Below the pieces are notes generated by a model. That model was given only the letters and a program-made list of their open reading frames with translations, did no database searches and was not told where the DNA came from. Position numbers and translations under genes: made by a program. Shown one piece after another: positions 1 to 49,438 of a stretch of 49,438 nt of DNA (position 1 is its first letter; the number at the start of each line of letters is the position of its first letter). This stretch comes from a virus. The stretch covers positions 1-49,438 of the IMG/VR virus record IMGVR_UViG_3300033153_005635. One strand, 5' to 3'.

Positions 1-114
1 CTGGAGTACCACCCCAACATCAGGGAACTGTGAGTGGCAAGTTGAATATCTTTGGCGGAAGGTGGATGAGGATACAACCGCCGCCGCAGATGATACACTA
101 CTGGCAAGCACAGA
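1..114. repeat. Terminal direct repeat (left copy) closing the genome
   Basis: Bases 1-114 are identical to 49325-49438. The gene starting at 48774 continues in the same frame through the repeat to its stop at 319. This is either an assembly overlap of a circular or circularly permuted genome, or a genuine 114-bp direct terminal repeat. Confidence 0.95.
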
Positions 115-319
115 TGCGGGGGGCACACAGGCGGCCTCTACTACAGCCGAGGGCATGGTTATGACTACTTTCACCCTAGCCGCACCCCACACAGATGATG
201 TTTGTTTACATTTGAGGATAAGGCGGAGGGCTGACTTGGATGCTGACACAATCAATGGGGCTGATGTAGAATTACATGGTGTTTGTATGACGTTTACGAG
301 TAACAAGTTGGGTGGGTAA
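1..319 (+). CDS. Tail-fibre-like virion protein, C-terminal part (gene continues from 48774)
   Basis: This is the 3' part of a 289-residue protein whose start lies at 48774. Reading begins at base 2 in the linear window and stops at 319. The segment is Asp/Ala/Thr-rich with alternating hydrophobic residues, as expected for beta-structured fibre or receptor-binding domains. The C-terminus ends in TSNKLGG. It is the last gene of the tail group, directly before the promoter that precedes the internal virion proteins. The family was not recognised; the virion role is inferred from position and composition. Confidence 0.75.
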   Translation, partial: WSTTPTSGNCEWQVEYLWRKVDEDTTAAADDTLLASTDAGGTQAASTTAEGMVMTTFTLAAPHTDDVCLHLRIRRRADLDADTINGADVELHGVCMTFTSNKLGG

Positions 320-332
320 CTAAAAAACGATT

Positions 333-371
333 TGCTATAATAACGACAGAGGCATCCAGCGGATGCCTTTT
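333..371 (+). promoter_or_regulatory. Extended -10 promoter with a hairpin at the 5' end of the transcript
   Basis: TGCTATAAT (333-341) is an extended -10; no good -35 is seen. With the usual spacing transcription would start near 348. An 8-bp perfect stem follows at once (AGGCATCC 350-357, loop AGC, GGATGCCT 361-368), then T residues. The same arrangement recurs at 21612-21649 and, in variant form, at 39005-39073. Confidence 0.65.
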
Positions 372-375
372 ACTT

Positions 376-1647
376 ATGTACGATCCAGATAGACTAATCA
401 ACGGAACACCAGCCCACGCCGTACCTGGCACACAGGAATACAACGACAAAATGGCGGGGATTGATATTTATGCCAAGGCAGGGGTAACGACTGCCCCCGC
501 TACTGTGTCTACTCCCGAACAGGAGAAGGAAGAGTATATCAAAACGATTGTCGAAGCTATTCCCGAAACTCCAATTCCCTACGATGAAGCCCATCCCTTT
601 GCTTTTGACGAAGCACTAGCCAGAGCCGCCTCTGAACAAGAGTGGGTACCCCATTACCAAGAATTACTAAACGATTATTTAGGCGAACTCGCCGTTGTTA
701 GAGAACGGGGTGGAGAAGATTTGGAGCGACAGGTAGGGGATGTTGAGCGGGAACTCAGCGAATACCTCACCGATGTTGGAATCAAAAAAGATAGACTCTA
801 CGAGACAAAGGAACTCTACACTACCGAGGGACAGCTGAGACTGGCTAGGATTGCTGAAGACCGAGCCCAAGCAGTTTCAGACGCAGCTATCGCTGAACAA
901 CGAGCCGAGGAATCATACGATTTAATCGGGGAACAATACGGACTCCAGAAAGAACGGTTGACGACAGACGAGGAAAGAAACCTCCGCTCTCTCGCCGCAG
1001 GTGAGAAGTACTACCTCGGTAAGGAATCCCGTGCTTTTGACGAAGCACTAAGACTGGCCAACGAAGGATTTGCTGGTAAAAACATTTTCTTCTCTGGTAT
1101 CAGGGGTAAGGAACTAGAACGGATGGGTACGGAACGGGAAGCAGGACTAGGCGAGTACGGCCGACGAATCGGAGAACAAAGAGAAGCAATTACGACAGGA
1201 GCCGAGCGGGGTCGAGAAGATATTGACCTAGCTTTGGAGGAATACGGAATGAAACACGGCTGGACTCAGCAAGACATCCAGCGGACACTACAGGAAGCCG
1301 AGGAAGGTTTCGGTAGAGCCGCCGAAGATGTCAGTCGAGCATTAGAAGAATACGGTCTGAAATACGGCTGGAGTCTCGAAGATATTGAACTAGCACAAAG
1401 CAGAGCTACTCAAGCGGGGACTCGCCAAACGGGTCTGCTACAATTAGGGTATGGGAGGACGATGAGTGACCTCGAAAGACAAGAAGCACTCAAGAGGAAA
1501 GAGATTCAAAGGCAAAGAACAGCCGCAGTAGAGACAGGAGTTACCACACGACGGGGTGAGGAGGTAGAAGAATACGAGGCGGGTCGCCAGAAGTACTACC
1601 AATCGTATCTTCAACCTTACCTAACTGGTAGTTACGGTTTAACATAA
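376..1647 (+). CDS. Helical Glu/Arg-rich internal virion protein
   Basis: 423 residues, almost entirely predicted alpha-helical and rich in Glu, Arg and Ala. Near the C-terminal third a segment of about 37 residues is repeated, each copy with LEEYG followed by (H/Y)GW (residues about 290-355). The N-terminal motif with PGT followed by EY (residues about 16-22) recurs as PGTPEF in the next gene, suggesting common ancestry or a shared docking signal. No Shine-Dalgarno is visible before ATG 376, which follows the 5' hairpin. It is first of three large genes between fibre and lysis genes, where podoviruses encode ejection proteins; that role is inferred from position. Confidence 0.7.
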   Translation: MYDPDRLINGTPAHAVPGTQEYNDKMAGIDIYAKAGVTTAPATVSTPEQEKEEYIKTIVEAIPETPIPYDEAHPFAFDEALARAASEQEWVPHYQELLNDYLGELAVVRERGGEDLERQVGDVERELSEYLTDVGIKKDRLYETKELYTTEGQLRLARIAEDRAQAVSDAAIAEQRAEESYDLIGEQYGLQKERLTTDEERNLRSLAAGEKYYLGKESRAFDEALRLANEGFAGKNIFFSGIRGKELERMGTEREAGLGEYGRRIGEQREAITTGAERGREDIDLALEEYGMKHGWTQQDIQRTLQEAEEGFGRAAEDVSRALEEYGLKYGWSLEDIELAQSRATQAGTRQTGLLQLGYGRTMSDLERQEALKRKEIQRQRTAAVETGVTTRRGEEVEEYEAGRQKYYQSYLQPYLTGSYGLT

Positions 1648-1648
1648 T

Positions 1649-2557
1649 ATGGCACTAACAGATTTACAACAACACTATCTAGCTTCGGGGGCTGACCCCG
1701 CCTTCACGCCAGGAACTCCTGAGTTTACGGCGAGGATTGGTCGGGAAGGTGGGGCAGGTACTGTCGGCGGAACCCTAGCAGGTTCTCCAGACCTAGCCCA
1801 AGCCCGTACCCGAGCAGGAGAGCTGGGTCAACAGGCCGTCAAGTACGCTGGGACGGGGTACACCCTGCCTGATGAGTTACGACAAGCCCTGCTAAAGAAG
1901 TTTGATTTTAATAAAGATTTAATCGAAGCCCAATCACGGGCTCAAGCTGAGTATTTTGCGGCTCCAGCAGAGGCTAGGGCTGAGTACATTAAACCAATCG
2001 GGGCCGAGGACTACATTTCCCCAGTTGATGTTGAGAGTTTGGTAGCTCAAAGGAGAGCCCAAGCCTATGCACCCTACGCTTCTTTAACGGGAATTCTCGG
2101 AGAGCGGAAAGGAACCCTCGAAGATATTGTCGGGACGGCAGGTAGGGCTTGGACAGGTAGGGCTGCGACCGCAGGTGGGTTAGCCGAAGTTATGCAACAG
2201 CAATACCAAAATCTTTTGAATGAATATCAAGTCGGAGTACAGCAAGACCAGTTCAAGAGGAAGCTAGACTTTAGCCAGCAAGCCCAAAAGCTAGACGAAG
2301 CCTTTAGACGGTATGAACTAGAACAAGAGCAGGAACGGTGGAAAACTCAATGGCCTTTTGAACAGGCAGTACTTGAACGCCAAGCAAAGGCCCCATATTA
2401 CAAAGGAACAGAAGCGCCGACAACCCCAACTTTTGGAACGACCGGAATAACGGAACCGATGCCCACAGCTCCCCCCGCTGAATACGGCAGTACTGACACT
2501 AGTCAGCTACAAGGACAGAACTATACAGACGCTTTGGACTACTGGTTCCCACAATAA
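1649..2557 (+). CDS. Putative internal/ejection virion protein
   Basis: 302 residues, Ala/Gln-rich and helical in the middle (residues about 60-240), with a Pro/Thr-rich C-terminus. It shares the PGTPEF-type N-terminal motif with the preceding gene. The start is ATG one base after the upstream TAA (TAATATGG), without a clear Shine-Dalgarno, so reinitiation by the same ribosome is likely. No enzyme motif was seen. Confidence 0.65.
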   Translation: MALTDLQQHYLASGADPAFTPGTPEFTARIGREGGAGTVGGTLAGSPDLAQARTRAGELGQQAVKYAGTGYTLPDELRQALLKKFDFNKDLIEAQSRAQAEYFAAPAEARAEYIKPIGAEDYISPVDVESLVAQRRAQAYAPYASLTGILGERKGTLEDIVGTAGRAWTGRAATAGGLAEVMQQQYQNLLNEYQVGVQQDQFKRKLDFSQQAQKLDEAFRRYELEQEQERWKTQWPFEQAVLERQAKAPYYKGTEAPTTPTFGTTGITEPMPTAPPAEYGSTDTSQLQGQNYTDALDYWFPQ

Positions 2558-2558
2558 T

Positions 2559-4565
2559 ATGGCTAACAACTTGAATCTCCTACAACGAATACAGGCCGCA
2601 CAACAGCAGGGCATTCCTTTAGAACTGATTAAACGGCGGGTAACTCAGCAGTACGGTTACTGGCCAGAGGAAATGGAGGAGCAAGGACAGGGATTCCTCA
2701 GAAGGCTGGGGTCAGAACTCATCGAACCTGCTAAGAAACAAGCCCAGTTATTGGGTGAGGGGGCTCTTCAAGCATTACAATACATTCGGAGTCCCGCCTA
2801 CCGCAAATCAGTAGCGGGGGGAGTATTGTCTCCTGAAGAGCGGGAAGAGGTCCAACGGGTTGCCAAGCCCAAATTTATGCCCGAGTGGGAGCTCAAAAGA
2901 ACTGCGGAACGCCCTTGGGAAACAGCGGCTAAACGGAGTGCTGGGATGTTGGCCTACGGTGTTCCTATGGGAAGGACAGCAGCCGCAGCCATCGGGCTGG
3001 GCACACTAGCGGGGGGGTTACGGGAATACTCGGAATACGGAGCTACACCAAAGTCCGTGGGAACTGCTGCTTTAACAGGGGGAGTGACTGGCGGTGCTGT
3101 ATACGGAGCTGGAAGGGCGGTTCAAAGAATCAAGGAACCTGCACAGAGACTATTTAGAAAAGGAAAAGAAGCAGTCGGTCGGAAGGCTACCGAAACCTAC
3201 CTAAAAGCCACACCAGCAAGTTTCAGAAAAGCTCTCACGGAACACGGTCTTGACATAAGAAAGATTGCCCAAAAGTATGTACCTGCTGGGTCGAGCTACG
3301 ACGACTTGCTCGGAACGGCAACTGAGCGGGGTAGGGGCGGTGTTCTGAACGAAACCTTGGGGGGAGCAGAACAGCAGATACAGGAGGTAGTAAAGACTAG
3401 TGGTAGTGTACGAATCTCCGGAGATGACTTTATTAATGCCTTGAAAAAGGAAAGCACTGCTCTCAGCAGGAGACTCGGTGATGAAAGCAAACGAAAAGCC
3501 CTTAAAAACATTACGAAGGAAGCAGAGAAGGTCTACAAAAATGGGATGACAGTGAGGAAAGCGCTTGCGATTGCTAGGGATGCTAATAAGAAATTCGGTA
3601 GGTCAATCGTTTCAACTGAAAAAGGAGCCGTGGCTTCCTCGGCGCAGAAGCTCCACGCTAATACTATCAAATCTATTCTTAAGGGGATGTTCCCTGAACT
3701 CGAGGATGCCCTGCGGGTACAAGAGGAGGTACTTACCCTACAGCCGATATTGAATCAGGCACGAGCTGCGGGTTCCGTGGGAGGAATCGACCTAAGTATC
3801 GGTGGTCTTATCAATGCTCCTTTCAAAATTCCCCAAGTAGCTACCACACTAGGACAAGTGGGTACGGGTGTTGCTGAGGAGGCAGTACCCCAAGCAGCAC
3901 AACAAGTAGCACCATTCTCCGCACAGCAACTCCTTAGACAGATAGCACCAGCGGCAAAGAGACTGTCTCCGCTAGCAGCCTCGACCATCGGCGGGGGAGC
4001 TGCCCGTTGGGGCGGGGGGCAAGTCGCACCCATCGGGGAGGAACCTACTGGGGCAGAGCCAGAAACTGCTGGACAGCTATCTCCTCAAGGACAGTGGCGT
4101 TGGAATCCAGCAGCAAACAAATGGGAACCTAATGTCCAACTAACGCCAGCACAGGTATCACAGGTCTATCTTACTCAAGGCAAGGAGGCTGGAGACATTG
4201 CTCGTGCCGCACTTGAAGTAATAACGAAACCAGAGGAAAAGAAACTCTCGTCGGCGGATAGAAAGCTACAAGCCAGTGCCAAAACCGCTATCAGAAACCT
4301 AGCAACTATGCGGTCAGAAATAGTCAGGAACCCCAACATAGTTGTTCAGGCTATGATTCCGGGACAGCCGGGGGCTCGTGTCTACAAAGCGGCATACAAC
4401 AATGTTATCGACCTTTTGGAAAAGATGCGTACGGGGATGCTCGCCAAAGGTATTGAGGTAGAACGCTATGAACAAATTCTACCCCGTTGGGGGGACAGTC
4501 AGGACACCCTAAATTGGAAATTCAACGAAATAGAACAGATATTCAGAGACTTCGACCTCTTATAA
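2559..4565 (+). CDS. Large internal virion protein, possible DNA-ejection channel component
   Basis: 668 residues. The N-terminus is helical (residues 1-60). Gly/Ala-rich hydrophobic stretches follow at about 140-180 (AAAAIGLGTLAGG and TGGVTGGAVYGAG) that could enter a membrane. The middle (about 200-400) is a Lys/Arg-rich helical domain, then a Gln/Ala/Pro-rich linker and an amphipathic C-terminus. Size, amphipathic segments and position after the tail genes resemble podovirus ejection proteins, but no named family was recognised. It starts at a TAATATGG junction with the preceding gene. Confidence 0.65.
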   Translation: MANNLNLLQRIQAAQQQGIPLELIKRRVTQQYGYWPEEMEEQGQGFLRRLGSELIEPAKKQAQLLGEGALQALQYIRSPAYRKSVAGGVLSPEEREEVQRVAKPKFMPEWELKRTAERPWETAAKRSAGMLAYGVPMGRTAAAAIGLGTLAGGLREYSEYGATPKSVGTAALTGGVTGGAVYGAGRAVQRIKEPAQRLFRKGKEAVGRKATETYLKATPASFRKALTEHGLDIRKIAQKYVPAGSSYDDLLGTATERGRGGVLNETLGGAEQQIQEVVKTSGSVRISGDDFINALKKESTALSRRLGDESKRKALKNITKEAEKVYKNGMTVRKALAIARDANKKFGRSIVSTEKGAVASSAQKLHANTIKSILKGMFPELEDALRVQEEVLTLQPILNQARAAGSVGGIDLSIGGLINAPFKIPQVATTLGQVGTGVAEEAVPQAAQQVAPFSAQQLLRQIAPAAKRLSPLAASTIGGGAARWGGGQVAPIGEEPTGAEPETAGQLSPQGQWRWNPAANKWEPNVQLTPAQVSQVYLTQGKEAGDIARAALEVITKPEEKKLSSADRKLQASAKTAIRNLATMRSEIVRNPNIVVQAMIPGQPGARVYKAAYNNVIDLLEKMRTGMLAKGIEVERYEQILPRWGDSQDTLNWKFNEIEQIFRDFDLL

Positions 4566-4625
4566 AACAATGACTAAACAAACTAACACCGAATTACTCG
4601 GTCTTTGCGGTCGCTAGAAGAAAAC

Positions 4626-4880
4626 ATGGGCAAGAAACTAACCACCGGAGAAAGGTTAATAAAAATGGAAACCGAAATGAAAAACCTTAATAAAACGGTT
4701 GAGGACGGCTTTGCCGATATTCAGGGAGACATCCAGCTCCTCTGCGATAAAATCAACGGCCTCGGAAAGAAGTACACGACCAAAGAAGAATTTGCCCCCG
4801 TCAGAAATATCGCTTACGGGAGCGTTACGATGGTTTGTGTAGCCGTTCTGGGTGCAATCATCGCTTTGGTGGTAAAGTAG
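4626..4880 (+). CDS. XhlA-like holin or holin-associated membrane protein
   Basis: 84 residues from ATG 4626. The N-terminal half is a heptad-like coiled coil (RLIKMETEMKNLNKTVEDGF). The C-terminal 25 residues form one transmembrane segment (about 60-82) ending in VVK. This matches the architecture of the hemolysin XhlA / phage holin-like family. It lies directly upstream of the endolysin, consistent with a role in lysis. An upstream TTG at 4605 would add seven residues and is less likely. Confidence 0.7.
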   Translation: MGKKLTTGERLIKMETEMKNLNKTVEDGFADIQGDIQLLCDKINGLGKKYTTKEEFAPVRNIAYGSVTMVCVAVLGAIIALVVK

Positions 4881-4898
4881 GGGCAGCTAGCCCATCCT

Positions 4899-5912
4899 AT
4901 GCGTAAACCTTTTCTGGGAGAGTTTAGAATTACTCAGAAATTCGGGGAGAACCCAGATGTCTATAAACGCTTTGGTTTGAACGGACATGACGGGCAAGAC
5001 TGGGGTATGCCCAATGGCACGCCGCTTTATACGCCTATTTCTGGTATAGTTAAGGAAGCTCGTATCGACCCCGCAGGCTATGGTCACTACCTCAGAATCG
5101 AAAATTCCGAATTGGGTGTTGTTTTGGCTCATCTTAAGTCTTTTAACGTTGGCGAGTCGAAGGAGGTGACAGAAGGGGAACTCGTCGGATGGTCTAATAA
5201 TACGGGATTTTCAACTGGCCCCCACTTACACTTTGGAATTTATACCAAGCCAAGACAATATCAGAATGGTTACAGGGGCTATGTTGACCCCGAACCATTC
5301 TTGAATGAAGATATGGCAACTATCAAAGAGTTAGAAAAGAAGATAGAGGTTTTGGAACACCGTCAGAAGGAATTAGAAACCGATATTGAACGAAAGAACA
5401 CGCTAATTAAAGAACGGGAAGACGAACTTCGTAAGACCGCAAAAGAAATTCACGATTGGAGGGAAGCCGCCGAGAAATTCAACCAAGAGCTTGCCCAATG
5501 GAAGGAATATACAGAGACATACAAGAAGGACATTGCGTCTCTCTCCGAGCATTCTACGGCCGTAGGCGTGAAATTAAACGAGATAGAACAAGAGAACCAA
5601 GTCCTTCGAGACCAGAACTCTGCTGGGATAAAAGAAGCAAACAAACTCCGAAAGGAGGTGGAAAAACTTAAAAAGAAGATGACTAAATCAAAAGTTGAGT
5701 ACGCTAGTTGGAAGAAGATAGCTTGGAGATTCGGTCGTGCTTTCATTACTGGTGTTCTGGGAAGTCTGGTAGCTTTGGAGGTTTTACCAGAGAGCTGGGC
5801 TGATTGGAAAGTAGCAATCGGAATTATTCTGGGAGCGGGCTTACAGGCGACATTCAAAGCTCTACGGGAAGGTAAAGAGTTTGAAGCCGCTATCCACAAA
5901 CTTCCTCTGTAA
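4899..5912 (+). CDS. M23-type peptidase endolysin with coiled coil and C-terminal membrane segment
   Basis: 337 residues. Residues about 1-140 form an M23 (LytM/lysostaphin-type) zinc metallopeptidase: the first ligands lie in GHDGQDW (H-x3-D), and HLHFGIY carries the HxH motif. It should cut peptide cross-links of the cell wall. Residues about 145-255 are a long Glu/Lys coiled coil. Residues about 270-320 contain hydrophobic segments (ITGVLGSLVALEVL and IGIILGAGLQATF) that could span the membrane. There is no signal peptide. Fusion of a peptidase to a coiled coil and membrane region is unusual and might combine lysin and holin-like functions. Confidence 0.8.
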   Translation: MRKPFLGEFRITQKFGENPDVYKRFGLNGHDGQDWGMPNGTPLYTPISGIVKEARIDPAGYGHYLRIENSELGVVLAHLKSFNVGESKEVTEGELVGWSNNTGFSTGPHLHFGIYTKPRQYQNGYRGYVDPEPFLNEDMATIKELEKKIEVLEHRQKELETDIERKNTLIKEREDELRKTAKEIHDWREAAEKFNQELAQWKEYTETYKKDIASLSEHSTAVGVKLNEIEQENQVLRDQNSAGIKEANKLRKEVEKLKKKMTKSKVEYASWKKIAWRFGRAFITGVLGSLVALEVLPESWADWKVAIGIILGAGLQATFKALREGKEFEAAIHKLPL

Positions 5913-5948
5913 AGAAAAGGCGGGGACTACTTTTGTAGCTTCCCCGCC
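5911..5948 (-). terminator. Terminator at the end of the minus-strand operon
   Basis: Arms GGCGGGGA (5919-5926) and TCCCCGCC (5941-5948) enclose an inner CTAC/GTAG stem with TTTT loop. On the minus strand the hairpin is followed by TTTTCTTT. It lies between convergent genes and overlaps the stop of the gene at 5927-6106. Confidence 0.75.
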
Positions 5949-6106
5949 GAGGCGGTTTCCTCTATCTTTTTAGGTTTCCACCAGACTAGCTTTCCGAGCC
6001 GTTTGTCAAAGAACACCATTCGAGGATTTTCAATATCGTAAGGTCTTAAAAATTCCTCGAGGGTCTCTCTGTCCGGCATCTCCGTCAAGACAAACCTTTT
6101 CTTCAT
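5927..6106 (-). CDS. Small hypothetical protein, 59 residues
   Basis: ATG at 6106 is preceded by AAAAGGAGAG, a good ribosome binding site. The product is charged, with a basic C-terminal half containing KLVWWKPKK, and lacks membrane segments. The gene sits downstream of a strong terminator (6120-6160) and ends inside another, so it is expressed by read-through or separately. No family recognised. Confidence 0.6.
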   Translation of the reverse strand: MKKRFVLTEMPDRETLEEFLRPYDIENPRMVFFDKRLGKLVWWKPKKIEETASAGKLQK

Positions 6107-6111
6107 TTTTC

Positions 6112-6160
6112 TCTCCTTTTAAGAAAAAAGAGCCTCGCCACTCGTCTAATGACGAGGCTC
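6112..6160 (-). terminator. Intrinsic terminator after the phosphoesterase gene
   Basis: On the minus strand GAGCCTCG and CGAGGCTC (6153-6160 with 6130-6137) form an 8-bp stem with an inner CGTC/GACG helix, followed by TTTTTTCTT. This is a strong rho-independent terminator five bases after the stop of the phosphoesterase. Confidence 0.85.
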
Positions 6161-6164
6161 TGTA

Positions 6165-6749
6165 CTAAGTACTTACGTGAATGTCCCAACGATCCCCGAA
6201 GAACTTGATCTTGGCCACTCCGGTCTGAGTTGGGTACATATTCTTGCGCTCGGCGTAGCTATTCTCATAACCAAGAAATCCACCCGTGAGCACAAAATAC
6301 TTCTTCTCTCTCTTGACCGTCCGGCTTCTCAAATCTAGGGTACGCCGTGGAACCTTCAGGCTCAACAGTTCGTGAGTGTGGCCGTAGAGATAAATATCGG
6401 CATCGGTGTGACGAGCCGTCCTCATAGCCGCAGTCAACTTAGTGTGGGGGTACCACGCATTGCTTGAGCCGTGCTGAGCGTGGATGATGTAATTCTGCTT
6501 CTGTACTCTGAGCTTGATGAAGCAAGAATATCCCCCGTATGGAACCCCCAAGAGCTTGGCTAGGTTCTTGGAAACCTGAATCCCCGTCTGTCGCCAGATA
6601 CGGAACTCGTGATTCCCGTCCAACAGCACCAAGACTTGTGGCGCAATCGGTTTAAGAACCTCCTCCAGAGCGTCCATCTGAGCCTGCGGGCTTAGATTCT
6701 GTTCAACCCACCCAGCTCCTACGGAATGCTTGGAGGCCGCCTCCATCAG
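6165..6749 (-). CDS. Calcineurin-like metallophosphoesterase, exon 2
   Basis: Second exon, 194 codons plus stop; the gene starts at 7570 and the spliced protein has 259 residues. The exon carries the remaining metal-site motifs of the family: DGNHE, HAQHG and YGHTHE. Exon 1 supplies GDVH and GD. Joining GAT at 7376 to CTG at 6749 gives LMGD-LMEAASKHSVGAG, a natural family sequence. The product probably hydrolyses phosphodiester or phosphomonoester bonds with two metals; the substrate is unknown and could be nucleic acid. It is the last gene before the terminator of the minus-strand array. Confidence 0.8.
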   Translation of the reverse strand: MMEAASKHSVGAGWVEQNLSPQAQMDALEEVLKPIAPQVLVLLDGNHEFRIWRQTGIQVSKNLAKLLGVPYGGYSCFIKLRVQKQNYIIHAQHGSSNAWYPHTKLTAAMRTARHTDADIYLYGHTHELLSLKVPRRTLDLRSRTVKREKKYFVLTGGFLGYENSYAERKNMYPTQTGVAKIKFFGDRWDIHVST

Positions 6750-7375
6750 CAATTTGTTACTACCCTTTCGGGCGGCCTAGTCATTTCTGCTAGGCTCTGC
6801 GCGTCTCCGCACAGATCGGACTATATCTTCATCTTGTACTTGTGTAATTTAAGGTGGCAAGACCTACAGAGCGTTAGAAGATTATCAACCTCATTGTTAG
6901 CATTCATCTTTTTGCGGTTTTCAGTACCGTCAATATGATGAAGCAAAAGTTGACTTTCAGAGCCACAAACCTGACATTGATGCTCGTCCCTTTCCAGCAC
7001 CAATTCCCGATTGCCAGAAAAGCGAGTCGTATCTTTGTTTTTAAGTTTGTAGGCCCTAACCTTCTCGGCATTTCTCATCTGCCAAAGCCTGCAAGTCTCG
7101 AATATGTGCCGCTTATTATTCTGGTATCGCTCCTTTTGAGAAGCCTGTTGCCGTTCCTTGTTTTTCTGATACCAAGCAGCCTTATATTCTTTTTCCCTAC
7201 CCTTGTATTTATATTCCATTACTGGAATTATACCACAAGTCAAGAGCGCCGTGTATAGTCTCTACACTCGGATTTCTCCTAGCTCGGTATTGCCCTCGCC
7301 ATTATGCGTTAGGGTGTTCACCGAATTAGCGGCGTTTCTAGTATGACATCGCTGCCATACGGAGACCTGTTACCA
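6750..7375 (-). ncRNA. Group I self-splicing intron in the phosphoesterase gene
   Basis: 626 nt on the minus strand. The 5' exon end GGAGAT pairs with GTCTCC just inside the intron, leaving a U-G pair at the cleavage site (P1). CAG next to it pairs with CTG at the start of exon 2 (P10). The intron ends in G. Near the 3' end AAGATATAGTCC is typical of group I P7/P3 regions, and GACTATA near 7260 is complementary to its TATAGTC. An HNH endonuclease gene lies inside. The insertion site follows the GD codons of the metal centre. Confidence 0.85.
6821..7219 (-). CDS. HNH homing endonuclease of the group I intron
   Basis: 132 residues from ATG 7219. The N-terminal half is Lys/Arg/Gln-rich and should bind DNA. 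The C-terminal half is an HNH domain: CQVCG, then LLLHHIDG with the HH motif, then the Asn residues of NANNEVDN, then LCRSCH completing the zinc site. It is expected to cut intronless copies of the phosphoesterase gene and so spread the intron. The gene lies wholly inside the intron between its 5' and 3' core sequences. A TTG at 7243 would add eight residues and is less likely. Confidence 0.8.
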   Translation of the reverse strand: MEYKYKGREKEYKAAWYQKNKERQQASQKERYQNNKRHIFETCRLWQMRNAEKVRAYKLKNKDTTRFSGNRELVLERDEHQCQVCGSESQLLLHHIDGTENRKKMNANNEVDNLLTLCRSCHLKLHKYKMKI

Positions 7376-7570
7376 ATCTCCCATCAAGACCACGAGACTT
7401 CCCGACTTCCTGATATACTCGACCGTCCCAAGGAAGTGCTTGATTTGGCAAGTTGGCGACCCAAGGTGGACATCTCCAAGAGGAACCAATTTGACCTCTT
7501 GAGCCTTCGAAGCGTACTCAACAACCCGAACCCCGTTCCTGTGCCCCCGGAACTTGTCTAGGATTCCCAC
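7376..7570 (-). CDS. Calcineurin-like metallophosphoesterase, exon 1
   Basis: 65 codons from GTG 7570, chosen because AAGGAGAGG lies directly upstream; a GTG at 7591 is possible. It carries the first two family motifs, GDVHLG (D-x-H) and the GD of VVLMGD. Without splicing, translation runs into the intron and stops at TAA 7370-7372 two codons after the GD. The start overlaps the end of the preceding gene by 53 bases. Confidence 0.8.
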
Positions 7571-7748
7571 TTCCCTCTCCTTCGTGACCACCCGACATCA
7601 ATTTAAGTCGAGCGATCAACTCTACTTCCTCGTCTGGTATGGCATTGGAGACTGCTTGGAGTATAGAGTCCATATCAAGCCCCAATGCCTGCAAGCCGAG
7701 GACACGGTCAAGAAAACTGTCGATTTCAGCTCTCGTTTCCCCCCTCAT
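7518..7748 (-). CDS. Hypothetical 76-residue protein
   Basis: ATG 7748 follows GGAGAAAGG. The first 50 residues look helical and acidic (RAEIDSFLDRVLGLQALGLD), while the Gly/Arg/Gln C-terminus overlaps the phosphoesterase start and reads like unconstrained sequence. Function unknown. Confidence 0.6.
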   Translation of the reverse strand: MRGETRAEIDSFLDRVLGLQALGLDMDSILQAVSNAIPDEEVELIARLKLMSGGHEGEGSGNPRQVPGAQERGSGC

Positions 7749-7758
7749 TTCCTTTCTC

Positions 7759-7977
7759 CTAATATCCCGACGGACAGCGGCAGACCTTACCGCTCAAATC
7801 TCCGTACTTCTCCTCCAAGGAACAAAGAACTACCACAGCCTTCTCGGAAATCTTTCCCAACTTCTTGAGCCTTTCCATCTCTGTATGAGCGTCCTCGAAA
7901 GTAGCAAACCACCGATTCGGGATTCGCTCAAACTTCCCGCCTCCGATAATCTCCACCCAATCTTCTATTGCGAACAT
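7759..7977 (-). CDS. Hypothetical 72-residue protein
   Basis: ATG 7977 follows AAGGAGGAG. The small mixed alpha/beta protein has two Cys close to the C-terminus (CRCPSGY) and an internal VVVLCSLEEKYG. No family recognised. It is followed after 11 bases by the next gene of the array. Confidence 0.65.
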   Translation of the reverse strand: MFAIEDWVEIIGGGKFERIPNRWFATFEDAHTEMERLKKLGKISEKAVVVLCSLEEKYGDLSGKVCRCPSGY

Positions 7978-8182
7978 TTGCTCCTCCTTTTTAATGTGCT
8001 TAATCCCTCGGAGCAGGAAACAAGTCCTGCTCTTCGATGAAAGTACAAGCTCTTATTGCTTGCTCCCAAGGATTATTGGCTCAGGATGGGCGGGGAGCTA
8101 TATCAAGGTGCTTTAACGGCGTATTTCAGCCGACCCCAGTTCCCCCCCGACCAACCTCAACCAACAACCCTATCCTACCACT
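7978..8182 (-). other. 205-base gap in the gene array with a hairpin
   Basis: No convincing gene. GAGCAGGA (8010-8017) and TCCTGCTC (8024-8031) form an 8-bp inverted repeat upstream of the gene starting at 7977, without a T tail. It could be a leader structure or RNA processing site. Confidence 0.4.
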
Positions 8183-8377
8183 TTAACCCCGGAACTCACT
8201 AGAATCATTCTCGAACCGCAGATCATCCCCAGCTCCCCAATCCTCCTCTGGCCACTCCAAAGACAACTGTCCCAAATCCATCCCCAAAGCCATACACTTC
8301 TTACAAACCGTCCAAGCCTTGCCTTCAATATAAATTGTAACAGCGGGCCAGCACGGCTTTTTGCAACAGGTACACAT
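8183..8377 (-). CDS. Small zinc-ribbon-like protein
   Basis: 64 residues. The N-terminal CTCCKKPC and the later CKKC provide paired Cys for one zinc site; the C-terminus is acidic. Its ATG shares an A with the upstream stop (TAATG), so it is translationally coupled. Function unknown. Confidence 0.65.
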   Translation of the reverse strand: MCTCCKKPCWPAVTIYIEGKAWTVCKKCMALGMDLGQLSLEWPEEDWGAGDDLRFENDSSEFRG

Positions 8378-8679
8378 TAGCGGAAGTCCTCATCAGTTTG
8401 ACACCTACAAGAATTCTTCCCTTTGTACGCAGCACACTTCATCCCCGCAATTTTACAACTTGGACAAACAACAGCATCAAAGAGAACCTTCCCCTCTCCT
8501 ACCTTCTCCAACAGGCTCTTTTGTATCATAGTACTCCCACACACAGGACACGGCTGGTTAGGAGAAAAATGGAGATATGTCTCATACTTATAATCTTCCA
8601 TCGATGAAAAGAATGTCGGGTCATCAGTCATATTCGGCGGTTTCCTATTAAGTTTTTCGAGTTCCTTTTTGCTTATCAT
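8377..8679 (-). CDS. Zinc-ribbon protein, 100 residues
   Basis: Cys pairs CPVC (about residue 45) and CPSC (about 73), plus further Cys in MKCAAYKGKNSCRC, indicate one or two zinc sites. The N-terminus is charged and helical. It lies in a TAATG-coupled pair with the gene at 8183. Its start overlaps the end of the broken HNH gene. Function unknown, possibly nucleic-acid binding. Confidence 0.65.
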   Translation of the reverse strand: MISKKELEKLNRKPPNMTDDPTFFSSMEDYKYETYLHFSPNQPCPVCGSTMIQKSLLEKVGEGKVLFDAVVCPSCKIAGMKCAAYKGKNSCRCQTDEDFR

Positions 8680-8974
8680 TCTAACCCCCTCACCAACTCC
8701 TCCAAATCCTCTAGGGTTCGTTTACAAATTATTCTTCGTTTCCACTGTAGGTACTCGTAATCCTCTGGTCTATTTTTTTTGAACCAATCCATAAACCACA
8801 TCGGGTCGTTGTGTGCACCCATCTCGTAGAGAGGTTCTTTCTCCCTATTATGTGATGGGGTTGGTTGGCTTTCTTTTGGCAAATTTCACACCGCCCGTTA
8901 TTTCTTTTCCTAATTCTGGCCGACCACAGGCTGTCCGCTTTCCGCTTGGCCGATTTTATGCTTTTACTTGCCAT
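8676..8974 (-). pseudogene. Broken HNH endonuclease gene (frameshift with internal loss)
   Basis: From ATG 8974 (ribosome site AAGGAAGG) the first frame encodes a typical HNH start: WSARIRKRNNGRCEIC, then PHHIIGRKNLSTRW. The expected central part with the Asn and second Cys pair is missing. The next frame then resumes with family-like sequence AHNDPMWFMDWFKKNRPEDY to a stop at 8676. The first frame runs on meaninglessly to 8729. The pattern fits a deletion whose length is not a multiple of three, near 8815-8825. A programmed shift is less likely because catalytic residues are absent. Confidence 0.65.
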
Positions 8975-9140
8975 TTTCCTTCCTTTTCTCCCAAACCATC
9001 GCCAAAAAGTCGTACACCCACGTAACTCCGTGCAAGATCGCTTCCTCTGAAGTCCCGTGGTTATTCTCTGGCAACCGTTTCCATTCAGGATACTCGTCAA
9101 GCCACTGGTAAAGCCTTTTCATTGAAATTGATTTACTCAT
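8964..9140 (-). CDS. Hypothetical 58-residue protein
   Basis: ATG 9140 follows AAGGAGGAAA; a longer reading from 9218 overlaps the upstream gene and lacks this site. Trp/Tyr-rich and helical (LYQWLDEYPEWKRLPE, then WVYDFLAMVWEKR). It overlaps the HNH start by 11 bases. Function unknown. Confidence 0.6.
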   Translation of the reverse strand: MSKSISMKRLYQWLDEYPEWKRLPENNHGTSEEAILHGVTWVYDFLAMVWEKRKENGK

Positions 9141-9297
9141 TTTCCTCCTTCGGGTATTCCATCTCCCTGATTCGTTGAGCTTCTTTCCAAAGCACATCCC
9201 CCGCCTTCCTACCGACAAGAATAGAAATAATTTTTGACCACCGCGCGAACTTCGCTATCTCCCGTACCTGCCAAGTGTAGAAATCACTCTCGGTCAT
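9133..9297 (-). CDS. Hypothetical 54-residue protein
   Basis: ATG 9297 follows GAGGAGGAA and shares ATGA with the upstream stop. The protein begins MTESDFYTWQVREI and ends with EYPKEENE; the middle is mildly hydrophobic (WSKIISILVG). It fills what would otherwise be a gap between two coupled genes, which supports it. Function unknown. Confidence 0.6.
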   Translation of the reverse strand: MTESDFYTWQVREIAKFARWSKIISILVGRKAGDVLWKEAQRIREMEYPKEENE

Positions 9298-9518
9298 TTC
9301 CTCCTCCTCTTTGGTAAATAAGTACCTACCTTCAACCTCAACGGCCTTTCCTTGAATTTTTCATAAAAGTACAAACACATAAATACCAGTGTCAGAATAC
9401 AAGCTAGGGTTAGAAGGATCGATAGGTCGCTGATGGTACTTTCGTATTCCCTAACCAATTCCTCAGCGCTGGCGTGTTGCTCTTTACATATTTGGTATAG
9501 GGTTTGGTATGTGTTCAT
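9294..9518 (-). CDS. Single-pass membrane protein, 74 residues
   Basis: The N-terminal 28 residues are soluble and acidic. One transmembrane segment (about 30-52, LSILLTLACILTLVFMCLYF) is followed by a basic tail ending in KRRRK, giving a predicted outside-in topology. Such a protein in an early array could alter the host envelope; this is inference. Confidence 0.65.
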   Translation of the reverse strand: MNTYQTLYQICKEQHASAEELVREYESTISDLSILLTLACILTLVFMCLYFYEKFKERPLRLKVGTYLPKRRRK

Positions 9519-9790
9519 TTCTTTTTCTTGCTAACCCTCTTTTTACTAACCTTGTAACCGGATTCTTTCGTCTTGAAGTTTACCTCGACCCCGAGATACT
9601 CGATTAGAGACTCGAGCTTATCCTCGAGAGCTTCGACGCGGCTAACTAGGGTTGCTCTGCCAAACCACAAGCTAAACATCGGCATAAATCCCATTTCACT
9701 GTGTTCCTCGCCACGCTCGGGATATACCTCCCTTTTCAATTCACGAAGCTCGCTTTGAATTTCTTTGAATTTCTTTTTGCTCACAAACAT
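9515..9790 (-). CDS. Coiled-coil protein with basic tail
   Basis: 91 residues. Two helical segments (KFKEIQSELRELKREV and RVEALEDKLESLIEYL) flank a hydrophobic aromatic stretch (GFMPMFSLWFG); the C-terminus is Lys/Ser-rich. It overlaps the next gene by four bases. Function unknown. Confidence 0.6.
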   Translation of the reverse strand: MFVSKKKFKEIQSELRELKREVYPERGEEHSEMGFMPMFSLWFGRATLVSRVEALEDKLESLIEYLGVEVNFKTKESGYKVSKKRVSKKKK

Positions 9791-9795
9791 CTAAA

Positions 9796-9903
9796 TCACC
9801 CCCAAATCAACCAACCAACGAGTATAGCCAGCCCAACAATCAGACCAAATACCGCAACGAGGCGGTCTATAAAGTTATCATCTGGAAATTGCATGGCGTG
9901 CAT
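9796..9903 (-). CDS. 35-residue membrane peptide
   Basis: ATG 9903 follows AAGGAACCT and overlaps the upstream stop as TAATG. Residues 13-34 form one transmembrane helix (LVAVFGLIVGLAILVGWLIW). It could be a small holin-like or host-membrane effector; no evidence distinguishes them. Confidence 0.55.
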   Translation of the reverse strand: MHAMQFPDDNFIDRLVAVFGLIVGLAILVGWLIWG

Positions 9904-10043
9904 TAGGTTCCTTTCTGGTCTTTCAACTCCGCGAGGATAAGGCATCCAAAGCCCGAAATCGCAAAGAGAGTAGCCATATCAATATCGCCCCTGAAGCTGT
10001 GAACTACCGCCATTATGGCATTAACAATTCCAATCACCCGCAT
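9903..10043 (-). CDS. 46-residue membrane peptide
   Basis: ATG 10043 overlaps the upstream stop as TGATG. Two moderately hydrophobic segments (RVIGIVNAIMAVVHSF and LFAISGFGCLILAEL) suggest a two-pass hairpin. It fits exactly between two coupled genes. Function unknown. Confidence 0.55.
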   Translation of the reverse strand: MRVIGIVNAIMAVVHSFRGDIDMATLFAISGFGCLILAELKDQKGT

Positions 10044-10267
10044 CACTTCCCACCCCCCTTCAGAGTATCTTTGGTTTGGTTCTGGTCGGAAAAACTAGAA
10101 TCGGCCACTCCCGAATACCTCCTCTCCCAAACAATCTTGCCTACCTCTAGGTTGGGGCACCCCACACAGTTTGGGAAGCGAAGCATCTCGCTACAACTAA
10201 AATGCCGTGGTTCGGGGTCTGTGTCATCCCACAAGCCATGGCTACACCTACGATATTCTTTACTCAT
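10043..10267 (-). CDS. Cys/His-rich small protein
   Basis: 74 residues with CSHGLW, HFSCSEM and CVGC, giving four to five possible zinc ligands. The C-terminal peptide QTKDTLKGG is shared with the next upstream gene because both end in the same 29-bp repeat. That repeat supplies the AAGGGG ribosome site for the following gene. Confidence 0.6.
   Translation of the reverse strand: MSKEYRRCSHGLWDDTDPEPRHFSCSEMLRFPNCVGCPNLEVGKIVWERRYSGVADSSFSDQNQTKDTLKGGGK
10055..10083 (-). repeat. 29-bp repeat carrying gene end and ribosome binding site, copy 1
   Basis: Identical to 10273-10301. Diverged copies lie at about 10575-10604 and 10814-10841. On the minus strand each ends in CTGAAGGGG or a close variant just before a start codon. 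Confidence 0.8.
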
Positions 10268-10569
10268 ACCTTCCCCTTCAGAGTATCTTTGGTTTGGTTC
10301 TTGAGGGAGCGTAACTTAATAAAAGCAACTATAAATCTGTGTAAAGTTAAACCTTCCTTTTCACACTCGTCCATAAGAATCAATAGTTTATCTCTCTCGT
10401 TTTCTCTAACTTCCGCCTCCATTTCCTCCAGCATCTCTGAAATCTTGGAGCGGTAGAAGGATTTGATTTCCCGCCATTCCCCGCTAGTCAGAATATCTCC
10501 ACGTCTCGGTCTCGGAAACCTCTCATCAAACTCTTTTTCAATTCCCTCAATAGTTAGTGGTTTGGTCAT
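10264..10569 (-). CDS. Helical protein, paralogue of the gene at 10809
   Basis: 101 residues. TIEGIEKEFDERF, then EIKSFYRSKISEMLE, match the neighbour at 10809 almost word for word, indicating local duplication. Charged and helical throughout, without a known motif. Start ATG 10569 follows a GGGGGG-type site in a diverged copy of the local repeat. Confidence 0.65.
   Translation of the reverse strand: MTKPLTIEGIEKEFDERFPRPRRGDILTSGEWREIKSFYRSKISEMLEEMEAEVRENERDKLLILMDECEKEGLTLHRFIVAFIKLRSLKNQTKDTLKGKV
10273..10301 (-). repeat. 29-bp repeat carrying gene end and ribosome binding site, copy 2
   Basis: Identical to 10055-10083. It encodes the NQTKDTLKG C-terminus of the gene at 10264-10569 and the AAGGGGAAGGT site before the ATG at 10267. 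Confidence 0.8.
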
Positions 10570-10593
10570 TTCTTACCCCCCTTCAGAGTATTC

Positions 10594-10812
10594 TTAGTTG
10601 AGTTCATTTAGTTCCTCCGCATCCACCATAGCCACCATTATGTCACCCAACTCCCCACATACCCAACCAACCAGCTCTTTCCGTTCTTGCCTGAGAAGCT
10701 GGGAAATGAACTCGACTAATCTGTCAAAGTCCGTCCCGTGGGGCATATCATAACCACACATCAGGTTCTTTAACTCCTTTTTCCAACCGGCCGTTTGTGG
10801 CTTCTTTTTCAT
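10594..10812 (-). CDS. Hypothetical 72-residue protein
   Basis: ATG 10812 follows GAGGGGGAAGG. Helical and charged, ending ELNELN; the last codons lie in a diverged copy of the local 29-bp repeat read in a shifted frame. Function unknown. Confidence 0.6.
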   Translation of the reverse strand: MKKKPQTAGWKKELKNLMCGYDMPHGTDFDRLVEFISQLLRQERKELVGWVCGELGDIMVAMVDAEELNELN

Positions 10813-11315
10813 ACCTTCCCCCTCAAAGTATCTAATTTCTCGTTAAACTCAGAGACGGCAAGGTTGTAACCGGCGGTTAGTTCTTCTTTTTCAGCCCAAT
10901 TTCGTACCCCCCCAATCCGCTGTTCTCTAAGATTTCTTTCCTCCATCCTCAAACTCTCCAACATCTCTGAAATCTTGGAGCGGTAGAAGGATTTGATTTC
11001 CTCATTCACTACAGAACACATCTCGGGAGACTTGGAACCCCCCATCCCGACATACTCCTCTATTTCCTTGTCAGTCATTTCGACCAACAGCTCCCTATTA
11101 AACTTCTCATCAAAGCTCTTTTCAATTCCCTCGATAGTTAGTAACTTCTTACTCATCCTTGCCTCCAGTCCTGAATCCAGTACCCCGTAAAAGAACTCCG
11201 TAAAATTATCCTTGAACCAATCGGTTGTCAGTAACCAACAGGTTTTAGCGAAAGCTGGTTCCTTTTGTTTCTCAGCCCATTCCTTGACCTCTTGGGACAT
11301 TTTGGGTGGTTTCAT
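10809..11315 (-). CDS. Helical protein, apparently a fusion with a paralogue of the 10264 gene
   Basis: 168 residues from ATG 11315 (site GGAGGAAAA). Residues 1-53 are unrelated to the neighbour (EVKEWAEKQKEP, then WLLTTDWFKDNF). From residue 54 (MSKKLLTIEGIEKSF, EIKSFYRSKISEML, ending LDTLRGKV) it is a paralogue of the 10264-10569 protein. An internal ATG at that boundary has its own GGAGG five to six bases upstream, so a second shorter product may be made. Function unknown. Confidence 0.6.
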   Translation of the reverse strand: MKPPKMSQEVKEWAEKQKEPAFAKTCWLLTTDWFKDNFTEFFYGVLDSGLEARMSKKLLTIEGIEKSFDEKFNRELLVEMTDKEIEEYVGMGGSKSPEMCSVVNEEIKSFYRSKISEMLESLRMEERNLREQRIGGVRNWAEKEELTAGYNLAVSEFNEKLDTLRGKV

Positions 11316-11494
11316 TTTTCCTCCAAATCCCAACAAATCCTGTTTCCACTTCTCAACCACCCCTCGATTATTTCCGAGTCAAGCTCAATTACCACAGAGG
11401 GCGGGCAGTGACAATCCACCTGTCCTAGTCCAAAAGCCACGCCCGCCCGCCAAACAAGGATTGATATTAAGATTGCTAGAATTATTTTAGTCAT
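11312..11494 (-). CDS. Small exported or membrane-anchored protein
   Basis: 60 residues from ATG 11494. The N-terminal 24 residues are a hydrophobic signal or anchor (MTKIILAILISILVWRAGVA), followed by VDCHCPPSVV and a short polar domain. No charge-rich lipobox is obvious. It might act in the envelope; unknown. Confidence 0.55.
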   Translation of the reverse strand: MTKIILAILISILVWRAGVAFGLGQVDCHCPPSVVIELDSEIIEGWLRSGNRICWDLEEK

Positions 11495-11503
11495 AAGCAA
11501 ACC

Positions 11504-11704
11504 TCATTTCTCATAGCAAGAATACCCAACCTCGAACCGCTCATCCGGCAATTCAGGCGTGGAAACCGGAACATTCCAGTAAGGATGTTCCATCCACCTA
11601 ACGCATTGCTCGCACCGCATTAGGTTCCACTGTAGATAATATATGGTCGCGAAGATGGCAATGATTCCCACGAATGATAAAGATAGTTTTAGTAGTATTT
11701 TCAT
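11504..11704 (-). CDS. Small membrane-anchored protein with CxxC
   Basis: 66 residues. An N-terminal transmembrane segment (residues 4-26) is followed by MRCEQCVRW, a Cys pair, and a further Cys near the end (YSCYEK). Likely faces the periplasm or outside. Function unknown. Confidence 0.55.
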   Translation of the reverse strand: MKILLKLSLSFVGIIAIFATIYYLQWNLMRCEQCVRWMEHPYWNVPVSTPELPDERFEVGYSCYEK

Positions 11705-11713
11705 AGCTTAATT

Positions 11714-11956
11714 TCACTCATAAGCAAACCTTACTGTGCTATCTTCCTCGTTAAAGATAGGTACTTTCTCGGCTGGATAACTCTTTAACCTCCACATATC
11801 TAACTTATTACTTGTATCTTTTTCGAAGCTAAATCCCTCCTGCCTTAAATCATACAGCCTAGCCCCGAATCTCCAGCCCACCTTATCGTGAAGTTCCTTG
11901 GCCGAGTGCCATCTACCGTCTTTCAAGATGTTAAGAATCTTCTGTTTGTGCGTCAT
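11714..11956 (-). CDS. Winged-helix DNA-binding protein
   Basis: 80 residues. Residues 1-50 read as a winged helix: KILNILKDGRWHSAKELHDK (helices 1-2), then RFGARLYDLRQEGF (recognition helix and wing), close to generic phage HTH proteins. The C-terminus is a short tail. It could regulate the minus-strand genes. Its first 23 bases are duplicated 40 bases upstream (11974-11996). Confidence 0.65.
   Translation of the reverse strand: MTHKQKILNILKDGRWHSAKELHDKVGWRFGARLYDLRQEGFSFEKDTSNKLDMWRLKSYPAEKVPIFNEEDSTVRFAYE
11934..11956. repeat. 23-bp direct repeat at a gene start
   Basis: Matches 11974-11996 with one mismatch. The upstream copy repeats the start codon and first codons of the winged-helix gene out of frame, as after a 40-bp tandem duplication. 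Confidence 0.7.
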
Positions 11957-12000
11957 ATTTCTGGGTATGTCGCAGAATCTTCTGTTTGTGCATCATGCCT

Positions 12001-12066
12001 AAAAGGTAGGCGGGAGAAAAATGTTCCTGCCTGAAACATTGAAAGGTGATGAAAATCCCGCCCACC
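12001..12066 (-). terminator. Probable terminator below the helix-turn-helix gene
   Basis: GGTAGGCGGGA (12005-12015) pairs with TCCCGCCCACC (12056-12066) with one mismatch across a 40-base loop. The minus-strand continuation is TTTTAGG. It would separate the gene at 12069 from the one at 11714. Confidence 0.55.
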
Positions 12067-12068
12067 TC

Positions 12069-12332
12069 TCAGGATACCTTCTTGTTCTTTAGAAACTTCC
12101 AAGTATTCTTGGCTCGGTGCTTCCACACCCTGTTCCCTCCGGGTAGGAATGCCTTAACAATCTCGTTTATCTGCTTACGAGTAAACACCCGAAAGTTATT
12201 AGAAGGATCGCGGGGACACTTTAACCGTCCCCGCTGCTCTTGGCGGAGAACCCACCTGTAATTGTGAGGAATCCCCGCCTTATCAAGAGCCGCTAATAAA
12301 TCTTTAGTTCCTAAATATCTTGTTTCAAGCAT
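12069..12332 (-). CDS. Small DNA-binding protein, excisionase/MerR-like fold possible
   Basis: 87 residues. It starts with YLGTKDLLAALDKAGIPHNY, then RWVLRQEQRGRLKCPRD and FRVFTRKQINEIVKAFLPGG, an arrangement like helix-turn-helix plus wing as in MerR or excisionase-type proteins. The C-terminus is basic. ATG 12332 overlaps the ssDNA-binding protein stop, so the two are coupled. It may regulate transcription or replication; no target is visible. Confidence 0.5.
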   Translation of the reverse strand: MLETRYLGTKDLLAALDKAGIPHNYRWVLRQEQRGRLKCPRDPSNNFRVFTRKQINEIVKAFLPGGNRVWKHRAKNTWKFLKNKKVS

Positions 12333-12765
12333 TTACTTCCTTTGGGTCAATATCCTCACCATTCCCAAAAACGGTATCGGGGTCTGCCGTTTTTGCTAAC
12401 TCTACCTCCTCCCTCGTAAGCTCCTCAATCTTCCCCGGAATTACCGTATACCTCGTTTCCAACATTTCCCCGGTCTTCTTAATCTTCAGGTCGTAGGTTG
12501 TCGGGTCGCCGTAATCTTCATCCTCATTTAGAGCCACGATTTGTCCAAAAATCATTGGGCCTACCTCAAGGTACTTTAGTTCCCCATCAGCTCGGTCAAT
12601 CACTGCCCAACCGTACCTTTGAACTGGCTGGTCACTAGTCGGAAATTCTCTCTTAAACTTGTAGGGTTCCGAGACAATCCTGACTCTATTATCCCCTTGT
12701 TCCAACCTCATATAAATTCCTGATGTTTCACTGGGGTCGTAATCGCTATAACTCATTTTTGACAT
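12325..12765 (-). CDS. Probable ssDNA-binding protein (gp32-like)
   Basis: 146 residues with a strong AAAGGAGGTG site before ATG 12765. The N-terminal YMRLEQGDNRVRIVSEPY, the central GWAVIDRADGELKYLEVG and YGDPTTYDLKIKKTG, and a KIEELT segment follow the pattern of short phage gp32-type ssDNA-binding OB folds. The C-terminus is acidic (ending near GNGEDIDPKEVNA), as in proteins that recruit replication partners. It would coat single-stranded DNA during replication or recombination. It is the only recognisable replication-related gene in the window. Confidence 0.6.
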   Translation of the reverse strand: MSKMSYSDYDPSETSGIYMRLEQGDNRVRIVSEPYKFKREFPTSDQPVQRYGWAVIDRADGELKYLEVGPMIFGQIVALNEDEDYGDPTTYDLKIKKTGEMLETRYTVIPGKIEELTREEVELAKTADPDTVFGNGEDIDPKEVNA

Positions 12766-13084
12766 TCTTTTTCACCTCCTTTTCTAATGCTTCCTTAACT
12801 GCTTTCCAGAGGGCATCGCAAAGTTTGTCGCAATCGAATAGGTGACTAGTTTCTATATCAAACAATAGCGTGTCTATACAATCCTCTTTCAAATCAAAAA
12901 TTGCCTCTTTGTATCTGTACCCCAAAAACTCAATCATCTGACCGATGGTCAGGAAGAAGACACTGTCGTTAAGCCAAACCATCTCTGAATCAAACCACCC
13001 GAACTTCTTTTGCAGTCCCTTGTACCTACCAGCGGCTCCAGTACCCAACTGCTTTATTTGATCCAAAGTAATATGTTGTTTCAT
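12746..13084 (-). CDS. Hypothetical 112-residue protein
   Basis: Mixed helical protein with an aromatic segment (KFGWFDSEMVWLNDSVFFL) and a Lys-rich helical C-terminus. It overlaps the ssDNA-binding protein start by 20 bases and is itself coupled to the upstream gene by four bases, so it may take part in DNA metabolism. No family recognised. Confidence 0.6.
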   Translation of the reverse strand: MKQHITLDQIKQLGTGAAGRYKGLQKKFGWFDSEMVWLNDSVFFLTIGQMIEFLGYRYKEAIFDLKEDCIDTLLFDIETSHLFDCDKLCDALWKAVKEALEKEVKKNVKNEL

Positions 13085-13344
13085 TTCTCCTTTTTAACTT
13101 TAGGAACCTTCAACGGTCTCTGCCGTTTAGAGATTTGGTCTTCGCATAACCACCGTGGTTGGTTAGTTATCATCATCTCAACCTCGGTCTTGGCCTTGTT
13201 CTTGAGCTTGTCTACCAACTCATCTGTTGCTTCCTCCCCGTTCTCGAATGAGTGGGTTTCAAAGTACATCGCCTCTTGGGAACTATAGTTTACTCCCTCG
13301 ACAGGCATCTTCTTCTTGTATGAGATAGTAATTTCTTTTAACAT
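13081..13344 (-). CDS. Hypothetical 87-residue protein near the ssDNA-binding gene
   Basis: ATG 13344 follows GGGAGGAATA. It begins MLKEITISYKKKMPVEG and contains YSSQEAMYFET; similar openings occur in small phage proteins beside recombination or ssDNA-binding genes, so a role in DNA metabolism is possible. The C-terminus is Lys-rich (KRQRPLKVPKVKKEK). Confidence 0.55.
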   Translation of the reverse strand: MLKEITISYKKKMPVEGVNYSSQEAMYFETHSFENGEEATDELVDKLKNKAKTEVEMMITNQPRWLCEDQISKRQRPLKVPKVKKEK

Positions 13345-13535
13345 TATTCCTCCCACGGTAGGGGTCTGCCTTCACCAGTTTCCTTCATTAAATCGTCTTT
13401 GACCGTTCCACCCTCAACTGATTCCCTAAAAGCATCCCCCTCTAACTGGTCGCACTTGATACACTTCCCCAACTCCATAATTATTCTAACGTCTTCTAGC
13501 TGTCCACAAACTGGACACTTCTTCTTAAAGTTCAT
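13344..13535 (-). CDS. Zinc-ribbon protein, 63 residues
   Basis: CPVCG and CIKC, 18 residues apart, form a four-Cys zinc ribbon; the C-terminal half is acidic. Its stop shares bases with the start of the next gene. Function unknown. Confidence 0.6.
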   Translation of the reverse strand: MNFKKKCPVCGQLEDVRIIMELGKCIKCDQLEGDAFRESVEGGTVKDDLMKETGEGRPLPWEE

Positions 13536-13693
13536 TTTTTCTTTCCCCTTGTAGGCTTATTCTTCTCCCACTCGTCCTCTGGCACACCGCAGAAAACACA
13601 CATCCAACAGCCCCGAATAGTACCAGGGTAGTATCGCCACCAGTGCTTACACTTTTTGTATCCTTCTATCTCCTGTTCCTTTTTTAAGTTCAC
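13532..13693 (-). CDS. Small Cys/Trp-rich protein
   Basis: 53 residues from GTG 13693, chosen because AAAGGAGGAC lies upstream and GTGA overlaps the previous stop. KCKHWW, then CWMCVFCG, give four Cys and a His for a zinc site; the C-terminus is basic. Function unknown. Confidence 0.6.
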   Translation of the reverse strand: MNLKKEQEIEGYKKCKHWWRYYPGTIRGCWMCVFCGVPEDEWEKNKPTRGKKK

Positions 13694-13929
13694 TTGTCCT
13701 CCTTTAACCAATCCTCCCAACCCAACGGCTCACCTTCTGGTCTTGGTAGCTCCTTTTTCTTGCTGTACTTCCAATGCCGTTGGGCTACCCGAATTAAGAA
13801 CCTCATTAAGGAAAAGGCATACACCTTGTTTAGCTTGACAACCTCTCCCTCGGAGTCCTCAATCCACAAATGTCTAGTCTCATCTTCCCAGAGGAACCTG
13901 CAATTCTTTAATGTCTTTTCTATGAACAT
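13690..13929 (-). CDS. Hypothetical 79-residue protein
   Basis: ATG 13929 follows AGGAGGTAC. A beta-rich start (CRFLWEDETRHLWIED) is followed by a helical segment (YAFSLMRFLIRVAQRHW) and a charged tail. Function unknown. Confidence 0.6.
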   Translation of the reverse strand: MFIEKTLKNCRFLWEDETRHLWIEDSEGEVVKLNKVYAFSLMRFLIRVAQRHWKYSKKKELPRPEGEPLGWEDWLKEDK

Positions 13930-13937
13930 TGTACCTC

Positions 13938-14156
13938 CTATTTTAACTCCACTACCTCAACCCTCATTTCCCAGTCACCGAATTTCTTCTTGATCTCCTT
14001 GAGGATCGGTGCCATATCGTTCTCGGCTCGTCTCCGTACCTCAACAGAAGAGAGACCGCCGTCACCACGCATTGTTTTAACTTGGATTTCTATTAGGTAC
14101 CGACCCTGTTTAGTAGTTTTAGTTTTGGATTTTCCTCGACCCTGTTTAGAAGTCAT
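13938..14156 (-). CDS. Small basic protein, first gene below a candidate promoter
   Basis: 72 residues. The N-terminus is Lys/Gly/Thr-rich (SKQGRGKSKTKTTKQGR), followed by a beta-alpha segment (YLIEIQVKTM, then MAPILKEIKKKFGDW) that could be a small RNA- or DNA-binding fold. ATG 14156 follows AAAAGGAGGTGT. It heads a run of closely spaced minus-strand genes. Confidence 0.6.
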   Translation of the reverse strand: MTSKQGRGKSKTKTTKQGRYLIEIQVKTMRGDGGLSSVEVRRRAENDMAPILKEIKKKFGDWEMRVEVVELK

Positions 14157-14167
14157 TTACACCTCCT

Positions 14168-14196
14168 TTTATAACACACCTTTGACACTATGTCAA
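14168..14196 (-). promoter_or_regulatory. Candidate minus-strand promoter with palindromic operator
   Basis: TTGACA (14196-14191), a 17-base spacer and TATAAA (14173-14168), preceded by TGT, match a sigma-70 promoter. TTGACA-CTA-TGTCAA (14182-14196) is a perfect palindrome overlapping the -35. The expected start near 14161 lies inside the AGGAGG of the next gene, so the exact start or the promoter itself is uncertain. Confidence 0.55.
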
Positions 14197-14206
14197 GTAC
14201 TAATTC

Positions 14207-14383
14207 CTACCAGCTCTTCTCCTCAAAGTGATAAGCACAGCCACCACAGAATATCACTGGCCAACCGACATCATTCTTCGGAGATACTGCCACTCGACCC
14301 CAAGTCCAATTCCTTGTCCACCTACCGCAGTGGTAGCACTGCCTCCAACCCAGCGTTTTAATTATCTTTCTGATTATCTTCAT
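14207..14383 (-). CDS. Small zinc-ribbon protein, 58 residues
   Basis: ATG 14383. CYHCG and, 32 residues later, CGGC give a four-Cys zinc site, with Trp-rich linker sequence. It overlaps the end of the upstream gene by 26 bases and has a weak ribosome site, so the start is less certain. Function unknown. Confidence 0.55.
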   Translation of the reverse strand: MKIIRKIIKTLGWRQCYHCGRWTRNWTWGRVAVSPKNDVGWPVIFCGGCAYHFEEKSW

Positions 14384-14591
14384 AACTATACCTGATACAT
14401 AACACCCTATCGGGGTTTATAATTATCTCCCCCGCATCGTGTAAGTCATCGCAAAGAAGGTGTGCCCACCTACCTTGCTCGACATATTTGATGTTTCTGA
14501 TTACTCGCCGCTCACCATTATCAAAGTAAATAGTTTGGGTGTGCGGGAATGTTAGATGGGGCCACTTCATCTTTCTGGATAGCCTTTTCAT
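14358..14591 (-). CDS. Hypothetical 77-residue protein
   Basis: Beta-rich sequence (TIYFDNGERRVIRNIKYVEQ, then AGEIIINPDRVLCIRYS) suggestive of a small barrel fold. Two bases separate it from the upstream stop. Function unknown. Confidence 0.6.
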   Translation of the reverse strand: MKRLSRKMKWPHLTFPHTQTIYFDNGERRVIRNIKYVEQGRWAHLLCDDLHDAGEIIINPDRVLCIRYSYEDNQKDN

Positions 14592-14593
14592 AG

Positions 14594-14806
14594 TTACATC
14601 AACTCTTTCAGAGACTCTCCCAACTTATTGTAAAACTCAAACGCTCGTTTCGCGTTTTTTTCTATATTTTCTCCAGCCTTCTCAGCCCTCTCTTTCCACA
14701 ACTCAGCCAGCTTGCCATCAATGTCAGATAACGCTTCCTCGTACCCCCTATCAAACCCTGCTTCATAAGCCCTTTCGTTTTCTTCGGTTGTCGCATTGTT
14801 GCTCAT
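14594..14806 (-). CDS. Hypothetical helical protein, 70 residues
   Basis: ATG 14806 chosen with AGGTGG eight bases upstream; GTG 14818 is possible. The acidic N-terminus is followed by a long amphipathic helix (KLAELWKERAEKAGENIEKN). Function unknown. Confidence 0.6.
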   Translation of the reverse strand: MSNNATTEENERAYEAGFDRGYEEALSDIDGKLAELWKERAEKAGENIEKNAKRAFEFYNKLGESLKELM

Positions 14807-14821
14807 TCTAATCACCACCTT

Positions 14822-14983
14822 TCAATTATAGCCACTAACCACTCTATCCTGACCTTCTATGCTTAATTCTTCCAAACAGTAGGGTTCACCAGCTATCAGA
14901 ATAGCCGTGCAAGGGCTTTGGCAGTGTCTAACTACCGCTGAAACTACTAGGTAGATGATTATGGTTAGAATTATCTTTTTCAT
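14822..14983 (-). CDS. Small exported protein, 53 residues
   Basis: The N-terminus is a hydrophobic signal or anchor (MKKIILTIIIYLVVSAVV), followed by three Cys (HCQSPC and PYC). Likely exported. The ribosome site is weak. Function unknown. Confidence 0.5.
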   Translation of the reverse strand: MKKIILTIIIYLVVSAVVRHCQSPCTAILIAGEPYCLEELSIEGQDRVVSGYN

Positions 14984-14986
14984 AGC

Positions 14987-15082
14987 TTACCCGTTAAAGA
15001 AGAGACTCACTATAAACCAACCCCAGCTCCAATCCACCGAGTCTGCGAAGATAACTAATAGGATGTAAAATAGTGTTGCCAT
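14987..15082 (-). CDS. Possible 31-residue membrane peptide
   Basis: ATG 15082 to TAA 14987. Two hydrophobic stretches (LFYILLVIFA and WGWFIVSLFF). It has no clear ribosome site and would be the first gene of the minus-strand array, next to the divergent promoter region. Confidence 0.35.
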   Translation of the reverse strand: MATLFYILLVIFADSVDWSWGWFIVSLFFNG

Positions 15083-15093
15083 AATTGAGAGCT

Positions 15094-15130
15094 TTGGTCG
15101 TTTGATAGGTGACCAACCTTATGATATAAT
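15094..15130 (+). promoter_or_regulatory. Promoter with inverted-repeat operator upstream of the small terminase gene
   Basis: TTGATA (15102-15107), a 17-base spacer and TATAAT (15125-15130) with an extended TG. The inverted repeat TTGGTC-N11-GACCAA (15094-15116) spans the -35, as expected for a repressor site. Transcription would start near 15137 and run into the terminase leader. Confidence 0.7.
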
Positions 15131-15136
15131 CTTCTG

Positions 15137-15246
15137 AGTAAAATGGGAGTGGGCCAGTTGTTGGCTGGTATTGCTAGCCCTACCTAGCAGTCAGACGAAA
15201 CCAGCCCATCCACCTTTCAATGTCACTATGACACTATTTAAGTCAT
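15137..15246 (+). promoter_or_regulatory. Structured leader before the small terminase gene
   Basis: The leader has nested complementarity: GGCTGG near 15162 with CCAGCC near 15201, enclosing TGCTAG/CTAGCA. TGTCA-CTA-TGACA (15221-15233) is a palindrome with the same CTA centre as the one at 14182-14196. No Shine-Dalgarno is seen before ATG 15247, so folding may control translation. Confidence 0.5.
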
Positions 15247-15801
15247 ATGTCAAACAAGCAGATGACCCCAAACACTGTAACTACAACGGATAACCCCAAG
15301 GCTGGGAATAGCGTAACCACGCCCTTAACTCCAATTGAAGTAAAACCCGCCGTCCATAAAAAGAAGAGGGGATTGACGATGAAACAGAAGAGGTTTATTA
15401 AAGCACTGCCTGTAGCTAAGTCTGCAACGGAAGCTGCAGTGATGGCAGGATACAGCGTCAACTCTGCCCGTGCTATTGCTACTGAAAACCTTGCTAAACC
15501 AGCCATAAGACAAGCAATAGAAAGGTCTCTGGAGAAGGTTGGACTTACTGATGAGTATTTAGGAAGTGCTATTAAAACTATTGTTGACAAAGGAATGGAG
15601 AATAATCCTACAGCCAGTGATGCATTAAGGGGTATTGATATGAGTTTAAGGTTGAAGGATAGGTATCCTGCTAGTAAAACTCTTAGTGCTAGTTTGAATG
15701 TTAGGGCTAGTCTTCGAGCTAAAAATGTGGATGAATTGGAGGAAGAGCTATCCCGTGTACGTGCCCGTGCTCAAGAGTTGAAATATATCGAGTCTAAGTA
15801 G
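15247..15801 (+). CDS. Terminase small subunit
   Basis: 184 residues. The first 40 are a disordered Thr/Lys-rich tail. From about residue 44 (MKQKRFIKALPVAKSATEAA, then MAGYSVNSARAIATENLAK, then IRQAIERSLEK) it shows the helix-turn-helix pattern of Terminase_2-type small subunits. The C-terminal helix (ELEEELSRVRARAQEL) likely mediates oligomerisation. It should recognise the packaging site and load the large subunit. An internal ATG at 15379 is an alternative start. The large subunit lies 1.7 kb downstream, an unusual separation. Confidence 0.75.
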   Translation: MSNKQMTPNTVTTTDNPKAGNSVTTPLTPIEVKPAVHKKKRGLTMKQKRFIKALPVAKSATEAAVMAGYSVNSARAIATENLAKPAIRQAIERSLEKVGLTDEYLGSAIKTIVDKGMENNPTASDALRGIDMSLRLKDRYPASKTLSASLNVRASLRAKNVDELEEELSRVRARAQELKYIESK

Positions 15802-16372
15802 ATATATATATATTTTTTTTCTTTTGTATATATATATAATAGGTGTTTTAGTCTTATAACCGTATATTCTTACCCTATAACCGTGTTAGCGTAACCCCAC
15901 CCCATACTTTTTTTTCTTTTTTTTTTTCAGTTCAATCACTATTTCCGACTGCGTAGTATTTCTAAACACTATATACTATAAGTTACCTGAATAAGATACA
16001 AGAAGGGAAAAGGTTGTTTCCTTAGAACCTTGGTAGTATTGCCCTGTTGAATCAGTTTTCTCTCTGCAGGACTCAAACACAAAGACTTTCCAGAGTATCG
16101 GATGGTTGCTCTCCTGATTCCCACGAATGAGACCACTCTGGCGACCTGTCGGTTATGTGTTTCGGCAAGGCACTTGATTTTTTACTGCGCCAAGCTTACC
16201 CGACTCCCCCTGGATTTGGCATTGGGGTTAACCGCTACCTCCTGACAAGATACGCTCCTTCCGAGAGTCCGTCGGTCATGAGGCGAAAGGAATTCTTATT
16301 TAATGTCGCGTTTCCCTACACTTATGTTTCCTACGACAGCTCTCTCCTATTATCCTAGAGTTGTTTTTAAAA
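15802..16372 (+). other. 571-base region without a convincing gene; AT-rich tracts and repeats
   Basis: It begins with alternating AT runs (15801-15842) and long T tracts (15909-15929). Two copies of TATAACCGT (near 15855 and 15880) follow one another. CCAGAGT (16090-16096) and ACTCTGG (16135-16141) form a 7-bp stem around 38 bases. A 67-codon frame at 16155-16358 lacks a ribosome site and family features. Candidate roles are replication origin, packaging site or an RNA; none is proven. Confidence 0.5.
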
Positions 16373-16400
16373 ACGGCGGTTTTTGTTTTTTAACCGCCGT
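16373..16400 (-). terminator. Hairpin at the end of the minus-strand gene 16390-16599
   Basis: ACGGCGGTT (16373-16381) and AACCGCCGT (16392-16400) form a 9-bp stem with a 10-base loop; short T/A runs follow on either strand. The stop codon of the minus-strand gene lies within it. Confidence 0.6.
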
Positions 16401-16599
16401 AATTTTCAAAAGCTCCTGCTACCGAAATTCCACAGCAAAAGAGAAGAAGCCATTCGTACCAAGCCAGTCGCCAATAATCTCCGCTGAGAATTTCCATTAC
16501 TAACATAATAGCATACAAGTATCCGAGGACTACCATAATTCCCCAGACAATGTTGGCCATCTTTATGGTGATGTTCTTGTGGATTTCGTCAAAGGTCAT
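16390..16599 (-). CDS. Two-pass membrane protein, 69 residues
   Basis: Two hydrophobic segments (about 15-37, IVWGIMVVLGYLYAIMLVM, and 48-64, WLLLFCCGISVAGAF) separated by a short polar loop give a holin-like hairpin. It is encoded opposite to the late genes in the otherwise gene-poor gap. The ribosome site is weak, so expression is uncertain. Holin, superinfection-exclusion or no function remain possible. Confidence 0.5.
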   Translation of the reverse strand: MTFDEIHKNITIKMANIVWGIMVVLGYLYAIMLVMEILSGDYWRLAWYEWLLLFCCGISVAGAFENYGG

Positions 16600-16666
16600 A
16601 ATTTATTAACTCAAGCGGGGGGGCTGAAAGGTGGTGAATTTAAAAACCCCCCCACTTAAGATAACA

Positions 16667-16740
16667 AAAATAGCTCCCATTTGGACACTCAGACTTCCTG
16701 GGAAGGAAGCTGGCCTGAGTGGCCAAATCGAAGCTATTTT
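16667..16740. repeat. Long interrupted hairpin with loop complementary to flanking sequence
   Basis: AAAATAGCT/AGCTATTTT, ATTTGG/CCAAAT and CACTCAG/CTGAGTG pair in register (16667-16692 with 16715-16740), giving 22 base pairs with small internal loops. Loop segments CTTCCTGGGAA and AAGCTGGC are complementary to 16739-16750 and 16755-16762 just downstream, allowing alternative or pseudoknotted folds. It may be a packaging site or structured RNA. Confidence 0.7.
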
Positions 16741-16816
16741 CCCAGGAAAGTTTAGCCAGCTTGGTGTTTTATACCACATATAAAATTATTTGTCAAGGAC
16801 TTTTCCCTTTGTTGAT

Positions 16817-16845
16817 TTGACAAAGTTTCCAAAAGGTGATATAGG
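16817..16845 (+). promoter_or_regulatory. Sigma-70-like promoter upstream of the terminase operon
   Basis: TTGACA (16817-16822), 17-base spacer, TATAGG (16840-16845) with an extended TG at 16837-16838. The transcript would begin near 16852 and pass the GC-rich hairpin at about 16911-16942. Confidence 0.6.
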
Positions 16846-16950
16846 TTATGTCGAAACTAGTTACTTTGCTTTTATGGTACTAGTCCGCCTGCTAAGGGCA
16901 ATAAAGCGAAGGCGATGGGGGCGCTAATGCAGCCCCCTCATCGTATCCTG

Positions 16951-16965
16951 TGATACAATAATAGC
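16951..16965 (+). promoter_or_regulatory. Extended -10 element giving a possible leaderless start
   Basis: TGATACAAT (16951-16959) places the expected transcription start on the A of ATG 16966. The gene has no Shine-Dalgarno. The same geometry occurs before GTG 45239. Confidence 0.45.
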
Positions 16966-17469
16966 ATGTCTGTCAAATCCTCCAACAACAAGAAATTACT
17001 CAAAATAGACCAGGAAAAGGAATCTAAAAAACGGGCTAGCGAACTTTCTGACAGGCTAGACGCAATGGGTCAGGAGAACGAGCAGAAGGCAGCCAAGGTT
17101 GTTATCGAGTACGGTAAGGAGACTGAGGAGCAGGAAAGGGAACGGCACGCTAGGGCATTGGGAATAATTACCAGCGCCCGAAAGAATGACAATGCATATT
17201 GCCACGCCCTGAAGAATTATTGGGAACGGGAGCTAATGGAGATTGACTGGCCTCAGCATTATATGTTCTCGGTGAGCATTACCGATAGAGGAATAGCGGG
17301 TATGATGAAGACTCCGCTGGGAAGATACTTCGGTAAAGGAATTGCCCCCGTCTACGATGCCAACTACGATGTCAACGCTATCGATGTCTTGGTTATCCAG
17401 ATGGAGAACACACTTGACCGCTTAGAGAATAGAAAGTTTAAGACTGTTGGGGGAATTGGTGGAATATGA
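16966..17469 (+). CDS. Hypothetical protein upstream of the large terminase
   Basis: 167 residues. The N-terminal 75 are a charged helix or coiled coil (QEKESKKRASELSDRLDAMG, then EEQERERHARALG). The C-terminal part contains YWERELMEIDWP and GKGIAPVYDANYDV. It overlaps the TerL start by four bases, so it is cotranslated with packaging genes and could be an accessory packaging protein. No family recognised. The start appears leaderless. Confidence 0.65.
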   Translation: MSVKSSNNKKLLKIDQEKESKKRASELSDRLDAMGQENEQKAAKVVIEYGKETEEQERERHARALGIITSARKNDNAYCHALKNYWERELMEIDWPQHYMFSVSITDRGIAGMMKTPLGRYFGKGIAPVYDANYDVNAIDVLVIQMENTLDRLENRKFKTVGGIGGI

Positions 17470-18956
17470 AGAAGGCCGAACTCCTCGAGCAAATTGTAAA
17501 AGAAGAGGCAATCGTAACCGAACTCGAGGCAAGGAAATACCTCGAGAGTCTTTACCTCTTTAACAAGTATGTCCTTCAGGTCGGTAAGGGAAAAGGTGAG
17601 GTAGAACTAGCCCCATTCCACAAAGAACTCTGTGAGTTTGTCGAACACAAACCCGAACAGAGGAAGCTAATCCTCTTACCGCGCGGGCATCTTAAAAGCA
17701 GTTTGGTAACAGTTGGTTACTCCCTCTACCGTATTGTAAAAGACCCCAATATTCGTATTCTCATCGTCAATGCGACCCACGAAATGGCCAAGACCTTCCT
17801 CAACCAAATCAAGAACCACCTCAGAAGAAATAGACATCTCATTAAATACTACGGCCACCTAACTGAGAACGCTGACAAGTGGTCGGAGACAGCCATCACC
17901 ATTCCCTTAGAGGATTCTTTTGCTAAGAAGGAACCAACCGTAACTGTCTTCGGGGTAGAATCGAACTGGGTCTCCCAGCACTATGATCTGATCCTACTAG
18001 ACGATCTCGTTTGTAGAGAGAATATCGGGACAAAAGACCAGATTGATAAAGTCATCACTGCCTACAGGGATATTGTTGACCTTGCTGACCCTGGGACGGA
18101 GATTATCGTTATCGGAACTACTTGGGATGACTCTGACCTTTATTCGTGGATTAGAAATCCTGAGAATTACGCTGCCCAAAACTTCGAGGTAATGAAACGG
18201 GAAGCAGTTACCGATGTCGAGTTTTTAGAAACTGACACGGGTTGGGAGATTAGGGGGGGTCATATTCTCTGGCCTCAGAGGTTTGATAGGGAGGAGCTAA
18301 CCAGACGATTAAACGACCAAGGTATGGAGCATTTTAGTGCGCAGTACCTCAATAATCCTGTTCCTCCAAGAACGGCTACTTTCAAAAAACGCTGGTTCAA
18401 GTATTTTGAGAAAGAGCAACTCAAAGGACTACACTTAAACCGCTTTACCTATGTAGACCCCGCCTTCACTACCAGTAAGCAGGCCGACTACACGGCAATC
18501 GTTACGGTTGGGGTTGATAGAAACGATAGCATCTATGTACTAGAGATAGTTAGGGAAAAGCTCGACCCGATTAGTCTAATGAACGAACTATTTTCTGTAA
18601 ACGAGCGACAGCACCCGAGGGAAATCTACATCGAGGCAGTAGCCGCCCAGAAGACAATCCGACCCTTCGCTCAGGAAGAAATGAAAAGAAGGGGAATCTT
18701 CCTTCCCCTGAAAGATATTAAGCCAGACTTTAGGGAAGCTAAGGAAATGAGGATTAAGAAACTCCAACCCTACTACGCTACGGGTAAGATAGTTCACTCC
18801 AAAGAGGTTAAGAATACCGAGTACCTCGAGGATGAATTATTGAGGTTTCCGAGAGGCCGTCACGATGATACAATCGATGCCTTGGCCTATTTCCCAGATA
18901 CAGTTTTCAAGCCAAAAAGAAAGGTTTCCAGACCAAGGCGGGGTTGGCTTTATTGA
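17466..18956 (+). CDS. terL: Terminase large subunit
   Basis: 496 residues. The N-terminal ATPase carries a Walker A-like PRGHLKSS (72-79), in which Leu replaces the second Gly of GxGKS, and a Walker B LILLDD (175-180). The C-terminal RNase H-fold nuclease shows YVDPAF near 320 and RHDDTIDALAY (from 465). It powers DNA packaging into the prohead through the portal and cuts the concatemer. It overlaps the preceding gene (ATGA) and precedes portal. Length is normal for the family. Confidence 0.92.
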   Translation: MKKAELLEQIVKEEAIVTELEARKYLESLYLFNKYVLQVGKGKGEVELAPFHKELCEFVEHKPEQRKLILLPRGHLKSSLVTVGYSLYRIVKDPNIRILIVNATHEMAKTFLNQIKNHLRRNRHLIKYYGHLTENADKWSETAITIPLEDSFAKKEPTVTVFGVESNWVSQHYDLILLDDLVCRENIGTKDQIDKVITAYRDIVDLADPGTEIIVIGTTWDDSDLYSWIRNPENYAAQNFEVMKREAVTDVEFLETDTGWEIRGGHILWPQRFDREELTRRLNDQGMEHFSAQYLNNPVPPRTATFKKRWFKYFEKEQLKGLHLNRFTYVDPAFTTSKQADYTAIVTVGVDRNDSIYVLEIVREKLDPISLMNELFSVNERQHPREIYIEAVAAQKTIRPFAQEEMKRRGIFLPLKDIKPDFREAKEMRIKKLQPYYATGKIVHSKEVKNTEYLEDELLRFPRGRHDDTIDALAYFPDTVFKPKRKVSRPRRGWLY

Positions 18957-18975
18957 GTATGGTAGAATTTAGGTA

Positions 18976-21141
18976 ATGTCACAAAAGAAAGAACCCGACA
19001 TTCGGGCATCGTATCGTCCCAGCAAGAAAAGAAAAGAAGTAATCGATATGGTCTACCGCCGTAAGCAGGAGATGTCGGAGTCCGAAGACCGACAGGCGGC
19101 AGTCAAAGAATGGGAGAACGCCGAGAAGCAGTACAACGCCTATCGACCAGAGAAAGCGGCCGATGATTGGCAATCTAACATTTTCATCCCCCACACCACC
19201 GCAGTCGTTGAGGGGATTCTTTCAGAGATGATTGAGAATTCCCCCCGACCGCTTTATTTGCCAAGAGAATCTTCAGATGTTGCCGCAGCGACTTTAGCCA
19301 ACCATATCTTTTCCTATACTTGGGATATTGGTAACGGGGATGTCGAGCTCTACAAGGTAATCAAGGACGCTCTTATAAAAGGTACGGGAATTGCTCAAGA
19401 GTATTACCTCAAAGTCCCCCGCAAGGTTAAAGAGTTAGTCGAGTTCGACCCCGCCAAAGAAATAGAGAAGTACGAGGACAGGGATATTGAGGACTTCGAT
19501 GACTGCTATATGGAAGCGGTTCGGCTGGACGACTTCTTTGTGGACGAAACGGCTAGGGGGTTTGATGGGCCTAACGGGGCTAGGGACTGTATCCGCCGTT
19601 ATGTGATGAATATTGATGATGTGCGGTCGTTCTTTACTGGCCCAATCTGGAATCCGTTCGATGCTGTTAAATATGTCAAGGTAGGTGGGGACACAAACTA
19701 CTATGAATTTTACAAACCACCCCAAGGACTAAGACAAGATAAAGAGGTCGAGGTTCTCTGGTACTGGAACAAGCCCGAGGACAAGTTAGCGATTGTTGCT
19801 AACGATGTCTTAATTAGGGATGGCCCCAACCCCTACCGCCACAAGCAACTTCCGTTTGCCCGCTGTGTGGACATTATGAAACCACACGGTTTCTACGGTA
19901 CAGGCGAGCCGAAGCTGATGGAATCTCTCCAAGAGGAGTTGAATACCCTTAGACGAATGAGACTTGACCGCCAGCACCTGATGATTGACCCGATGTTCAT
20001 TGGGGCAGCAAGGGAAGCACTAGACGAGGAGGATTTGATGGTCAGGCCAGGCGGGTTAATCCAAGTCGATGACCCCAAGTCGTTCCTCCCAGTTGAGACT
20101 CCCGATACCAAACGGTCGGCCTACTTGGAGGAGGATAAACTAAAGGAGGACATTACTAGAGTCTGTGGATTTGACGACCGTATGCAGGCAGTCAAGACTC
20201 CAGGAACGGCAACCGAGGCGGCAATTCTAAAAGAGTCCTCTCTTAAAAGGGTAAGACTAAAGGTGAGATTACTAGAGAAGGGCTTCCTTACTAGAATCGG
20301 CAGAATCCGTTGGGCGAATATTCAGCAGTTCTACTCCAAGCCGAAGGTAGAAATGATTGTCGGCAAGAAGGTATCCAAGCAATACCAGAAGGTACTGCTC
20401 AAGGCCAAAGCTGAGGGGCGTTATGAGAGAATCAACGGGAAAGACTATGAAAAGAAGTACCGTACTATTAGAATTAGGGACAGGGAGTTAGAGAGGCGGG
20501 GGACTGAAATTATTGAACGACCCCACGCTGGTCTGACATTCTTCGAGGTAGAACCAGACTTAGTAGAGACAAAAGGCGAACTTGATGTTTCAATCAAGGC
20601 AGGATCGACTCTCCCAATATCAAAACCTCTTCTTCAACAAAGAACCGAGGCACTTTACGACCGTTTAGTGCTCAATCCAGGTTTCGACCCTGTTAAATTG
20701 GGAGAGTCGCTCTTGAGAGTTCACGACCTCGACCCCGACGAGTTAAAGAAAGAGGAGCTTATCAAGCCCGAGGAAGAATTGGATATGGAACTGGCTGAAA
20801 TCAATATGGCTTCGATGGAGAATGAGCAGATGATGCAGGGCAAAGCAATGGTTCCGACTCCGTACGTTTCCAGACGACATACCCAAATCCACTTAGCGTA
20901 TGTGAAGTCCCCGAAGTTTATGGCTTTGCCGAACGACTCCGTAATTGTTAAGATTATGGCCGCGCACATTGCTGGAGAAATGGAAGCTCAAGCACGGCGG
21001 GGCAGTGCTCCTCTCAAGCAGGAGAAGAAGCCCCAGCCAGAGATGGGTGGGGTTATGCCAGGTGGGCCTAAACCTACTCAGCAGACAGCTCCAGGCGGCC
21101 CAGGAGGGGCAATGCCTGGATTTACGGGTGGTGGGCAATAA
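18976..21141 (+). CDS. Portal protein
   Basis: 721 residues, a size typical of podovirus portals. It begins with a charged helical region. WQSNIFIPHTTAVVEGILSE near residue 60 and FARCVDIMKPHGFYGTGEPK in the middle are characteristic of large portals of this type. Residues about 420-560 form the helical crown and stem regions. The last 50 residues are Pro/Gly/Gln-rich and likely disordered. It forms the dodecameric channel for DNA at one capsid vertex, binding TerL and later the adaptor. The position between TerL and scaffold supports this. Confidence 0.88.
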   Translation: MSQKKEPDIRASYRPSKKRKEVIDMVYRRKQEMSESEDRQAAVKEWENAEKQYNAYRPEKAADDWQSNIFIPHTTAVVEGILSEMIENSPRPLYLPRESSDVAAATLANHIFSYTWDIGNGDVELYKVIKDALIKGTGIAQEYYLKVPRKVKELVEFDPAKEIEKYEDRDIEDFDDCYMEAVRLDDFFVDETARGFDGPNGARDCIRRYVMNIDDVRSFFTGPIWNPFDAVKYVKVGGDTNYYEFYKPPQGLRQDKEVEVLWYWNKPEDKLAIVANDVLIRDGPNPYRHKQLPFARCVDIMKPHGFYGTGEPKLMESLQEELNTLRRMRLDRQHLMIDPMFIGAAREALDEEDLMVRPGGLIQVDDPKSFLPVETPDTKRSAYLEEDKLKEDITRVCGFDDRMQAVKTPGTATEAAILKESSLKRVRLKVRLLEKGFLTRIGRIRWANIQQFYSKPKVEMIVGKKVSKQYQKVLLKAKAEGRYERINGKDYEKKYRTIRIRDRELERRGTEIIERPHAGLTFFEVEPDLVETKGELDVSIKAGSTLPISKPLLQQRTEALYDRLVLNPGFDPVKLGESLLRVHDLDPDELKKEELIKPEEELDMELAEINMASMENEQMMQGKAMVPTPYVSRRHTQIHLAYVKSPKFMALPNDSVIVKIMAAHIAGEMEAQARRGSAPLKQEKKPQPEMGGVMPGGPKPTQQTAPGGPGGAMPGFTGGGQ

Positions 21142-21413
21142 TGGCTAAAGAAAAGCAACTAGAACTTAGTCTAAACGATTTTAGAGATTTAGTATTCCTT
21201 TCTAATCGGGCTCAGGTTAAAGCCCTCTACAAACTTTTGGACAACCATAAGCATAATTGTCGGATTAAGGCATTTGCGTTAAACGATACCGACCCCAATT
21301 TAGCTATTGAGCGAGCCCATTATCGTGGACAGGCGTATGTCTGTGAGAAGATTAAGAACGATATTAAGAAAGCTGAGAAGGAGTTTAATAAACGGTCAAA
21401 GAAGGTGAGATAG
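21141..21413 (+). CDS. Small helical head-region protein
   Basis: 90 residues starting at the last base of the portal stop (TAATG). Mostly helical, with central Cys residues (HNCRIK and YVCEK) and a Lys-rich C-terminus. Conserved position between portal and scaffold suggests an assembly role; no family recognised. Confidence 0.65.
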   Translation: MAKEKQLELSLNDFRDLVFLSNRAQVKALYKLLDNHKHNCRIKAFALNDTDPNLAIERAHYRGQAYVCEKIKNDIKKAEKEFNKRSKKVR

Positions 21414-21590
21414 ATGCCACTTACGGCGAAGGGAAAAAAGGTGCTTGCCAAGATGCGTAAGACCTACGGTAAGAAAAAGGGTACGTCGGTGTTTTATTCG
21501 AGCGCCAAGAAAGGAACAATCAAAGGAGTACACGGCAAGCCAAGAAGCAGGAAATCAAAGAAAAGAGCACGCAAAAAGAAACGCTCTTGA
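21414..21590 (+). CDS. Small basic phage protein conserved near portal genes
   Basis: 58 residues, a quarter or more Lys/Arg. MPLTAKGKKVLAKMRKTYG and VFYSSAKKGTIKGVHG match a widespread family of tiny phage proteins that start this way; function unknown, possibly nucleic-acid binding inside the head. ATG 21414 directly follows the previous stop, with GAAGGTGA as ribosome site. Its stop codon overlaps the TTGACA of the next promoter. Confidence 0.75.
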   Translation: MPLTAKGKKVLAKMRKTYGKKKGTSVFYSSAKKGTIKGVHGKPRSRKSKKRARKKKRS

Positions 21591-21617
21591 CAACCGAAAA
21601 ATAGAATATGCTATAAT
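21587..21617 (+). promoter_or_regulatory. Promoter upstream of the scaffold-capsid operon
   Basis: TTGACA (21587-21592), 19-base spacer and TATAAT (21612-21617) with extended TG. The expected start is A21624, giving a transcript beginning AGAGGCATCC, identical to the predicted 5' end of the promoter at 333-341. Confidence 0.75.
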
Positions 21618-21625
21618 CGAGTTAG

Positions 21626-21649
21626 AGGCATCCGCAAGGGTGCCTTTTT
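21626..21649 (+). promoter_or_regulatory. 5'-terminal hairpin with T tract
   Basis: AGGCATCC (21626-21633), GNRA-type loop GCAA, GGGTGCCT (21638-21645), then TTTTT. It begins at about +3 of the transcript. It looks like a terminator but is too close to the start for ordinary termination, so mRNA stabilisation or attenuation is plausible. Confidence 0.6.
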
Positions 21650-21727
21650 CTATGCTACGGGTAAACTGGTAACAGTCCCCCTAGTGAGGATAAACTGTAG
21701 TAACAGCTCCGAAGGTAGGTGATATAG

Positions 21728-22492
21728 ATGGCAGAGGAAAAAAAGAAAGACGATTCCGACAAGGAATCGCAAGTTTCCCCCGATGAGGGTAAAGAAGCTA
21801 AAGCTAAAGACGAAAAGGAAGAACTGATTCTCGGTAAGTTCAGGGATTTAGAAGCGCTAAAAAAAGCGTATCAGGAAGCAGAGAGCAGTGGGACGAAAAT
21901 GTCCCAGCAATTGAAGAAATTGCAGGAGTTCGAACAGGAAATGACTCCTCTCTTGATTTCGATTCAGAACGACCCCGAACTTCTTAAAACGGTACGGGCA
22001 AAGTTGGGTTACGAAACCCAATCCCCGCCAGAGAAAAAGTCTCCCGAGTCAGAGGCGATTGGCAAGACAATCAAGCAATTTAGTGATTGGCAGAGGAATC
22101 AAGTCCTTTCGACATTCGAGACACGACACGGAATCGATAAGATGCCTGAAACGGAACGACGGGAGGTTCGCAAAGAGATTGGGAAGTACTTAAACAAAGG
22201 ACGGCCAACTCTACCAGCACTTAACGTTTTGGACGACGTGCTTGAGGATGCTTGGAAGTTAATCCGTGTGGATAAACTTCGTGAAGAGGGTAAATTGGAG
22301 GGTATGATTGAGAGCCGATCAGATAAATTGGCTGCAATTGGTTCGATTCCTTCTGGCCAAGCCAAGGAGGAAGAGGGTGTCATTCTGACCAAAAAGCAGA
22401 AAGGCATCGCCAAGAAAGCTGGTTTGTCTGAGAAAGATTATGCTGACTCCCTTGAAAAAGTCCAAAAGACTCACGAAATAAGTGAGGATTAG
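21728..22492 (+). CDS. Capsid scaffold protein
   Basis: 254 residues. Highly charged with almost no Cys, an acidic/Lys N-terminus (EEKKKDDSDKESQ), central coiled coils, and a helical C-terminus with basic residues that could bind the coat protein. Composition and position directly before decoration and coat genes are typical of scaffold proteins, which guide prohead assembly and leave before packaging. A GGTAGGTGATAT ribosome site precedes the ATG. Confidence 0.75.
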   Translation: MAEEKKKDDSDKESQVSPDEGKEAKAKDEKEELILGKFRDLEALKKAYQEAESSGTKMSQQLKKLQEFEQEMTPLLISIQNDPELLKTVRAKLGYETQSPPEKKSPESEAIGKTIKQFSDWQRNQVLSTFETRHGIDKMPETERREVRKEIGKYLNKGRPTLPALNVLDDVLEDAWKLIRVDKLREEGKLEGMIESRSDKLAAIGSIPSGQAKEEEGVILTKKQKGIAKKAGLSEKDYADSLEKVQKTHEISED

Positions 22493-22515
22493 TTCGGCTC
22501 GAAAGGATAGTAGTT

Positions 22516-23073
22516 ATGGCAGTAGGATTCAAATTATACGGCCACATGTACGGGGCGGATAGCCCTGCTATGTCGGATATAATGATTCAGAATGATGCGA
22601 CAGTCACTCTCGGGGATGCTGTAAAAATTAACACGGCTGGGGGTTGCGAACCCTGTGACGCTGGAGACAAAGTCTTCGGTTGTGTTCAGGGGCTTGTAAC
22701 TAAGGAAGGGACTCCGTTGGCAACAGCGGCTCCTTCCGAGTACGCCGATGGAACTTACAGCGGAACCGGTGGCGTGTTTGGGAGTGAAACTTATACTGCG
22801 GGCGACGACAACCTCACCGATGAGATGATCAAGGCGAGAATTGTCTGGGACCCGTTCGCATTCTTCTACAACGACGCCGCAGGTGATTTAGCCTTAGCAG
22901 ACGAGTGGCAATTCTTTGACCTAACTGACGAGGATCAAATCGCTGACCAAGAGGGTCACGCAACGGCTGGAGCTTTCCAGCTAGTTAAGCGGGACCCCGA
23001 TGGCGACGGAGATGCCTCGAAAGGTGTATTTAGAATTGCCGAGTGGCAAGGCAGTCCCTACGCACAGCAATAA
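22516..23073 (+). CDS. Capsid decoration-like protein
   Basis: 185 residues, Gly/Ala/Asp-rich and beta-structured. MIQNDATVTLGDAVKINTAG and the later VFGCVQGLVTKEG resemble small phage head proteins that bind the outer capsid (DUF2190 or decoration type). AAAGGATAG precedes ATG 22516. The position between scaffold and coat supports a head role; the exact family is uncertain. Confidence 0.6.
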   Translation: MAVGFKLYGHMYGADSPAMSDIMIQNDATVTLGDAVKINTAGGCEPCDAGDKVFGCVQGLVTKEGTPLATAAPSEYADGTYSGTGGVFGSETYTAGDDNLTDEMIKARIVWDPFAFFYNDAAGDLALADEWQFFDLTDEDQIADQEGHATAGAFQLVKRDPDGDGDASKGVFRIAEWQGSPYAQQ

Positions 23074-23111
23074 AGGGCTGTTGGTTATTAGGTTAGTTTA
23101 GGAGGTTAATT

Positions 23112-24023
23112 ATGGCTGATCGTTCAGGTTTCGGAGATCTTCTTGAACCGATCTTCAGGAAAATTTTCGACGACAGGTACAACGAACTGCCGGAGGTCTT
23201 TCCGACTATTCTCCATGTAGAGAATTCCTCTAAGATGGAGGAGAAGGATAGTGCCGTTACCGGATTCGGTTATCTAGTCGAAACAAGTGAGAACGAGCAG
23301 ATCCAGTACGAAGACCCAGTGCAGATGTACGATGTGACTTATCGTCACAAGAAGTACACCAAAGGTTTCAAGGTCAGTGAGGAAATGTTTGAGGATGACC
23401 TTTACAATGTAATGAACAAGAAACCCAAGGCATTGGCTCTCAGCACTCGCCGAACGGCTGAGTACTACGCCGCGTCTGTTTTTAACAACGCTTTCAGTAC
23501 CAGCTACACAGGCGGGGATGCTAAACCTCTTTGTTCGATTTCCCACCCCAGAGCGGACGGGGGTACGGCTCAAAGTAATGCCAGTGGAGACGGTATTACC
23601 TTGACCGAGGCCAACCTTGAAACGGCAGAAAATGCGTTTCTCGGCGTGCTCGACGACAAGGGAATGAAAATCGCGATGCCAGCGAAAACAATTCTGGTGC
23701 CGCGAGCGTTAGACAAAGAGGCACGAATCATCACTGATTCGGCACTTCGATCGGGTACGGCTGATAATGATGTCAACACTTATCTAGGCAGGTTTGGAGT
23801 TAAAACGTGGGATTACCTCACGTCCAATACTGCTTGGTGGTTGCTCAACAACAGCCTGCACCAGGTCAACTGGTTCTGGCGTATCCGCCCTGAATTCAAA
23901 CAGGGCGAAGCCTTTGACACAGGTACGGCTCGCTTCAAAGTCAGAATGCGATTCTCTTATGGATGGTCTGATTGGCGAGGTGTGTGGGGCTCAAAAGGCG
24001 ATGACAGTAGCTTTTCTGACTGA
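23112..24023 (+). CDS. Major capsid protein
   Basis: 303 residues. The N-terminal part (DLLEPIFRKIFDDRYNELPE) and the central YRHKKYTKGFKVSEEMFEDD, then STRRTAEYYAASVFNNAF and PLCSISHPRADGG, follow the HK97-fold coat proteins related to the Mu gpT group. It should form hexamers and pentamers of the head. The ribosome site AGGAGGTTAATT is strong, fitting high expression. A G7/C7 hairpin follows the stop. Confidence 0.85.
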   Translation: MADRSGFGDLLEPIFRKIFDDRYNELPEVFPTILHVENSSKMEEKDSAVTGFGYLVETSENEQIQYEDPVQMYDVTYRHKKYTKGFKVSEEMFEDDLYNVMNKKPKALALSTRRTAEYYAASVFNNAFSTSYTGGDAKPLCSISHPRADGGTAQSNASGDGITLTEANLETAENAFLGVLDDKGMKIAMPAKTILVPRALDKEARIITDSALRSGTADNDVNTYLGRFGVKTWDYLTSNTAWWLLNNSLHQVNWFWRIRPEFKQGEAFDTGTARFKVRMRFSYGWSDWRGVWGSKGDDSSFSD

Positions 24024-24029
24024 TGAGTA

Positions 24030-24050
24030 GGGGGGGTTTTGAACCCCCCC
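24030..24050 (+). terminator. G/C-only hairpin after the capsid gene
   Basis: GGGGGGGTT and AACCCCCCC form a 9-bp stem with a 3-base loop, directly after the coat stop. No T tract follows, so it may protect the upstream mRNA 3' end or only partly terminate. Confidence 0.55.
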
Positions 24051-24071
24051 ATCGCCTAGTAGAAAGTAATT

Positions 24072-24479
24072 ATGGGAACAGCAACGACAAGTTTTTCAAG
24101 GTTTACAGGGCGCATTCATTGTGCGTCTAGTCCCCCAGCAAATCCAGCTACGGGAGATGAGTGGTTTGATACAGACACGAAGACGAAGTTTGTGTATAAT
24201 GGTAGTGCTTGGGTTGGTGGGACAGTATTGTCTACATCGACCTCGACCAGTACTTCAAGCACAAGCACGAGTACTTCGAGCACAAGTACGAGTACTTCTA
24301 CCAGTACTTCGACCTCGACCAGTACTTCGAGTACGAGTACTTCGAGCACGAGTACAAGTACATCAAGTACGAGTACAAGTACCTCGAGCACGAGTACTTC
24401 GAGTACGAGCACAAGTACATCAAGTACAAGTACATCAAGTACAAGTACATCAAGCACATCGACTTCGACCACCGAGTAG
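24072..24479 (+). CDS. Virion surface protein with Ser/Thr tract (81 residues of tract)
   Basis: 135 residues. Residues 1-53 form a small domain (SPPANPATGDEWFDTDTKTK, then VYNGSAWVGG) seen at the start of many phage fibre and collar proteins. From 24231 to 24473 nearly every codon is Ser or Thr. No other domain follows. It would present a flexible mucin-like arm on the head or collar. It has two shorter paralogues at 24841 and 25059. Confidence 0.75.
   Translation: MGTATTSFSRFTGRIHCASSPPANPATGDEWFDTDTKTKFVYNGSAWVGGTVLSTSTSTSTSSTSTSTSSTSTSTSTSTSTSTSTSSTSTSSTSTSTSSTSTSTSSTSTSSTSTSTSSTSTSSTSTSSTSTSTTE
24231..24473 (+). repeat. Ser/Thr-coding tract 1
   Basis: 81 consecutive codons, almost all Ser or Thr, mostly alternating TS with occasional SS. 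Both codon families of Ser (AGN and TCN) are mixed. Confidence 0.9.
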
Positions 24480-24538
24480 TAATTGGGGGGCAGGAATAGG
24501 CAGGTTATTTCTGCCCTGTATTGGGGAAGGAGCAAATT

Positions 24539-24832
24539 ATGGCAACAGTAGTTCCGAGAGCAGTAGAAGCAGTTTGTATTTCGGGCGATAAGAAGCTCAA
24601 GAGTAGTGCTGGCGTGGTCTACGCTGTAGTTCTAGCCGCAGGCAGTGCGGCCGACGCTACTTTAATCCTTTATGACAACACGGCAGCAGGGGGTGAACGG
24701 GAACTTTATTTGGCGGCGGCACAGAAGACTAGTATATCCTTCTGTCCTTCCAATGTAGGTATCAAGTTCAATACGGGGATTTACGCCGACATCTCTGGAG
24801 CAGGAGCTTACGCCACGATTATTTACGAGTAG
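24539..24832 (+). CDS. Small beta-rich virion protein
   Basis: 97 residues from ATG 24539, preceded by GGGGAAGGAGC. Ala/Gly-rich with alternating hydrophobics (VVYAVVLAAGSAADATLILY, then GIKFNTGIYADISGAGAYA), a beta-sandwich pattern common in small phage head or fibre-associated proteins. It lies between two Ser/Thr-tailed paralogues, so a structural role is likely. Confidence 0.6.
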   Translation: MATVVPRAVEAVCISGDKKLKSSAGVVYAVVLAAGSAADATLILYDNTAAGGERELYLAAAQKTSISFCPSNVGIKFNTGIYADISGAGAYATIIYE

Positions 24833-24840
24833 GAGAAATT

Positions 24841-25053
24841 ATGGGAACCAACTTCACAGCAGTAAAGGGAAGGATTCCTTGTAGTTCGAGTCCTCCGTCG
24901 GGAGTGGCTAGGAATGGGGAAATGTGGTTCGATATTGACACGAAGCGTCAGGCTGTTTACTATGACGGTGCGTGGTATATGCAGGGGTCAGCAATGACCA
25001 CAAGTACAAGTACATCTAGTACGAGTACTTCGACATCGACATCGACGACATAA
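24841..25053 (+). CDS. Short Ser/Thr-tailed virion protein, paralogue 2
   Basis: 70 residues: the N-terminal WFDIDTKRQAVYYDGAWY domain shared with 24072 and 25059, then a tail of about 18 Ser/Thr residues. TAGGAGAAATT precedes the start. Probably assembles with its paralogues. Confidence 0.7.
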   Translation: MGTNFTAVKGRIPCSSSPPSGVARNGEMWFDIDTKRQAVYYDGAWYMQGSAMTTSTSTSSTSTSTSTSTT

Positions 25054-25058
25054 GTTAT

Positions 25059-25277
25059 ATGGCATACACACAAGGAACACACTTTTCTGATTATAGGGGT
25101 AAGATACCTGTTTCGGCGAGTCCGCCGACGACTGATGTACAGGATGGCGACCGTTGGTTTGATAGTGATACCAATAATGAGGGAGTTTACTACGATGGTC
25201 AGTGGTATATGACCTCGGCAATGACCACATCGACATCGACATCGACATCAACATCTACATCGACTTCGACAACATAG
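25059..25277 (+). CDS. Short Ser/Thr-tailed virion protein, paralogue 3
   Basis: 72 residues with DGDRWFDSDTNNEGVYYDGQ in the shared N-terminal domain and a C-terminal tail of about 17 Ser/Thr residues (TSTSTS pattern). It follows paralogue 2 by five bases. Tandem duplication is the simplest origin. Confidence 0.7.
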   Translation: MAYTQGTHFSDYRGKIPVSASPPTTDVQDGDRWFDSDTNNEGVYYDGQWYMTSAMTTSTSTSTSTSTSTSTT

Positions 25278-25292
25278 CCGAAAGGAGGCATC

Positions 25293-25646
25293 GTGATAGC
25301 AGTACACAACCCCAAAGGTAAAAAAGCCCCGTTGATGGGTATTATTATCAATCGTTGGAAGTACAGTCTCCCTGCGGGGAAGACTTATGTTTTTGAGGAC
25401 GAGGTTGGTAATGATTTCCTCAATCGGTGCGGGTGGTTGAAAAAAGTTCCCGTAACTGCTAAAATTCCCAAAGCTCCGAGAGAAAGACCTACTGAGGCAG
25501 AAGCTCCAGCGCTATACGTAATCCTCAAACAGGAGGGTAAACTAGAGGAGTTTCTTAATGAGGGTAAGGAAGAGACACACGACAGTACCGAAACTATTAC
25601 TACCGAGGAGTTTCAGGAATTAGAGGGTGTAGAAGATATATCTTAA
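25293..25646 (+). CDS. Hypothetical protein at the head/modification boundary
   Basis: 117 residues from GTG 25293 with AAAGGAGG upstream. An N-terminal beta-rich part (WKYSLPAGKTYVFEDEVGND) is followed by a Pro/Glu-rich acidic tail. It could be a small head-completion protein by position. The next gene uses the same GGAGGCATC spacing with a TTG start. Confidence 0.6.
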   Translation: MIAVHNPKGKKAPLMGIIINRWKYSLPAGKTYVFEDEVGNDFLNRCGWLKKVPVTAKIPKAPRERPTEAEAPALYVILKQEGKLEEFLNEGKEETHDSTETITTEEFQELEGVEDIS

Positions 25647-25661
25647 AATGAAGGAGGCATC

Positions 25662-26987
25662 TTGAAAAAGAAAATAGCAATTTTTACAACTTTTAGTTCA
25701 GCTTCGCCAGCATATTCCCTCAACCGAGTTACCCAAGACCAGTTAAAAATGTTAGTAGATAACGGCTACGAGCCGAATGTTATCGTTGCTGAGGGTTTCA
25801 AGCCGATTGAGATGTACGCCCACGAGAAGGTAACGGTAAAAGAAATTCCTAATGTCCCCGTTTCCAATGAAGCCCGAATGGACAATACTTTCAATAAGGA
25901 TGTAATGATGATTGAGCAAGCCCTTACTGAGCACCTTAAGGGCGTTGATGTTTGTTTTACCCACGATATTATTTACCAAGCCGCCGCGTTGAAACACCAG
26001 ATTGCGGCTAAAAGGGTTGCCAAAACCTACCCAAACCTCCTATGGCTTCATTGGGTTCACTCGGCAACCCCCCCAGCCAGACTAGCCAACCTAACTCAAC
26101 ACTTCACAGACGAGTTTTCAAAGGAAATCCAAAGACCATTCCCCCACAGCTTTATTTGCTACCCGAACAAGTGGTTTGCTCCAGCAGTCGCCGACTCTTT
26201 TAACATAAACAGAAACAAAGTGAAGCACGTCCCCCACGCTACCGATTTCTGCCGCTTCAAGAAGTATGAGGAGGATACAATTAATCTAATCAAGAAAAAG
26301 AAGCTCTTGGAAGCAGACGCCATTGCCGTTTACCCAATTAGACTGGACAGGGGCAAGCAGGTTCAGTTCGTTCTCAAGGTAATGGCAATGCTCAAGACTC
26401 TCGGCAAAAGTGTTCGGGTCATTATCGTTGACTTCCACTCAACAGGCGGGGACAAAGTTATCTACCGAGACGACCTAAGGCAGATAGGGATTACTTGGGG
26501 GTTAGACGAGCGGGAGCTAACCTTTACCTCGGAGTTTCTACCCCAATGGCACCTAGAGGTTCCGTGGGAGGTAGTCTCCGACCTAATGGACTTGTCGAAC
26601 TGTTTTATATTCCCCTCGGCCTCGGAGAGCTACTCCCTAATTACTCAGGAGTCGGGGCTATCCAGACAGGTACAAGTCTTGAACTTTAATCTAACGCCTT
26701 TGATGAGTATTTTTGGAGAGTACCCCTACTACAAGAAGTTTGGGGAGGCGGCAGTTGACCCGCTAAATAATGAGGAGGCGGGGAATTGTGAAACTAAGTA
26801 CGATAACGAGCGGATGTTTATGCTCCAAGTCGCAGGACTCTTAAACTACGAATTGGAGAATAATCGGGTACTGGCTCAGGAACGGAAGCTAAGAAAGTAC
26901 AGGTCGCTGGATTATGTTTTTAAGACATACATCGAACCCCTTTTCTTCTACGAGGAATTAAAGAAGGAACCAATCGAGCAAAGATGA
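25662..26987 (+). CDS. GT4-like glycosyltransferase
   Basis: 441 residues, TTG start after GAAGGAGG. The N-terminal Rossmann half begins KKIAIFTTFSSASPAYSLNR and contains VDVCFTHDIIYQ and LWLHWVHS. The C-terminal half has VKHVPHATDF, AVYPIRLDRGKQVQ and FIFPSASESYSLITQESG, the donor-binding E-x7-E-type region of GT-B enzymes. It would transfer a sugar from an activated nucleotide donor in the cytoplasm. First gene of the modification cluster, four-base overlap with the next. Confidence 0.8.
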   Translation: MKKKIAIFTTFSSASPAYSLNRVTQDQLKMLVDNGYEPNVIVAEGFKPIEMYAHEKVTVKEIPNVPVSNEARMDNTFNKDVMMIEQALTEHLKGVDVCFTHDIIYQAAALKHQIAAKRVAKTYPNLLWLHWVHSATPPARLANLTQHFTDEFSKEIQRPFPHSFICYPNKWFAPAVADSFNINRNKVKHVPHATDFCRFKKYEEDTINLIKKKKLLEADAIAVYPIRLDRGKQVQFVLKVMAMLKTLGKSVRVIIVDFHSTGGDKVIYRDDLRQIGITWGLDERELTFTSEFLPQWHLEVPWEVVSDLMDLSNCFIFPSASESYSLITQESGLSRQVQVLNFNLTPLMSIFGEYPYYKKFGEAAVDPLNNEEAGNCETKYDNERMFMLQVAGLLNYELENNRVLAQERKLRKYRSLDYVFKTYIEPLFFYEELKKEPIEQR

Positions 26988-27769
26988 GAAAAATGGCTGA
27001 TGCTTGTATCATTGGCTACGGTGCTTTAGGAAAAAGAACTGCCAAAGTTTTTAACATTAAGAAGTACTACGATAGGGCGGGGTCGAATATAACCCTCAAA
27101 GACGCCGCCAAATGCCGTTTCATCTTTATCAGTCTTCCAACACCAACTATCAAAGAAGATTGTTTTACGGACGATATTGAGGCGATAGTCAAGCAACTCT
27201 CCCAGATTAGCCGAACCCCAATTCTAGTTATCAGGTCAACTGTCAAACCAGGGTTTACCAAGCACCTCTGTAGCAAGTATTTCGTTGAGGCAGTACACAA
27301 TCCTTCTTTTTCAGATGAAGGTAGGGGGGGTCTTGATATGGAGAAAGAGCCCGACCTTATCGTCATTGGGGGGGAGAATAAGCAGGTAGTTGCCGCAGTA
27401 GCCGACCTCTGGAAAGGCCGCTCAAAGACAGGAGAATTAACCCCAATGTTCTTGACAGACTCGGTTACATCAGAAACAATCAAGTATGTATTTAATGCCT
27501 TCTACGCACTCAAAGTAGTTTACTTCAATGAGATTTACGACATTTGCCAGAGGAACGGGGCTAGTTACAAGACTATCAGAGAAGCCATAAAGGAGAACAG
27601 TCGAATTGGAAACACCCACTCGTTGATTTTCCACAAGGGGGGTCGGGGGGCAGGTGGAAAATGTTTGAAAAAAGATTTAGAATTGTTTGCGTACTACACG
27701 GGGTCGAAACTGCTAAAGCGGGCAGTTACCATCAATCAAGGATTAATAGATGCCACTAATAAGAAGTAG
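26984..27769 (+). CDS. UDP-glucose/GDP-mannose dehydrogenase-like protein, short form
   Basis: 261 residues. NAD-binding start IIGYGALGKRTAK, FISLPTPT and RSTVKPG, a substrate helix region, and GAGGKCLKKD, which keeps the catalytic Cys and Lys of the family. The protein ends after the central helix (about 260 instead of 400 or more residues) and lacks the C-terminal UDP-binding domain. It may oxidise a nucleotide sugar to a uronate or be an altered enzyme. It overlaps both neighbours. Confidence 0.75.
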   Translation: MRKMADACIIGYGALGKRTAKVFNIKKYYDRAGSNITLKDAAKCRFIFISLPTPTIKEDCFTDDIEAIVKQLSQISRTPILVIRSTVKPGFTKHLCSKYFVEAVHNPSFSDEGRGGLDMEKEPDLIVIGGENKQVVAAVADLWKGRSKTGELTPMFLTDSVTSETIKYVFNAFYALKVVYFNEIYDICQRNGASYKTIREAIKENSRIGNTHSLIFHKGGRGAGGKCLKKDLELFAYYTGSKLLKRAVTINQGLIDATNKK

Positions 27770-29663
27770 TTTTTCCATTGTTATGCCGATTCACGGAGAC
27801 CGTGATGGCGAACGGGCACTCCGTAGCGTTTACTTCCAAAACTACCCACGAGATTTGGTAGAAACTATCGTTATCGAGGACGAGGATTCTCAACTTACTA
27901 AAAAGTACCCCGCCAGCAAGATTATCCACCACAAGGAAAGACTGGAGCGGGCTATCTCCCGAACTGAGGGGATGGCGGCGGCTACAAACGATTGGGTTAT
28001 ATGGCTTGATAGTATAACCGCCGAGAGAAGAATACCCGTAAAGATAGATGGCCGTATGGATGTTCTCTCTATTGAGGAGCTCTTTAATTTATATCCCTAT
28101 TCTCATTTTAACGGGAAAGAGGTTTGTTATCCAACGGACTTGGAGACCCTTAGTTTAGCTTCTAAACAGGATGATTATTGGAAAGTCCCTGCCTTTTGGA
28201 CTAAGGTAACAAAAATTATTCGTCATAGAACGGACAAGAATGTTTACAGGGTAACTCAGAAGTATGGACAGGTTGAGGTAACGGAAGACCACTCTTTAGT
28301 CAAATTAGAGGGGGGAGAGCTAGTCAAGTCTAAGTGGTATGAAACTGTTGATAATCCATTCGTGACCGTTGGCGGGGTAGAACGGGGTAAATTAGAGTCC
28401 ATAGACCTATGGGAGTACCTGTCTGAGGTTTCTGGGCTTATATCCGATGAAAAGACCGTTCGTTTTGATAACCATCAAAGGGGACAGGACAAAATCTTTC
28501 TAAAGCGACAGTTAGGTGGAGATTCTCTGCTTTCGCTCTGCCGAATCTTAGGACTTTACATTTCGGAGGGGTCGGTTTCAAAACGCCCGAAGAGTAAGAA
28601 CTTCGATATAGCACTTCAGGAAAAGGAAATTCTTCAGGGAATTGAAAAGGATTTTCAGGAACTTACCAACGCTACCTTTTCTTACTGTGCCGATAAGAAG
28701 GGGACATACGCCACCGTTTGGCGGTTGCGTAATTATTCTAACTTGCTCACGGCGGCTTTTCCCTATCTGTGCGGGAAGGACAGTAGAAGTAAGAAAATTC
28801 CGCAGTTTATTTACAATCTTGATAAGAAATACCAAGCGGAGTTCTTGAAATATCTTGTTATTGGGGATGGTTCGAGGAAAAAGGGAAGTGCTCCCGATGG
28901 TGGTAAGAGGAGTAAGAAGTTCCTCAAAAACTATTTTGTCTACACAACGGTTTCGTTGGGTTTGGCCAGCGGCCTGTGCTTTTTGTTACGGCAACTTGGG
29001 ATAGATTTCTCCGTTGGTTATAGAGAGTCCAAAAAGAGTTGGGGTATTAGTACCAGGCCGCTTAAGACGAACAGGCGGGGGTTTAAGACATTTATCTCTC
29101 CTTTAGAGAAGGCAAGTAGGTATGTATATGACCTTTCGGTGGAGTCTGACTCGCATACATTTGTTGATAGCCTCGGTTTGGTAGCTCTCCATAATTCAGA
29201 TGACGAGCTTATCTCCTCAACTCTCTACAACCTCGACTACTGGATTAGAAGGTGTCCTGGCTACAAAATCTTTCACTACGGGGGAATTGTTTACTGGGAA
29301 CCTAAGACTTTCGATGAACACAACTACGAACCGAGAACGACCATTAGACCAACCCCCGATATTCCTGATGGGGAGCCGGGGATGGGGTACTTTGAAACGG
29401 GTAAGGTAGCAACTGGACACTTCGTCTTTAGAAGGGAAATCTTTGAGGAGTTAGGCGGTATGCCCCAGCAGATGAGCCCCTATGTTTTCGCTGACGAATG
29501 TGCCAGAGAATTTCCTGAGTTTAGGGAGATGATGGGTCGGAGAAAGGTTGATACACTGGGAAATCCTTGGGGTTGCGACTTCTTTTATTTTTACAAAATC
29601 ACACGCAAATACAAATCCAAAGCATTGCCACTTAATCTATATTTACAACATGTTAGGAGGTGA
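27750..29663 (+). CDS. GT2 glycosyltransferase interrupted by an intein
   Basis: 637 residues as translated; 242 after removal of intein residues 88-482. The extein begins FSIVMPIHGDRDGERALRSV, the GT-A opening of family 2. The joined sequence reads IWLD-SDDELISS, restoring the DxDD metal/nucleotide-sugar motif split by the intein. The remainder includes ETGKVATGHFVFRREIFEE, the usual acceptor-side region. Activity thus needs splicing. It overlaps the preceding gene by 20 bases within the modification operon. Confidence 0.85.
   Translation: MPLIRSSFSIVMPIHGDRDGERALRSVYFQNYPRDLVETIVIEDEDSQLTKKYPASKIIHHKERLERAISRTEGMAAATNDWVIWLDSITAERRIPVKIDGRMDVLSIEELFNLYPYSHFNGKEVCYPTDLETLSLASKQDDYWKVPAFWTKVTKIIRHRTDKNVYRVTQKYGQVEVTEDHSLVKLEGGELVKSKWYETVDNPFVTVGGVERGKLESIDLWEYLSEVSGLISDEKTVRFDNHQRGQDKIFLKRQLGGDSLLSLCRILGLYISEGSVSKRPKSKNFDIALQEKEILQGIEKDFQELTNATFSYCADKKGTYATVWRLRNYSNLLTAAFPYLCGKDSRSKKIPQFIYNLDKKYQAEFLKYLVIGDGSRKKGSAPDGGKRSKKFLKNYFVYTTVSLGLASGLCFLLRQLGIDFSVGYRESKKSWGISTRPLKTNRRGFKTFISPLEKASRYVYDLSVESDSHTFVDSLGLVALHNSDDELISSTLYNLDYWIRRCPGYKIFHYGGIVYWEPKTFDEHNYEPRTTIRPTPDIPDGEPGMGYFETGKVATGHFVFRREIFEELGGMPQQMSPYVFADECAREFPEFREMMGRRKVDTLGNPWGCDFFYFYKITRKYKSKALPLNLYLQHVRR
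28011..29195 (+). mobile_element. LAGLIDADG intein in the GT2 active site
   Basis: 395 codons. The first residue is Ser88. VTEDHSLV (177-184) holds the TxxH motif of the splicing domain. The endonuclease motifs are LCRILGLYISEG (263-274) and FLKYLVIGDG (365-374). The end has VYDLSVE...HTFV...LVALHN, with penultimate His, terminal Asn and Ser as first C-extein residue. All residues for self-splicing are present and the acidic endonuclease residues look intact. Confidence 0.92.
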
Positions 29664-29667
29664 GTGT

Positions 29668-29886
29668 ATGGCTAAAAGAAAAGATGTATTACCAAAAGTT
29701 TGTTCTCGGTGTGGAAACGATTTAATGACGGGACAGACGACTATCCATTTACCGTTTGAGAAGAGGTATCTTGTCTTGTGTGGGGTTTGTCATCGTGGCT
29801 TGGGTTTTCCAGTCGGGCTCTACGGCGGGAAGTCCCCAACTGCTGAGGAATGGAAAAAGTTTTGGGATGAGGAGGTTAAGAAGTGA
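29668..29886 (+). CDS. Small zinc-ribbon protein in the modification cluster
   Basis: 72 residues from ATG 29668 with TAGGAGGTGAG upstream. CSRCG and CGVC form a four-Cys zinc site; the C-terminus is charged. It overlaps the next gene (GTGA). Role unknown. Confidence 0.7.
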   Translation: MAKRKDVLPKVCSRCGNDLMTGQTTIHLPFEKRYLVLCGVCHRGLGFPVGLYGGKSPTAEEWKKFWDEEVKK

Positions 29887-30638
29887 ACCTACGAGAGAAA
29901 AAGGGCAATCCAATCAATACATTTATCGTGCCCTTCGTATTTCCCGATTATATTGAGGGGTGTGTTAAGAGTATCTGGGAACATTGCGACCCAGAAAAGC
30001 ACCGACTAATCTTAATCGACAATACCGAAAAGGGTGAACTCTACCCCAAACTCCAAGACAGGGCACATCTCTACATTCGTTCCTACAGAAACCTTGGTTG
30101 TTCCAAGTCTTGGAATATGGGGATTCACCTCTCAAAAACGAAATACTGGTCGATTATGGGAGACGATACGAGGATTATTCACGAGAACTGGTGGCCAGAA
30201 TTACAAGCACATATGGAAGCAAATGATATGAAAATTGGTTTCTGTGACCCCTGCCACCTAACCCAACCAGAGAAGGTCAGGGGGAATTTGGAACCACCTG
30301 AGTTTACCGAGGAGATGTGGGAGGAAACTAAACATAATAGCGGCGATATGGCAGGTAGGTTTAACTGTCTGGTCATCAGAAAAGACCTCTACCATACTTT
30401 AGCTTACCAAGACGAGGATGGGCACTTTCTCTTAAACGAGGATTTGTATCCTTGCTACTGGGTTGACCGAGATTTTCATTTCAGGATGAAGGAATTGGAC
30501 ATTCACAAGAGCGGACTAAAGTTTCCTGTTTGGCATATGAGAGCAATGACGACCCAATCAGGTAAAATGCCACTACACGACAAAGGCCCGACCAATCCCG
30601 ATGTCGCCGAATGTCCAAAGGTTAGAAGATGTCTATGA
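29883..30638 (+). CDS. GT2-like glycosyltransferase
   Basis: 251 residues, GTG start with GAGGAGG upstream. NTFIVPFVFPDYIEGCVKSI opens the GT-A fold, LILIDNTEKG follows, and YWSIMGDDTRI carries the acidic metal motif. WVDRDFHFRM lies in the acceptor half. Probable sugar transfer to the virion or to an activated acceptor. Coupled to its neighbours by short overlaps. Confidence 0.78.
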   Translation: MNLREKKGNPINTFIVPFVFPDYIEGCVKSIWEHCDPEKHRLILIDNTEKGELYPKLQDRAHLYIRSYRNLGCSKSWNMGIHLSKTKYWSIMGDDTRIIHENWWPELQAHMEANDMKIGFCDPCHLTQPEKVRGNLEPPEFTEEMWEETKHNSGDMAGRFNCLVIRKDLYHTLAYQDEDGHFLLNEDLYPCYWVDRDFHFRMKELDIHKSGLKFPVWHMRAMTTQSGKMPLHDKGPTNPDVAECPKVRRCL

Positions 30639-31096
30639 CACCCGAAGAAGACCTAAAAGTACTAGAAGAAGCGGCTTCCAAGATTAAAAACGGGGTAATC
30701 GTGGAGACGGGGACTTGTGCTGGAGAATCAGCCAACCGAATGGCTAAAGCGTCCCCAACCTCAACGGTACACACAATCGACATCAGAAGCCGTGACCCAA
30801 AGCTGGAGAAGAATGTTCTTTCTTATATTGGAGACTCAAAGGAGATAGTAAAACGCTGGAAAACGCCGATTGACCTGCTTTTCATCGATGGCGGCCACGA
30901 CTACGAAACGGTCGAATCCGACTTCCTCGGTTTCGGGAGATGGGTGAGACCCGGAAGTAAGGTATTCTTCCACGATTACGATAGCGGTAGGAACGCTGAT
31001 GTTACTAGATTTATTAACGACGCTATCGAGTTTTACCAAGACTTTAAGCCATTAGGAGCAATGGGTAAGATGTTGTTTGCTTTTGAGGCATTGTAG
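30629..31096 (+). CDS. SAM-dependent methyltransferase (class I, Methyltransf_24 type)
   Basis: 155 residues. IVETGTCAGESANRMAK is motif I (SAM loop), TVHTIDIRSRD motif II, and IDLLFIDGGHDYETVESDF the family-typical IDGGH motif with catalytic-type residues. Such enzymes often methylate sugars or small molecules. The start ATG lies 10 bases inside the preceding gene. Confidence 0.8.
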   Translation: MSMTPEEDLKVLEEAASKIKNGVIVETGTCAGESANRMAKASPTSTVHTIDIRSRDPKLEKNVLSYIGDSKEIVKRWKTPIDLLFIDGGHDYETVESDFLGFGRWVRPGSKVFFHDYDSGRNADVTRFINDAIEFYQDFKPLGAMGKMLFAFEAL

Positions 31097-31107
31097 GGGG
31101 TGGGTTA

Positions 31108-31323
31108 ATGAAAAAGGATAGTACCTTTACTATTGAAATAAAGCTAATCGATAACAGAACTGGTAAGGAATATGCCAACGGAACTAAGGTTAGTCGTCGA
31201 ATGTTAGCTGACTTGGGAAGTGAGGAGGCTGGTAAATATATCCTCCGAAAGATTGATATATTAGAGAAGGGATTGCTTAACAGATTGGCTAAGATTCTTG
31301 AGGAGGAAAATGAAACCGACTGA
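31108..31323 (+). CDS. Hypothetical 71-residue protein in the modification cluster
   Basis: Starts with a beta strand (STFTIEIKLIDNRTG) and ends in a charged helix (DILEKGLLNRLAKILEEENE). The start follows AGGGGGTGGG. It overlaps the next gene by 14 bases. Function unknown. Confidence 0.6.
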   Translation: MKKDSTFTIEIKLIDNRTGKEYANGTKVSRRMLADLGSEEAGKYILRKIDILEKGLLNRLAKILEEENETD

Positions 31324-32071
31324 TATACTCTTGACTTCATATTATCGCCCTATCTTTACCCAGAAGACTCTGGAGTCGATTGAGGAGCGAACCAAGTCGC
31401 CGTACCGCCTAATCGTGGTCGATAACGGCTCCGATGAACGCCAGAAGGAAATGCTCTGGAATTATGTGAAGCGGGGGGTTATCAAAGTCCTCATTTTACT
31501 AGACCGTAACTACGGATTGGAGTACGCCAAGAACACGGGGTTGAGGTTTGTAGAATCCACACCCTACTTTGTAAACACCGATAACGACCTCTTGATTGAA
31601 GCCCCGTCAAACGGGACTGATTGGCTCCAGAAGATGGTTTCCTTAATGGACAGACATCCCGACTACGGAGCTATTTCCGCTCGACCCCAAGCCCTGTTAG
31701 GAGTCCCCAACCTATTCACTAAAGATAGGGAAATCGGACAATTCTATGTTTGTGGGGGGAGCTATCGTATTATGAGGACAGATATTGTGAAGAAGTATAA
31801 ATGGCGGGATGAGTGGAACGATTCGAGGAGTGAGGAGTGGAGAATCTGCGGGGAAATCCTGCGGGAAGGATTAAAAACGGGCTATGCTAGGGATGTAAGG
31901 TGCTACCACCTTTTCGGGAAATCTAACTGGGGTTATCGGGACAATGTTGAGCATTACCACCAAGCTAGGGACTTTGGAGACCCACAGGATATTGATTATG
32001 ACCCAGCAACCTGTATTCCTAAATCTGAGCAGTACCCTCTTTTAGAAAAGTTTGAGGACAGGACATTTTAA
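31310..32071 (+). CDS. GT2 glycosyltransferase
   Basis: 253 residues from ATG 31310 with GAGGAGG upstream. DILLTSYYRPIFTQKTLESI opens the GT-A fold, LIVVDNGSDERQ is the donor region, RNYGLEYAKNTGL and FVNTDNDLLI provide the DxD-like motif. Cytoplasmic sugar transferase; the stop overlaps the next ATG (TAATG). Confidence 0.85.
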   Translation: MKPTDILLTSYYRPIFTQKTLESIEERTKSPYRLIVVDNGSDERQKEMLWNYVKRGVIKVLILLDRNYGLEYAKNTGLRFVESTPYFVNTDNDLLIEAPSNGTDWLQKMVSLMDRHPDYGAISARPQALLGVPNLFTKDREIGQFYVCGGSYRIMRTDIVKKYKWRDEWNDSRSEEWRICGEILREGLKTGYARDVRCYHLFGKSNWGYRDNVEHYHQARDFGDPQDIDYDPATCIPKSEQYPLLEKFEDRTF

Positions 32072-32976
32072 TGCTGACAGTTTTAATTCCGACATTGGCA
32101 TCCAAGAAAACCAAGCCGTATGTCGAGGCGTGTGTGGCCTCCTTGAGAGAGTTTACTTCCAAGATTAGTATCTTAGTACTAGTCAATGGTAAAAACGCAC
32201 TAGACCTCAATGTAGACGCTAGGGTGATAAAAATACCCCAACAGGGACAGTGCCACGCCGTAAATGAGGGACTAGAAATGACCAACACTAAATATGTGAT
32301 GGTTTCCAACGATGATATGATTTACAGCCCCGATTGGTTGCCGTTTTTACTCAAAGCGGTTGAGGAACACAAATGCGTTTCCCCGAACCTCGTAGAACCA
32401 CTATCAGGAGCCGAACCCTTCAAAATCCACAATTGTGGAGAAACGGTGGATAAGTTTAGAAGAGACGCTTGGCTCCAGTTTGTTTCCCAGAACCACGGGG
32501 ACGAGGGAATTGAGGATGGCTTTAATCTTCCCTTCCTGACCGAAACCGAAATCTTCAAAACGATTGGTGGTTACGATGAAGCCTACGACCCTTTCGGTAG
32601 CAACTCCGACCCCGATGTAATGTACAAGATGATGATTGCTGGTATCAGACCCAAACGGGTTCGGGACAGCTATGTTTATCACTTCTCCCTCCAGAGCAGT
32701 AGTCCTGCCGAGAGTGAGGAAGCTAAAAAGAGCTGGTGGACTAACTGGCGCTATTTCCCCAGAAAGTGGGGATTTGAGCGGGACGGGCGGGGTAATATCT
32801 GGTATGCTGGGGGAAAGAAGGGAACGAGAATTCCGACTGAGGAAAGACCCTATGTAGCCGAAATAGCTCACGGGCACGGGGTTCATCCGGGGAAGGATTG
32901 GCTGGAATTTCATCCTTCTTGGAAAGGGAAGTACGGAAAGCCGTTCTATGGAGAGGGTAATTACTATGACGACTAA
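32071..32976 (+). CDS. GT2 glycosyltransferase
   Basis: 301 residues. The opening LTVLIPTLASKK, the donor strand ISILVLVNGKN, and YVMVSNDDMIYS with the acidic motif match family 2. NLPFLTETEIFKTIGGYDEA is the conserved acceptor-side segment before FGSNSDPD. The C-terminus contains WRYFPRKWG. One of five GT2-type genes here. Confidence 0.85.
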   Translation: MLTVLIPTLASKKTKPYVEACVASLREFTSKISILVLVNGKNALDLNVDARVIKIPQQGQCHAVNEGLEMTNTKYVMVSNDDMIYSPDWLPFLLKAVEEHKCVSPNLVEPLSGAEPFKIHNCGETVDKFRRDAWLQFVSQNHGDEGIEDGFNLPFLTETEIFKTIGGYDEAYDPFGSNSDPDVMYKMMIAGIRPKRVRDSYVYHFSLQSSSPAESEEAKKSWWTNWRYFPRKWGFERDGRGNIWYAGGKKGTRIPTEERPYVAEIAHGHGVHPGKDWLEFHPSWKGKYGKPFYGEGNYYDD

Positions 32977-33529
32977 ACGGGAGTCACAGTCTATTGGGGA
33001 ACTCTATAAGCAGCTCCAGCAGTATGGAGACCGATCCCAGACCCAACGGGATATGGAAATTCTCTGGGAAGCTACCAAAGACGCTAAGGTCTATGTAGAA
33101 ATAGGAACGATGTACGGCATTTCTGCCTTTGTAGTTTGGGCAGGCAATCCCGAGTGTTCGATTTCCTGTTACGATATTAAGGACTACCCCGAACGACAGG
33201 AACTACACAAAGATACCCCAATTAACTTCTACCAGCAGAAATCCCCAGAATGTGCTCGTGGTTGGATTCATCCTATTGATGTTTTATTGCTGGACGGTTG
33301 CCACGACTATCAGGATGTCTTGGAGGACTTTGCGGCTTGGTCGCCGTACTTGAAAGAAGGGGGGAGCATCCTTTTCCACGACTACTCACATTCCTCACCT
33401 GGAGTAAGGCAGTTTTGCGAGAAGTTTATTATTGGACATTCGGGCTGGAGGGTAAAACACTATCCCGAGGATATTGTTAGTTGTGATACATCTTACCTTT
33501 GGGCAGTCAAGAAAATAGGCATCAAATGA
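32966..33529 (+). CDS. SAM-dependent methyltransferase (Methyltransf_24-like)
   Basis: 187 residues from ATG 32966 (GGAGAGGG upstream). VYVEIGTMYGISAFVVW is a SAM loop, IDVLLLDGCHDYQDVLEDF the D-G-x-H motif as in the gene at 30629, and SILFHDYSHSSPGV the later strand. Likely an O-methyltransferase for sugars. Start within the preceding gene, stop overlapping the next ATG. Confidence 0.8.
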   Translation: MTTKRESQSIGELYKQLQQYGDRSQTQRDMEILWEATKDAKVYVEIGTMYGISAFVVWAGNPECSISCYDIKDYPERQELHKDTPINFYQQKSPECARGWIHPIDVLLLDGCHDYQDVLEDFAAWSPYLKEGGSILFHDYSHSSPGVRQFCEKFIIGHSGWRVKHYPEDIVSCDTSYLWAVKKIGIK

Positions 33530-34107
33530 GTAAGTATTGGGAACATCGTAAATACCATCGGGGTGACAATAAGAGTAGAGAACGGCTGTATGACTACATC
33601 GACCCTGGAGAGAGTGTACTAGATGTCGGGTGCGGTTCGGGGTGGGTCTATGAGAACTTCCAGAACAAAGATATTCCCATTGATTACAAGGGGGTTGACC
33701 TTACTAGAAACTTTATTGAGGGGGCTAAAATTGACTTTCCAGAAGCCGAGTGGGAAGTTCAGAACGCTGAAAAGCTAAAGGAAAAAGATAACTCTTGGGA
33801 TGTCGTGCTACTTTACCATATTCTAGAGCTTTGCCCCCGTTGGCAGAAAGCAGTCGAGGAAGCCATACGGGTAGCTAAGAAAAGGGTTATCATTAACTTC
33901 TGGCACGGTTGGACACAGTACGATGTTAAACAGGTTACAAAGTATGATGACGAGGACAACTACGATTACCTTGAGGAGAAGAATTCCAACTGGATTGGGG
34001 AAAACGAGATTAGGGAGTTTATGAAGTCACACGGTTTTCCCGAAGAACCAACCGAGACGATTAGAATGTTTCCCAGCACATTTCATTACTATGTTATCGA
34101 ATTATGA
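33526..34107 (+). CDS. Class I SAM methyltransferase
   Basis: 193 residues from ATG 33526 (ATGA overlap). ESVLDVGCGSGWVYENF is motif I, KGVDLTRNFIEGA motif II, WDVVLLYHILELC motif IV and VAKKRVIINFWHG the following strand. Methyltransf_11/25-type fold. Probably modifies the glycan made by the neighbouring transferases. Confidence 0.82.
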   Translation: MSKYWEHRKYHRGDNKSRERLYDYIDPGESVLDVGCGSGWVYENFQNKDIPIDYKGVDLTRNFIEGAKIDFPEAEWEVQNAEKLKEKDNSWDVVLLYHILELCPRWQKAVEEAIRVAKKRVIINFWHGWTQYDVKQVTKYDDEDNYDYLEEKNSNWIGENEIREFMKSHGFPEEPTETIRMFPSTFHYYVIEL

Positions 34108-34715
34108 GTAAAGCAGGAACGAGGGTGGGTCATTTTATAAACCAGCTCATTGTTGATACCCAGATAATCAATGGGGGCTTAAATCATCCAGCAGTACCAG
34201 AGACCCCGATTACCAGTTGGTTGGATGTGGGTGGGGGAAACGGAATTGCCTCGACAACAATGGACTTAAACTTCAAGGTTTTCCACGACAGTAATGGACA
34301 GAGGAAAGTCTGTGTTGACCCAAAGGGCTGGGAGTCTGGTCGGGACTGGAAGATAATTAGGGAACTCTACAATGAAGATTGTAGTGTTTGGAATGACCAT
34401 TTCGATGTGGTTTCTTGCTTGGACACGATTGAGCACCTACCGAAAGAAGAAGGAGAAAAGTGGCTTGACCATTTCGAGGAGGTTGCTGACAGGTTAATCA
34501 TCATCTTTACTCCCGATGGGTTTCTACCACAAGGCCCAGAGCAAGACCCTGAGAAGTTTGACGAGCTGGAGAAACATCGTTCAGGTTGGTGTGCCGAGGA
34601 TTTCCTTAAAAGGGGGTACTGTGTTTACCGAACCCCCAAAGACTTCCACCACAACCCGACGGGGGTTATCGGTGACTGGTCAGCTTTACTATGTTGGCGA
34701 AACAAGGCGATATAA
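34104..34715 (+). CDS. Class I SAM methyltransferase-like protein
   Basis: 203 residues. SWLDVGGGNGIASTTM is motif I, then VCVDPKGWESG, FDVVSCLDTIEHLPKEEGEK motif IV and ADRLIIIFTPDGF. The final part differs from neighbours. Four-base overlap with the previous gene and 25-base overlap with the next. Confidence 0.78.
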   Translation: MSKAGTRVGHFINQLIVDTQIINGGLNHPAVPETPITSWLDVGGGNGIASTTMDLNFKVFHDSNGQRKVCVDPKGWESGRDWKIIRELYNEDCSVWNDHFDVVSCLDTIEHLPKEEGEKWLDHFEEVADRLIIIFTPDGFLPQGPEQDPEKFDELEKHRSGWCAEDFLKRGYCVYRTPKDFHHNPTGVIGDWSALLCWRNKAI

Positions 34716-35308
34716 CCAACAACTATTTTGAGAAAGAGTTTGGAAAGTCGAGACCCGACCTCTTCTGTCGGACAGGACTGAATAGTCCCCACGAGCCGTG
34801 GCGGATAGACTTTACTAACTATGTGGAAGATGGGGATAGTTTTCTGGATGTCGGCTGTGGTAGCGGGGCGGATTACGAGATACTGGAACGAGTGGGACGA
34901 AAGGTACGCTACAAGGGAGTTGATTACTCACCATCGTTACTAGAAGGAGCCAAAACGCTCTGTCCCGAAGGAGAATTTGAGGTTCAAGACATCAACAATC
35001 TCACGGAGGAAGATGGCTCGTGGGATGTTGTTAACTGTCGCCACGCTGTTGCCCATTGTGAGTATTACGAGCAGCCAATTAAGGAGCTGGTTAGGGTAGC
35101 CAAGAAACGGGTAATTCTGACTATCCACACACCATTCCCCAAAAATGGTATAGACAATATCCACCCTAACCCCCCGTACAGTTGGAGAAACCTGTATGCG
35201 AAGGAAAAGTTCCTAAAGTTTCTCGGGGGATTGCCCGTTAGAAGACTTGCCTTCAAAGAAAATCATTGTGGTAGTGCCGAAACCTTTATCGTTTTAGAAA
35301 AGCTATGA
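34691..35308 (+). CDS. Class I SAM methyltransferase
   Basis: 205 residues. DSFLDVGCGSGADYEIL is motif I, RYKGVDYSPSLLEGA motif II, SWDVVNCRHAVAHCEYYEQP motif IV and VRVAKKRVILTI the next strand. It is similar in layout to the 33526 protein, suggesting duplication. Four-base overlap with the next gene. Confidence 0.82.
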   Translation: MLAKQGDITNNYFEKEFGKSRPDLFCRTGLNSPHEPWRIDFTNYVEDGDSFLDVGCGSGADYEILERVGRKVRYKGVDYSPSLLEGAKTLCPEGEFEVQDINNLTEEDGSWDVVNCRHAVAHCEYYEQPIKELVRVAKKRVILTIHTPFPKNGIDNIHPNPPYSWRNLYAKEKFLKFLGGLPVRRLAFKENHCGSAETFIVLEKL

Positions 35309-36411
35309 AGTTCTTGTGTCTGGGAAATTTTTGGAAATGCGGCAGTGAGCAGGCAGATGAAATAAATATCTGTGATGTACTCGAACGGGAAGGTCATACT
35401 ACTATCCGCTATAACAGGTTCGAGATACCCAAGATATTCGGGGAGGAAGCTAAAAGTCCAACAGGGCATACTTTAACTCCCGAAGAAGAAGAAGCCAAGA
35501 GAAAGAGTGCTTCCGAAGCTGATGTTATCCTAACTTGGAAGGGTGGGGAGTTTACTCCAGAGGTTATCAAAAGATTAAGAGAATTGTGTCCTGACAAACC
35601 TATTTACTTCATTCAGCACGACCTGATGGAAGCCAACATTAGCTCAACGGCGACAATGGAGCAGAGGAGTCCCGCTTCCTTACCAACCCAGCACATTCAA
35701 CAAGCTAGAGACTGCGACGCCTACTTCTCCAAGGAAATTGGCTGGAGGAAAGACTACGAGAAAGAGGGAGTCAATTTTATCTACTGGCCAGAGGACGCCT
35801 GCCCCGACTTTTACGAGAAGGTTGATACGACTACCGAGGATTACCAGCACAAGTGCCAGATTTTGGAACTAACTAGAGAGTACCCTGTGGTCTTTACAGG
35901 AACTTGGTCAGATATGGGTATTAACCGTGCCGAGTACCTAAAACCAATCCGAGACGCCCTAGATTTAACAATCTTTTCTCTTAACCCCGATGCTTGGCAG
36001 GAGCGGGGCTACAAAGCACAATCAGGAATGTGGGACGACAACTATGCCTATTTGGTCAGCAAAGCTAAGATAAACTTAGCTCTGGACTGGCGACACGACA
36101 TTGAGGGCTATTGGAGTGATAGAATAGCCCAAATCCTTGGGGCTGGGGGCTTCGTCCTCGCCAAGTACACCCTTGGGATGGAGCGGGCCTTCGGTCCCGA
36201 CAAGGAGAATCTGGTTTACTGGACAGACCAACTAGACTTTATTGAGAAAGCTAAGTACTATCTGGAACACGAGGATGAACGATTAAGGATTGCTAAACGG
36301 GGTCACGAGTACTGTGAGAAATATCTCAAGTTTGATTATCGAGTAAGACAGTTTCTAACTATTTTGAGGTACCAGTTCGGGATTGGGGGTGTCAATAATG
36401 GCATTAAATAA
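35305..36411 (+). CDS. CgeB-like glycosyltransferase
   Basis: 368 residues. The N-terminal half begins MKFLCLGNFWKCGSEQADEI and contains a Rossmann-type region (ADVILTWKGGEF, then PIYFIQHD). The C-terminal half carries INLALDWRHDIEGYWSDRIA, ILGAGGFVLAKYTLGMERAF and RIAKRGHEYCEKYLKFDYRV, typical of the glycosyltransferase 1_2 domain of spore maturation CgeB proteins. Cytoplasmic GT-B enzyme. Confidence 0.8.
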   Translation: MKFLCLGNFWKCGSEQADEINICDVLEREGHTTIRYNRFEIPKIFGEEAKSPTGHTLTPEEEEAKRKSASEADVILTWKGGEFTPEVIKRLRELCPDKPIYFIQHDLMEANISSTATMEQRSPASLPTQHIQQARDCDAYFSKEIGWRKDYEKEGVNFIYWPEDACPDFYEKVDTTTEDYQHKCQILELTREYPVVFTGTWSDMGINRAEYLKPIRDALDLTIFSLNPDAWQERGYKAQSGMWDDNYAYLVSKAKINLALDWRHDIEGYWSDRIAQILGAGGFVLAKYTLGMERAFGPDKENLVYWTDQLDFIEKAKYYLEHEDERLRIAKRGHEYCEKYLKFDYRVRQFLTILRYQFGIGGVNNGIK

Positions 36412-36622
36412 AACCTACTGGCGCAGGATGGCTTACTATCTAAGTACTCGTAAAGAGAGGAGAGAACTGTTTGGTAAGCCAATTGATGAGCTTTTCTTCA
36501 AAAAGCACAACAGGGAGCAAAAGCGAATGGAAACCTGCCAACACGAGTGGGGAGAGTGGGACAACGATGTACAATGTTGTTTAAAGTGTGATAATCGGCG
36601 AATAAGGGGGCTAAAGCTGTGA
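36398..36622 (+). CDS. Small zinc-binding protein in the modification cluster
   Basis: 74 residues from ATG 36398. The basic N-terminus is followed by CQHEW and, after DVQCC, LKCDN, giving Cys/His pairs for a small zinc ribbon. It overlaps both neighbours. Function unknown. Confidence 0.6.
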   Translation: MALNKTYWRRMAYYLSTRKERRELFGKPIDELFFKKHNREQKRMETCQHEWGEWDNDVQCCLKCDNRRIRGLKL

Positions 36623-37593
36623 AAATTTTCATCGCAGACGTGGAAAACGGTCGCTTTAGTCACTATATGCGAGACCATTGGAGAGACCTCGGCCACGAGG
36701 TAATCCAGCAGGGTGGGTATAGTCCAGAAAAAGCTGACTGGGCAGATTTAATCTACATCGAGTGGACAGACCTTAACATCCAATTAGCCAGCAAGCAGAT
36801 TTGGTTTGACAAGACCCCCCACGAGCCATTCGACAGACCAATCAAAGACAGAAACAAGAAGAAGCTGGTCAACCGAATGATTGACATTGATATGTGGGCG
36901 GGACACGGTGGAGGAGTGAACTGGGCGGGGGTAGATGATTTAATCTTCATTGCTCCCCACATCCAGAGGTTAGCCAACCAACGCTTTGCCGAGCAAGGAA
37001 TTAGGGAATGTAAACAGCATTTGATAAGACCAGGAGTTGACCTAGACAAGTGGACATTCAGGAAGAAACGGGCCGACAAGGTAAAGAACATTGGCTTTAT
37101 CGGGGAACTCTGGGAGAATAAGGGGATTGACCGAGCTATCAGGATTCTGATTCAGCTAGTTAGACAATCGAATACTAACTGGCGGCTTCATCTTAGAGGA
37201 ACTTGGCCTAACAGTAACTACTTCTACCACTACAACCAGAACTTGATAGACGCTTGTGGAGTTAGGGAGTTGATTACCTTCTATCCCGACAGGGTAGAGG
37301 ATTTGAACGCTTGGTATGAAAATATGGACTATATGCTCTGTGCTTCTATTAAAGAGGCATTTAGTTATGTTACGGCCGAAGCAATGGCTAAGGGTATTAA
37401 ACCAGTCATCCACAGGTTTTACGGGGCTGAGGCCATCTGGGACGAGCGCTACCTGTTTTCGACTGAATCGGAGGCAGTAGAATCGTTTCTAAGCGAGGAT
37501 TATAATCCAGAGGAGTATCGGGCTTACATTGAGAAACACTACGACCAGAAGCGAATGTTGAAAGAAATGGACAAAGTTTGTGATGTATCCTAA
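36619..37593 (+). CDS. GT4-like glycosyltransferase
   Basis: 324 residues, GTG start (GTGA overlap). The short N-terminal domain contains HYMRDHWRDLGHEVIQQ and ADLIYIEWTD. The C-terminal half has HLIRPGVDLDKW, KNIGFIGELWENKGIDRAI and YMLCASIKEAFSYVTAEAMA with the donor-binding Glu pair. GT-B fold, retaining family 4 type. Confidence 0.82.
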   Translation: MKIFIADVENGRFSHYMRDHWRDLGHEVIQQGGYSPEKADWADLIYIEWTDLNIQLASKQIWFDKTPHEPFDRPIKDRNKKKLVNRMIDIDMWAGHGGGVNWAGVDDLIFIAPHIQRLANQRFAEQGIRECKQHLIRPGVDLDKWTFRKKRADKVKNIGFIGELWENKGIDRAIRILIQLVRQSNTNWRLHLRGTWPNSNYFYHYNQNLIDACGVRELITFYPDRVEDLNAWYENMDYMLCASIKEAFSYVTAEAMAKGIKPVIHRFYGAEAIWDERYLFSTESEAVESFLSEDYNPEEYRAYIEKHYDQKRMLKEMDKVCDVS

Positions 37594-38341
37594 CCTACCT
37601 AACAAACCGAAAGACGCAGTAGTAGATTTTGACGACCACCAGATGACCCTCAATAACGGGAGGGTTGGAGATTTGTCTCTGGCTTACCTGTTTTACCTGA
37701 AACACCTATTCCCCAAGTTCAAAGCTACCCTGTTTGCCATTCCCGCTAGATGCTCTCCCCATATTCTCAAGGAGATTAACAAGCTGGGTTGGATAGAGTT
37801 AGCAGTACACGGTTGGGAACACAACGATAACTACGAGTGTTCCAAGTGGACAAAAGAAGAATGTTTGATGAACCTTAGTAAGGTAGAGACTCAATTTGGG
37901 GACATATTCGTCAAAGGCTTCAAAGCTCCTGGATGGCAGATTTCGGATGGCTGTTATGAAGCACTACTCCAAGCAGGGTACTGGGTAGCCGACCACGTTT
38001 ACAACGACAACCGCAGACCGAAAGAGCTGCCTGTCTATAAGTTAGACCACCCGTGGTGTATCCACGGACATACTTGGGACATTCAAGGAGTTCCACTAGA
38101 CCAGCAGAACGGAATTAGACAGATGATTGAGGAACGGGGATTGTGTGAGAAACTAACTCAAGAAACAAATTTCCATTTCATTTCAGAAATTATCGGAAAG
38201 GAGGTTAATGCTCAAGACATTCGTAATCCCGTTGATACGCCCATCGTTCATCAAGAGGAACCTAGAAACCCTGTGGAAGTACAACGACAGGGAAACGACA
38301 CGCGTGATCGTGGTGGATCAATCGCTCCGTGGAATCTCTAA
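37583..38341 (+). CDS. NodB-type polysaccharide deacetylase-like protein
   Basis: 252 residues from ATG 37583. VVDFDDHQ corresponds to motif 1 (Asp-Asp), ELAVHGWEHND to motif 2 (HxxxH zinc ligands) and KGFKAPGWQI to motif 3 of CE4 enzymes. It would remove acetyl groups from amino sugars or act on a related substrate. The last 45 residues after KEVNAQ overlap the next gene and look like its sequence read out of frame, so the natural end was probably near 38205. Confidence 0.75.
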   Translation: MYPNLPNKPKDAVVDFDDHQMTLNNGRVGDLSLAYLFYLKHLFPKFKATLFAIPARCSPHILKEINKLGWIELAVHGWEHNDNYECSKWTKEECLMNLSKVETQFGDIFVKGFKAPGWQISDGCYEALLQAGYWVADHVYNDNRRPKELPVYKLDHPWCIHGHTWDIQGVPLDQQNGIRQMIEERGLCEKLTQETNFHFISEIIGKEVNAQDIRNPVDTPIVHQEEPRNPVEVQRQGNDTRDRGGSIAPWNL

Positions 38342-38984
38342 GGACTTACACGACAAGATAGATTTACTGCTTAGACCCCGATTTAACCTTGGCTTTTCCA
38401 AGAGTATGAATGAGGGGATTATCCACGCAATGTATTGGGGGAGTGATTATGTTATTTGTGCTAATGACGACATCGAGTTTATTCACCAAGACTGGTGGAG
38501 AGGGATTTTAGAAACCTTCGAGAAGTACAAGACGGCGATGGTCGTCAATCCCTCCTCGATAGCTGACCGTAACGCCGAGCCGAGGATACCGTACAAGGAG
38601 GAATATACTACCGAGGAGTATTTTAGTCTCATTCAAGGCGGCAAAGGGTCGGTGCTGGACGGTATTTGTATGTGGTGTCCTGTCTTTCCTAGAGAAACGA
38701 TTGAAAAGATAGGTTTGTTTGACGAGCGGTTCTTCCCCGGAGGTGGGGAGGATTATGACTACAATGCGAGGGTTTACAAGGCAGGCGGTAGGTGTTTGGG
38801 AACAAGTCTGTCTTGGGTACTTCACCATTGGGGACAGAGTAAGGATGTTGCTGGAGCAGTTCAGGAAGCCCTACCACCTCACCAGAAGCCGTGGAACGAC
38901 TTAAACGCTCTCTGGCCTGCTGGATTCGATATTTATCACCCCAAAGGAGAGAGAGACCCCGAAGTCCGTAAAATCCCCATCTAA
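38208..38984 (+). CDS. GT2 glycosyltransferase
   Basis: 258 residues from ATG 38208 with AAAGGAGGTTA upstream. FVIPLIRPSFIKRNLETLWK opens the GT-A fold, then RVIVVDQSLRG, LGFSKSMNEGI and YVICANDDIEF with the acidic motif; GLFDERFFPGGGEDYDYNAR is the acceptor-side ED motif. It starts 134 bases before the end of the deacetylase frame. Last gene of the cluster, before a promoter. Confidence 0.85.
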   Translation: MLKTFVIPLIRPSFIKRNLETLWKYNDRETTRVIVVDQSLRGISKDLHDKIDLLLRPRFNLGFSKSMNEGIIHAMYWGSDYVICANDDIEFIHQDWWRGILETFEKYKTAMVVNPSSIADRNAEPRIPYKEEYTTEEYFSLIQGGKGSVLDGICMWCPVFPRETIEKIGLFDERFFPGGGEDYDYNARVYKAGGRCLGTSLSWVLHHWGQSKDVAGAVQEALPPHQKPWNDLNALWPAGFDIYHPKGERDPEVRKIPI

Positions 38985-39004
38985 CAATCCCCAAAAAAGC
39001 GTTT

Positions 39005-39073
39005 GTTATAATGGAGCGGGGAGAGGTTGAGATGCCTCGCCTCTCCCCAAAGGGGCATCGTATGCCCTTTTTT
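39005..39073 (+). promoter_or_regulatory. Extended -10 promoter with 5'-terminal hairpin and second hairpin with T tract
   Basis: TGTTATAAT (about 39004-39012). The expected start is 39018-39019, the first base of a stem GGGGAGAGG (39018-39026) with CCTCTCCCC (39040-39048). GGGCAT-CGT-ATGCCC-TTTTTT (39053-39073) follows as a terminator-like hairpin. GATGCC (39031-39036) could also pair with GGCATC (39054-39059), giving competing folds as in attenuators. Confidence 0.65.
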
Positions 39074-39076
39074 GTT

Positions 39077-42000
39077 ATGGACATAAGTAAACTTTCACAG
39101 GAAGTAAAAGACAAGTACCAAGTCTTAGATAACGCTCTCGGTCGGGTAGTTAAACCTGATTGGAAAGATAAAATTGAAATTGAGCTTGGTGACAGCAAAG
39201 ACCCCTCTAAATTCCATCCGCAGGTAAAAATTCAACGCTGGGATAACGAGGTTAACGCCTCGTTTCGTTTAATCGACGATGGGCCGAAAATTTTCCAAAC
39301 CGAAGGTGAGAAGGTTAAGCTGGTCGGCGCCAAGAAAGAGATTCATTTTTACGAACTCCCCCCTAGTGAGGAATTAAGAGAGGGTGGGTATGAGTTTGAA
39401 GTTATCCTCAAAGAGAAACCAACAACTAACAAATTAGAGTTCACGATTGAAACAAAAGGTCTTGGATTCCATTACCAGCGGGAGATAAGTGATGAGGTGG
39501 CTCAAGAAGCTCTTGATAGGTTCGTAGAACGCAAACAGAATACAAAAATACCACAAGAAATTAGGGATACTTTTCCGTCCACCCTCTTAGAAGCGAAGCG
39601 GCGGATAAGGCCAGCTCGCATTCTCGGCTCTTACGCTGTTTATCACAGCACAAAGCAAGGAAACTATGAACTATTGGGTGGCAAGAATTACAAATTTGGC
39701 AAGGTTTTTCACATTTACCGACCAAGAATAGAAGACGCTGAGGGTAATTGGGTTTGGGGAGAACTCAGCATTGATAAAAAGGCCGGTGTTTTAACAGTAA
39801 CCATCCCCCAAGATTTTCTTGATAACGCAGTTTACCCCATAAGGCACGCCGCAGGTTTAACCTTTGGTCACACAGGTAAGGGGGGGTCTAATAACAACGG
39901 GGGTGCTGATGTCAGGGCGCTTAAGGCGTCCCCAGCTTCTGACGGGACAGCAACCAAGATTACTGCTTGGATGTATAACGGAGGTTTCTGGTGTGGGGAT
40001 GGAATAGTATACGGGCTTTACGAGGATGACGGGGATTTAATAGAGACTACGGGTATGGGAAACCCTGATAATGGTGACTTTGTTGGCGGGGCTTTGGAAT
40101 ATGAGATGGATTTGGAGACAGAGCAGGGAGTCCTTTCCGCAAATCACTACTATTTGGCGTGGTGGTTAAAGGTATCCTGCGGTGGGGCGGTTTACTTTGA
40201 TGGTATAGAGACAACGCCAGAGGAGGCTTATTGGTATGACTGGCCTACTGCGACCGAATGGTCTGATCTGAAGGAGTCTCCAACTTGGTCTGCTGACCCA
40301 TTAGCAGAGGGATGGGTTTATAGATGGTCTATCTACTGCACCTATACAGCAGGAGCAGGAACTACTACATCCACTTCAAGTTCTACCTCCACATCAACCA
40401 GTACGTCTTCGACCAGTACTTCAACATCTAGTACGAGTACCTCTACTAGCTCTACAAGTACTTCCACATCGAGTTCTACAAGTACCAGTTCTACAAGCAC
40501 ATCGACTAGCTCAACATCCACAAGTACGAGTACTTCGAGTACTTCAACCTCAACAAGCTCAACATCTACGAGTACGAGCTCGACATCAACTAGCACAAGT
40601 ACATCCTCAACTTCTACATCGACAAGTACAACGCTGGAAACTACTACCTCTACCAGTACCTCAACCAGTACCAGTACATCGAGTACAAGTACCTCAACCT
40701 CAAGCACGAGTACTTCGACTTCAACCTCATCAACGTCAACAAGCACGAGTACATCGAGTACCAGTACTAGTTCTACTTCAACTTCGAGCACCAGTACGAG
40801 TACTTCTACTAGCACCAGCTCTACATCGACAAGCTCAACCTCTACGTCAACATCAACAAGTAGTACTTCGACGAGTACATCTACTTCTACTAGCTCGACC
40901 TCGACGAGTAGTACATCAACCAGTACCTCTAGTACGAGCACGTCTACATCAACATCGTCGACATCGACCTCTACATCAACAAGTACCAGTTCCACTTCGA
41001 CAAGTACTTCTAGTACAAGCACTAGTTCAACGTCGACCTCCACATCGACATCCTCAACCTCGACTTCAACTAGTACTTCTACAAGCAGTACTTCGACATC
41101 AACATCTACTAGTTCGACATCAACCAGTAGTACGAGTACCAGTACCTCAACTTCCAGCACGAGTACGTCAAGCAGTACCTCAACGAGTACCAGTAGTACT
41201 TCAACCTCGACATCGAGTACTAGTACCTCAACTTCGACCAGCTCTACGTCTACCTCCACGAGTACTTCTACCTCGACGTCAAGTACAAGTACTAGCTCAA
41301 GCACTTCCACGCAGACGACGACTAGTACTAGTTCTACGTCAACTAGCACCAGTTCGACATCGACATCTACTAGCACGAGTACGAGTTCTACCTCAACCTC
41401 GACGAGTACCAGTTCGACTTCAACATCGAGTACTAGTACGAGTACATCCACGTCGACTTCGACATCAAGCACATCGACAAGTACCTCTACTAGCTCGACA
41501 TCGACCAGTACCTCGTCGACCTCAACCAGTACTAGCACGAGTACATCAACGTCGAGTACCAGTACATCAACTTCCAGTACCAGTACGAGCACGAGTTCCA
41601 CATCAACGTCGACATCAACCAGTACAAGTACTTCAAGTACCAGCACATCGACCTCTAGCACGAGTACGAGCACTTCGACAAGTTCTACTTCGACGTCAAC
41701 CTCAACTAGTACTTCGACCAGCAGTACCTCGACTTCAACATCGAGTACGTCAACATCCACCTCAACATCGACTTCGACAAGTAGCACTTCAACGAGTACT
41801 TCTACGTCAAGCACGAGTACATCTACCAGTAGCACGTCGACTTCTACTTCAACGAGTTCTACATCAACAAGTACCAGCTCTACGAGTACCTCTACATCGA
41901 CAAGTTCGACGTCGACCAGTACTTCGACAAGTACGTCGACAAGCTCGACCAGTACAAGTACGAGCACGAGTTCGACTAGCACATCAACATCAACTAGCTC

Positions 42001-42715
42001 AACTTCAACGAGTACTAGTACCTCGTCTACGAGTACTTCAACTAGCAGTACCTCGACATCAACCAGTTCAACGTCGACCAGTACCAGTACCAGCTCAACC
42101 AGTACATCGACTAGTAGTACATCGACCTCGACCTCATCGACCCTTACATCAACGAGTACCAGTACCTCGTCAACGTCAACAAGCACGAGTACATCAAGTA
42201 CCAGTACGAGCTCGACTTCAACCAGTACGAGTACCAGCTCGACATCTACCAGTACGAGTACTTCAACGTCGAGTACGTCCACTTCGACGAGCTCAACGTC
42301 AACATCTACTAGCACAAGTACAAGTACCTCGACCTCTAGTACTAGTACTTCGACGAGCAGTACTTCTACGAGCACGTCAACTAGCTCGACCTCGACGTCA
42401 ACAAGTACCAGTACGAGCACATCGTCAACTTCTACGTCAACGAGTTCAACCTCGACCAGCTCCACCAGTACCAGCACTAGCACGAGTACCTCTTCGACGA
42501 GTACCAGTTCTACTTCGACAAGTACCAGTACCAGTTCGTCTACCAGCACGAGTACGACTTCGACCTCTACCAGTAGCACTTCAACGAGTACTTCTACGTC
42601 GAGTACATTGCCGTTTAGAGCTAAGATTGGGGGTGTCGGGGTAGAACGGATGGGTATTGATACAATCAGGGAGGATATGCCCCGAATTAAGAGTGTCGGA
42701 GTCAAGAGGATATAA
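39077..42715 (+). CDS. Giant mucin-like virion protein
   Basis: 1212 residues from ATG 39077; an upstream in-frame ATG at 39011 lies inside the promoter. Residues about 25-130 (DKIEIELGDSKDP, then RWDNEVN and VILKEKP) and about 180-430 (SYAVYHS, HIYRPRI, PIRHAAGLTFGH and a beta-rich domain with WGELSIDKK) are shared with the next gene. Residues about 429-1177 are an almost pure Ser/Thr tract of about 749 residues, interrupted by TTLETTT, TQTTT and TLTST. A 30-residue basic C-terminal domain (GGVGVERMGIDTIRED) follows. Probably a virion fibre or bristle; function inferred. Confidence 0.8.
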   Translation: MDISKLSQEVKDKYQVLDNALGRVVKPDWKDKIEIELGDSKDPSKFHPQVKIQRWDNEVNASFRLIDDGPKIFQTEGEKVKLVGAKKEIHFYELPPSEELREGGYEFEVILKEKPTTNKLEFTIETKGLGFHYQREISDEVAQEALDRFVERKQNTKIPQEIRDTFPSTLLEAKRRIRPARILGSYAVYHSTKQGNYELLGGKNYKFGKVFHIYRPRIEDAEGNWVWGELSIDKKAGVLTVTIPQDFLDNAVYPIRHAAGLTFGHTGKGGSNNNGGADVRALKASPASDGTATKITAWMYNGGFWCGDGIVYGLYEDDGDLIETTGMGNPDNGDFVGGALEYEMDLETEQGVLSANHYYLAWWLKVSCGGAVYFDGIETTPEEAYWYDWPTATEWSDLKESPTWSADPLAEGWVYRWSIYCTYTAGAGTTTSTSSSTSTSTSTSSTSTSTSSTSTSTSSTSTSTSSSTSTSSTSTSTSSTSTSTSTSSTSTSTSSTSTSTSSTSTSTSTSSTSTSTSTTLETTTSTSTSTSTSTSSTSTSTSSTSTSTSTSSTSTSTSTSSTSTSSTSTSSTSTSTSTSTSSTSTSSTSTSTSTSSTSTSTSTSTSSTSTSSTSTSTSSTSTSTSTSSTSTSTSTSTSSTSTSTSSTSTSSTSTSTSTSSTSTSTSTSTSSTSTSTSTSSTSTSSTSTSTSTSSTSTSSSTSTSTSSTSTSTSSTSTSTSTSSTSTSTSTSTSTSSTSTSSSTSTQTTTSTSSTSTSTSSTSTSTSTSTSSTSTSTSTSSTSTSSTSTSTSTSTSTSSTSTSTSTSSTSTSTSSTSTSTSTSTSTSSTSTSTSSTSTSTSSTSTSTSTSTSTSSTSTSTSSTSTSTSTSSTSTSTSTSTSTSSTSTSTSSTSTSTSTSTSTSSTSTSTSTSSTSTSTSSTSTSTSTSSTSTSTSSTSTSTSTSSTSTSTSTSTSTSSTSTSTSTSSTSTSTSTSSTSTSTSTSSTSTSTSSTSTSTSSTSTSTSTSSTSTSTSSTSTSTSSTLTSTSTSTSSTSTSTSTSSTSTSSTSTSTSTSSTSTSTSTSTSSTSTSTSSTSTSTSTSTSTSTSSTSTSTSSTSTSTSTSSTSTSTSTSTSTSSTSTSTSSTSTSSTSTSTSTSTSSTSTSSTSTSTSTSSSTSTSTTSTSTSSTSTSTSTSSTLPFRAKIGGVGVERMGIDTIREDMPRIKSVGVKRI
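40361..42607 (+). repeat. Ser/Thr-coding tract 2, about 749 codons
   Basis: Nearly every codon is Ser or Thr, in runs of alternating Thr-Ser punctuated by Ser-Ser. All six Ser and all four Thr codons are used and shuffled, so protein composition is conserved without long identical DNA repeats. Confidence 0.92.
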
Positions 42716-42716
42716 T

Positions 42717-45221
42717 ATGGCTATGCCAAAGTACGAACAATTAACTAACGCCTACAAATTTACTCCCAAAGACGATTGGCGGGACAAGATTGAGTTCGAG
42801 CTCGGTGATAGTAAAGACCCCGCTAAATTCCAACCACAGTTTAAGTTAATGCGGTGGGACAACGAGGTAAATTGTAGTGTCCGCCTCAAAGACTTTGACA
42901 ACTACACCCTTTCTACAGAAGGCGACAAGGTAAAACTCCAGAATGGTAAAAGAGAGGTTCACCTTTACGAGGTAGAAAACGGATTTGAGTTCGAGGTAAT
43001 TCTCAAAGAAAAACCCCCGACTAACAAGATTGAGTTTTCACTTAATGCGAAAGATGTAAGGTTTCTCTATCAGCCGACACTAAGAGAGAGGTTGGGGGAG
43101 TTTGCTGTAGAACAAAGAGAGATAGAGGGAATAGTTAAAAATCAAAGGTTTGGGTCTCTAGTTGACATTGGTGGAGGAACTGGTTGGTTTGCTAAAAGGT
43201 TTGATGGAACCTGTATTGATTACTCGGAAGAAGCGTACTCTAAAAGAGTTACCGAGAACTACATCAAGGCAGATGTTAGATTGGGTGTGCCGGAGGTAGG
43301 GGACAAACAGTATGACTTGGCGGTCGGAATTGGCCTTCTAAGGTATTTCCAAAACGAAAAAGACATAGAAGAAGCCATTAAAGAAGTGGCGAGAATATCC
43401 AAGAAAGGTATCTTCTTCGATGGTGCTGGCTTTGAGCACTTTGAAGATACACTCCCCCCAGATAGATGTTCTACCGATTGGGATAAGTCAAAAAGGGATT
43501 TCTGGTTAGAGAGGTTTGCCCTTTATGCCCCAGATTATCCAGCAGAAATTTACGATATTTCCTATTCTAAGACTCCAGAAAACGTAGAGGGTTCTTATGC
43601 GGTTTATCACCAACAGAGAAGGCCAGTAAACTGGGTCGGGGGGAAATTATACAAAGTAGGCAAGGTTGGTCATATCTATAGACCAAGGGTCGTAGATAGT
43701 GTTGGCAGTTGGGTTTGGAGCAAACTGGAGATAAAAGATAATACATTAACAGCGACTATTCCCCAAGAGTTTCTTGATAATGCCGTTTATCCCGTGAGAC
43801 ATGCGGCGGGCTTGACATTTGGATACAGCGGCGATGGTGCGGCATCCGTGATTGTTTCCGAGGATAACAGGGCGGCATTTGATAATGCTGCGGGGGCGGC
43901 TGGAACAGGGGTTAGTATGTCTGCGTATATTGAGCCAAGCACAACCGATGTAAACTGTCAAATGTATATCTATGACAGTAGTCTTAATAAAGTAACTAAT
44001 GGAGTTACTGACGAAAATGCTACTCCTAGTGAAACGCTACATTGGGAAACACAAAATTTTACCTCTGCTCCAACATTTACATCACAAACTTACCATCTAG
44101 CTTTTTGGTGTGAGGGTGGGGGGCCGCCATACGATCCGTACATTGATGTTTATGGTGATGACGATACAGGAAATGATTGCTGGTATGACGGGACTGGAAC
44201 ATATAAAACATGGCCAGCCCAGCTAACTAAGTCAACGACATACTCTGATAAAATTCTTTCCATCTACTGCACCTATGAAGAAGCAGCAGGAACTACTACT
44301 TCCACTTCAAGTTCTACAAGTACCAGTACTTCGTCAACCAGTACGTCTACGAGCAGTACCTCGACCTCCACCTCAACGAGTTCAACCAGCACGAGTACTA
44401 GCTCAACATCAACCAGTACCAGCACATCGTCAACGTCTACTTCATCGTCAACTTCGACCAGCTCAACTTCAACCTCAACAAGTACGAGTTCAACATCAAC
44501 TTCTACGTCGAGCACATCCACCTCAACCTCGACTAGCAGTACTTCTACATCAACTAGCTCCACATCGACATCGACTTCAACGAGCACAACACTAGAAACT
44601 ACCACCTCGACCAGTACCTCAACGAGTACTTCTACATCAACGAGTTCTACTAGCACCAGTACGAGTTCGACTTCAACAAGCACTTCCACGAGTTCAACCT
44701 CAACATCGACAAGTTCGACAAGCACAAGCACGAGTTCAACCAGTACCTCTACCAGTACAAGTTCAACAGTTACATCAACAAGTACCTCAACCTCTAGTAC
44801 GAGTTCGTCTACCTCGACCAGTACGAGTACGAGTACATCATCGACCTCTACTTCTACGAGTAGTACATCGACCAGCTCCAGTACTTCGACATCGAGTACG
44901 AGTACCTCAACCAGCACAAGCTCCACCTCAACAAGTACGAGTAGCACCAGTACCAGCTCAACAACAGAAACGACCTCAACCAGTACAAGTTCGACCAGTA
45001 CCTCTACAAGCACATCCACGTCAACATCGAGTACCTCGACCTCAACATCTAGCACTTCAACCAGTACTAGCTCAACATCGACTTCTAGTACTAGTACCTC
45101 AACAAGCACCAGTTCAACGATACTAGACTACGCAATAATGAAGTCTGTTTCAGAACAAAAGATGAGAATACAAACAGTAACCGCAGAAACACCGACAATA
45201 AGAGAAGTGATTGCCGAGTGA
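42717..45221 (+). CDS. Mucin-like virion protein with an internal methyltransferase-like domain
   Basis: 834 residues. Residues 1-120 and about 290-525 match the paralogue at 39077. Between them, residues about 125-288 form a class I SAM methyltransferase-like domain: SLVDIGGGTGWFAKRFDG (motif I), TCIDYSEEAYSKRV (II), YDLAVGIGLLRYFQ (IV) and RISKKGIFFDG. The paralogue has only about 45 unrelated residues there. A Ser/Thr tract of about 276 residues (44292-45119) and a 34-residue C-terminal domain follow. The start follows TAATATGG. Confidence 0.8.
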   Translation: MAMPKYEQLTNAYKFTPKDDWRDKIEFELGDSKDPAKFQPQFKLMRWDNEVNCSVRLKDFDNYTLSTEGDKVKLQNGKREVHLYEVENGFEFEVILKEKPPTNKIEFSLNAKDVRFLYQPTLRERLGEFAVEQREIEGIVKNQRFGSLVDIGGGTGWFAKRFDGTCIDYSEEAYSKRVTENYIKADVRLGVPEVGDKQYDLAVGIGLLRYFQNEKDIEEAIKEVARISKKGIFFDGAGFEHFEDTLPPDRCSTDWDKSKRDFWLERFALYAPDYPAEIYDISYSKTPENVEGSYAVYHQQRRPVNWVGGKLYKVGKVGHIYRPRVVDSVGSWVWSKLEIKDNTLTATIPQEFLDNAVYPVRHAAGLTFGYSGDGAASVIVSEDNRAAFDNAAGAAGTGVSMSAYIEPSTTDVNCQMYIYDSSLNKVTNGVTDENATPSETLHWETQNFTSAPTFTSQTYHLAFWCEGGGPPYDPYIDVYGDDDTGNDCWYDGTGTYKTWPAQLTKSTTYSDKILSIYCTYEEAAGTTTSTSSSTSTSTSSTSTSTSSTSTSTSTSSTSTSTSSTSTSTSTSSTSTSSSTSTSSTSTSTSTSSTSTSTSSTSTSTSTSSTSTSTSSTSTSTSTSTTLETTTSTSTSTSTSTSTSSTSTSTSSTSTSTSTSSTSTSTSSTSTSTSSTSTSTSTSSTVTSTSTSTSSTSSSTSTSTSTSTSSTSTSTSSTSTSSSTSTSSTSTSTSTSSTSTSTSSTSTSSTTETTSTSTSSTSTSTSTSTSTSSTSTSTSSTSTSTSSTSTSSTSTSTSTSSTILDYAIMKSVSEQKMRIQTVTAETPTIREVIAE
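44292..45119 (+). repeat. Ser/Thr-coding tract 3, about 276 codons
   Basis: Same composition and codon shuffling as tract 2, including the shared interruption TTLETTT; others are STVTST and TTETT. Confidence 0.9.
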
Positions 45222-45223
45222 TA

Positions 45224-45238
45224 TGATATAATCGAGCT
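45224..45238 (+). promoter_or_regulatory. Extended -10 element before the adaptor gene, possible leaderless start
   Basis: TGATATAAT (45224-45232) puts the expected transcription start on the G of GTG 45239. No Shine-Dalgarno precedes that codon and no good -35 is seen. Confidence 0.5.
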
Positions 45239-46441
45239 GTGATAATCAAGATTGATAATCCAATCCTTTCCGATAACGAAAAGACTTGGCTGACCCAAGC
45301 TGTTGCTGATGGTACGACTGCTTTAACAGTAAAATCCAATGAGGGATTTTCAGCTGACGACTACATCGTCATTGGAGAGGTTGGAGAAGAAGAATCAGAA
45401 GCAGTAAAGATTTCCTCAACAACTGGCGACCATACCATTACCCTCGCCGTAGCCGTCAAACACGGCCATACTCAAGGAACTCCAATTTACTTTACAAGAT
45501 GGGATAAGTACTCCCTAGAGGTTAAACCTACTGGTGGCGACTATTCAGCAGTAGCAGGAATGCCCGTAGATATTGAGTGGGACTCCGAGTTCTCCGAACA
45601 TATTTACAGCGGGGCGACTACCGACAGTTACCGATTTAGATTTTACAATTCCCAGACGGCGGCATATTCTAGCTATTCTCCAATCGTAGCGGGTACGGGT
45701 TATACCCGTAAATCAGCCCGCTATATGACCAACAATGTTTTGAAGATAGCCAACGACCCCGACGCTAAGGTTCTCAATAGAGATGAAATTAGATACCAAT
45801 TCAACGCCGCTCAGGATTATGTCTCGGCAATGAACAACCGCTGGTGGTTTCTCTGGAAAGAAGGAGACGCAATTTCCTCGGTAGCCAGTACTGAACAGTA
45901 CGGATTCCTAGAGGACTGGAGTCATCTAAAAGCAATTATTTGTCACTTTGACGATGGGACTGATAACATCAAGTATCGGTTGGAGAGACTTCCTAAAGTC
46001 GAGTATGAGTACGAAACAAGAGACCAAGACCGAGACGATGACGATGATATAAAATACTTCTGTATTTACCAACCCGACAGTACCTACAGCTACGGCTCGT
46101 TCAAAGTCCAACCAACGCCAGAACACGCCTACCACACCTTCTACCCCCTCTACTACAAGAAGATGGCCGACCTCGCAGACGATAATGACGAGACGGATAT
46201 TCCTATTCCCCAGATACTAGAGTACTGGGCTTTGTCCCAAATTGAGAAAGCTAGGGGAAACCAGAACAAGTCCGAGATGTATATGAAAAACTTTGAGGGT
46301 AGCGTTGCCCTCCTCAAACAAGACCAGAAGAAGTACGCTGGCCCCAAGACATTCCTAGCTTATCGGGGGAGAAAGGTAATGCGGCGACTCTACGGGGATA
46401 GACGAACATTCTCGGACGAAGAGTTAGCTAAATACTGGTGA
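45239..46441 (+). CDS. Head-tail adaptor / tail-tube-A-like protein
   Basis: 400 residues. Residues about 1-150 are beta-rich, with TALTVKSNEGFSADDYIVIG and an Ig-like part (DSYRFRFYNSQ). Residues about 155-400 begin YMTNNVLKIANDPDAKVLNR and contain QFNAAQDYVSAMNNRWWFLW and ILEYWALSQIEKARGNQNKS, which resemble podovirus adaptor proteins (T7 gp11 / P22 gp4 role). It should sit under the portal and hold the nozzle. Its start may be GTG 45239 without leader. Confidence 0.7.
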   Translation: MIIKIDNPILSDNEKTWLTQAVADGTTALTVKSNEGFSADDYIVIGEVGEEESEAVKISSTTGDHTITLAVAVKHGHTQGTPIYFTRWDKYSLEVKPTGGDYSAVAGMPVDIEWDSEFSEHIYSGATTDSYRFRFYNSQTAAYSSYSPIVAGTGYTRKSARYMTNNVLKIANDPDAKVLNRDEIRYQFNAAQDYVSAMNNRWWFLWKEGDAISSVASTEQYGFLEDWSHLKAIICHFDDGTDNIKYRLERLPKVEYEYETRDQDRDDDDDIKYFCIYQPDSTYSYGSFKVQPTPEHAYHTFYPLYYKKMADLADDNDETDIPIPQILEYWALSQIEKARGNQNKSEMYMKNFEGSVALLKQDQKKYAGPKTFLAYRGRKVMRRLYGDRRTFSDEELAKYW

Positions 46442-46444
46442 TGT

Positions 46445-47503
46445 ATGCCTCAGAAGAAGTCTTTACAAATAACCGACCTCTCAGGGGGGATGGACACCAA
46501 GACCCAGCCCCTTCTTTTACCCGACAATAAATCCGCTTTAATCATCAACGGAGACCTCGGAAGAGTCTTCGGTTCTATCTCGGCTAGGGGGGGATACGAG
46601 CTACAGGGAGCGGCAATGACTCCTGAAAGCGATGTACTAGGAATGGGCAACCTCGCCAAACCCGATGGAACCCACAAGATAATCGGAGTTTGTGGGAGTG
46701 ACTGCTATCTCTACAATACAATCAACGAAACTTGGACAGCCCAGAACCAAGGATTGACTGCGGCGGCTAAAGCAGAATTTGCTACCTACCTCAACAAGCT
46801 CTTTATGGTTAACTACTCCAACGATACCAGAGCTTTTGACGGGGAAAACTGGTCAACCTCTACTGACCTAGACGGGGCACCGAGAGCCAAGTACCTACAG
46901 GTTTACAAGAATAGACTTTACCTAGCTAACTGTGTTATCCAGCCAAATCCCTATCCTTCGAGGGTTTACTACTCATCCCTACCAACCGATGGTTCCATTA
47001 CTTGGGACACGACTGAAAACACGGGGGATTACTTCGAGGTAGATACCGATGATAACGATATGATTAGGGGGCTAGGGACGAACTCTAACCGTCTTTTAAT
47101 CTTTAAGGAGTACTCTTTACATACTTGGGATGGGACTTCCCGTATGAGGGTTCTAGGGGCTCCAGGGACAAACAGCCAACGGTCGGTAGTCAACATTAAC
47201 GAGTGGACATATTACTTTAACCGCAGGGGGGTTCACAGGTTTAACGGGAGGGTTGTCGAGTACATCTCCGAACCCGTCCAACCGTACATTGCGGGCGTTA
47301 GTCCTGCTTCTTCCTACAAGGTTTGTGGGGGGAGCAAGAATTTACACTACCTACTCTACATCGGGGAGGTAAAGAATACCGAGGAAGACATCGAGGAAAG
47401 ACGGGTGCTGCTAGATTTAGATACGGTTAACAGTACTTGGACAGTCAACATTTTACAGACTAGACCCCAAGTATTTCTAAGTTGTCCGACAGGAGCATTT
47501 TAA
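46445..47503 (+). CDS. Nozzle / tail-tube-B-like protein, N-terminal portion
   Basis: 352 residues. LSGGMDTKTQPLLLPDNKSA and NGDLGRVFGSISARGGYE, a series of repeated beta-propeller-like blades (HKIIGVCGSDCYLYN, then KLFMVNYSNDTRAFDG, then RLLIFKEYSLHTWDG, then HRFNGRVVEY), match podovirus nozzle/stabilisation proteins. It ends at LSCPTGAF, short for the family. The expected C-terminal part is found at the end of the next gene, suggesting the gene is split. Confidence 0.75.
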   Translation: MPQKKSLQITDLSGGMDTKTQPLLLPDNKSALIINGDLGRVFGSISARGGYELQGAAMTPESDVLGMGNLAKPDGTHKIIGVCGSDCYLYNTINETWTAQNQGLTAAAKAEFATYLNKLFMVNYSNDTRAFDGENWSTSTDLDGAPRAKYLQVYKNRLYLANCVIQPNPYPSRVYYSSLPTDGSITWDTTENTGDYFEVDTDDNDMIRGLGTNSNRLLIFKEYSLHTWDGTSRMRVLGAPGTNSQRSVVNINEWTYYFNRRGVHRFNGRVVEYISEPVQPYIAGVSPASSYKVCGGSKNLHYLLYIGEVKNTEEDIEERRVLLDLDTVNSTWTVNILQTRPQVFLSCPTGAF

Positions 47504-48777
47504 TGGCCGATACAGGATTTAAGAGTCCAACAGCAACAGGAGGAACCTACAACAACTGGGTAGACCCAGGTAATGCCTACAGTAGCAATGATACCTACGC
47601 AACAGCAGACCGTACTAATGGCTACCCCGCCCAAGACTACTACGATTTTACTCTGGAAGTCCCTGATGGGGCTACAATCGATGGAATCGAAGTAGCTGTC
47701 GAAGGATATGTTAGTGGCACAACTACGGGGGGCACTCGGGTTCGGTTATCTTGGAATGGAGGAACCTCCGAAACGAGTAATAAAACCGCGGATTTGACCG
47801 ATTCTGAGACAACTCATACCTTTGGGGAGGCAACCGATACTTGGGGGAGGACTTGGTCATCTGGCGAACTTGCCAATAGCAACTTCAGAGTAATTTGTGA
47901 TTGTACGGATAGCACACCCGTTTACTACTTTGACCATATCCAAGTCAAGGTTTATTATACGATGGCTACAACTACCTCGACCTCAAGTTCTACCTCGACC
48001 AGTACCAGTACAAGCTCTACCTCTACATCAACCTCGTCAACATCAACGAGTACCAGCAGTACTAGCACTAGCTCGACTTCTACTTCGAGTACTAGTACCT
48101 CAACTTCGACCAGTAGTACGCTAACAACAACAAGTACTAGCTCAACCAGTACCAGTACCAGCTCGACTTCGACCAGCAGTACTTCCACATCGACAAGTTC
48201 GACATCAACCTCAACGAGTTCTACCTCAACGAGTTCGACAAGTACCAGCACCAGCTCTACTAGCACTTCGACATCGACCAGCAGTACCGTAACGAGTACC
48301 AGCACTAGTAGTACATCCACTAGTTCGACATCGACTTCAACCAGCTCCAGTACCTCGTCAACACTACCCTACGAGTTTTCAAATGTTAGGGAGCTGTACT
48401 TTGGGGATACGCTAGGCAAGGCATACCGTTACGGAGAGAACTACGATGACGATGGAGCAGGAATTCCCCTAGAAATAGTTACTAAAGATTACTATCCGGG
48501 GGGGCCAGAAACTACCAATACTTTCCACAAGGTTATTGCCTACGCCAACCGCAGGTCGGGATTATCACTCTACTACCAACTTCTGGGTACGGGTTCTAAA
48601 ATCCAGCCGTGGCAATATCTAGGAAGGTTGAACGATGAAATCAACGAGTTCGATATTACCTTCGGGAAGAACCGAGCCAAGGGAATTAGGTTTAGGTTAC
48701 TTAGTAGCGGTACAGGAGTACCACCAATCTGGAAGGGAATGACGCTCATCTACACCCTCGAAGGGACAGAAGAATGA
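47503..48777 (+). CDS. Chimeric virion protein: beta domain, Ser/Thr tract and nozzle C-terminal domain
   Basis: 424 residues; ATG 47503 shares its A with the previous stop (TAATG). Residues 1-154 are a jelly-roll-like domain (DFTLEVPDGATIDGIEVAVE, HIQVKVYYT). Residues 156-287 are a Ser/Thr tract (47968-48363). Residues about 290-424 contain RELYFGDTLGKAYRYGE, EIVTKDYYPGGPE and GMTLIYTLEG, which look like the usual C-terminus of nozzle proteins. It probably stays in the tail tip complex and displays the tract there. Confidence 0.75.
   Translation: MADTGFKSPTATGGTYNNWVDPGNAYSSNDTYATADRTNGYPAQDYYDFTLEVPDGATIDGIEVAVEGYVSGTTTGGTRVRLSWNGGTSETSNKTADLTDSETTHTFGEATDTWGRTWSSGELANSNFRVICDCTDSTPVYYFDHIQVKVYYTMATTTSTSSSTSTSTSTSSTSTSTSSTSTSTSSTSTSSTSTSSTSTSTSTSSTLTTTSTSSTSTSTSSTSTSSTSTSTSSTSTSTSSTSTSSTSTSTSSTSTSTSTSSTVTSTSTSSTSTSSTSTSTSSSTSSTLPYEFSNVRELYFGDTLGKAYRYGENYDDDGAGIPLEIVTKDYYPGGPETTNTFHKVIAYANRRSGLSLYYQLLGTGSKIQPWQYLGRLNDEINEFDITFGKNRAKGIRFRLLSSGTGVPPIWKGMTLIYTLEGTEE
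47968..48363 (+). repeat. Ser/Thr-coding tract 4, about 132 codons
   Basis: Alternating Thr-Ser with Ser-Ser interruptions and shuffled codons; interruptions TLTTT and TVTST resemble those of tracts 2 and 3. Confidence 0.9.
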
Positions 48778-49438
48778 AAGAACGCTACTCAGAACAAGAC
48801 ATCGACGCCGTAATTCCCGATAAAGGAATTGACGCCCAGACTAAGATTAAAGATAAGTCGCTACTGGCTAAGAATGTTTACATAGCAGATGATGATGACC
48901 ATTACACAGGCGAGGAAGTAGAAACTGCTCTGGAGGAAATTGGAGCCAATGTTGACGAAATCGAAGATGACATCGATGACCTAGAGGACGGAACTACACT
49001 TGACCCCCGCTATGTCAATGTGACTGGCGACACCTCAACAGGGGAGCAAAAGTTTGAGGGGGGAGTTAAGGTCGGTGCGGGGACTAACTATACCGAAATC
49101 CAGTCAGACGGCACAGTAATAAGACACGGCACAGCCAGAACATTGAATGCTATCTGGATTGACTCTTCTGGGTTAAAAGCACCACCGACCAAAGCAGCAG
49201 AATTTGTTGACCACGGGCTTTTCGGGGCTTGGCAGTTTTCAGACGCAGCCGATGATACCATTGTTGCTAATATGCGAATACCTTACAGAATGGATAGAGA
49301 TGTTGCCCCAACCTTCACTATTGGCTGGAGTACCACCCCAACATCAGGGAACTGTGAGTGGCAAGTTGAATATCTTTGGCGGAAGGTGGATGAGGATACA
49401 ACCGCCGCCGCAGATGATACACTACTGGCAAGCACAGA
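48774..49438 (+). CDS. Tail-fibre-like virion protein, N-terminal part (continues at base 115)
   Basis: 289 residues in total when the circle is closed. ATG 48774 overlaps the previous stop (ATGA). The N-terminus has YSEQDIDAVIPDKGIDAQTK, an acidic coiled-coil-like segment (VETALEEIGANVDEIEDD) and VNVTGDTSTGEQKFEGGVKV, a pattern common in phage fibre proteins. The C-terminal half is beta-rich. It lacks a Ser/Thr tract, unlike its neighbours. It may be the receptor-binding protein; this is inferred from position. Confidence 0.75.
   Translation, partial: MKERYSEQDIDAVIPDKGIDAQTKIKDKSLLAKNVYIADDDDHYTGEEVETALEEIGANVDEIEDDIDDLEDGTTLDPRYVNVTGDTSTGEQKFEGGVKVGAGTNYTEIQSDGTVIRHGTARTLNAIWIDSSGLKAPPTKAAEFVDHGLFGAWQFSDAADDTIVANMRIPYRMDRDVAPTFTIGWSTTPTSGNCEWQVEYLWRKVDEDTTAAADDTLLAST
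49325..49438. repeat. Terminal direct repeat (right copy)
   Basis: Identical to 1-114; see the left copy. Confidence 0.95.

Follow-up and report, generated by a model that had tools for sequence, protein, structure and literature searches.

The window analysed here is the whole 49,438-nucleotide stretch of IMG/VR record IMGVR_UViG_3300033153_005635. Positions 1-114 are identical to 49325-49438. Because this 114-bp terminal direct repeat lies at the record ends, the genome is probably complete, at 49,324 bp. The virus is an uncultured short-tailed, podovirus-like phage with a closed genome, and its early ORFs are small. Family matches identified TerL (17466), the portal (18976), the tail adaptor (SU10_adaptor, PF24175; 45239-46441), and the hub (46445). 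The major capsid protein (MCP; 23112) is homologous by tblastn to that of Pam1-like podoviruses, and the gene arrangement matches too. Inside this structural module lie genes with long Ser/Thr tracts and a glycosylation/methylation cluster. All of them, like the adaptor and hub genes, are on the + strand, so the co-directionality reported in the initial annotation holds.

Three small Ser/Thr proteins come after the major capsid gene. The first (24072-24479) has an anchor of about 53 residues (GDEWFDTDT..YNGSAWVG), which weakly matches phrog_20787 "virion structural protein," followed by an 81-residue tract (24231-24473). The second (24841-25053) and third (25059-25277) have the same kind of anchor, with tracts of 18 residues (24997-25050) and 17 residues (25224-25274), respectively. 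A small protein encoded between the first two (24539-24832) had no match in a family search, and similar proteins also come after a Ser/Thr gene in two relatives (L145 and L175).

Three much larger proteins, which we call bristles, are encoded farther downstream. Their likely start positions are 39032, 42717, and 47503, which corrects the first reading. Bristle 1 (39032-42715) consists of a head of about 440 residues, a 749-residue Ser/Thr stalk (40361-42607), and a 35-residue C-terminal tail. Structure prediction for its head was poor (pLDDT 46). The head of bristle 2 (42717-45221) is homologous and contains a methyltransferase domain as an insertion, the sixth such domain at the locus; a 276-residue stalk (44292-45119) and a short C-terminal tail follow. 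Bristle 3 (47503-48777) has a domain of about 150 residues, a 132-residue tract (47968-48363), and the C-terminal domain of the hub. The gene before it (46445-47503; phrog_3287) encodes the N-terminal part of the hub/stabilisation protein and matches residues ~1-349 of the hub of relatives, whereas bristle 3 residues 297-431 match residues ~358-504. The two genes are coupled by TAATG, with AGGAG upstream. Because this tract is carried by the C-terminal half of a tail-hub protein, at least bristle 3 should be virion-borne. For the other tracts, gene position and the anchor motif suggest a virion location. No LPXTG motif was found when the bristle sequences were inspected.

A 13.3-kb block between the small and giant Ser/Thr proteins encodes eight glycosyltransferase (GT)-like proteins, a short UDP-sugar dehydrogenase, five methyltransferases, and one NodB deacetylase, an inventory that the initial annotation had given correctly. 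Pfam placed seven of the eight GT-like genes and four of the five methyltransferases above cut-off, and it supported the nucleotide-sugar dehydrogenase and the NodB-type deacetylase. Five of the GT genes belong to family GT2: 27750-29663, whose DxD site is interrupted by a 395-residue LAGLIDADG intein (28011-29195), and 29883-30638, 31298-32071, 32071-32976, and 38208-38984 (all PF00535). The others are a Glyco_trans_1_2 gene (35305-36411; PF13524), a GT4 gene (36619-37593; PF00534 and PF13692), and the gene below cut-off, GT442 (25662-26987). The methyltransferases are 30629-31096 and 32948-33529 (Methyltransf_24), 33499-34107 and 34691-35308 (Methyltransf_11), and 34104-34715, which is just below cut-off (Methyltransf_23). 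The dehydrogenase (26984-27769; PF00984 and PF03721) resembles UDP-glucose/GDP-mannose dehydrogenases without the C-terminal domain and is predicted to supply UDP-sugars. The deacetylase (37580-38341; PF01522) has the DD and HxxxH motifs. Inspection revealed no outstanding membrane segment in any cluster protein, and we predict that the enzymes are soluble.

GT442, a protein of 442 residues, is the probable core enzyme of the pathway. Its AF2 model (pLDDT 83.8) has a GT-B fold, its structural matches are GT4 enzymes (MshA and BshA), and its EX7E pair is invariant in 11 sequences. The fold search returned generic GT4 enzymes only, a GT442 profile had no match among the sequences of solved structures, and there was no match in 50,697 phage records. 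Acceptor specificity is not readable from the GT families present.

The tract lengths in the initial annotation were exact, and pooling the six tracts gave Ser or Thr at 1,263 of 1,273 residues. Gly, Ala, Asn, and Gln are almost absent. All six Ser codons are in use, with 323 AGY codons and no AGR codons. Among single-base changes in the tract codons, 59% lead away from Ser/Thr, and only 10 residues are anything else. A chance origin is no serious option because this codon escape is almost unused and AGY occurs without AGR. The codons are largely scrambled, while Ser/Thr is retained at more than 99% of positions. In the three large tracts, repeated 12- to 24-mers are close to the level of a codon-shuffled null, barring a few local duplications. 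Local tandem duplication can be seen, for example, at 24321-24434. A 787-residue antisense ORF across the large tract was rejected as a gene, being a by-product of the Ser/Thr codons.

A permissive tract pattern found mostly Thr-rich runs on viral contigs, and a stricter codon-class pattern was then applied. A search of 84,980 cellular genomes returned 92 exact matches to the tract pattern. Among the cellular loci followed up, there was one tract of at least 16 residues mixing Ser and Thr, a 32-residue tract in an adhesin-like bacterial protein (L255). Because the follow-up gave only this one, the tract style looks essentially viral.

The arrangement is not confined to one phage. Of the related capsid loci, 52 extend 0.9 kb or more past the capsid gene, and 49 of these have pure Ser/Thr tracts. 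Among the 33 loci that extend 5 kb or more past it, 32 have GT442 and 29 have the dehydrogenase. GT2 genes are in 31 of 35 relatives, and the four without one all end at most 3.6 kb from the capsid gene. GT2 density is 11.7 per 100 kb in relatives versus 0.36 in controls. Each of the eight long relatives examined also encodes head-stalk-tail proteins, whose stalks reach 1,562 Ser/Thr residues (G033), and two of the heads are Laminin_G_3 lectin-like domains. One relative (G082) has a tract within the hub protein, and six encode short Ser/Thr proteins with an N terminus resembling that of the hub. Two loci (L129 and L130) have no tract, although they encode the bristle-1 head together with two GT2-like genes. 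The relatives with tracts come from many metagenomes. Because Ser/Thr order varies among relatives and two use Ser-Pro repeats instead, the conserved property of the tracts looks to be hydroxyl content rather than one repeat. None of 10 complete outgroup phages has a GT2-family gene, and the outgroup stretches examined have no tract longer than 14 residues. Therefore, judging from these sequences, tract and GT cluster together are a property of the whole clade, and the co-occurrence predicted for related phages was found. A single acquisition, or a few, may underlie this association, and the locus counts are therefore not independent.

The broader proposal that tracts predict GT clusters across phages fared less well. 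GT2 genes are in 11 of 21 unrelated phage contigs with tracts versus 4 of 26 (p=0.011), but p rises to 0.08 after dropping four contigs with four or five GT2 matches each, three of which have related adaptor and hub genes. Outside the clade, long tracts are thus only a weakly supported predictor.

We think it likely that this phage makes its own mucin-like glycoprotein bristles, with soluble phage-encoded enzymes O-glycosylating Ser/Thr stalks on the capsid and tail. The initial annotation had proposed that the phage builds and glycosylates its bristles, with surface adhesion, mimicry of host glycans, or shielding as possible purposes. The location of one tract in a tail structural protein and the co-occurrence of tracts and enzymes agree with this, and we infer glycosylation of the tracts themselves. 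In the host cytoplasm, the conserved GT4-like enzyme and the GT2 enzymes would link sugars to Ser/Thr hydroxyls and lengthen the chains, with nucleotide sugars as donors and the dehydrogenase providing an oxidised sugar. The methyltransferases and deacetylase would finish the glycan, and the sugar coat would stiffen the stalks. The decorated proteins would then assemble onto capsid and tail, where a glycan brush would hold the variable heads, of which some are lectin-like, at a distance from the particle. The likely benefit, and the least certain part of the proposal, is adhesion to surfaces or host glycans, or virion protection.

The stalks might instead be unmodified flexible spacers (entropic bristles), with the glycosyltransferases acting on other virion proteins. 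The bacterial adhesin-like protein L255 has Ser/Thr linkers without a phage GT cluster, and 10 of the 21 unrelated tract-bearing phage contigs have no GT2 gene. Even so, we consider this unlikely. Near-pure Ser/Thr over 749 residues (1,562 in G033) exceeds the needs of flexibility, Gly, Ala, Asn, and Gln are almost never admitted, and tracts and GT cluster are jointly present or jointly absent in the clade. It is more doubtful still that the cluster remodels host surface polysaccharide for superinfection exclusion or receptor change. The enzymes of seroconversion are as a rule membrane proteins that use lipid carriers, whereas the cluster proteins have no clear membrane segment. Furthermore, the cluster is inside the late structural module, and this explanation leaves the tracts unaccounted for, although the deacetylase and methyltransferases suit polysaccharide editing and phage GTs that alter host serotype are known (PMC12619734). 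Glycosyltransferase hypermodification of phage DNA has also been published (as cited in PMC12619734). However, we rejected decoration of modified bases as very improbable here because the GT genes sit among structural genes beside the tracts, and the scanned ORFs of the closed genome (all but the smallest) include no base-modifying gene, such as a thymidylate synthase-like one. Finally, despite some local tandem duplication (24321-24434), repeat expansion, assembly artefact, or selection at the DNA level can be dismissed almost entirely, given that repeated k-mers are hardly more frequent in the large tracts than in codon-shuffled sequence, that all six Ser codons are used without AGR, and that the tracts share a reading frame with conserved domains and are found again in relatives from numerous metagenomes.

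Returning to glycosylated bristles, all tracts within a genome follow a common Ser/Thr rhythm (within/total variance 0.19 versus a null of 0.83, p=0.0002), which differs between genomes. DNA has been copied between tracts in some genomes (G031), and a history of such copying may account for part of the shared rhythm. A tentative idea, which we hold as possible rather than probable, is that each phage of the clade writes its own glycan code, with one rhythm on all stalks, read by its own glycosyltransferases, and with rhythm and enzymes co-evolving. Such a viral mucin system would be self-contained, with acceptor patterning specific to the lineage and with glycan stalks that display interchangeable heads (lectin-like, methyltransferase, SET-like, and peptidase-like).

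If the bristles are glycosylated as proposed, viruses of microbes can carry a full mucin-like system of acceptor, enzymes, and display. They would offer a large natural set of paired acceptors and glycosyltransferases for learning how Ser/Thr patterns are recognised by enzymes, possibly a cytoplasmic toolkit for producing O-glycoproteins in bacteria, and a testable idea of how phages in the environment hold on to surfaces or withstand attack. Because the evidence covers dozens of uncultured genomes, this would be a recurring strategy and not a one-contig curiosity.

The outgroup phages are Pam1-like podoviruses (Roseobacter CRP-901, Planktothrix Pag-Yong1, Pelagibacter HTVC023P, and Phage DSL-LC04). 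They share a homologous MCP and a similar arrangement of terminase, portal, adaptor, and, where annotated, stabilisation/hub genes. However, their complete genomes are without GT2, and the stretches examined have no tract longer than 14 residues. Unlike DNA-hypermodifying GT systems, the phage has no co-encoded base-modification enzyme among the ORFs scanned. The initial statement that no such phage system had been described was too strong because glycosylation of mycobacteriophage capsid and tail-tube proteins is published. There, phage-encoded glycosyltransferases put glycans on the C termini of capsid and tail-tube subunits, forming a shield, and the GT genes of the F1 phage Maravista are near the 3' end of the genome (Freeman et al. 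2023, as cited in PMC12619734, PMC11256854, and PMC12691614). Here, eight phage GT-like genes and a tract fused to the tail hub, as the predicted structural acceptor, match these features. The differences are dedicated long, pure Ser/Thr proteins, a GT/methyltransferase/deacetylase block within the structural operon, and podovirus-like phages that are not close kin. Therefore, phage-encoded virion glycosylation was already known, and the clade would have a different form of it. The open-access literature, with most subscription journals outside its scope, yielded no paper that describes phage proteins with Ser/Thr tracts encoded next to GT clusters.

Eukaryotic mucins and yeast flocculins also have a Ser/Thr-rich, heavily O-glycosylated stalk, a lectin-like head, and a terminal anchor. 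They share the design only, with no homology and with different enzymes. In Gram-positive bacteria, the loci for serine-rich-repeat (SRR) glycoproteins and accessory Sec encode an alternating-Ser repeat stalk of very variable length for a binding region, with an adjoining cluster of 2 to 10 glycosyltransferases, and O-glycosylation is cytoplasmic (PMC6973325). Bristles 1 to 3 and those of the long relatives similarly combine a head, a putative binding domain that is lectin-like in some cases, with a Ser/Thr stalk. However, GT442 is only generically GT4-like, no NCBIfam family match to GtfA/GtfB-type initiating enzymes was found, and none of the closed genome's genes scanned with Pfam encodes a SecA2, SecY2, or Asp protein. 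Also, the SRR product is secreted, whereas the phage product is predicted to assemble into the virion. On the best reading, the stalk system functions in the manner of streptococcal serine-rich-repeat adhesins or mucins but does without the export machinery of these.

The record, which is catalogued in IMG/VR as a virus record, begins and ends with the same 114 bases (an exact terminal direct repeat at 1-114 and 49325-49438). The genome it represents is thus very likely closed, with a length of 49,324 bp. From 15.2 kb on, the genes are on the plus strand, in the order small terminase, TerL, portal, MCP, tract/enzyme region, tail adaptor, and hub. The early region (6.1-15.2 kb) contains only small ORFs, and no DNA polymerase was recognisable in this part of the window, which is unusual for a closed 49-kb genome. 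When the sequence was re-examined, the six Ser/Thr tracts were present as the initial annotation had described them, and the enzyme genes between them matched its list, with a methyltransferase domain in bristle 2 and an intein in a GT2 gene as additions.

A capsid profile search yielded 68 related viral loci (identity, 49-79%). These relatives have common ancestry, so the clade counts of tracts and GT genes are not independent: a pure Ser/Thr tract of at least 14 aa lay within 1.8 kb in 49 of the 52 loci that extend at least 900 bp past the capsid gene, GT442 (a GT4-like glycosyltransferase; 25662-26987) was present in 32 of 33 loci with at least 5 kb available, the short dehydrogenase was present in 29 of 33 such loci, and GT2 genes were found in 31 of 35 related records, the other four ending near the capsid gene. 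One of the three remaining capsid loci had a 13-aa tract, and two had long Ser-Pro repeats. Among close relatives, L320 and L326 have Ser-Pro repeats (SPSASPSSSASPS) in place of Ser/Thr tracts. GT2 density was 11.7 per 100 kb in related records versus 0.36 in tract-free control contigs. Long contigs are available for eight relatives, and end repeats close three of these. They broadly share a gene order: MCP, small Ser/Thr proteins, GT442, dehydrogenase, GT2s, methyltransferases, deacetylase, giant Ser/Thr proteins, adaptor, and hub. The longest stalk among relatives has 1,562 Ser/Thr residues within a 1,606-aa protein.

The outgroup was ten complete phages with capsid proteins 22-39% identical or a homologous head domain. 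None of the ten had a GT2 gene, and none had a long tract in the 20-31 kb examined per phage (longest Ser/Thr run, 14 aa). Three contigs with different capsids but related adaptor and hub (G052, G072, and G077) also carry a tract, adaptor, hub, and GT2 genes. The proposed co-occurrence of tracts and GT clusters was borne out in related phages. Apart from the clade and contigs G052, G072, G077, and G076, the association between a Ser/Thr tract and GT2 genes was weak (7/17 versus 4/26, p = 0.08).

Ser or Thr accounts for 1,263 of the 1,273 residues in the six window tracts, and 59% of single-base changes in tract codons lead outside Ser/Thr. Ser comes from both codon boxes, Thr codons are near-even, and AGR is absent. 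Fresh expansion was rejected because repeated 12- to 18-mers in the three large window tracts were close to the codon-shuffled expectation; a few local duplications persist in large tracts, chiefly at 24-mer length. From these k-mer counts, the mixed codons, and the Ser/Thr purity, we conclude that the tracts are old and maintained by selection for hydroxyl residues. In one antisense frame, ACN, TCN, and AGY give Val, Asp/Glu, and Leu and never stop, and this codon makeup explains the long antisense frame across the 749-aa tract.

TT and SS step frequencies differed greatly between genomes and little among tracts within a genome (within/total variance, 0.19 versus 0.83 with shuffled labels, p = 0.0002). 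The window TT frequency was 0.016 versus 0.20 expected for random order. In most genomes, tracts shared about as many nucleotide words as shuffling predicts; contig G031 had a clear excess, and the window had traces of one. Therefore, the common rhythm could come from a shared enzyme preference or from old inter-tract copying.

Sequence comparisons suggest that the tract proteins are probably on the virion, most clearly for bristle 3 (47503-48777, plus strand). Relatives' hub aligns in its C-terminal part with the final ~135 residues of bristle 3, and in its first ~349 residues with the product of the upstream gene; these two genes share a TAATG overlap preceded by AGGAG. A Ser/Thr tract lies within the hub itself in contig G082, and in six relatives there are short Ser/Thr proteins with ~59 N-terminal residues similar to the hub N-terminus. 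The small capsid-proximal Ser/Thr proteins have a conserved anchor motif in common.

The giant proteins have a variable head and a stalk usually starting TTTST or TTTSS; most are terminated by a short hydrophobic tail. Some heads have Laminin_G_3 lectin-like domains. Others, in loci L371 (G010:17061-17996) and L394 (G082:40399-47187), resemble SET (by eye) and peptidase S24 (Pfam) domains, so some stalks may present enzyme-like domains. The bristle 2 head has an inserted SAM methyltransferase domain (~43137-43409), which a homologous G014 protein lacks. Locus L129 (5232-9941) belongs to a phage whose head module is different; it encodes a bristle-1 head homologue without a Ser/Thr tract, and the adjoining genes are two GT2-like ones and a radical-SAM-like one.

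The structure predicted for GT442, of good confidence, is a GT-B fold near GT4 enzymes; the EX7E pair of GT442 is invariant. The UDP-sugar dehydrogenase (26984-27769) is a short form (~250-280 aa), also found in relatives, that lacks the C-terminal domain and retains the nucleotide-binding motif and catalytic Cys. A 395-aa LAGLIDADG intein (28011-29195) splits the GT2 gene at 27750 at its DxD motif (catalytic WLD/SDDE site). Locus L175 lacks this intein, and the L145 terminase gene has an apparent one. The cluster also encodes a small zinc-ribbon-like protein (CSRCGNDL...CGVCH; 29668-29886) with a homologue in locus L286. Because no clear membrane segment is present in any protein of the window cluster, the cluster would suit direct cytoplasmic transfer from nucleotide sugars, as in serine-rich-repeat (SRR) adhesin loci (PMC6973325). 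Glycosylation would likely be initiated on Ser/Thr and extended by the GT2 enzymes, with the dehydrogenase providing a uronic or similar sugar; the glycan would then be methylated and deacetylated, and the decorated proteins assembled. The coat may serve adhesion, shielding, or mimicry.

The initial annotation knew of no described phage system of this form. Phage-encoded virion glycosylation is not new in principle because, according to work cited in PMC12619734, PMC11256854, and PMC12691614, mycobacteriophage enzymes glycosylate virion proteins. The literature searched contained no description of dedicated Ser/Thr stalk proteins, of their pairing, throughout the clade, with a large block of enzyme genes within the structural operon, or of a genome-specific Ser/Thr rhythm. 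The window is not a member of the SRR adhesin system because it lacks GtfA/GtfB (no NCBIfam match among its genes), accessory Sec (none among the Pfam-scanned genes), and LPXTG (absent from the bristle sequences). By analogy, however, it may work like SRR adhesins or mucins.

Follow-up and report, generated by a model that had tools for sequence, protein, structure and literature searches.

This locus raises the question of what a stretch of 395 residues is doing within the metal-binding motif of a viral glycosyltransferase, and whether it is a working intein, a regulatory switch, a dead element or not an intein at all. The window, that is the whole stretch of DNA that was analysed, comprises 49,438 nucleotides (positions 1 to 49,438 of the IMG/VR virus record IMGVR_UViG_3300033153_005635), and the features discussed below are collected in Table 1. 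An earlier note on this DNA had described the gene as a phage glycosyltransferase of GT2 type split by an intein; the assignment to GT2 stands, while for the virus the wording tailed dsDNA virus is the one that fits.

Table 1. Features of the interrupted glycosyltransferase gene and its upstream neighbours (positions in the window)
Feature	Position	Strand	Remark
GT1-like glycosyltransferase gene	25662..26987	+	Conserved upstream neighbour; served to fetch relatives
UDP-glucose/GDP-mannose dehydrogenase-like gene	26984..27769	+	Directly upstream
Precursor ORF, GT2 glycosyltransferase interrupted by intein	27750..29663	+	637 aa
N-extein	27750..28010	+	87 aa, ending ...WVIWLD, the first Asp of the DxD motif
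Intein	28011..29195	+	395 aa, Ser1 to His394-Asn395
Block A	28011..28031	+	Ser1, SITAERR
Strand with Glu45	28140..28157	+	LETLSL; possible partner of Arg in the NX motif (PolB16: Glu43); motif definition PMC10189870
NX motif	28221..28238	+	Arg71-His72 (RHRTDK), signature of Ser1/Ser+1 inteins; PMC10189870
Block B / N3	28278..28295	+	Thr91-Glu-Asp-His94 (TEDH)
Block C, first LAGLIDADG motif	28548..28571	+	LGLYISEG, acidic Glu186
Candidate block D	28791..28808	+	KKIPQF, candidate Lys
Block E, second LAGLIDADG motif	28854..28871	+	LVIGDG, Asp286
Block F	29124..29141	+	VYDLSV, Asp374
End of block G	29190..29195	+	His394-Asn395, then Ser+1 of the C-extein
C-extein	29196..29660	+	155 aa, SDDE at start, completes the DSDD motif

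The insert runs from codon 88 (Ser, 28011) to codon 482 (Asn, 29195) of the ORF 27750-29663 and is followed by a Ser, and these are exactly the limits and the length (28011-29195, 395 aa) that had been proposed. It is flanked by ...NDWVIWLD and SDDELISS..., which when joined read WLDSDDE, the D-x-D-D motif of GT2 glycosyltransferases. The reading frame is open over 637 codons, and the downstream extein is kept without a stop. Removal of the 395 residues leaves a predicted spliced product of 242 aa, as the earlier note had calculated. In the precursor the GT2 profile (PF00535) is matched over positions 1-87 only (E 1.7e-6), and once the insert is removed the match extends over 1-166 of 168 (E 6.1e-11), so that excision restores the profile match and the proposed split of the D/SDD motif is borne out.

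Every splicing residue is in place, namely Ser1, TEDH, Asp374, the terminal His-Asn, Ser+1 and the Arg-His pair of the NX motif, and the two dodecapeptide motifs of the endonuclease both keep their acidic residue (Glu186 and Asp286), in agreement with the description of a full-length intein (Ser1, TxxH, two LAGLIDADG motifs, HN/S end) from which we started. According to Pasch et al., the NX motif consists of a critical His after an Arg or Lys, and its conservation is confined to inteins that have Ser1 together with Ser/Thr+1 (PMC10189870). Arg71-His72 lies at the position expected for this motif and Glu45, in the strand region ahead of it, corresponds to Glu43 of PolB16, which gives independent support for a functional splicing centre and for oxyester chemistry. 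Judged by these residues, the element is a class-1 Ser1/Ser+1 LAGLIDADG intein, and with both nuclease residues intact homing by its endonuclease is plausible.

Profile and structure searches point in the same direction. The insert matched the Pfam family LAGLIDADG_3 (PF14528) above the cut-off (E 3.8e-8), and the NCBIfam model of the intein C-terminal region (TIGR01443) with scores of 15.9-17.2 against a cut-off of 15.6. Intein_splicing (PF14890) was matched over the whole insert (E 3.3e-7) with 30.7 bits, just under its cut-off of 35.8, and the model of the intein N-terminal region (TIGR01445) reached 19.0 of the 24.5 required; the splicing domain is therefore divergent. The best match among PDB structures was PI-PkoII (E 1.1e-9), the polymerase intein of Thermococcus kodakarensis, with block B, the nuclease and the C-terminal block all covered by the match. 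A single-sequence AlphaFold model of the intein alone had a pLDDT of 33 and is of no use for judging the Hint fold. Taken at the level of sequence, the insert at 28011-29195 can be regarded as confirmed to be a genuine full-length intein and not a chance resemblance, and what lies inside the active-site motif of this viral GT2 enzyme is a real element that is probably competent for splicing.

The splicing-domain scores near or below the cut-offs could also be read as decay, in which case the intein would have lost the ability to splice, the glycosyltransferase gene would be inactivated and its protein would be a dead precursor. This we consider improbable, since the catalytic residues of both the splicing and the nuclease domains are all intact and the frame has stayed open through the C-extein.

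What the gene looks like without the element could be seen in related viruses. Profiles of the neighbouring GT1 protein and of the major capsid protein retrieved over 50 loci from related tailed viruses in IMG/VR. In 21 distinct loci the same GT1 gene is followed downstream by a homologue of the extein that lacks the intein, mostly with the UDP-sugar dehydrogenase gene in between. The D-x-D-D motif is contiguous in all 21, as read directly in the alignment of the homologue sequences themselves, and its second position is Ser in ten, Ala in seven, Asp in three and Gly in one (counted from the alignment). The nearest homologue, L019, has 61% identity over 131 residues and its empty site is NDWIIWLDSDDE, with WLDSDDE contiguous. 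A GT2 gene at the corresponding place in L017 was left out as its homology was insufficient. Single-sequence scans of IMG/VR and GTDB gave no close relatives of the extein, and a GTDB scan with a profile of the extein family yielded nothing but common GT2 enzymes of low identity.

An AlphaFold model of the homologue L031 (pLDDT 89) had as its best PDB matches GT2 structures of GT-A fold, including SpsA, and places the D-x-D-D motif in a loop following a strand. Both Asp residues of DxD and the next Asp (D99, D101 and D102 in L031 numbering) make up three of the just six invariant columns of the family, and the intein thus sits where the enzyme varies least. It was claimed in the earlier note that splicing is needed to generate the active site: splicing would indeed rebuild the motif, and it is very likely required for glycosyltransferase activity, with the precursor presumably inactive.

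A precursor that lacks a complete metal site could in principle have its activity gated by splicing, and conditional splicing, responding to temperature, redox state or the stage of infection, would then time the activation of the glycosyltransferase. The earlier note had gone this way in suggesting that the intein could control when virion glycosylation sets in, a suggestion that we do not retain and to which we give very little weight. Redox control of splicing rests on a catalytic Cys and is established for Cys inteins, whereas the Ser1/Ser+1 chemistry found here has no such residue. The intein is present in only one of the 22 genes of the extein family examined, and in none of the 21 homologues, so that the family does not need it. 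Moreover, parasitic inteins as a rule sit in the most conserved catalytic motif of their host protein (PMC2814812), and such a position is no sign of a switch.

As the sequence comes from a single IMG/VR contig, an assembly chimera was also considered; it is very unlikely, because the insert both begins and ends exactly at the codon boundary that restores D-SDD, in frame and with matching intein ends, and because its G+C content (0.43) is close to that of its flanks (0.48 and 0.45). No support was found for reading the 395 residues as a common insertion or accessory domain within the glycosyltransferase, a reading practically dismissed by the comparison with intein-free homologues that the earlier note had advised, in none of which they form a normal GT domain and in all of which they are absent, and by the fact that they match inteins and endonucleases and not GT domains.

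We therefore hold with high confidence that the insert is a canonical class-1 Ser1/Ser+1 oxyester intein with a two-motif LAGLIDADG endonuclease, which interrupts the DxD(D) motif after its first Asp, directly ahead of the Ser, and is probably maintained by selfish homing. The gene would be translated as a single precursor of 637 aa, from which the intein would excise itself through an N-O acyl shift at Ser1, transesterification to Ser+1, cyclisation of Asn395 and an O-N shift, ligating WLD to SDDE and yielding the glycosyltransferase of 242 aa with its metal site intact. During co-infection the endonuclease would cleave sites that lack the intein, into which the element would then be copied, so that its persistence is best put down to selfish homing at the position of the gene that tolerates mutation least. 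The intein is thus best explained as an ordinary selfish element in an unusual host gene, and homing accounts for all of the observations.

As to its relatives, no close copy was found in IMG/VR, in phage records or in the related loci, and the element was found as a single copy. Single-sequence scans of IMG/VR and of a part of GTDB likewise gave no close relatives of the intein, and the eight matches to the junction pattern HN/[ST]DD[DE] across IMG/VR included no intein. Weak relatives, besides the KP13-7 intein treated below, are an intein in the ribonucleotide reductase of a huge phage (25% identity with 84% of the query covered) and a helicase intein of a haloarchaeal plasmid. Class-1 inteins of the Ser1/Ser+1(Thr+1) type, such as PI-PkoII (PI-TkoII) and PolB16 OarG (PMC10189870), share with the GT2 intein Ser1, Ser+1, the Arg-His NX motif, TxxH and the His-Asn end, and PI-PkoII shares the LAGLIDADG nuclease as well; their hosts are DNA polymerase B genes and not a glycosyltransferase, and the identity is low.

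In the phage collection the closest N-terminal splicing domain is that of the split PolB intein of Klebsiella phage KP13-7 (OP617745), with 28% identity over 105 aa. It has the same Ser1, the RH of the NX motif, a TxDH motif (TSDH in KP13-7) and the terminal HN, and both inteins interrupt a metal-binding D-x-D, at YGD/TDS in KP13-7 and at LD/SDD here. The KP13-7 element differs in its polymerase extein, in the Thr at +1 and in being split over separate ORFs. In the record of this phage (L007, OP617745, 838-5610) the DNA polymerase B is split at YGD/TDS and the intein halves are annotated as hypothetical proteins. The shared residues and the interruption of a D/TD motif suggest a possible jump between look-alike D/[ST]D motifs, by which a Ser1-type allele such as that of KP13-7 would have passed by ectopic homing from the D/[ST]D motif of a PolB gene into the D/SD of GT2. 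We regard this origin as rather unlikely; if true, a convergent metal-binding sequence would have steered the element from one protein family into another, and a new intein site would have arisen in sugar-transferase genes.

The earlier note had called a glycosyltransferase an unusual host for an intein, which holds for viruses and is overstated beyond them. Chitin synthases are members of GT family 2. Four inteins have been described in chitin synthases (CHS) of fungi, so that a host of the GT2 family is common to them and to the viral intein, although the fungal ones lie in eukaryotic nuclear genes and cluster with GLT inteins (PMC5784728). The open literature gave us no report of an intein at a DxD motif or in any glycosyltransferase of viruses or prokaryotes, subscription papers and intein databases being outside the search. 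The element is thus a new allele of a known kind of intein, with a GT2-family precedent in fungi.

Inteins are also present in the large terminase subunit (TerL) of viruses of the same group (L153, L154, L155 and L002). These begin with Cys1, occupy other sites, in TerL, and show at best weak local similarity to the GT2 intein; their occurrence in several related viruses indicates that the virus group is exposed to inteins in general. At least three TerL sites are occupied by Cys1 inteins, one after VIG, one after a sequence of EFN/EFS type and one in the KHDDT/CDALAY nuclease motif. L153, L154 and L155 are records of L022, L048 and L070, and L154 has two inteins in one TerL gene. The TerL of the window (496 aa) has no intein. 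A genome-level search with PF14890 detected inteins in at least three of 44 relatives, a search which missed the intein of the window itself. Of 285 Omnitrophota genomes, 31 (L161-L175 among the loci) match the GT2 intein, mostly in the nuclease region; those of the Omnitrophota inteins that were inspected reside in genes resembling SMC, GyrB and radical-SAM genes, among others, and no glycosyltransferase was recognised among their hosts.

The interrupted gene belongs to a cluster that comprises genes for GT1, GT2, dehydrogenase and methyltransferase proteins and is flanked by capsid and tail-region genes, and virion proteins are a possible target of the GT2 modification. Further downstream (29883-38984) the region of virion genes is densely interspersed with GT2, GT1-like, methyltransferase and polysaccharide-deacetylase-like genes. 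Immediately after the capsid gene three small proteins (24072-24479, 24841-25053 and 25059-25277) end in pure Ser/Thr runs of 81, 18 and 17 residues, respectively. A Ser/Thr run of 30-160 residues between the capsid gene and the GT1 gene is present in 40 of the 40 related loci that hold both genes, some of these loci being overlapping pieces of one contig. The proteins with these runs may serve the glycosyltransferases encoded nearby as mucin-like acceptors.

The GT2 intein leaves the understanding of how inteins work unchanged, and with its Ser1/Ser+1 chemistry it may be useful as a thiol-independent splicing tool. One occupied site and 21 empty ones, about half of which have the Ser needed for splicing, make a clean case for the entry of inteins into new host genes. 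Moreover, the range of proteins that host inteins is extended to the sugar-decoration genes of viruses.
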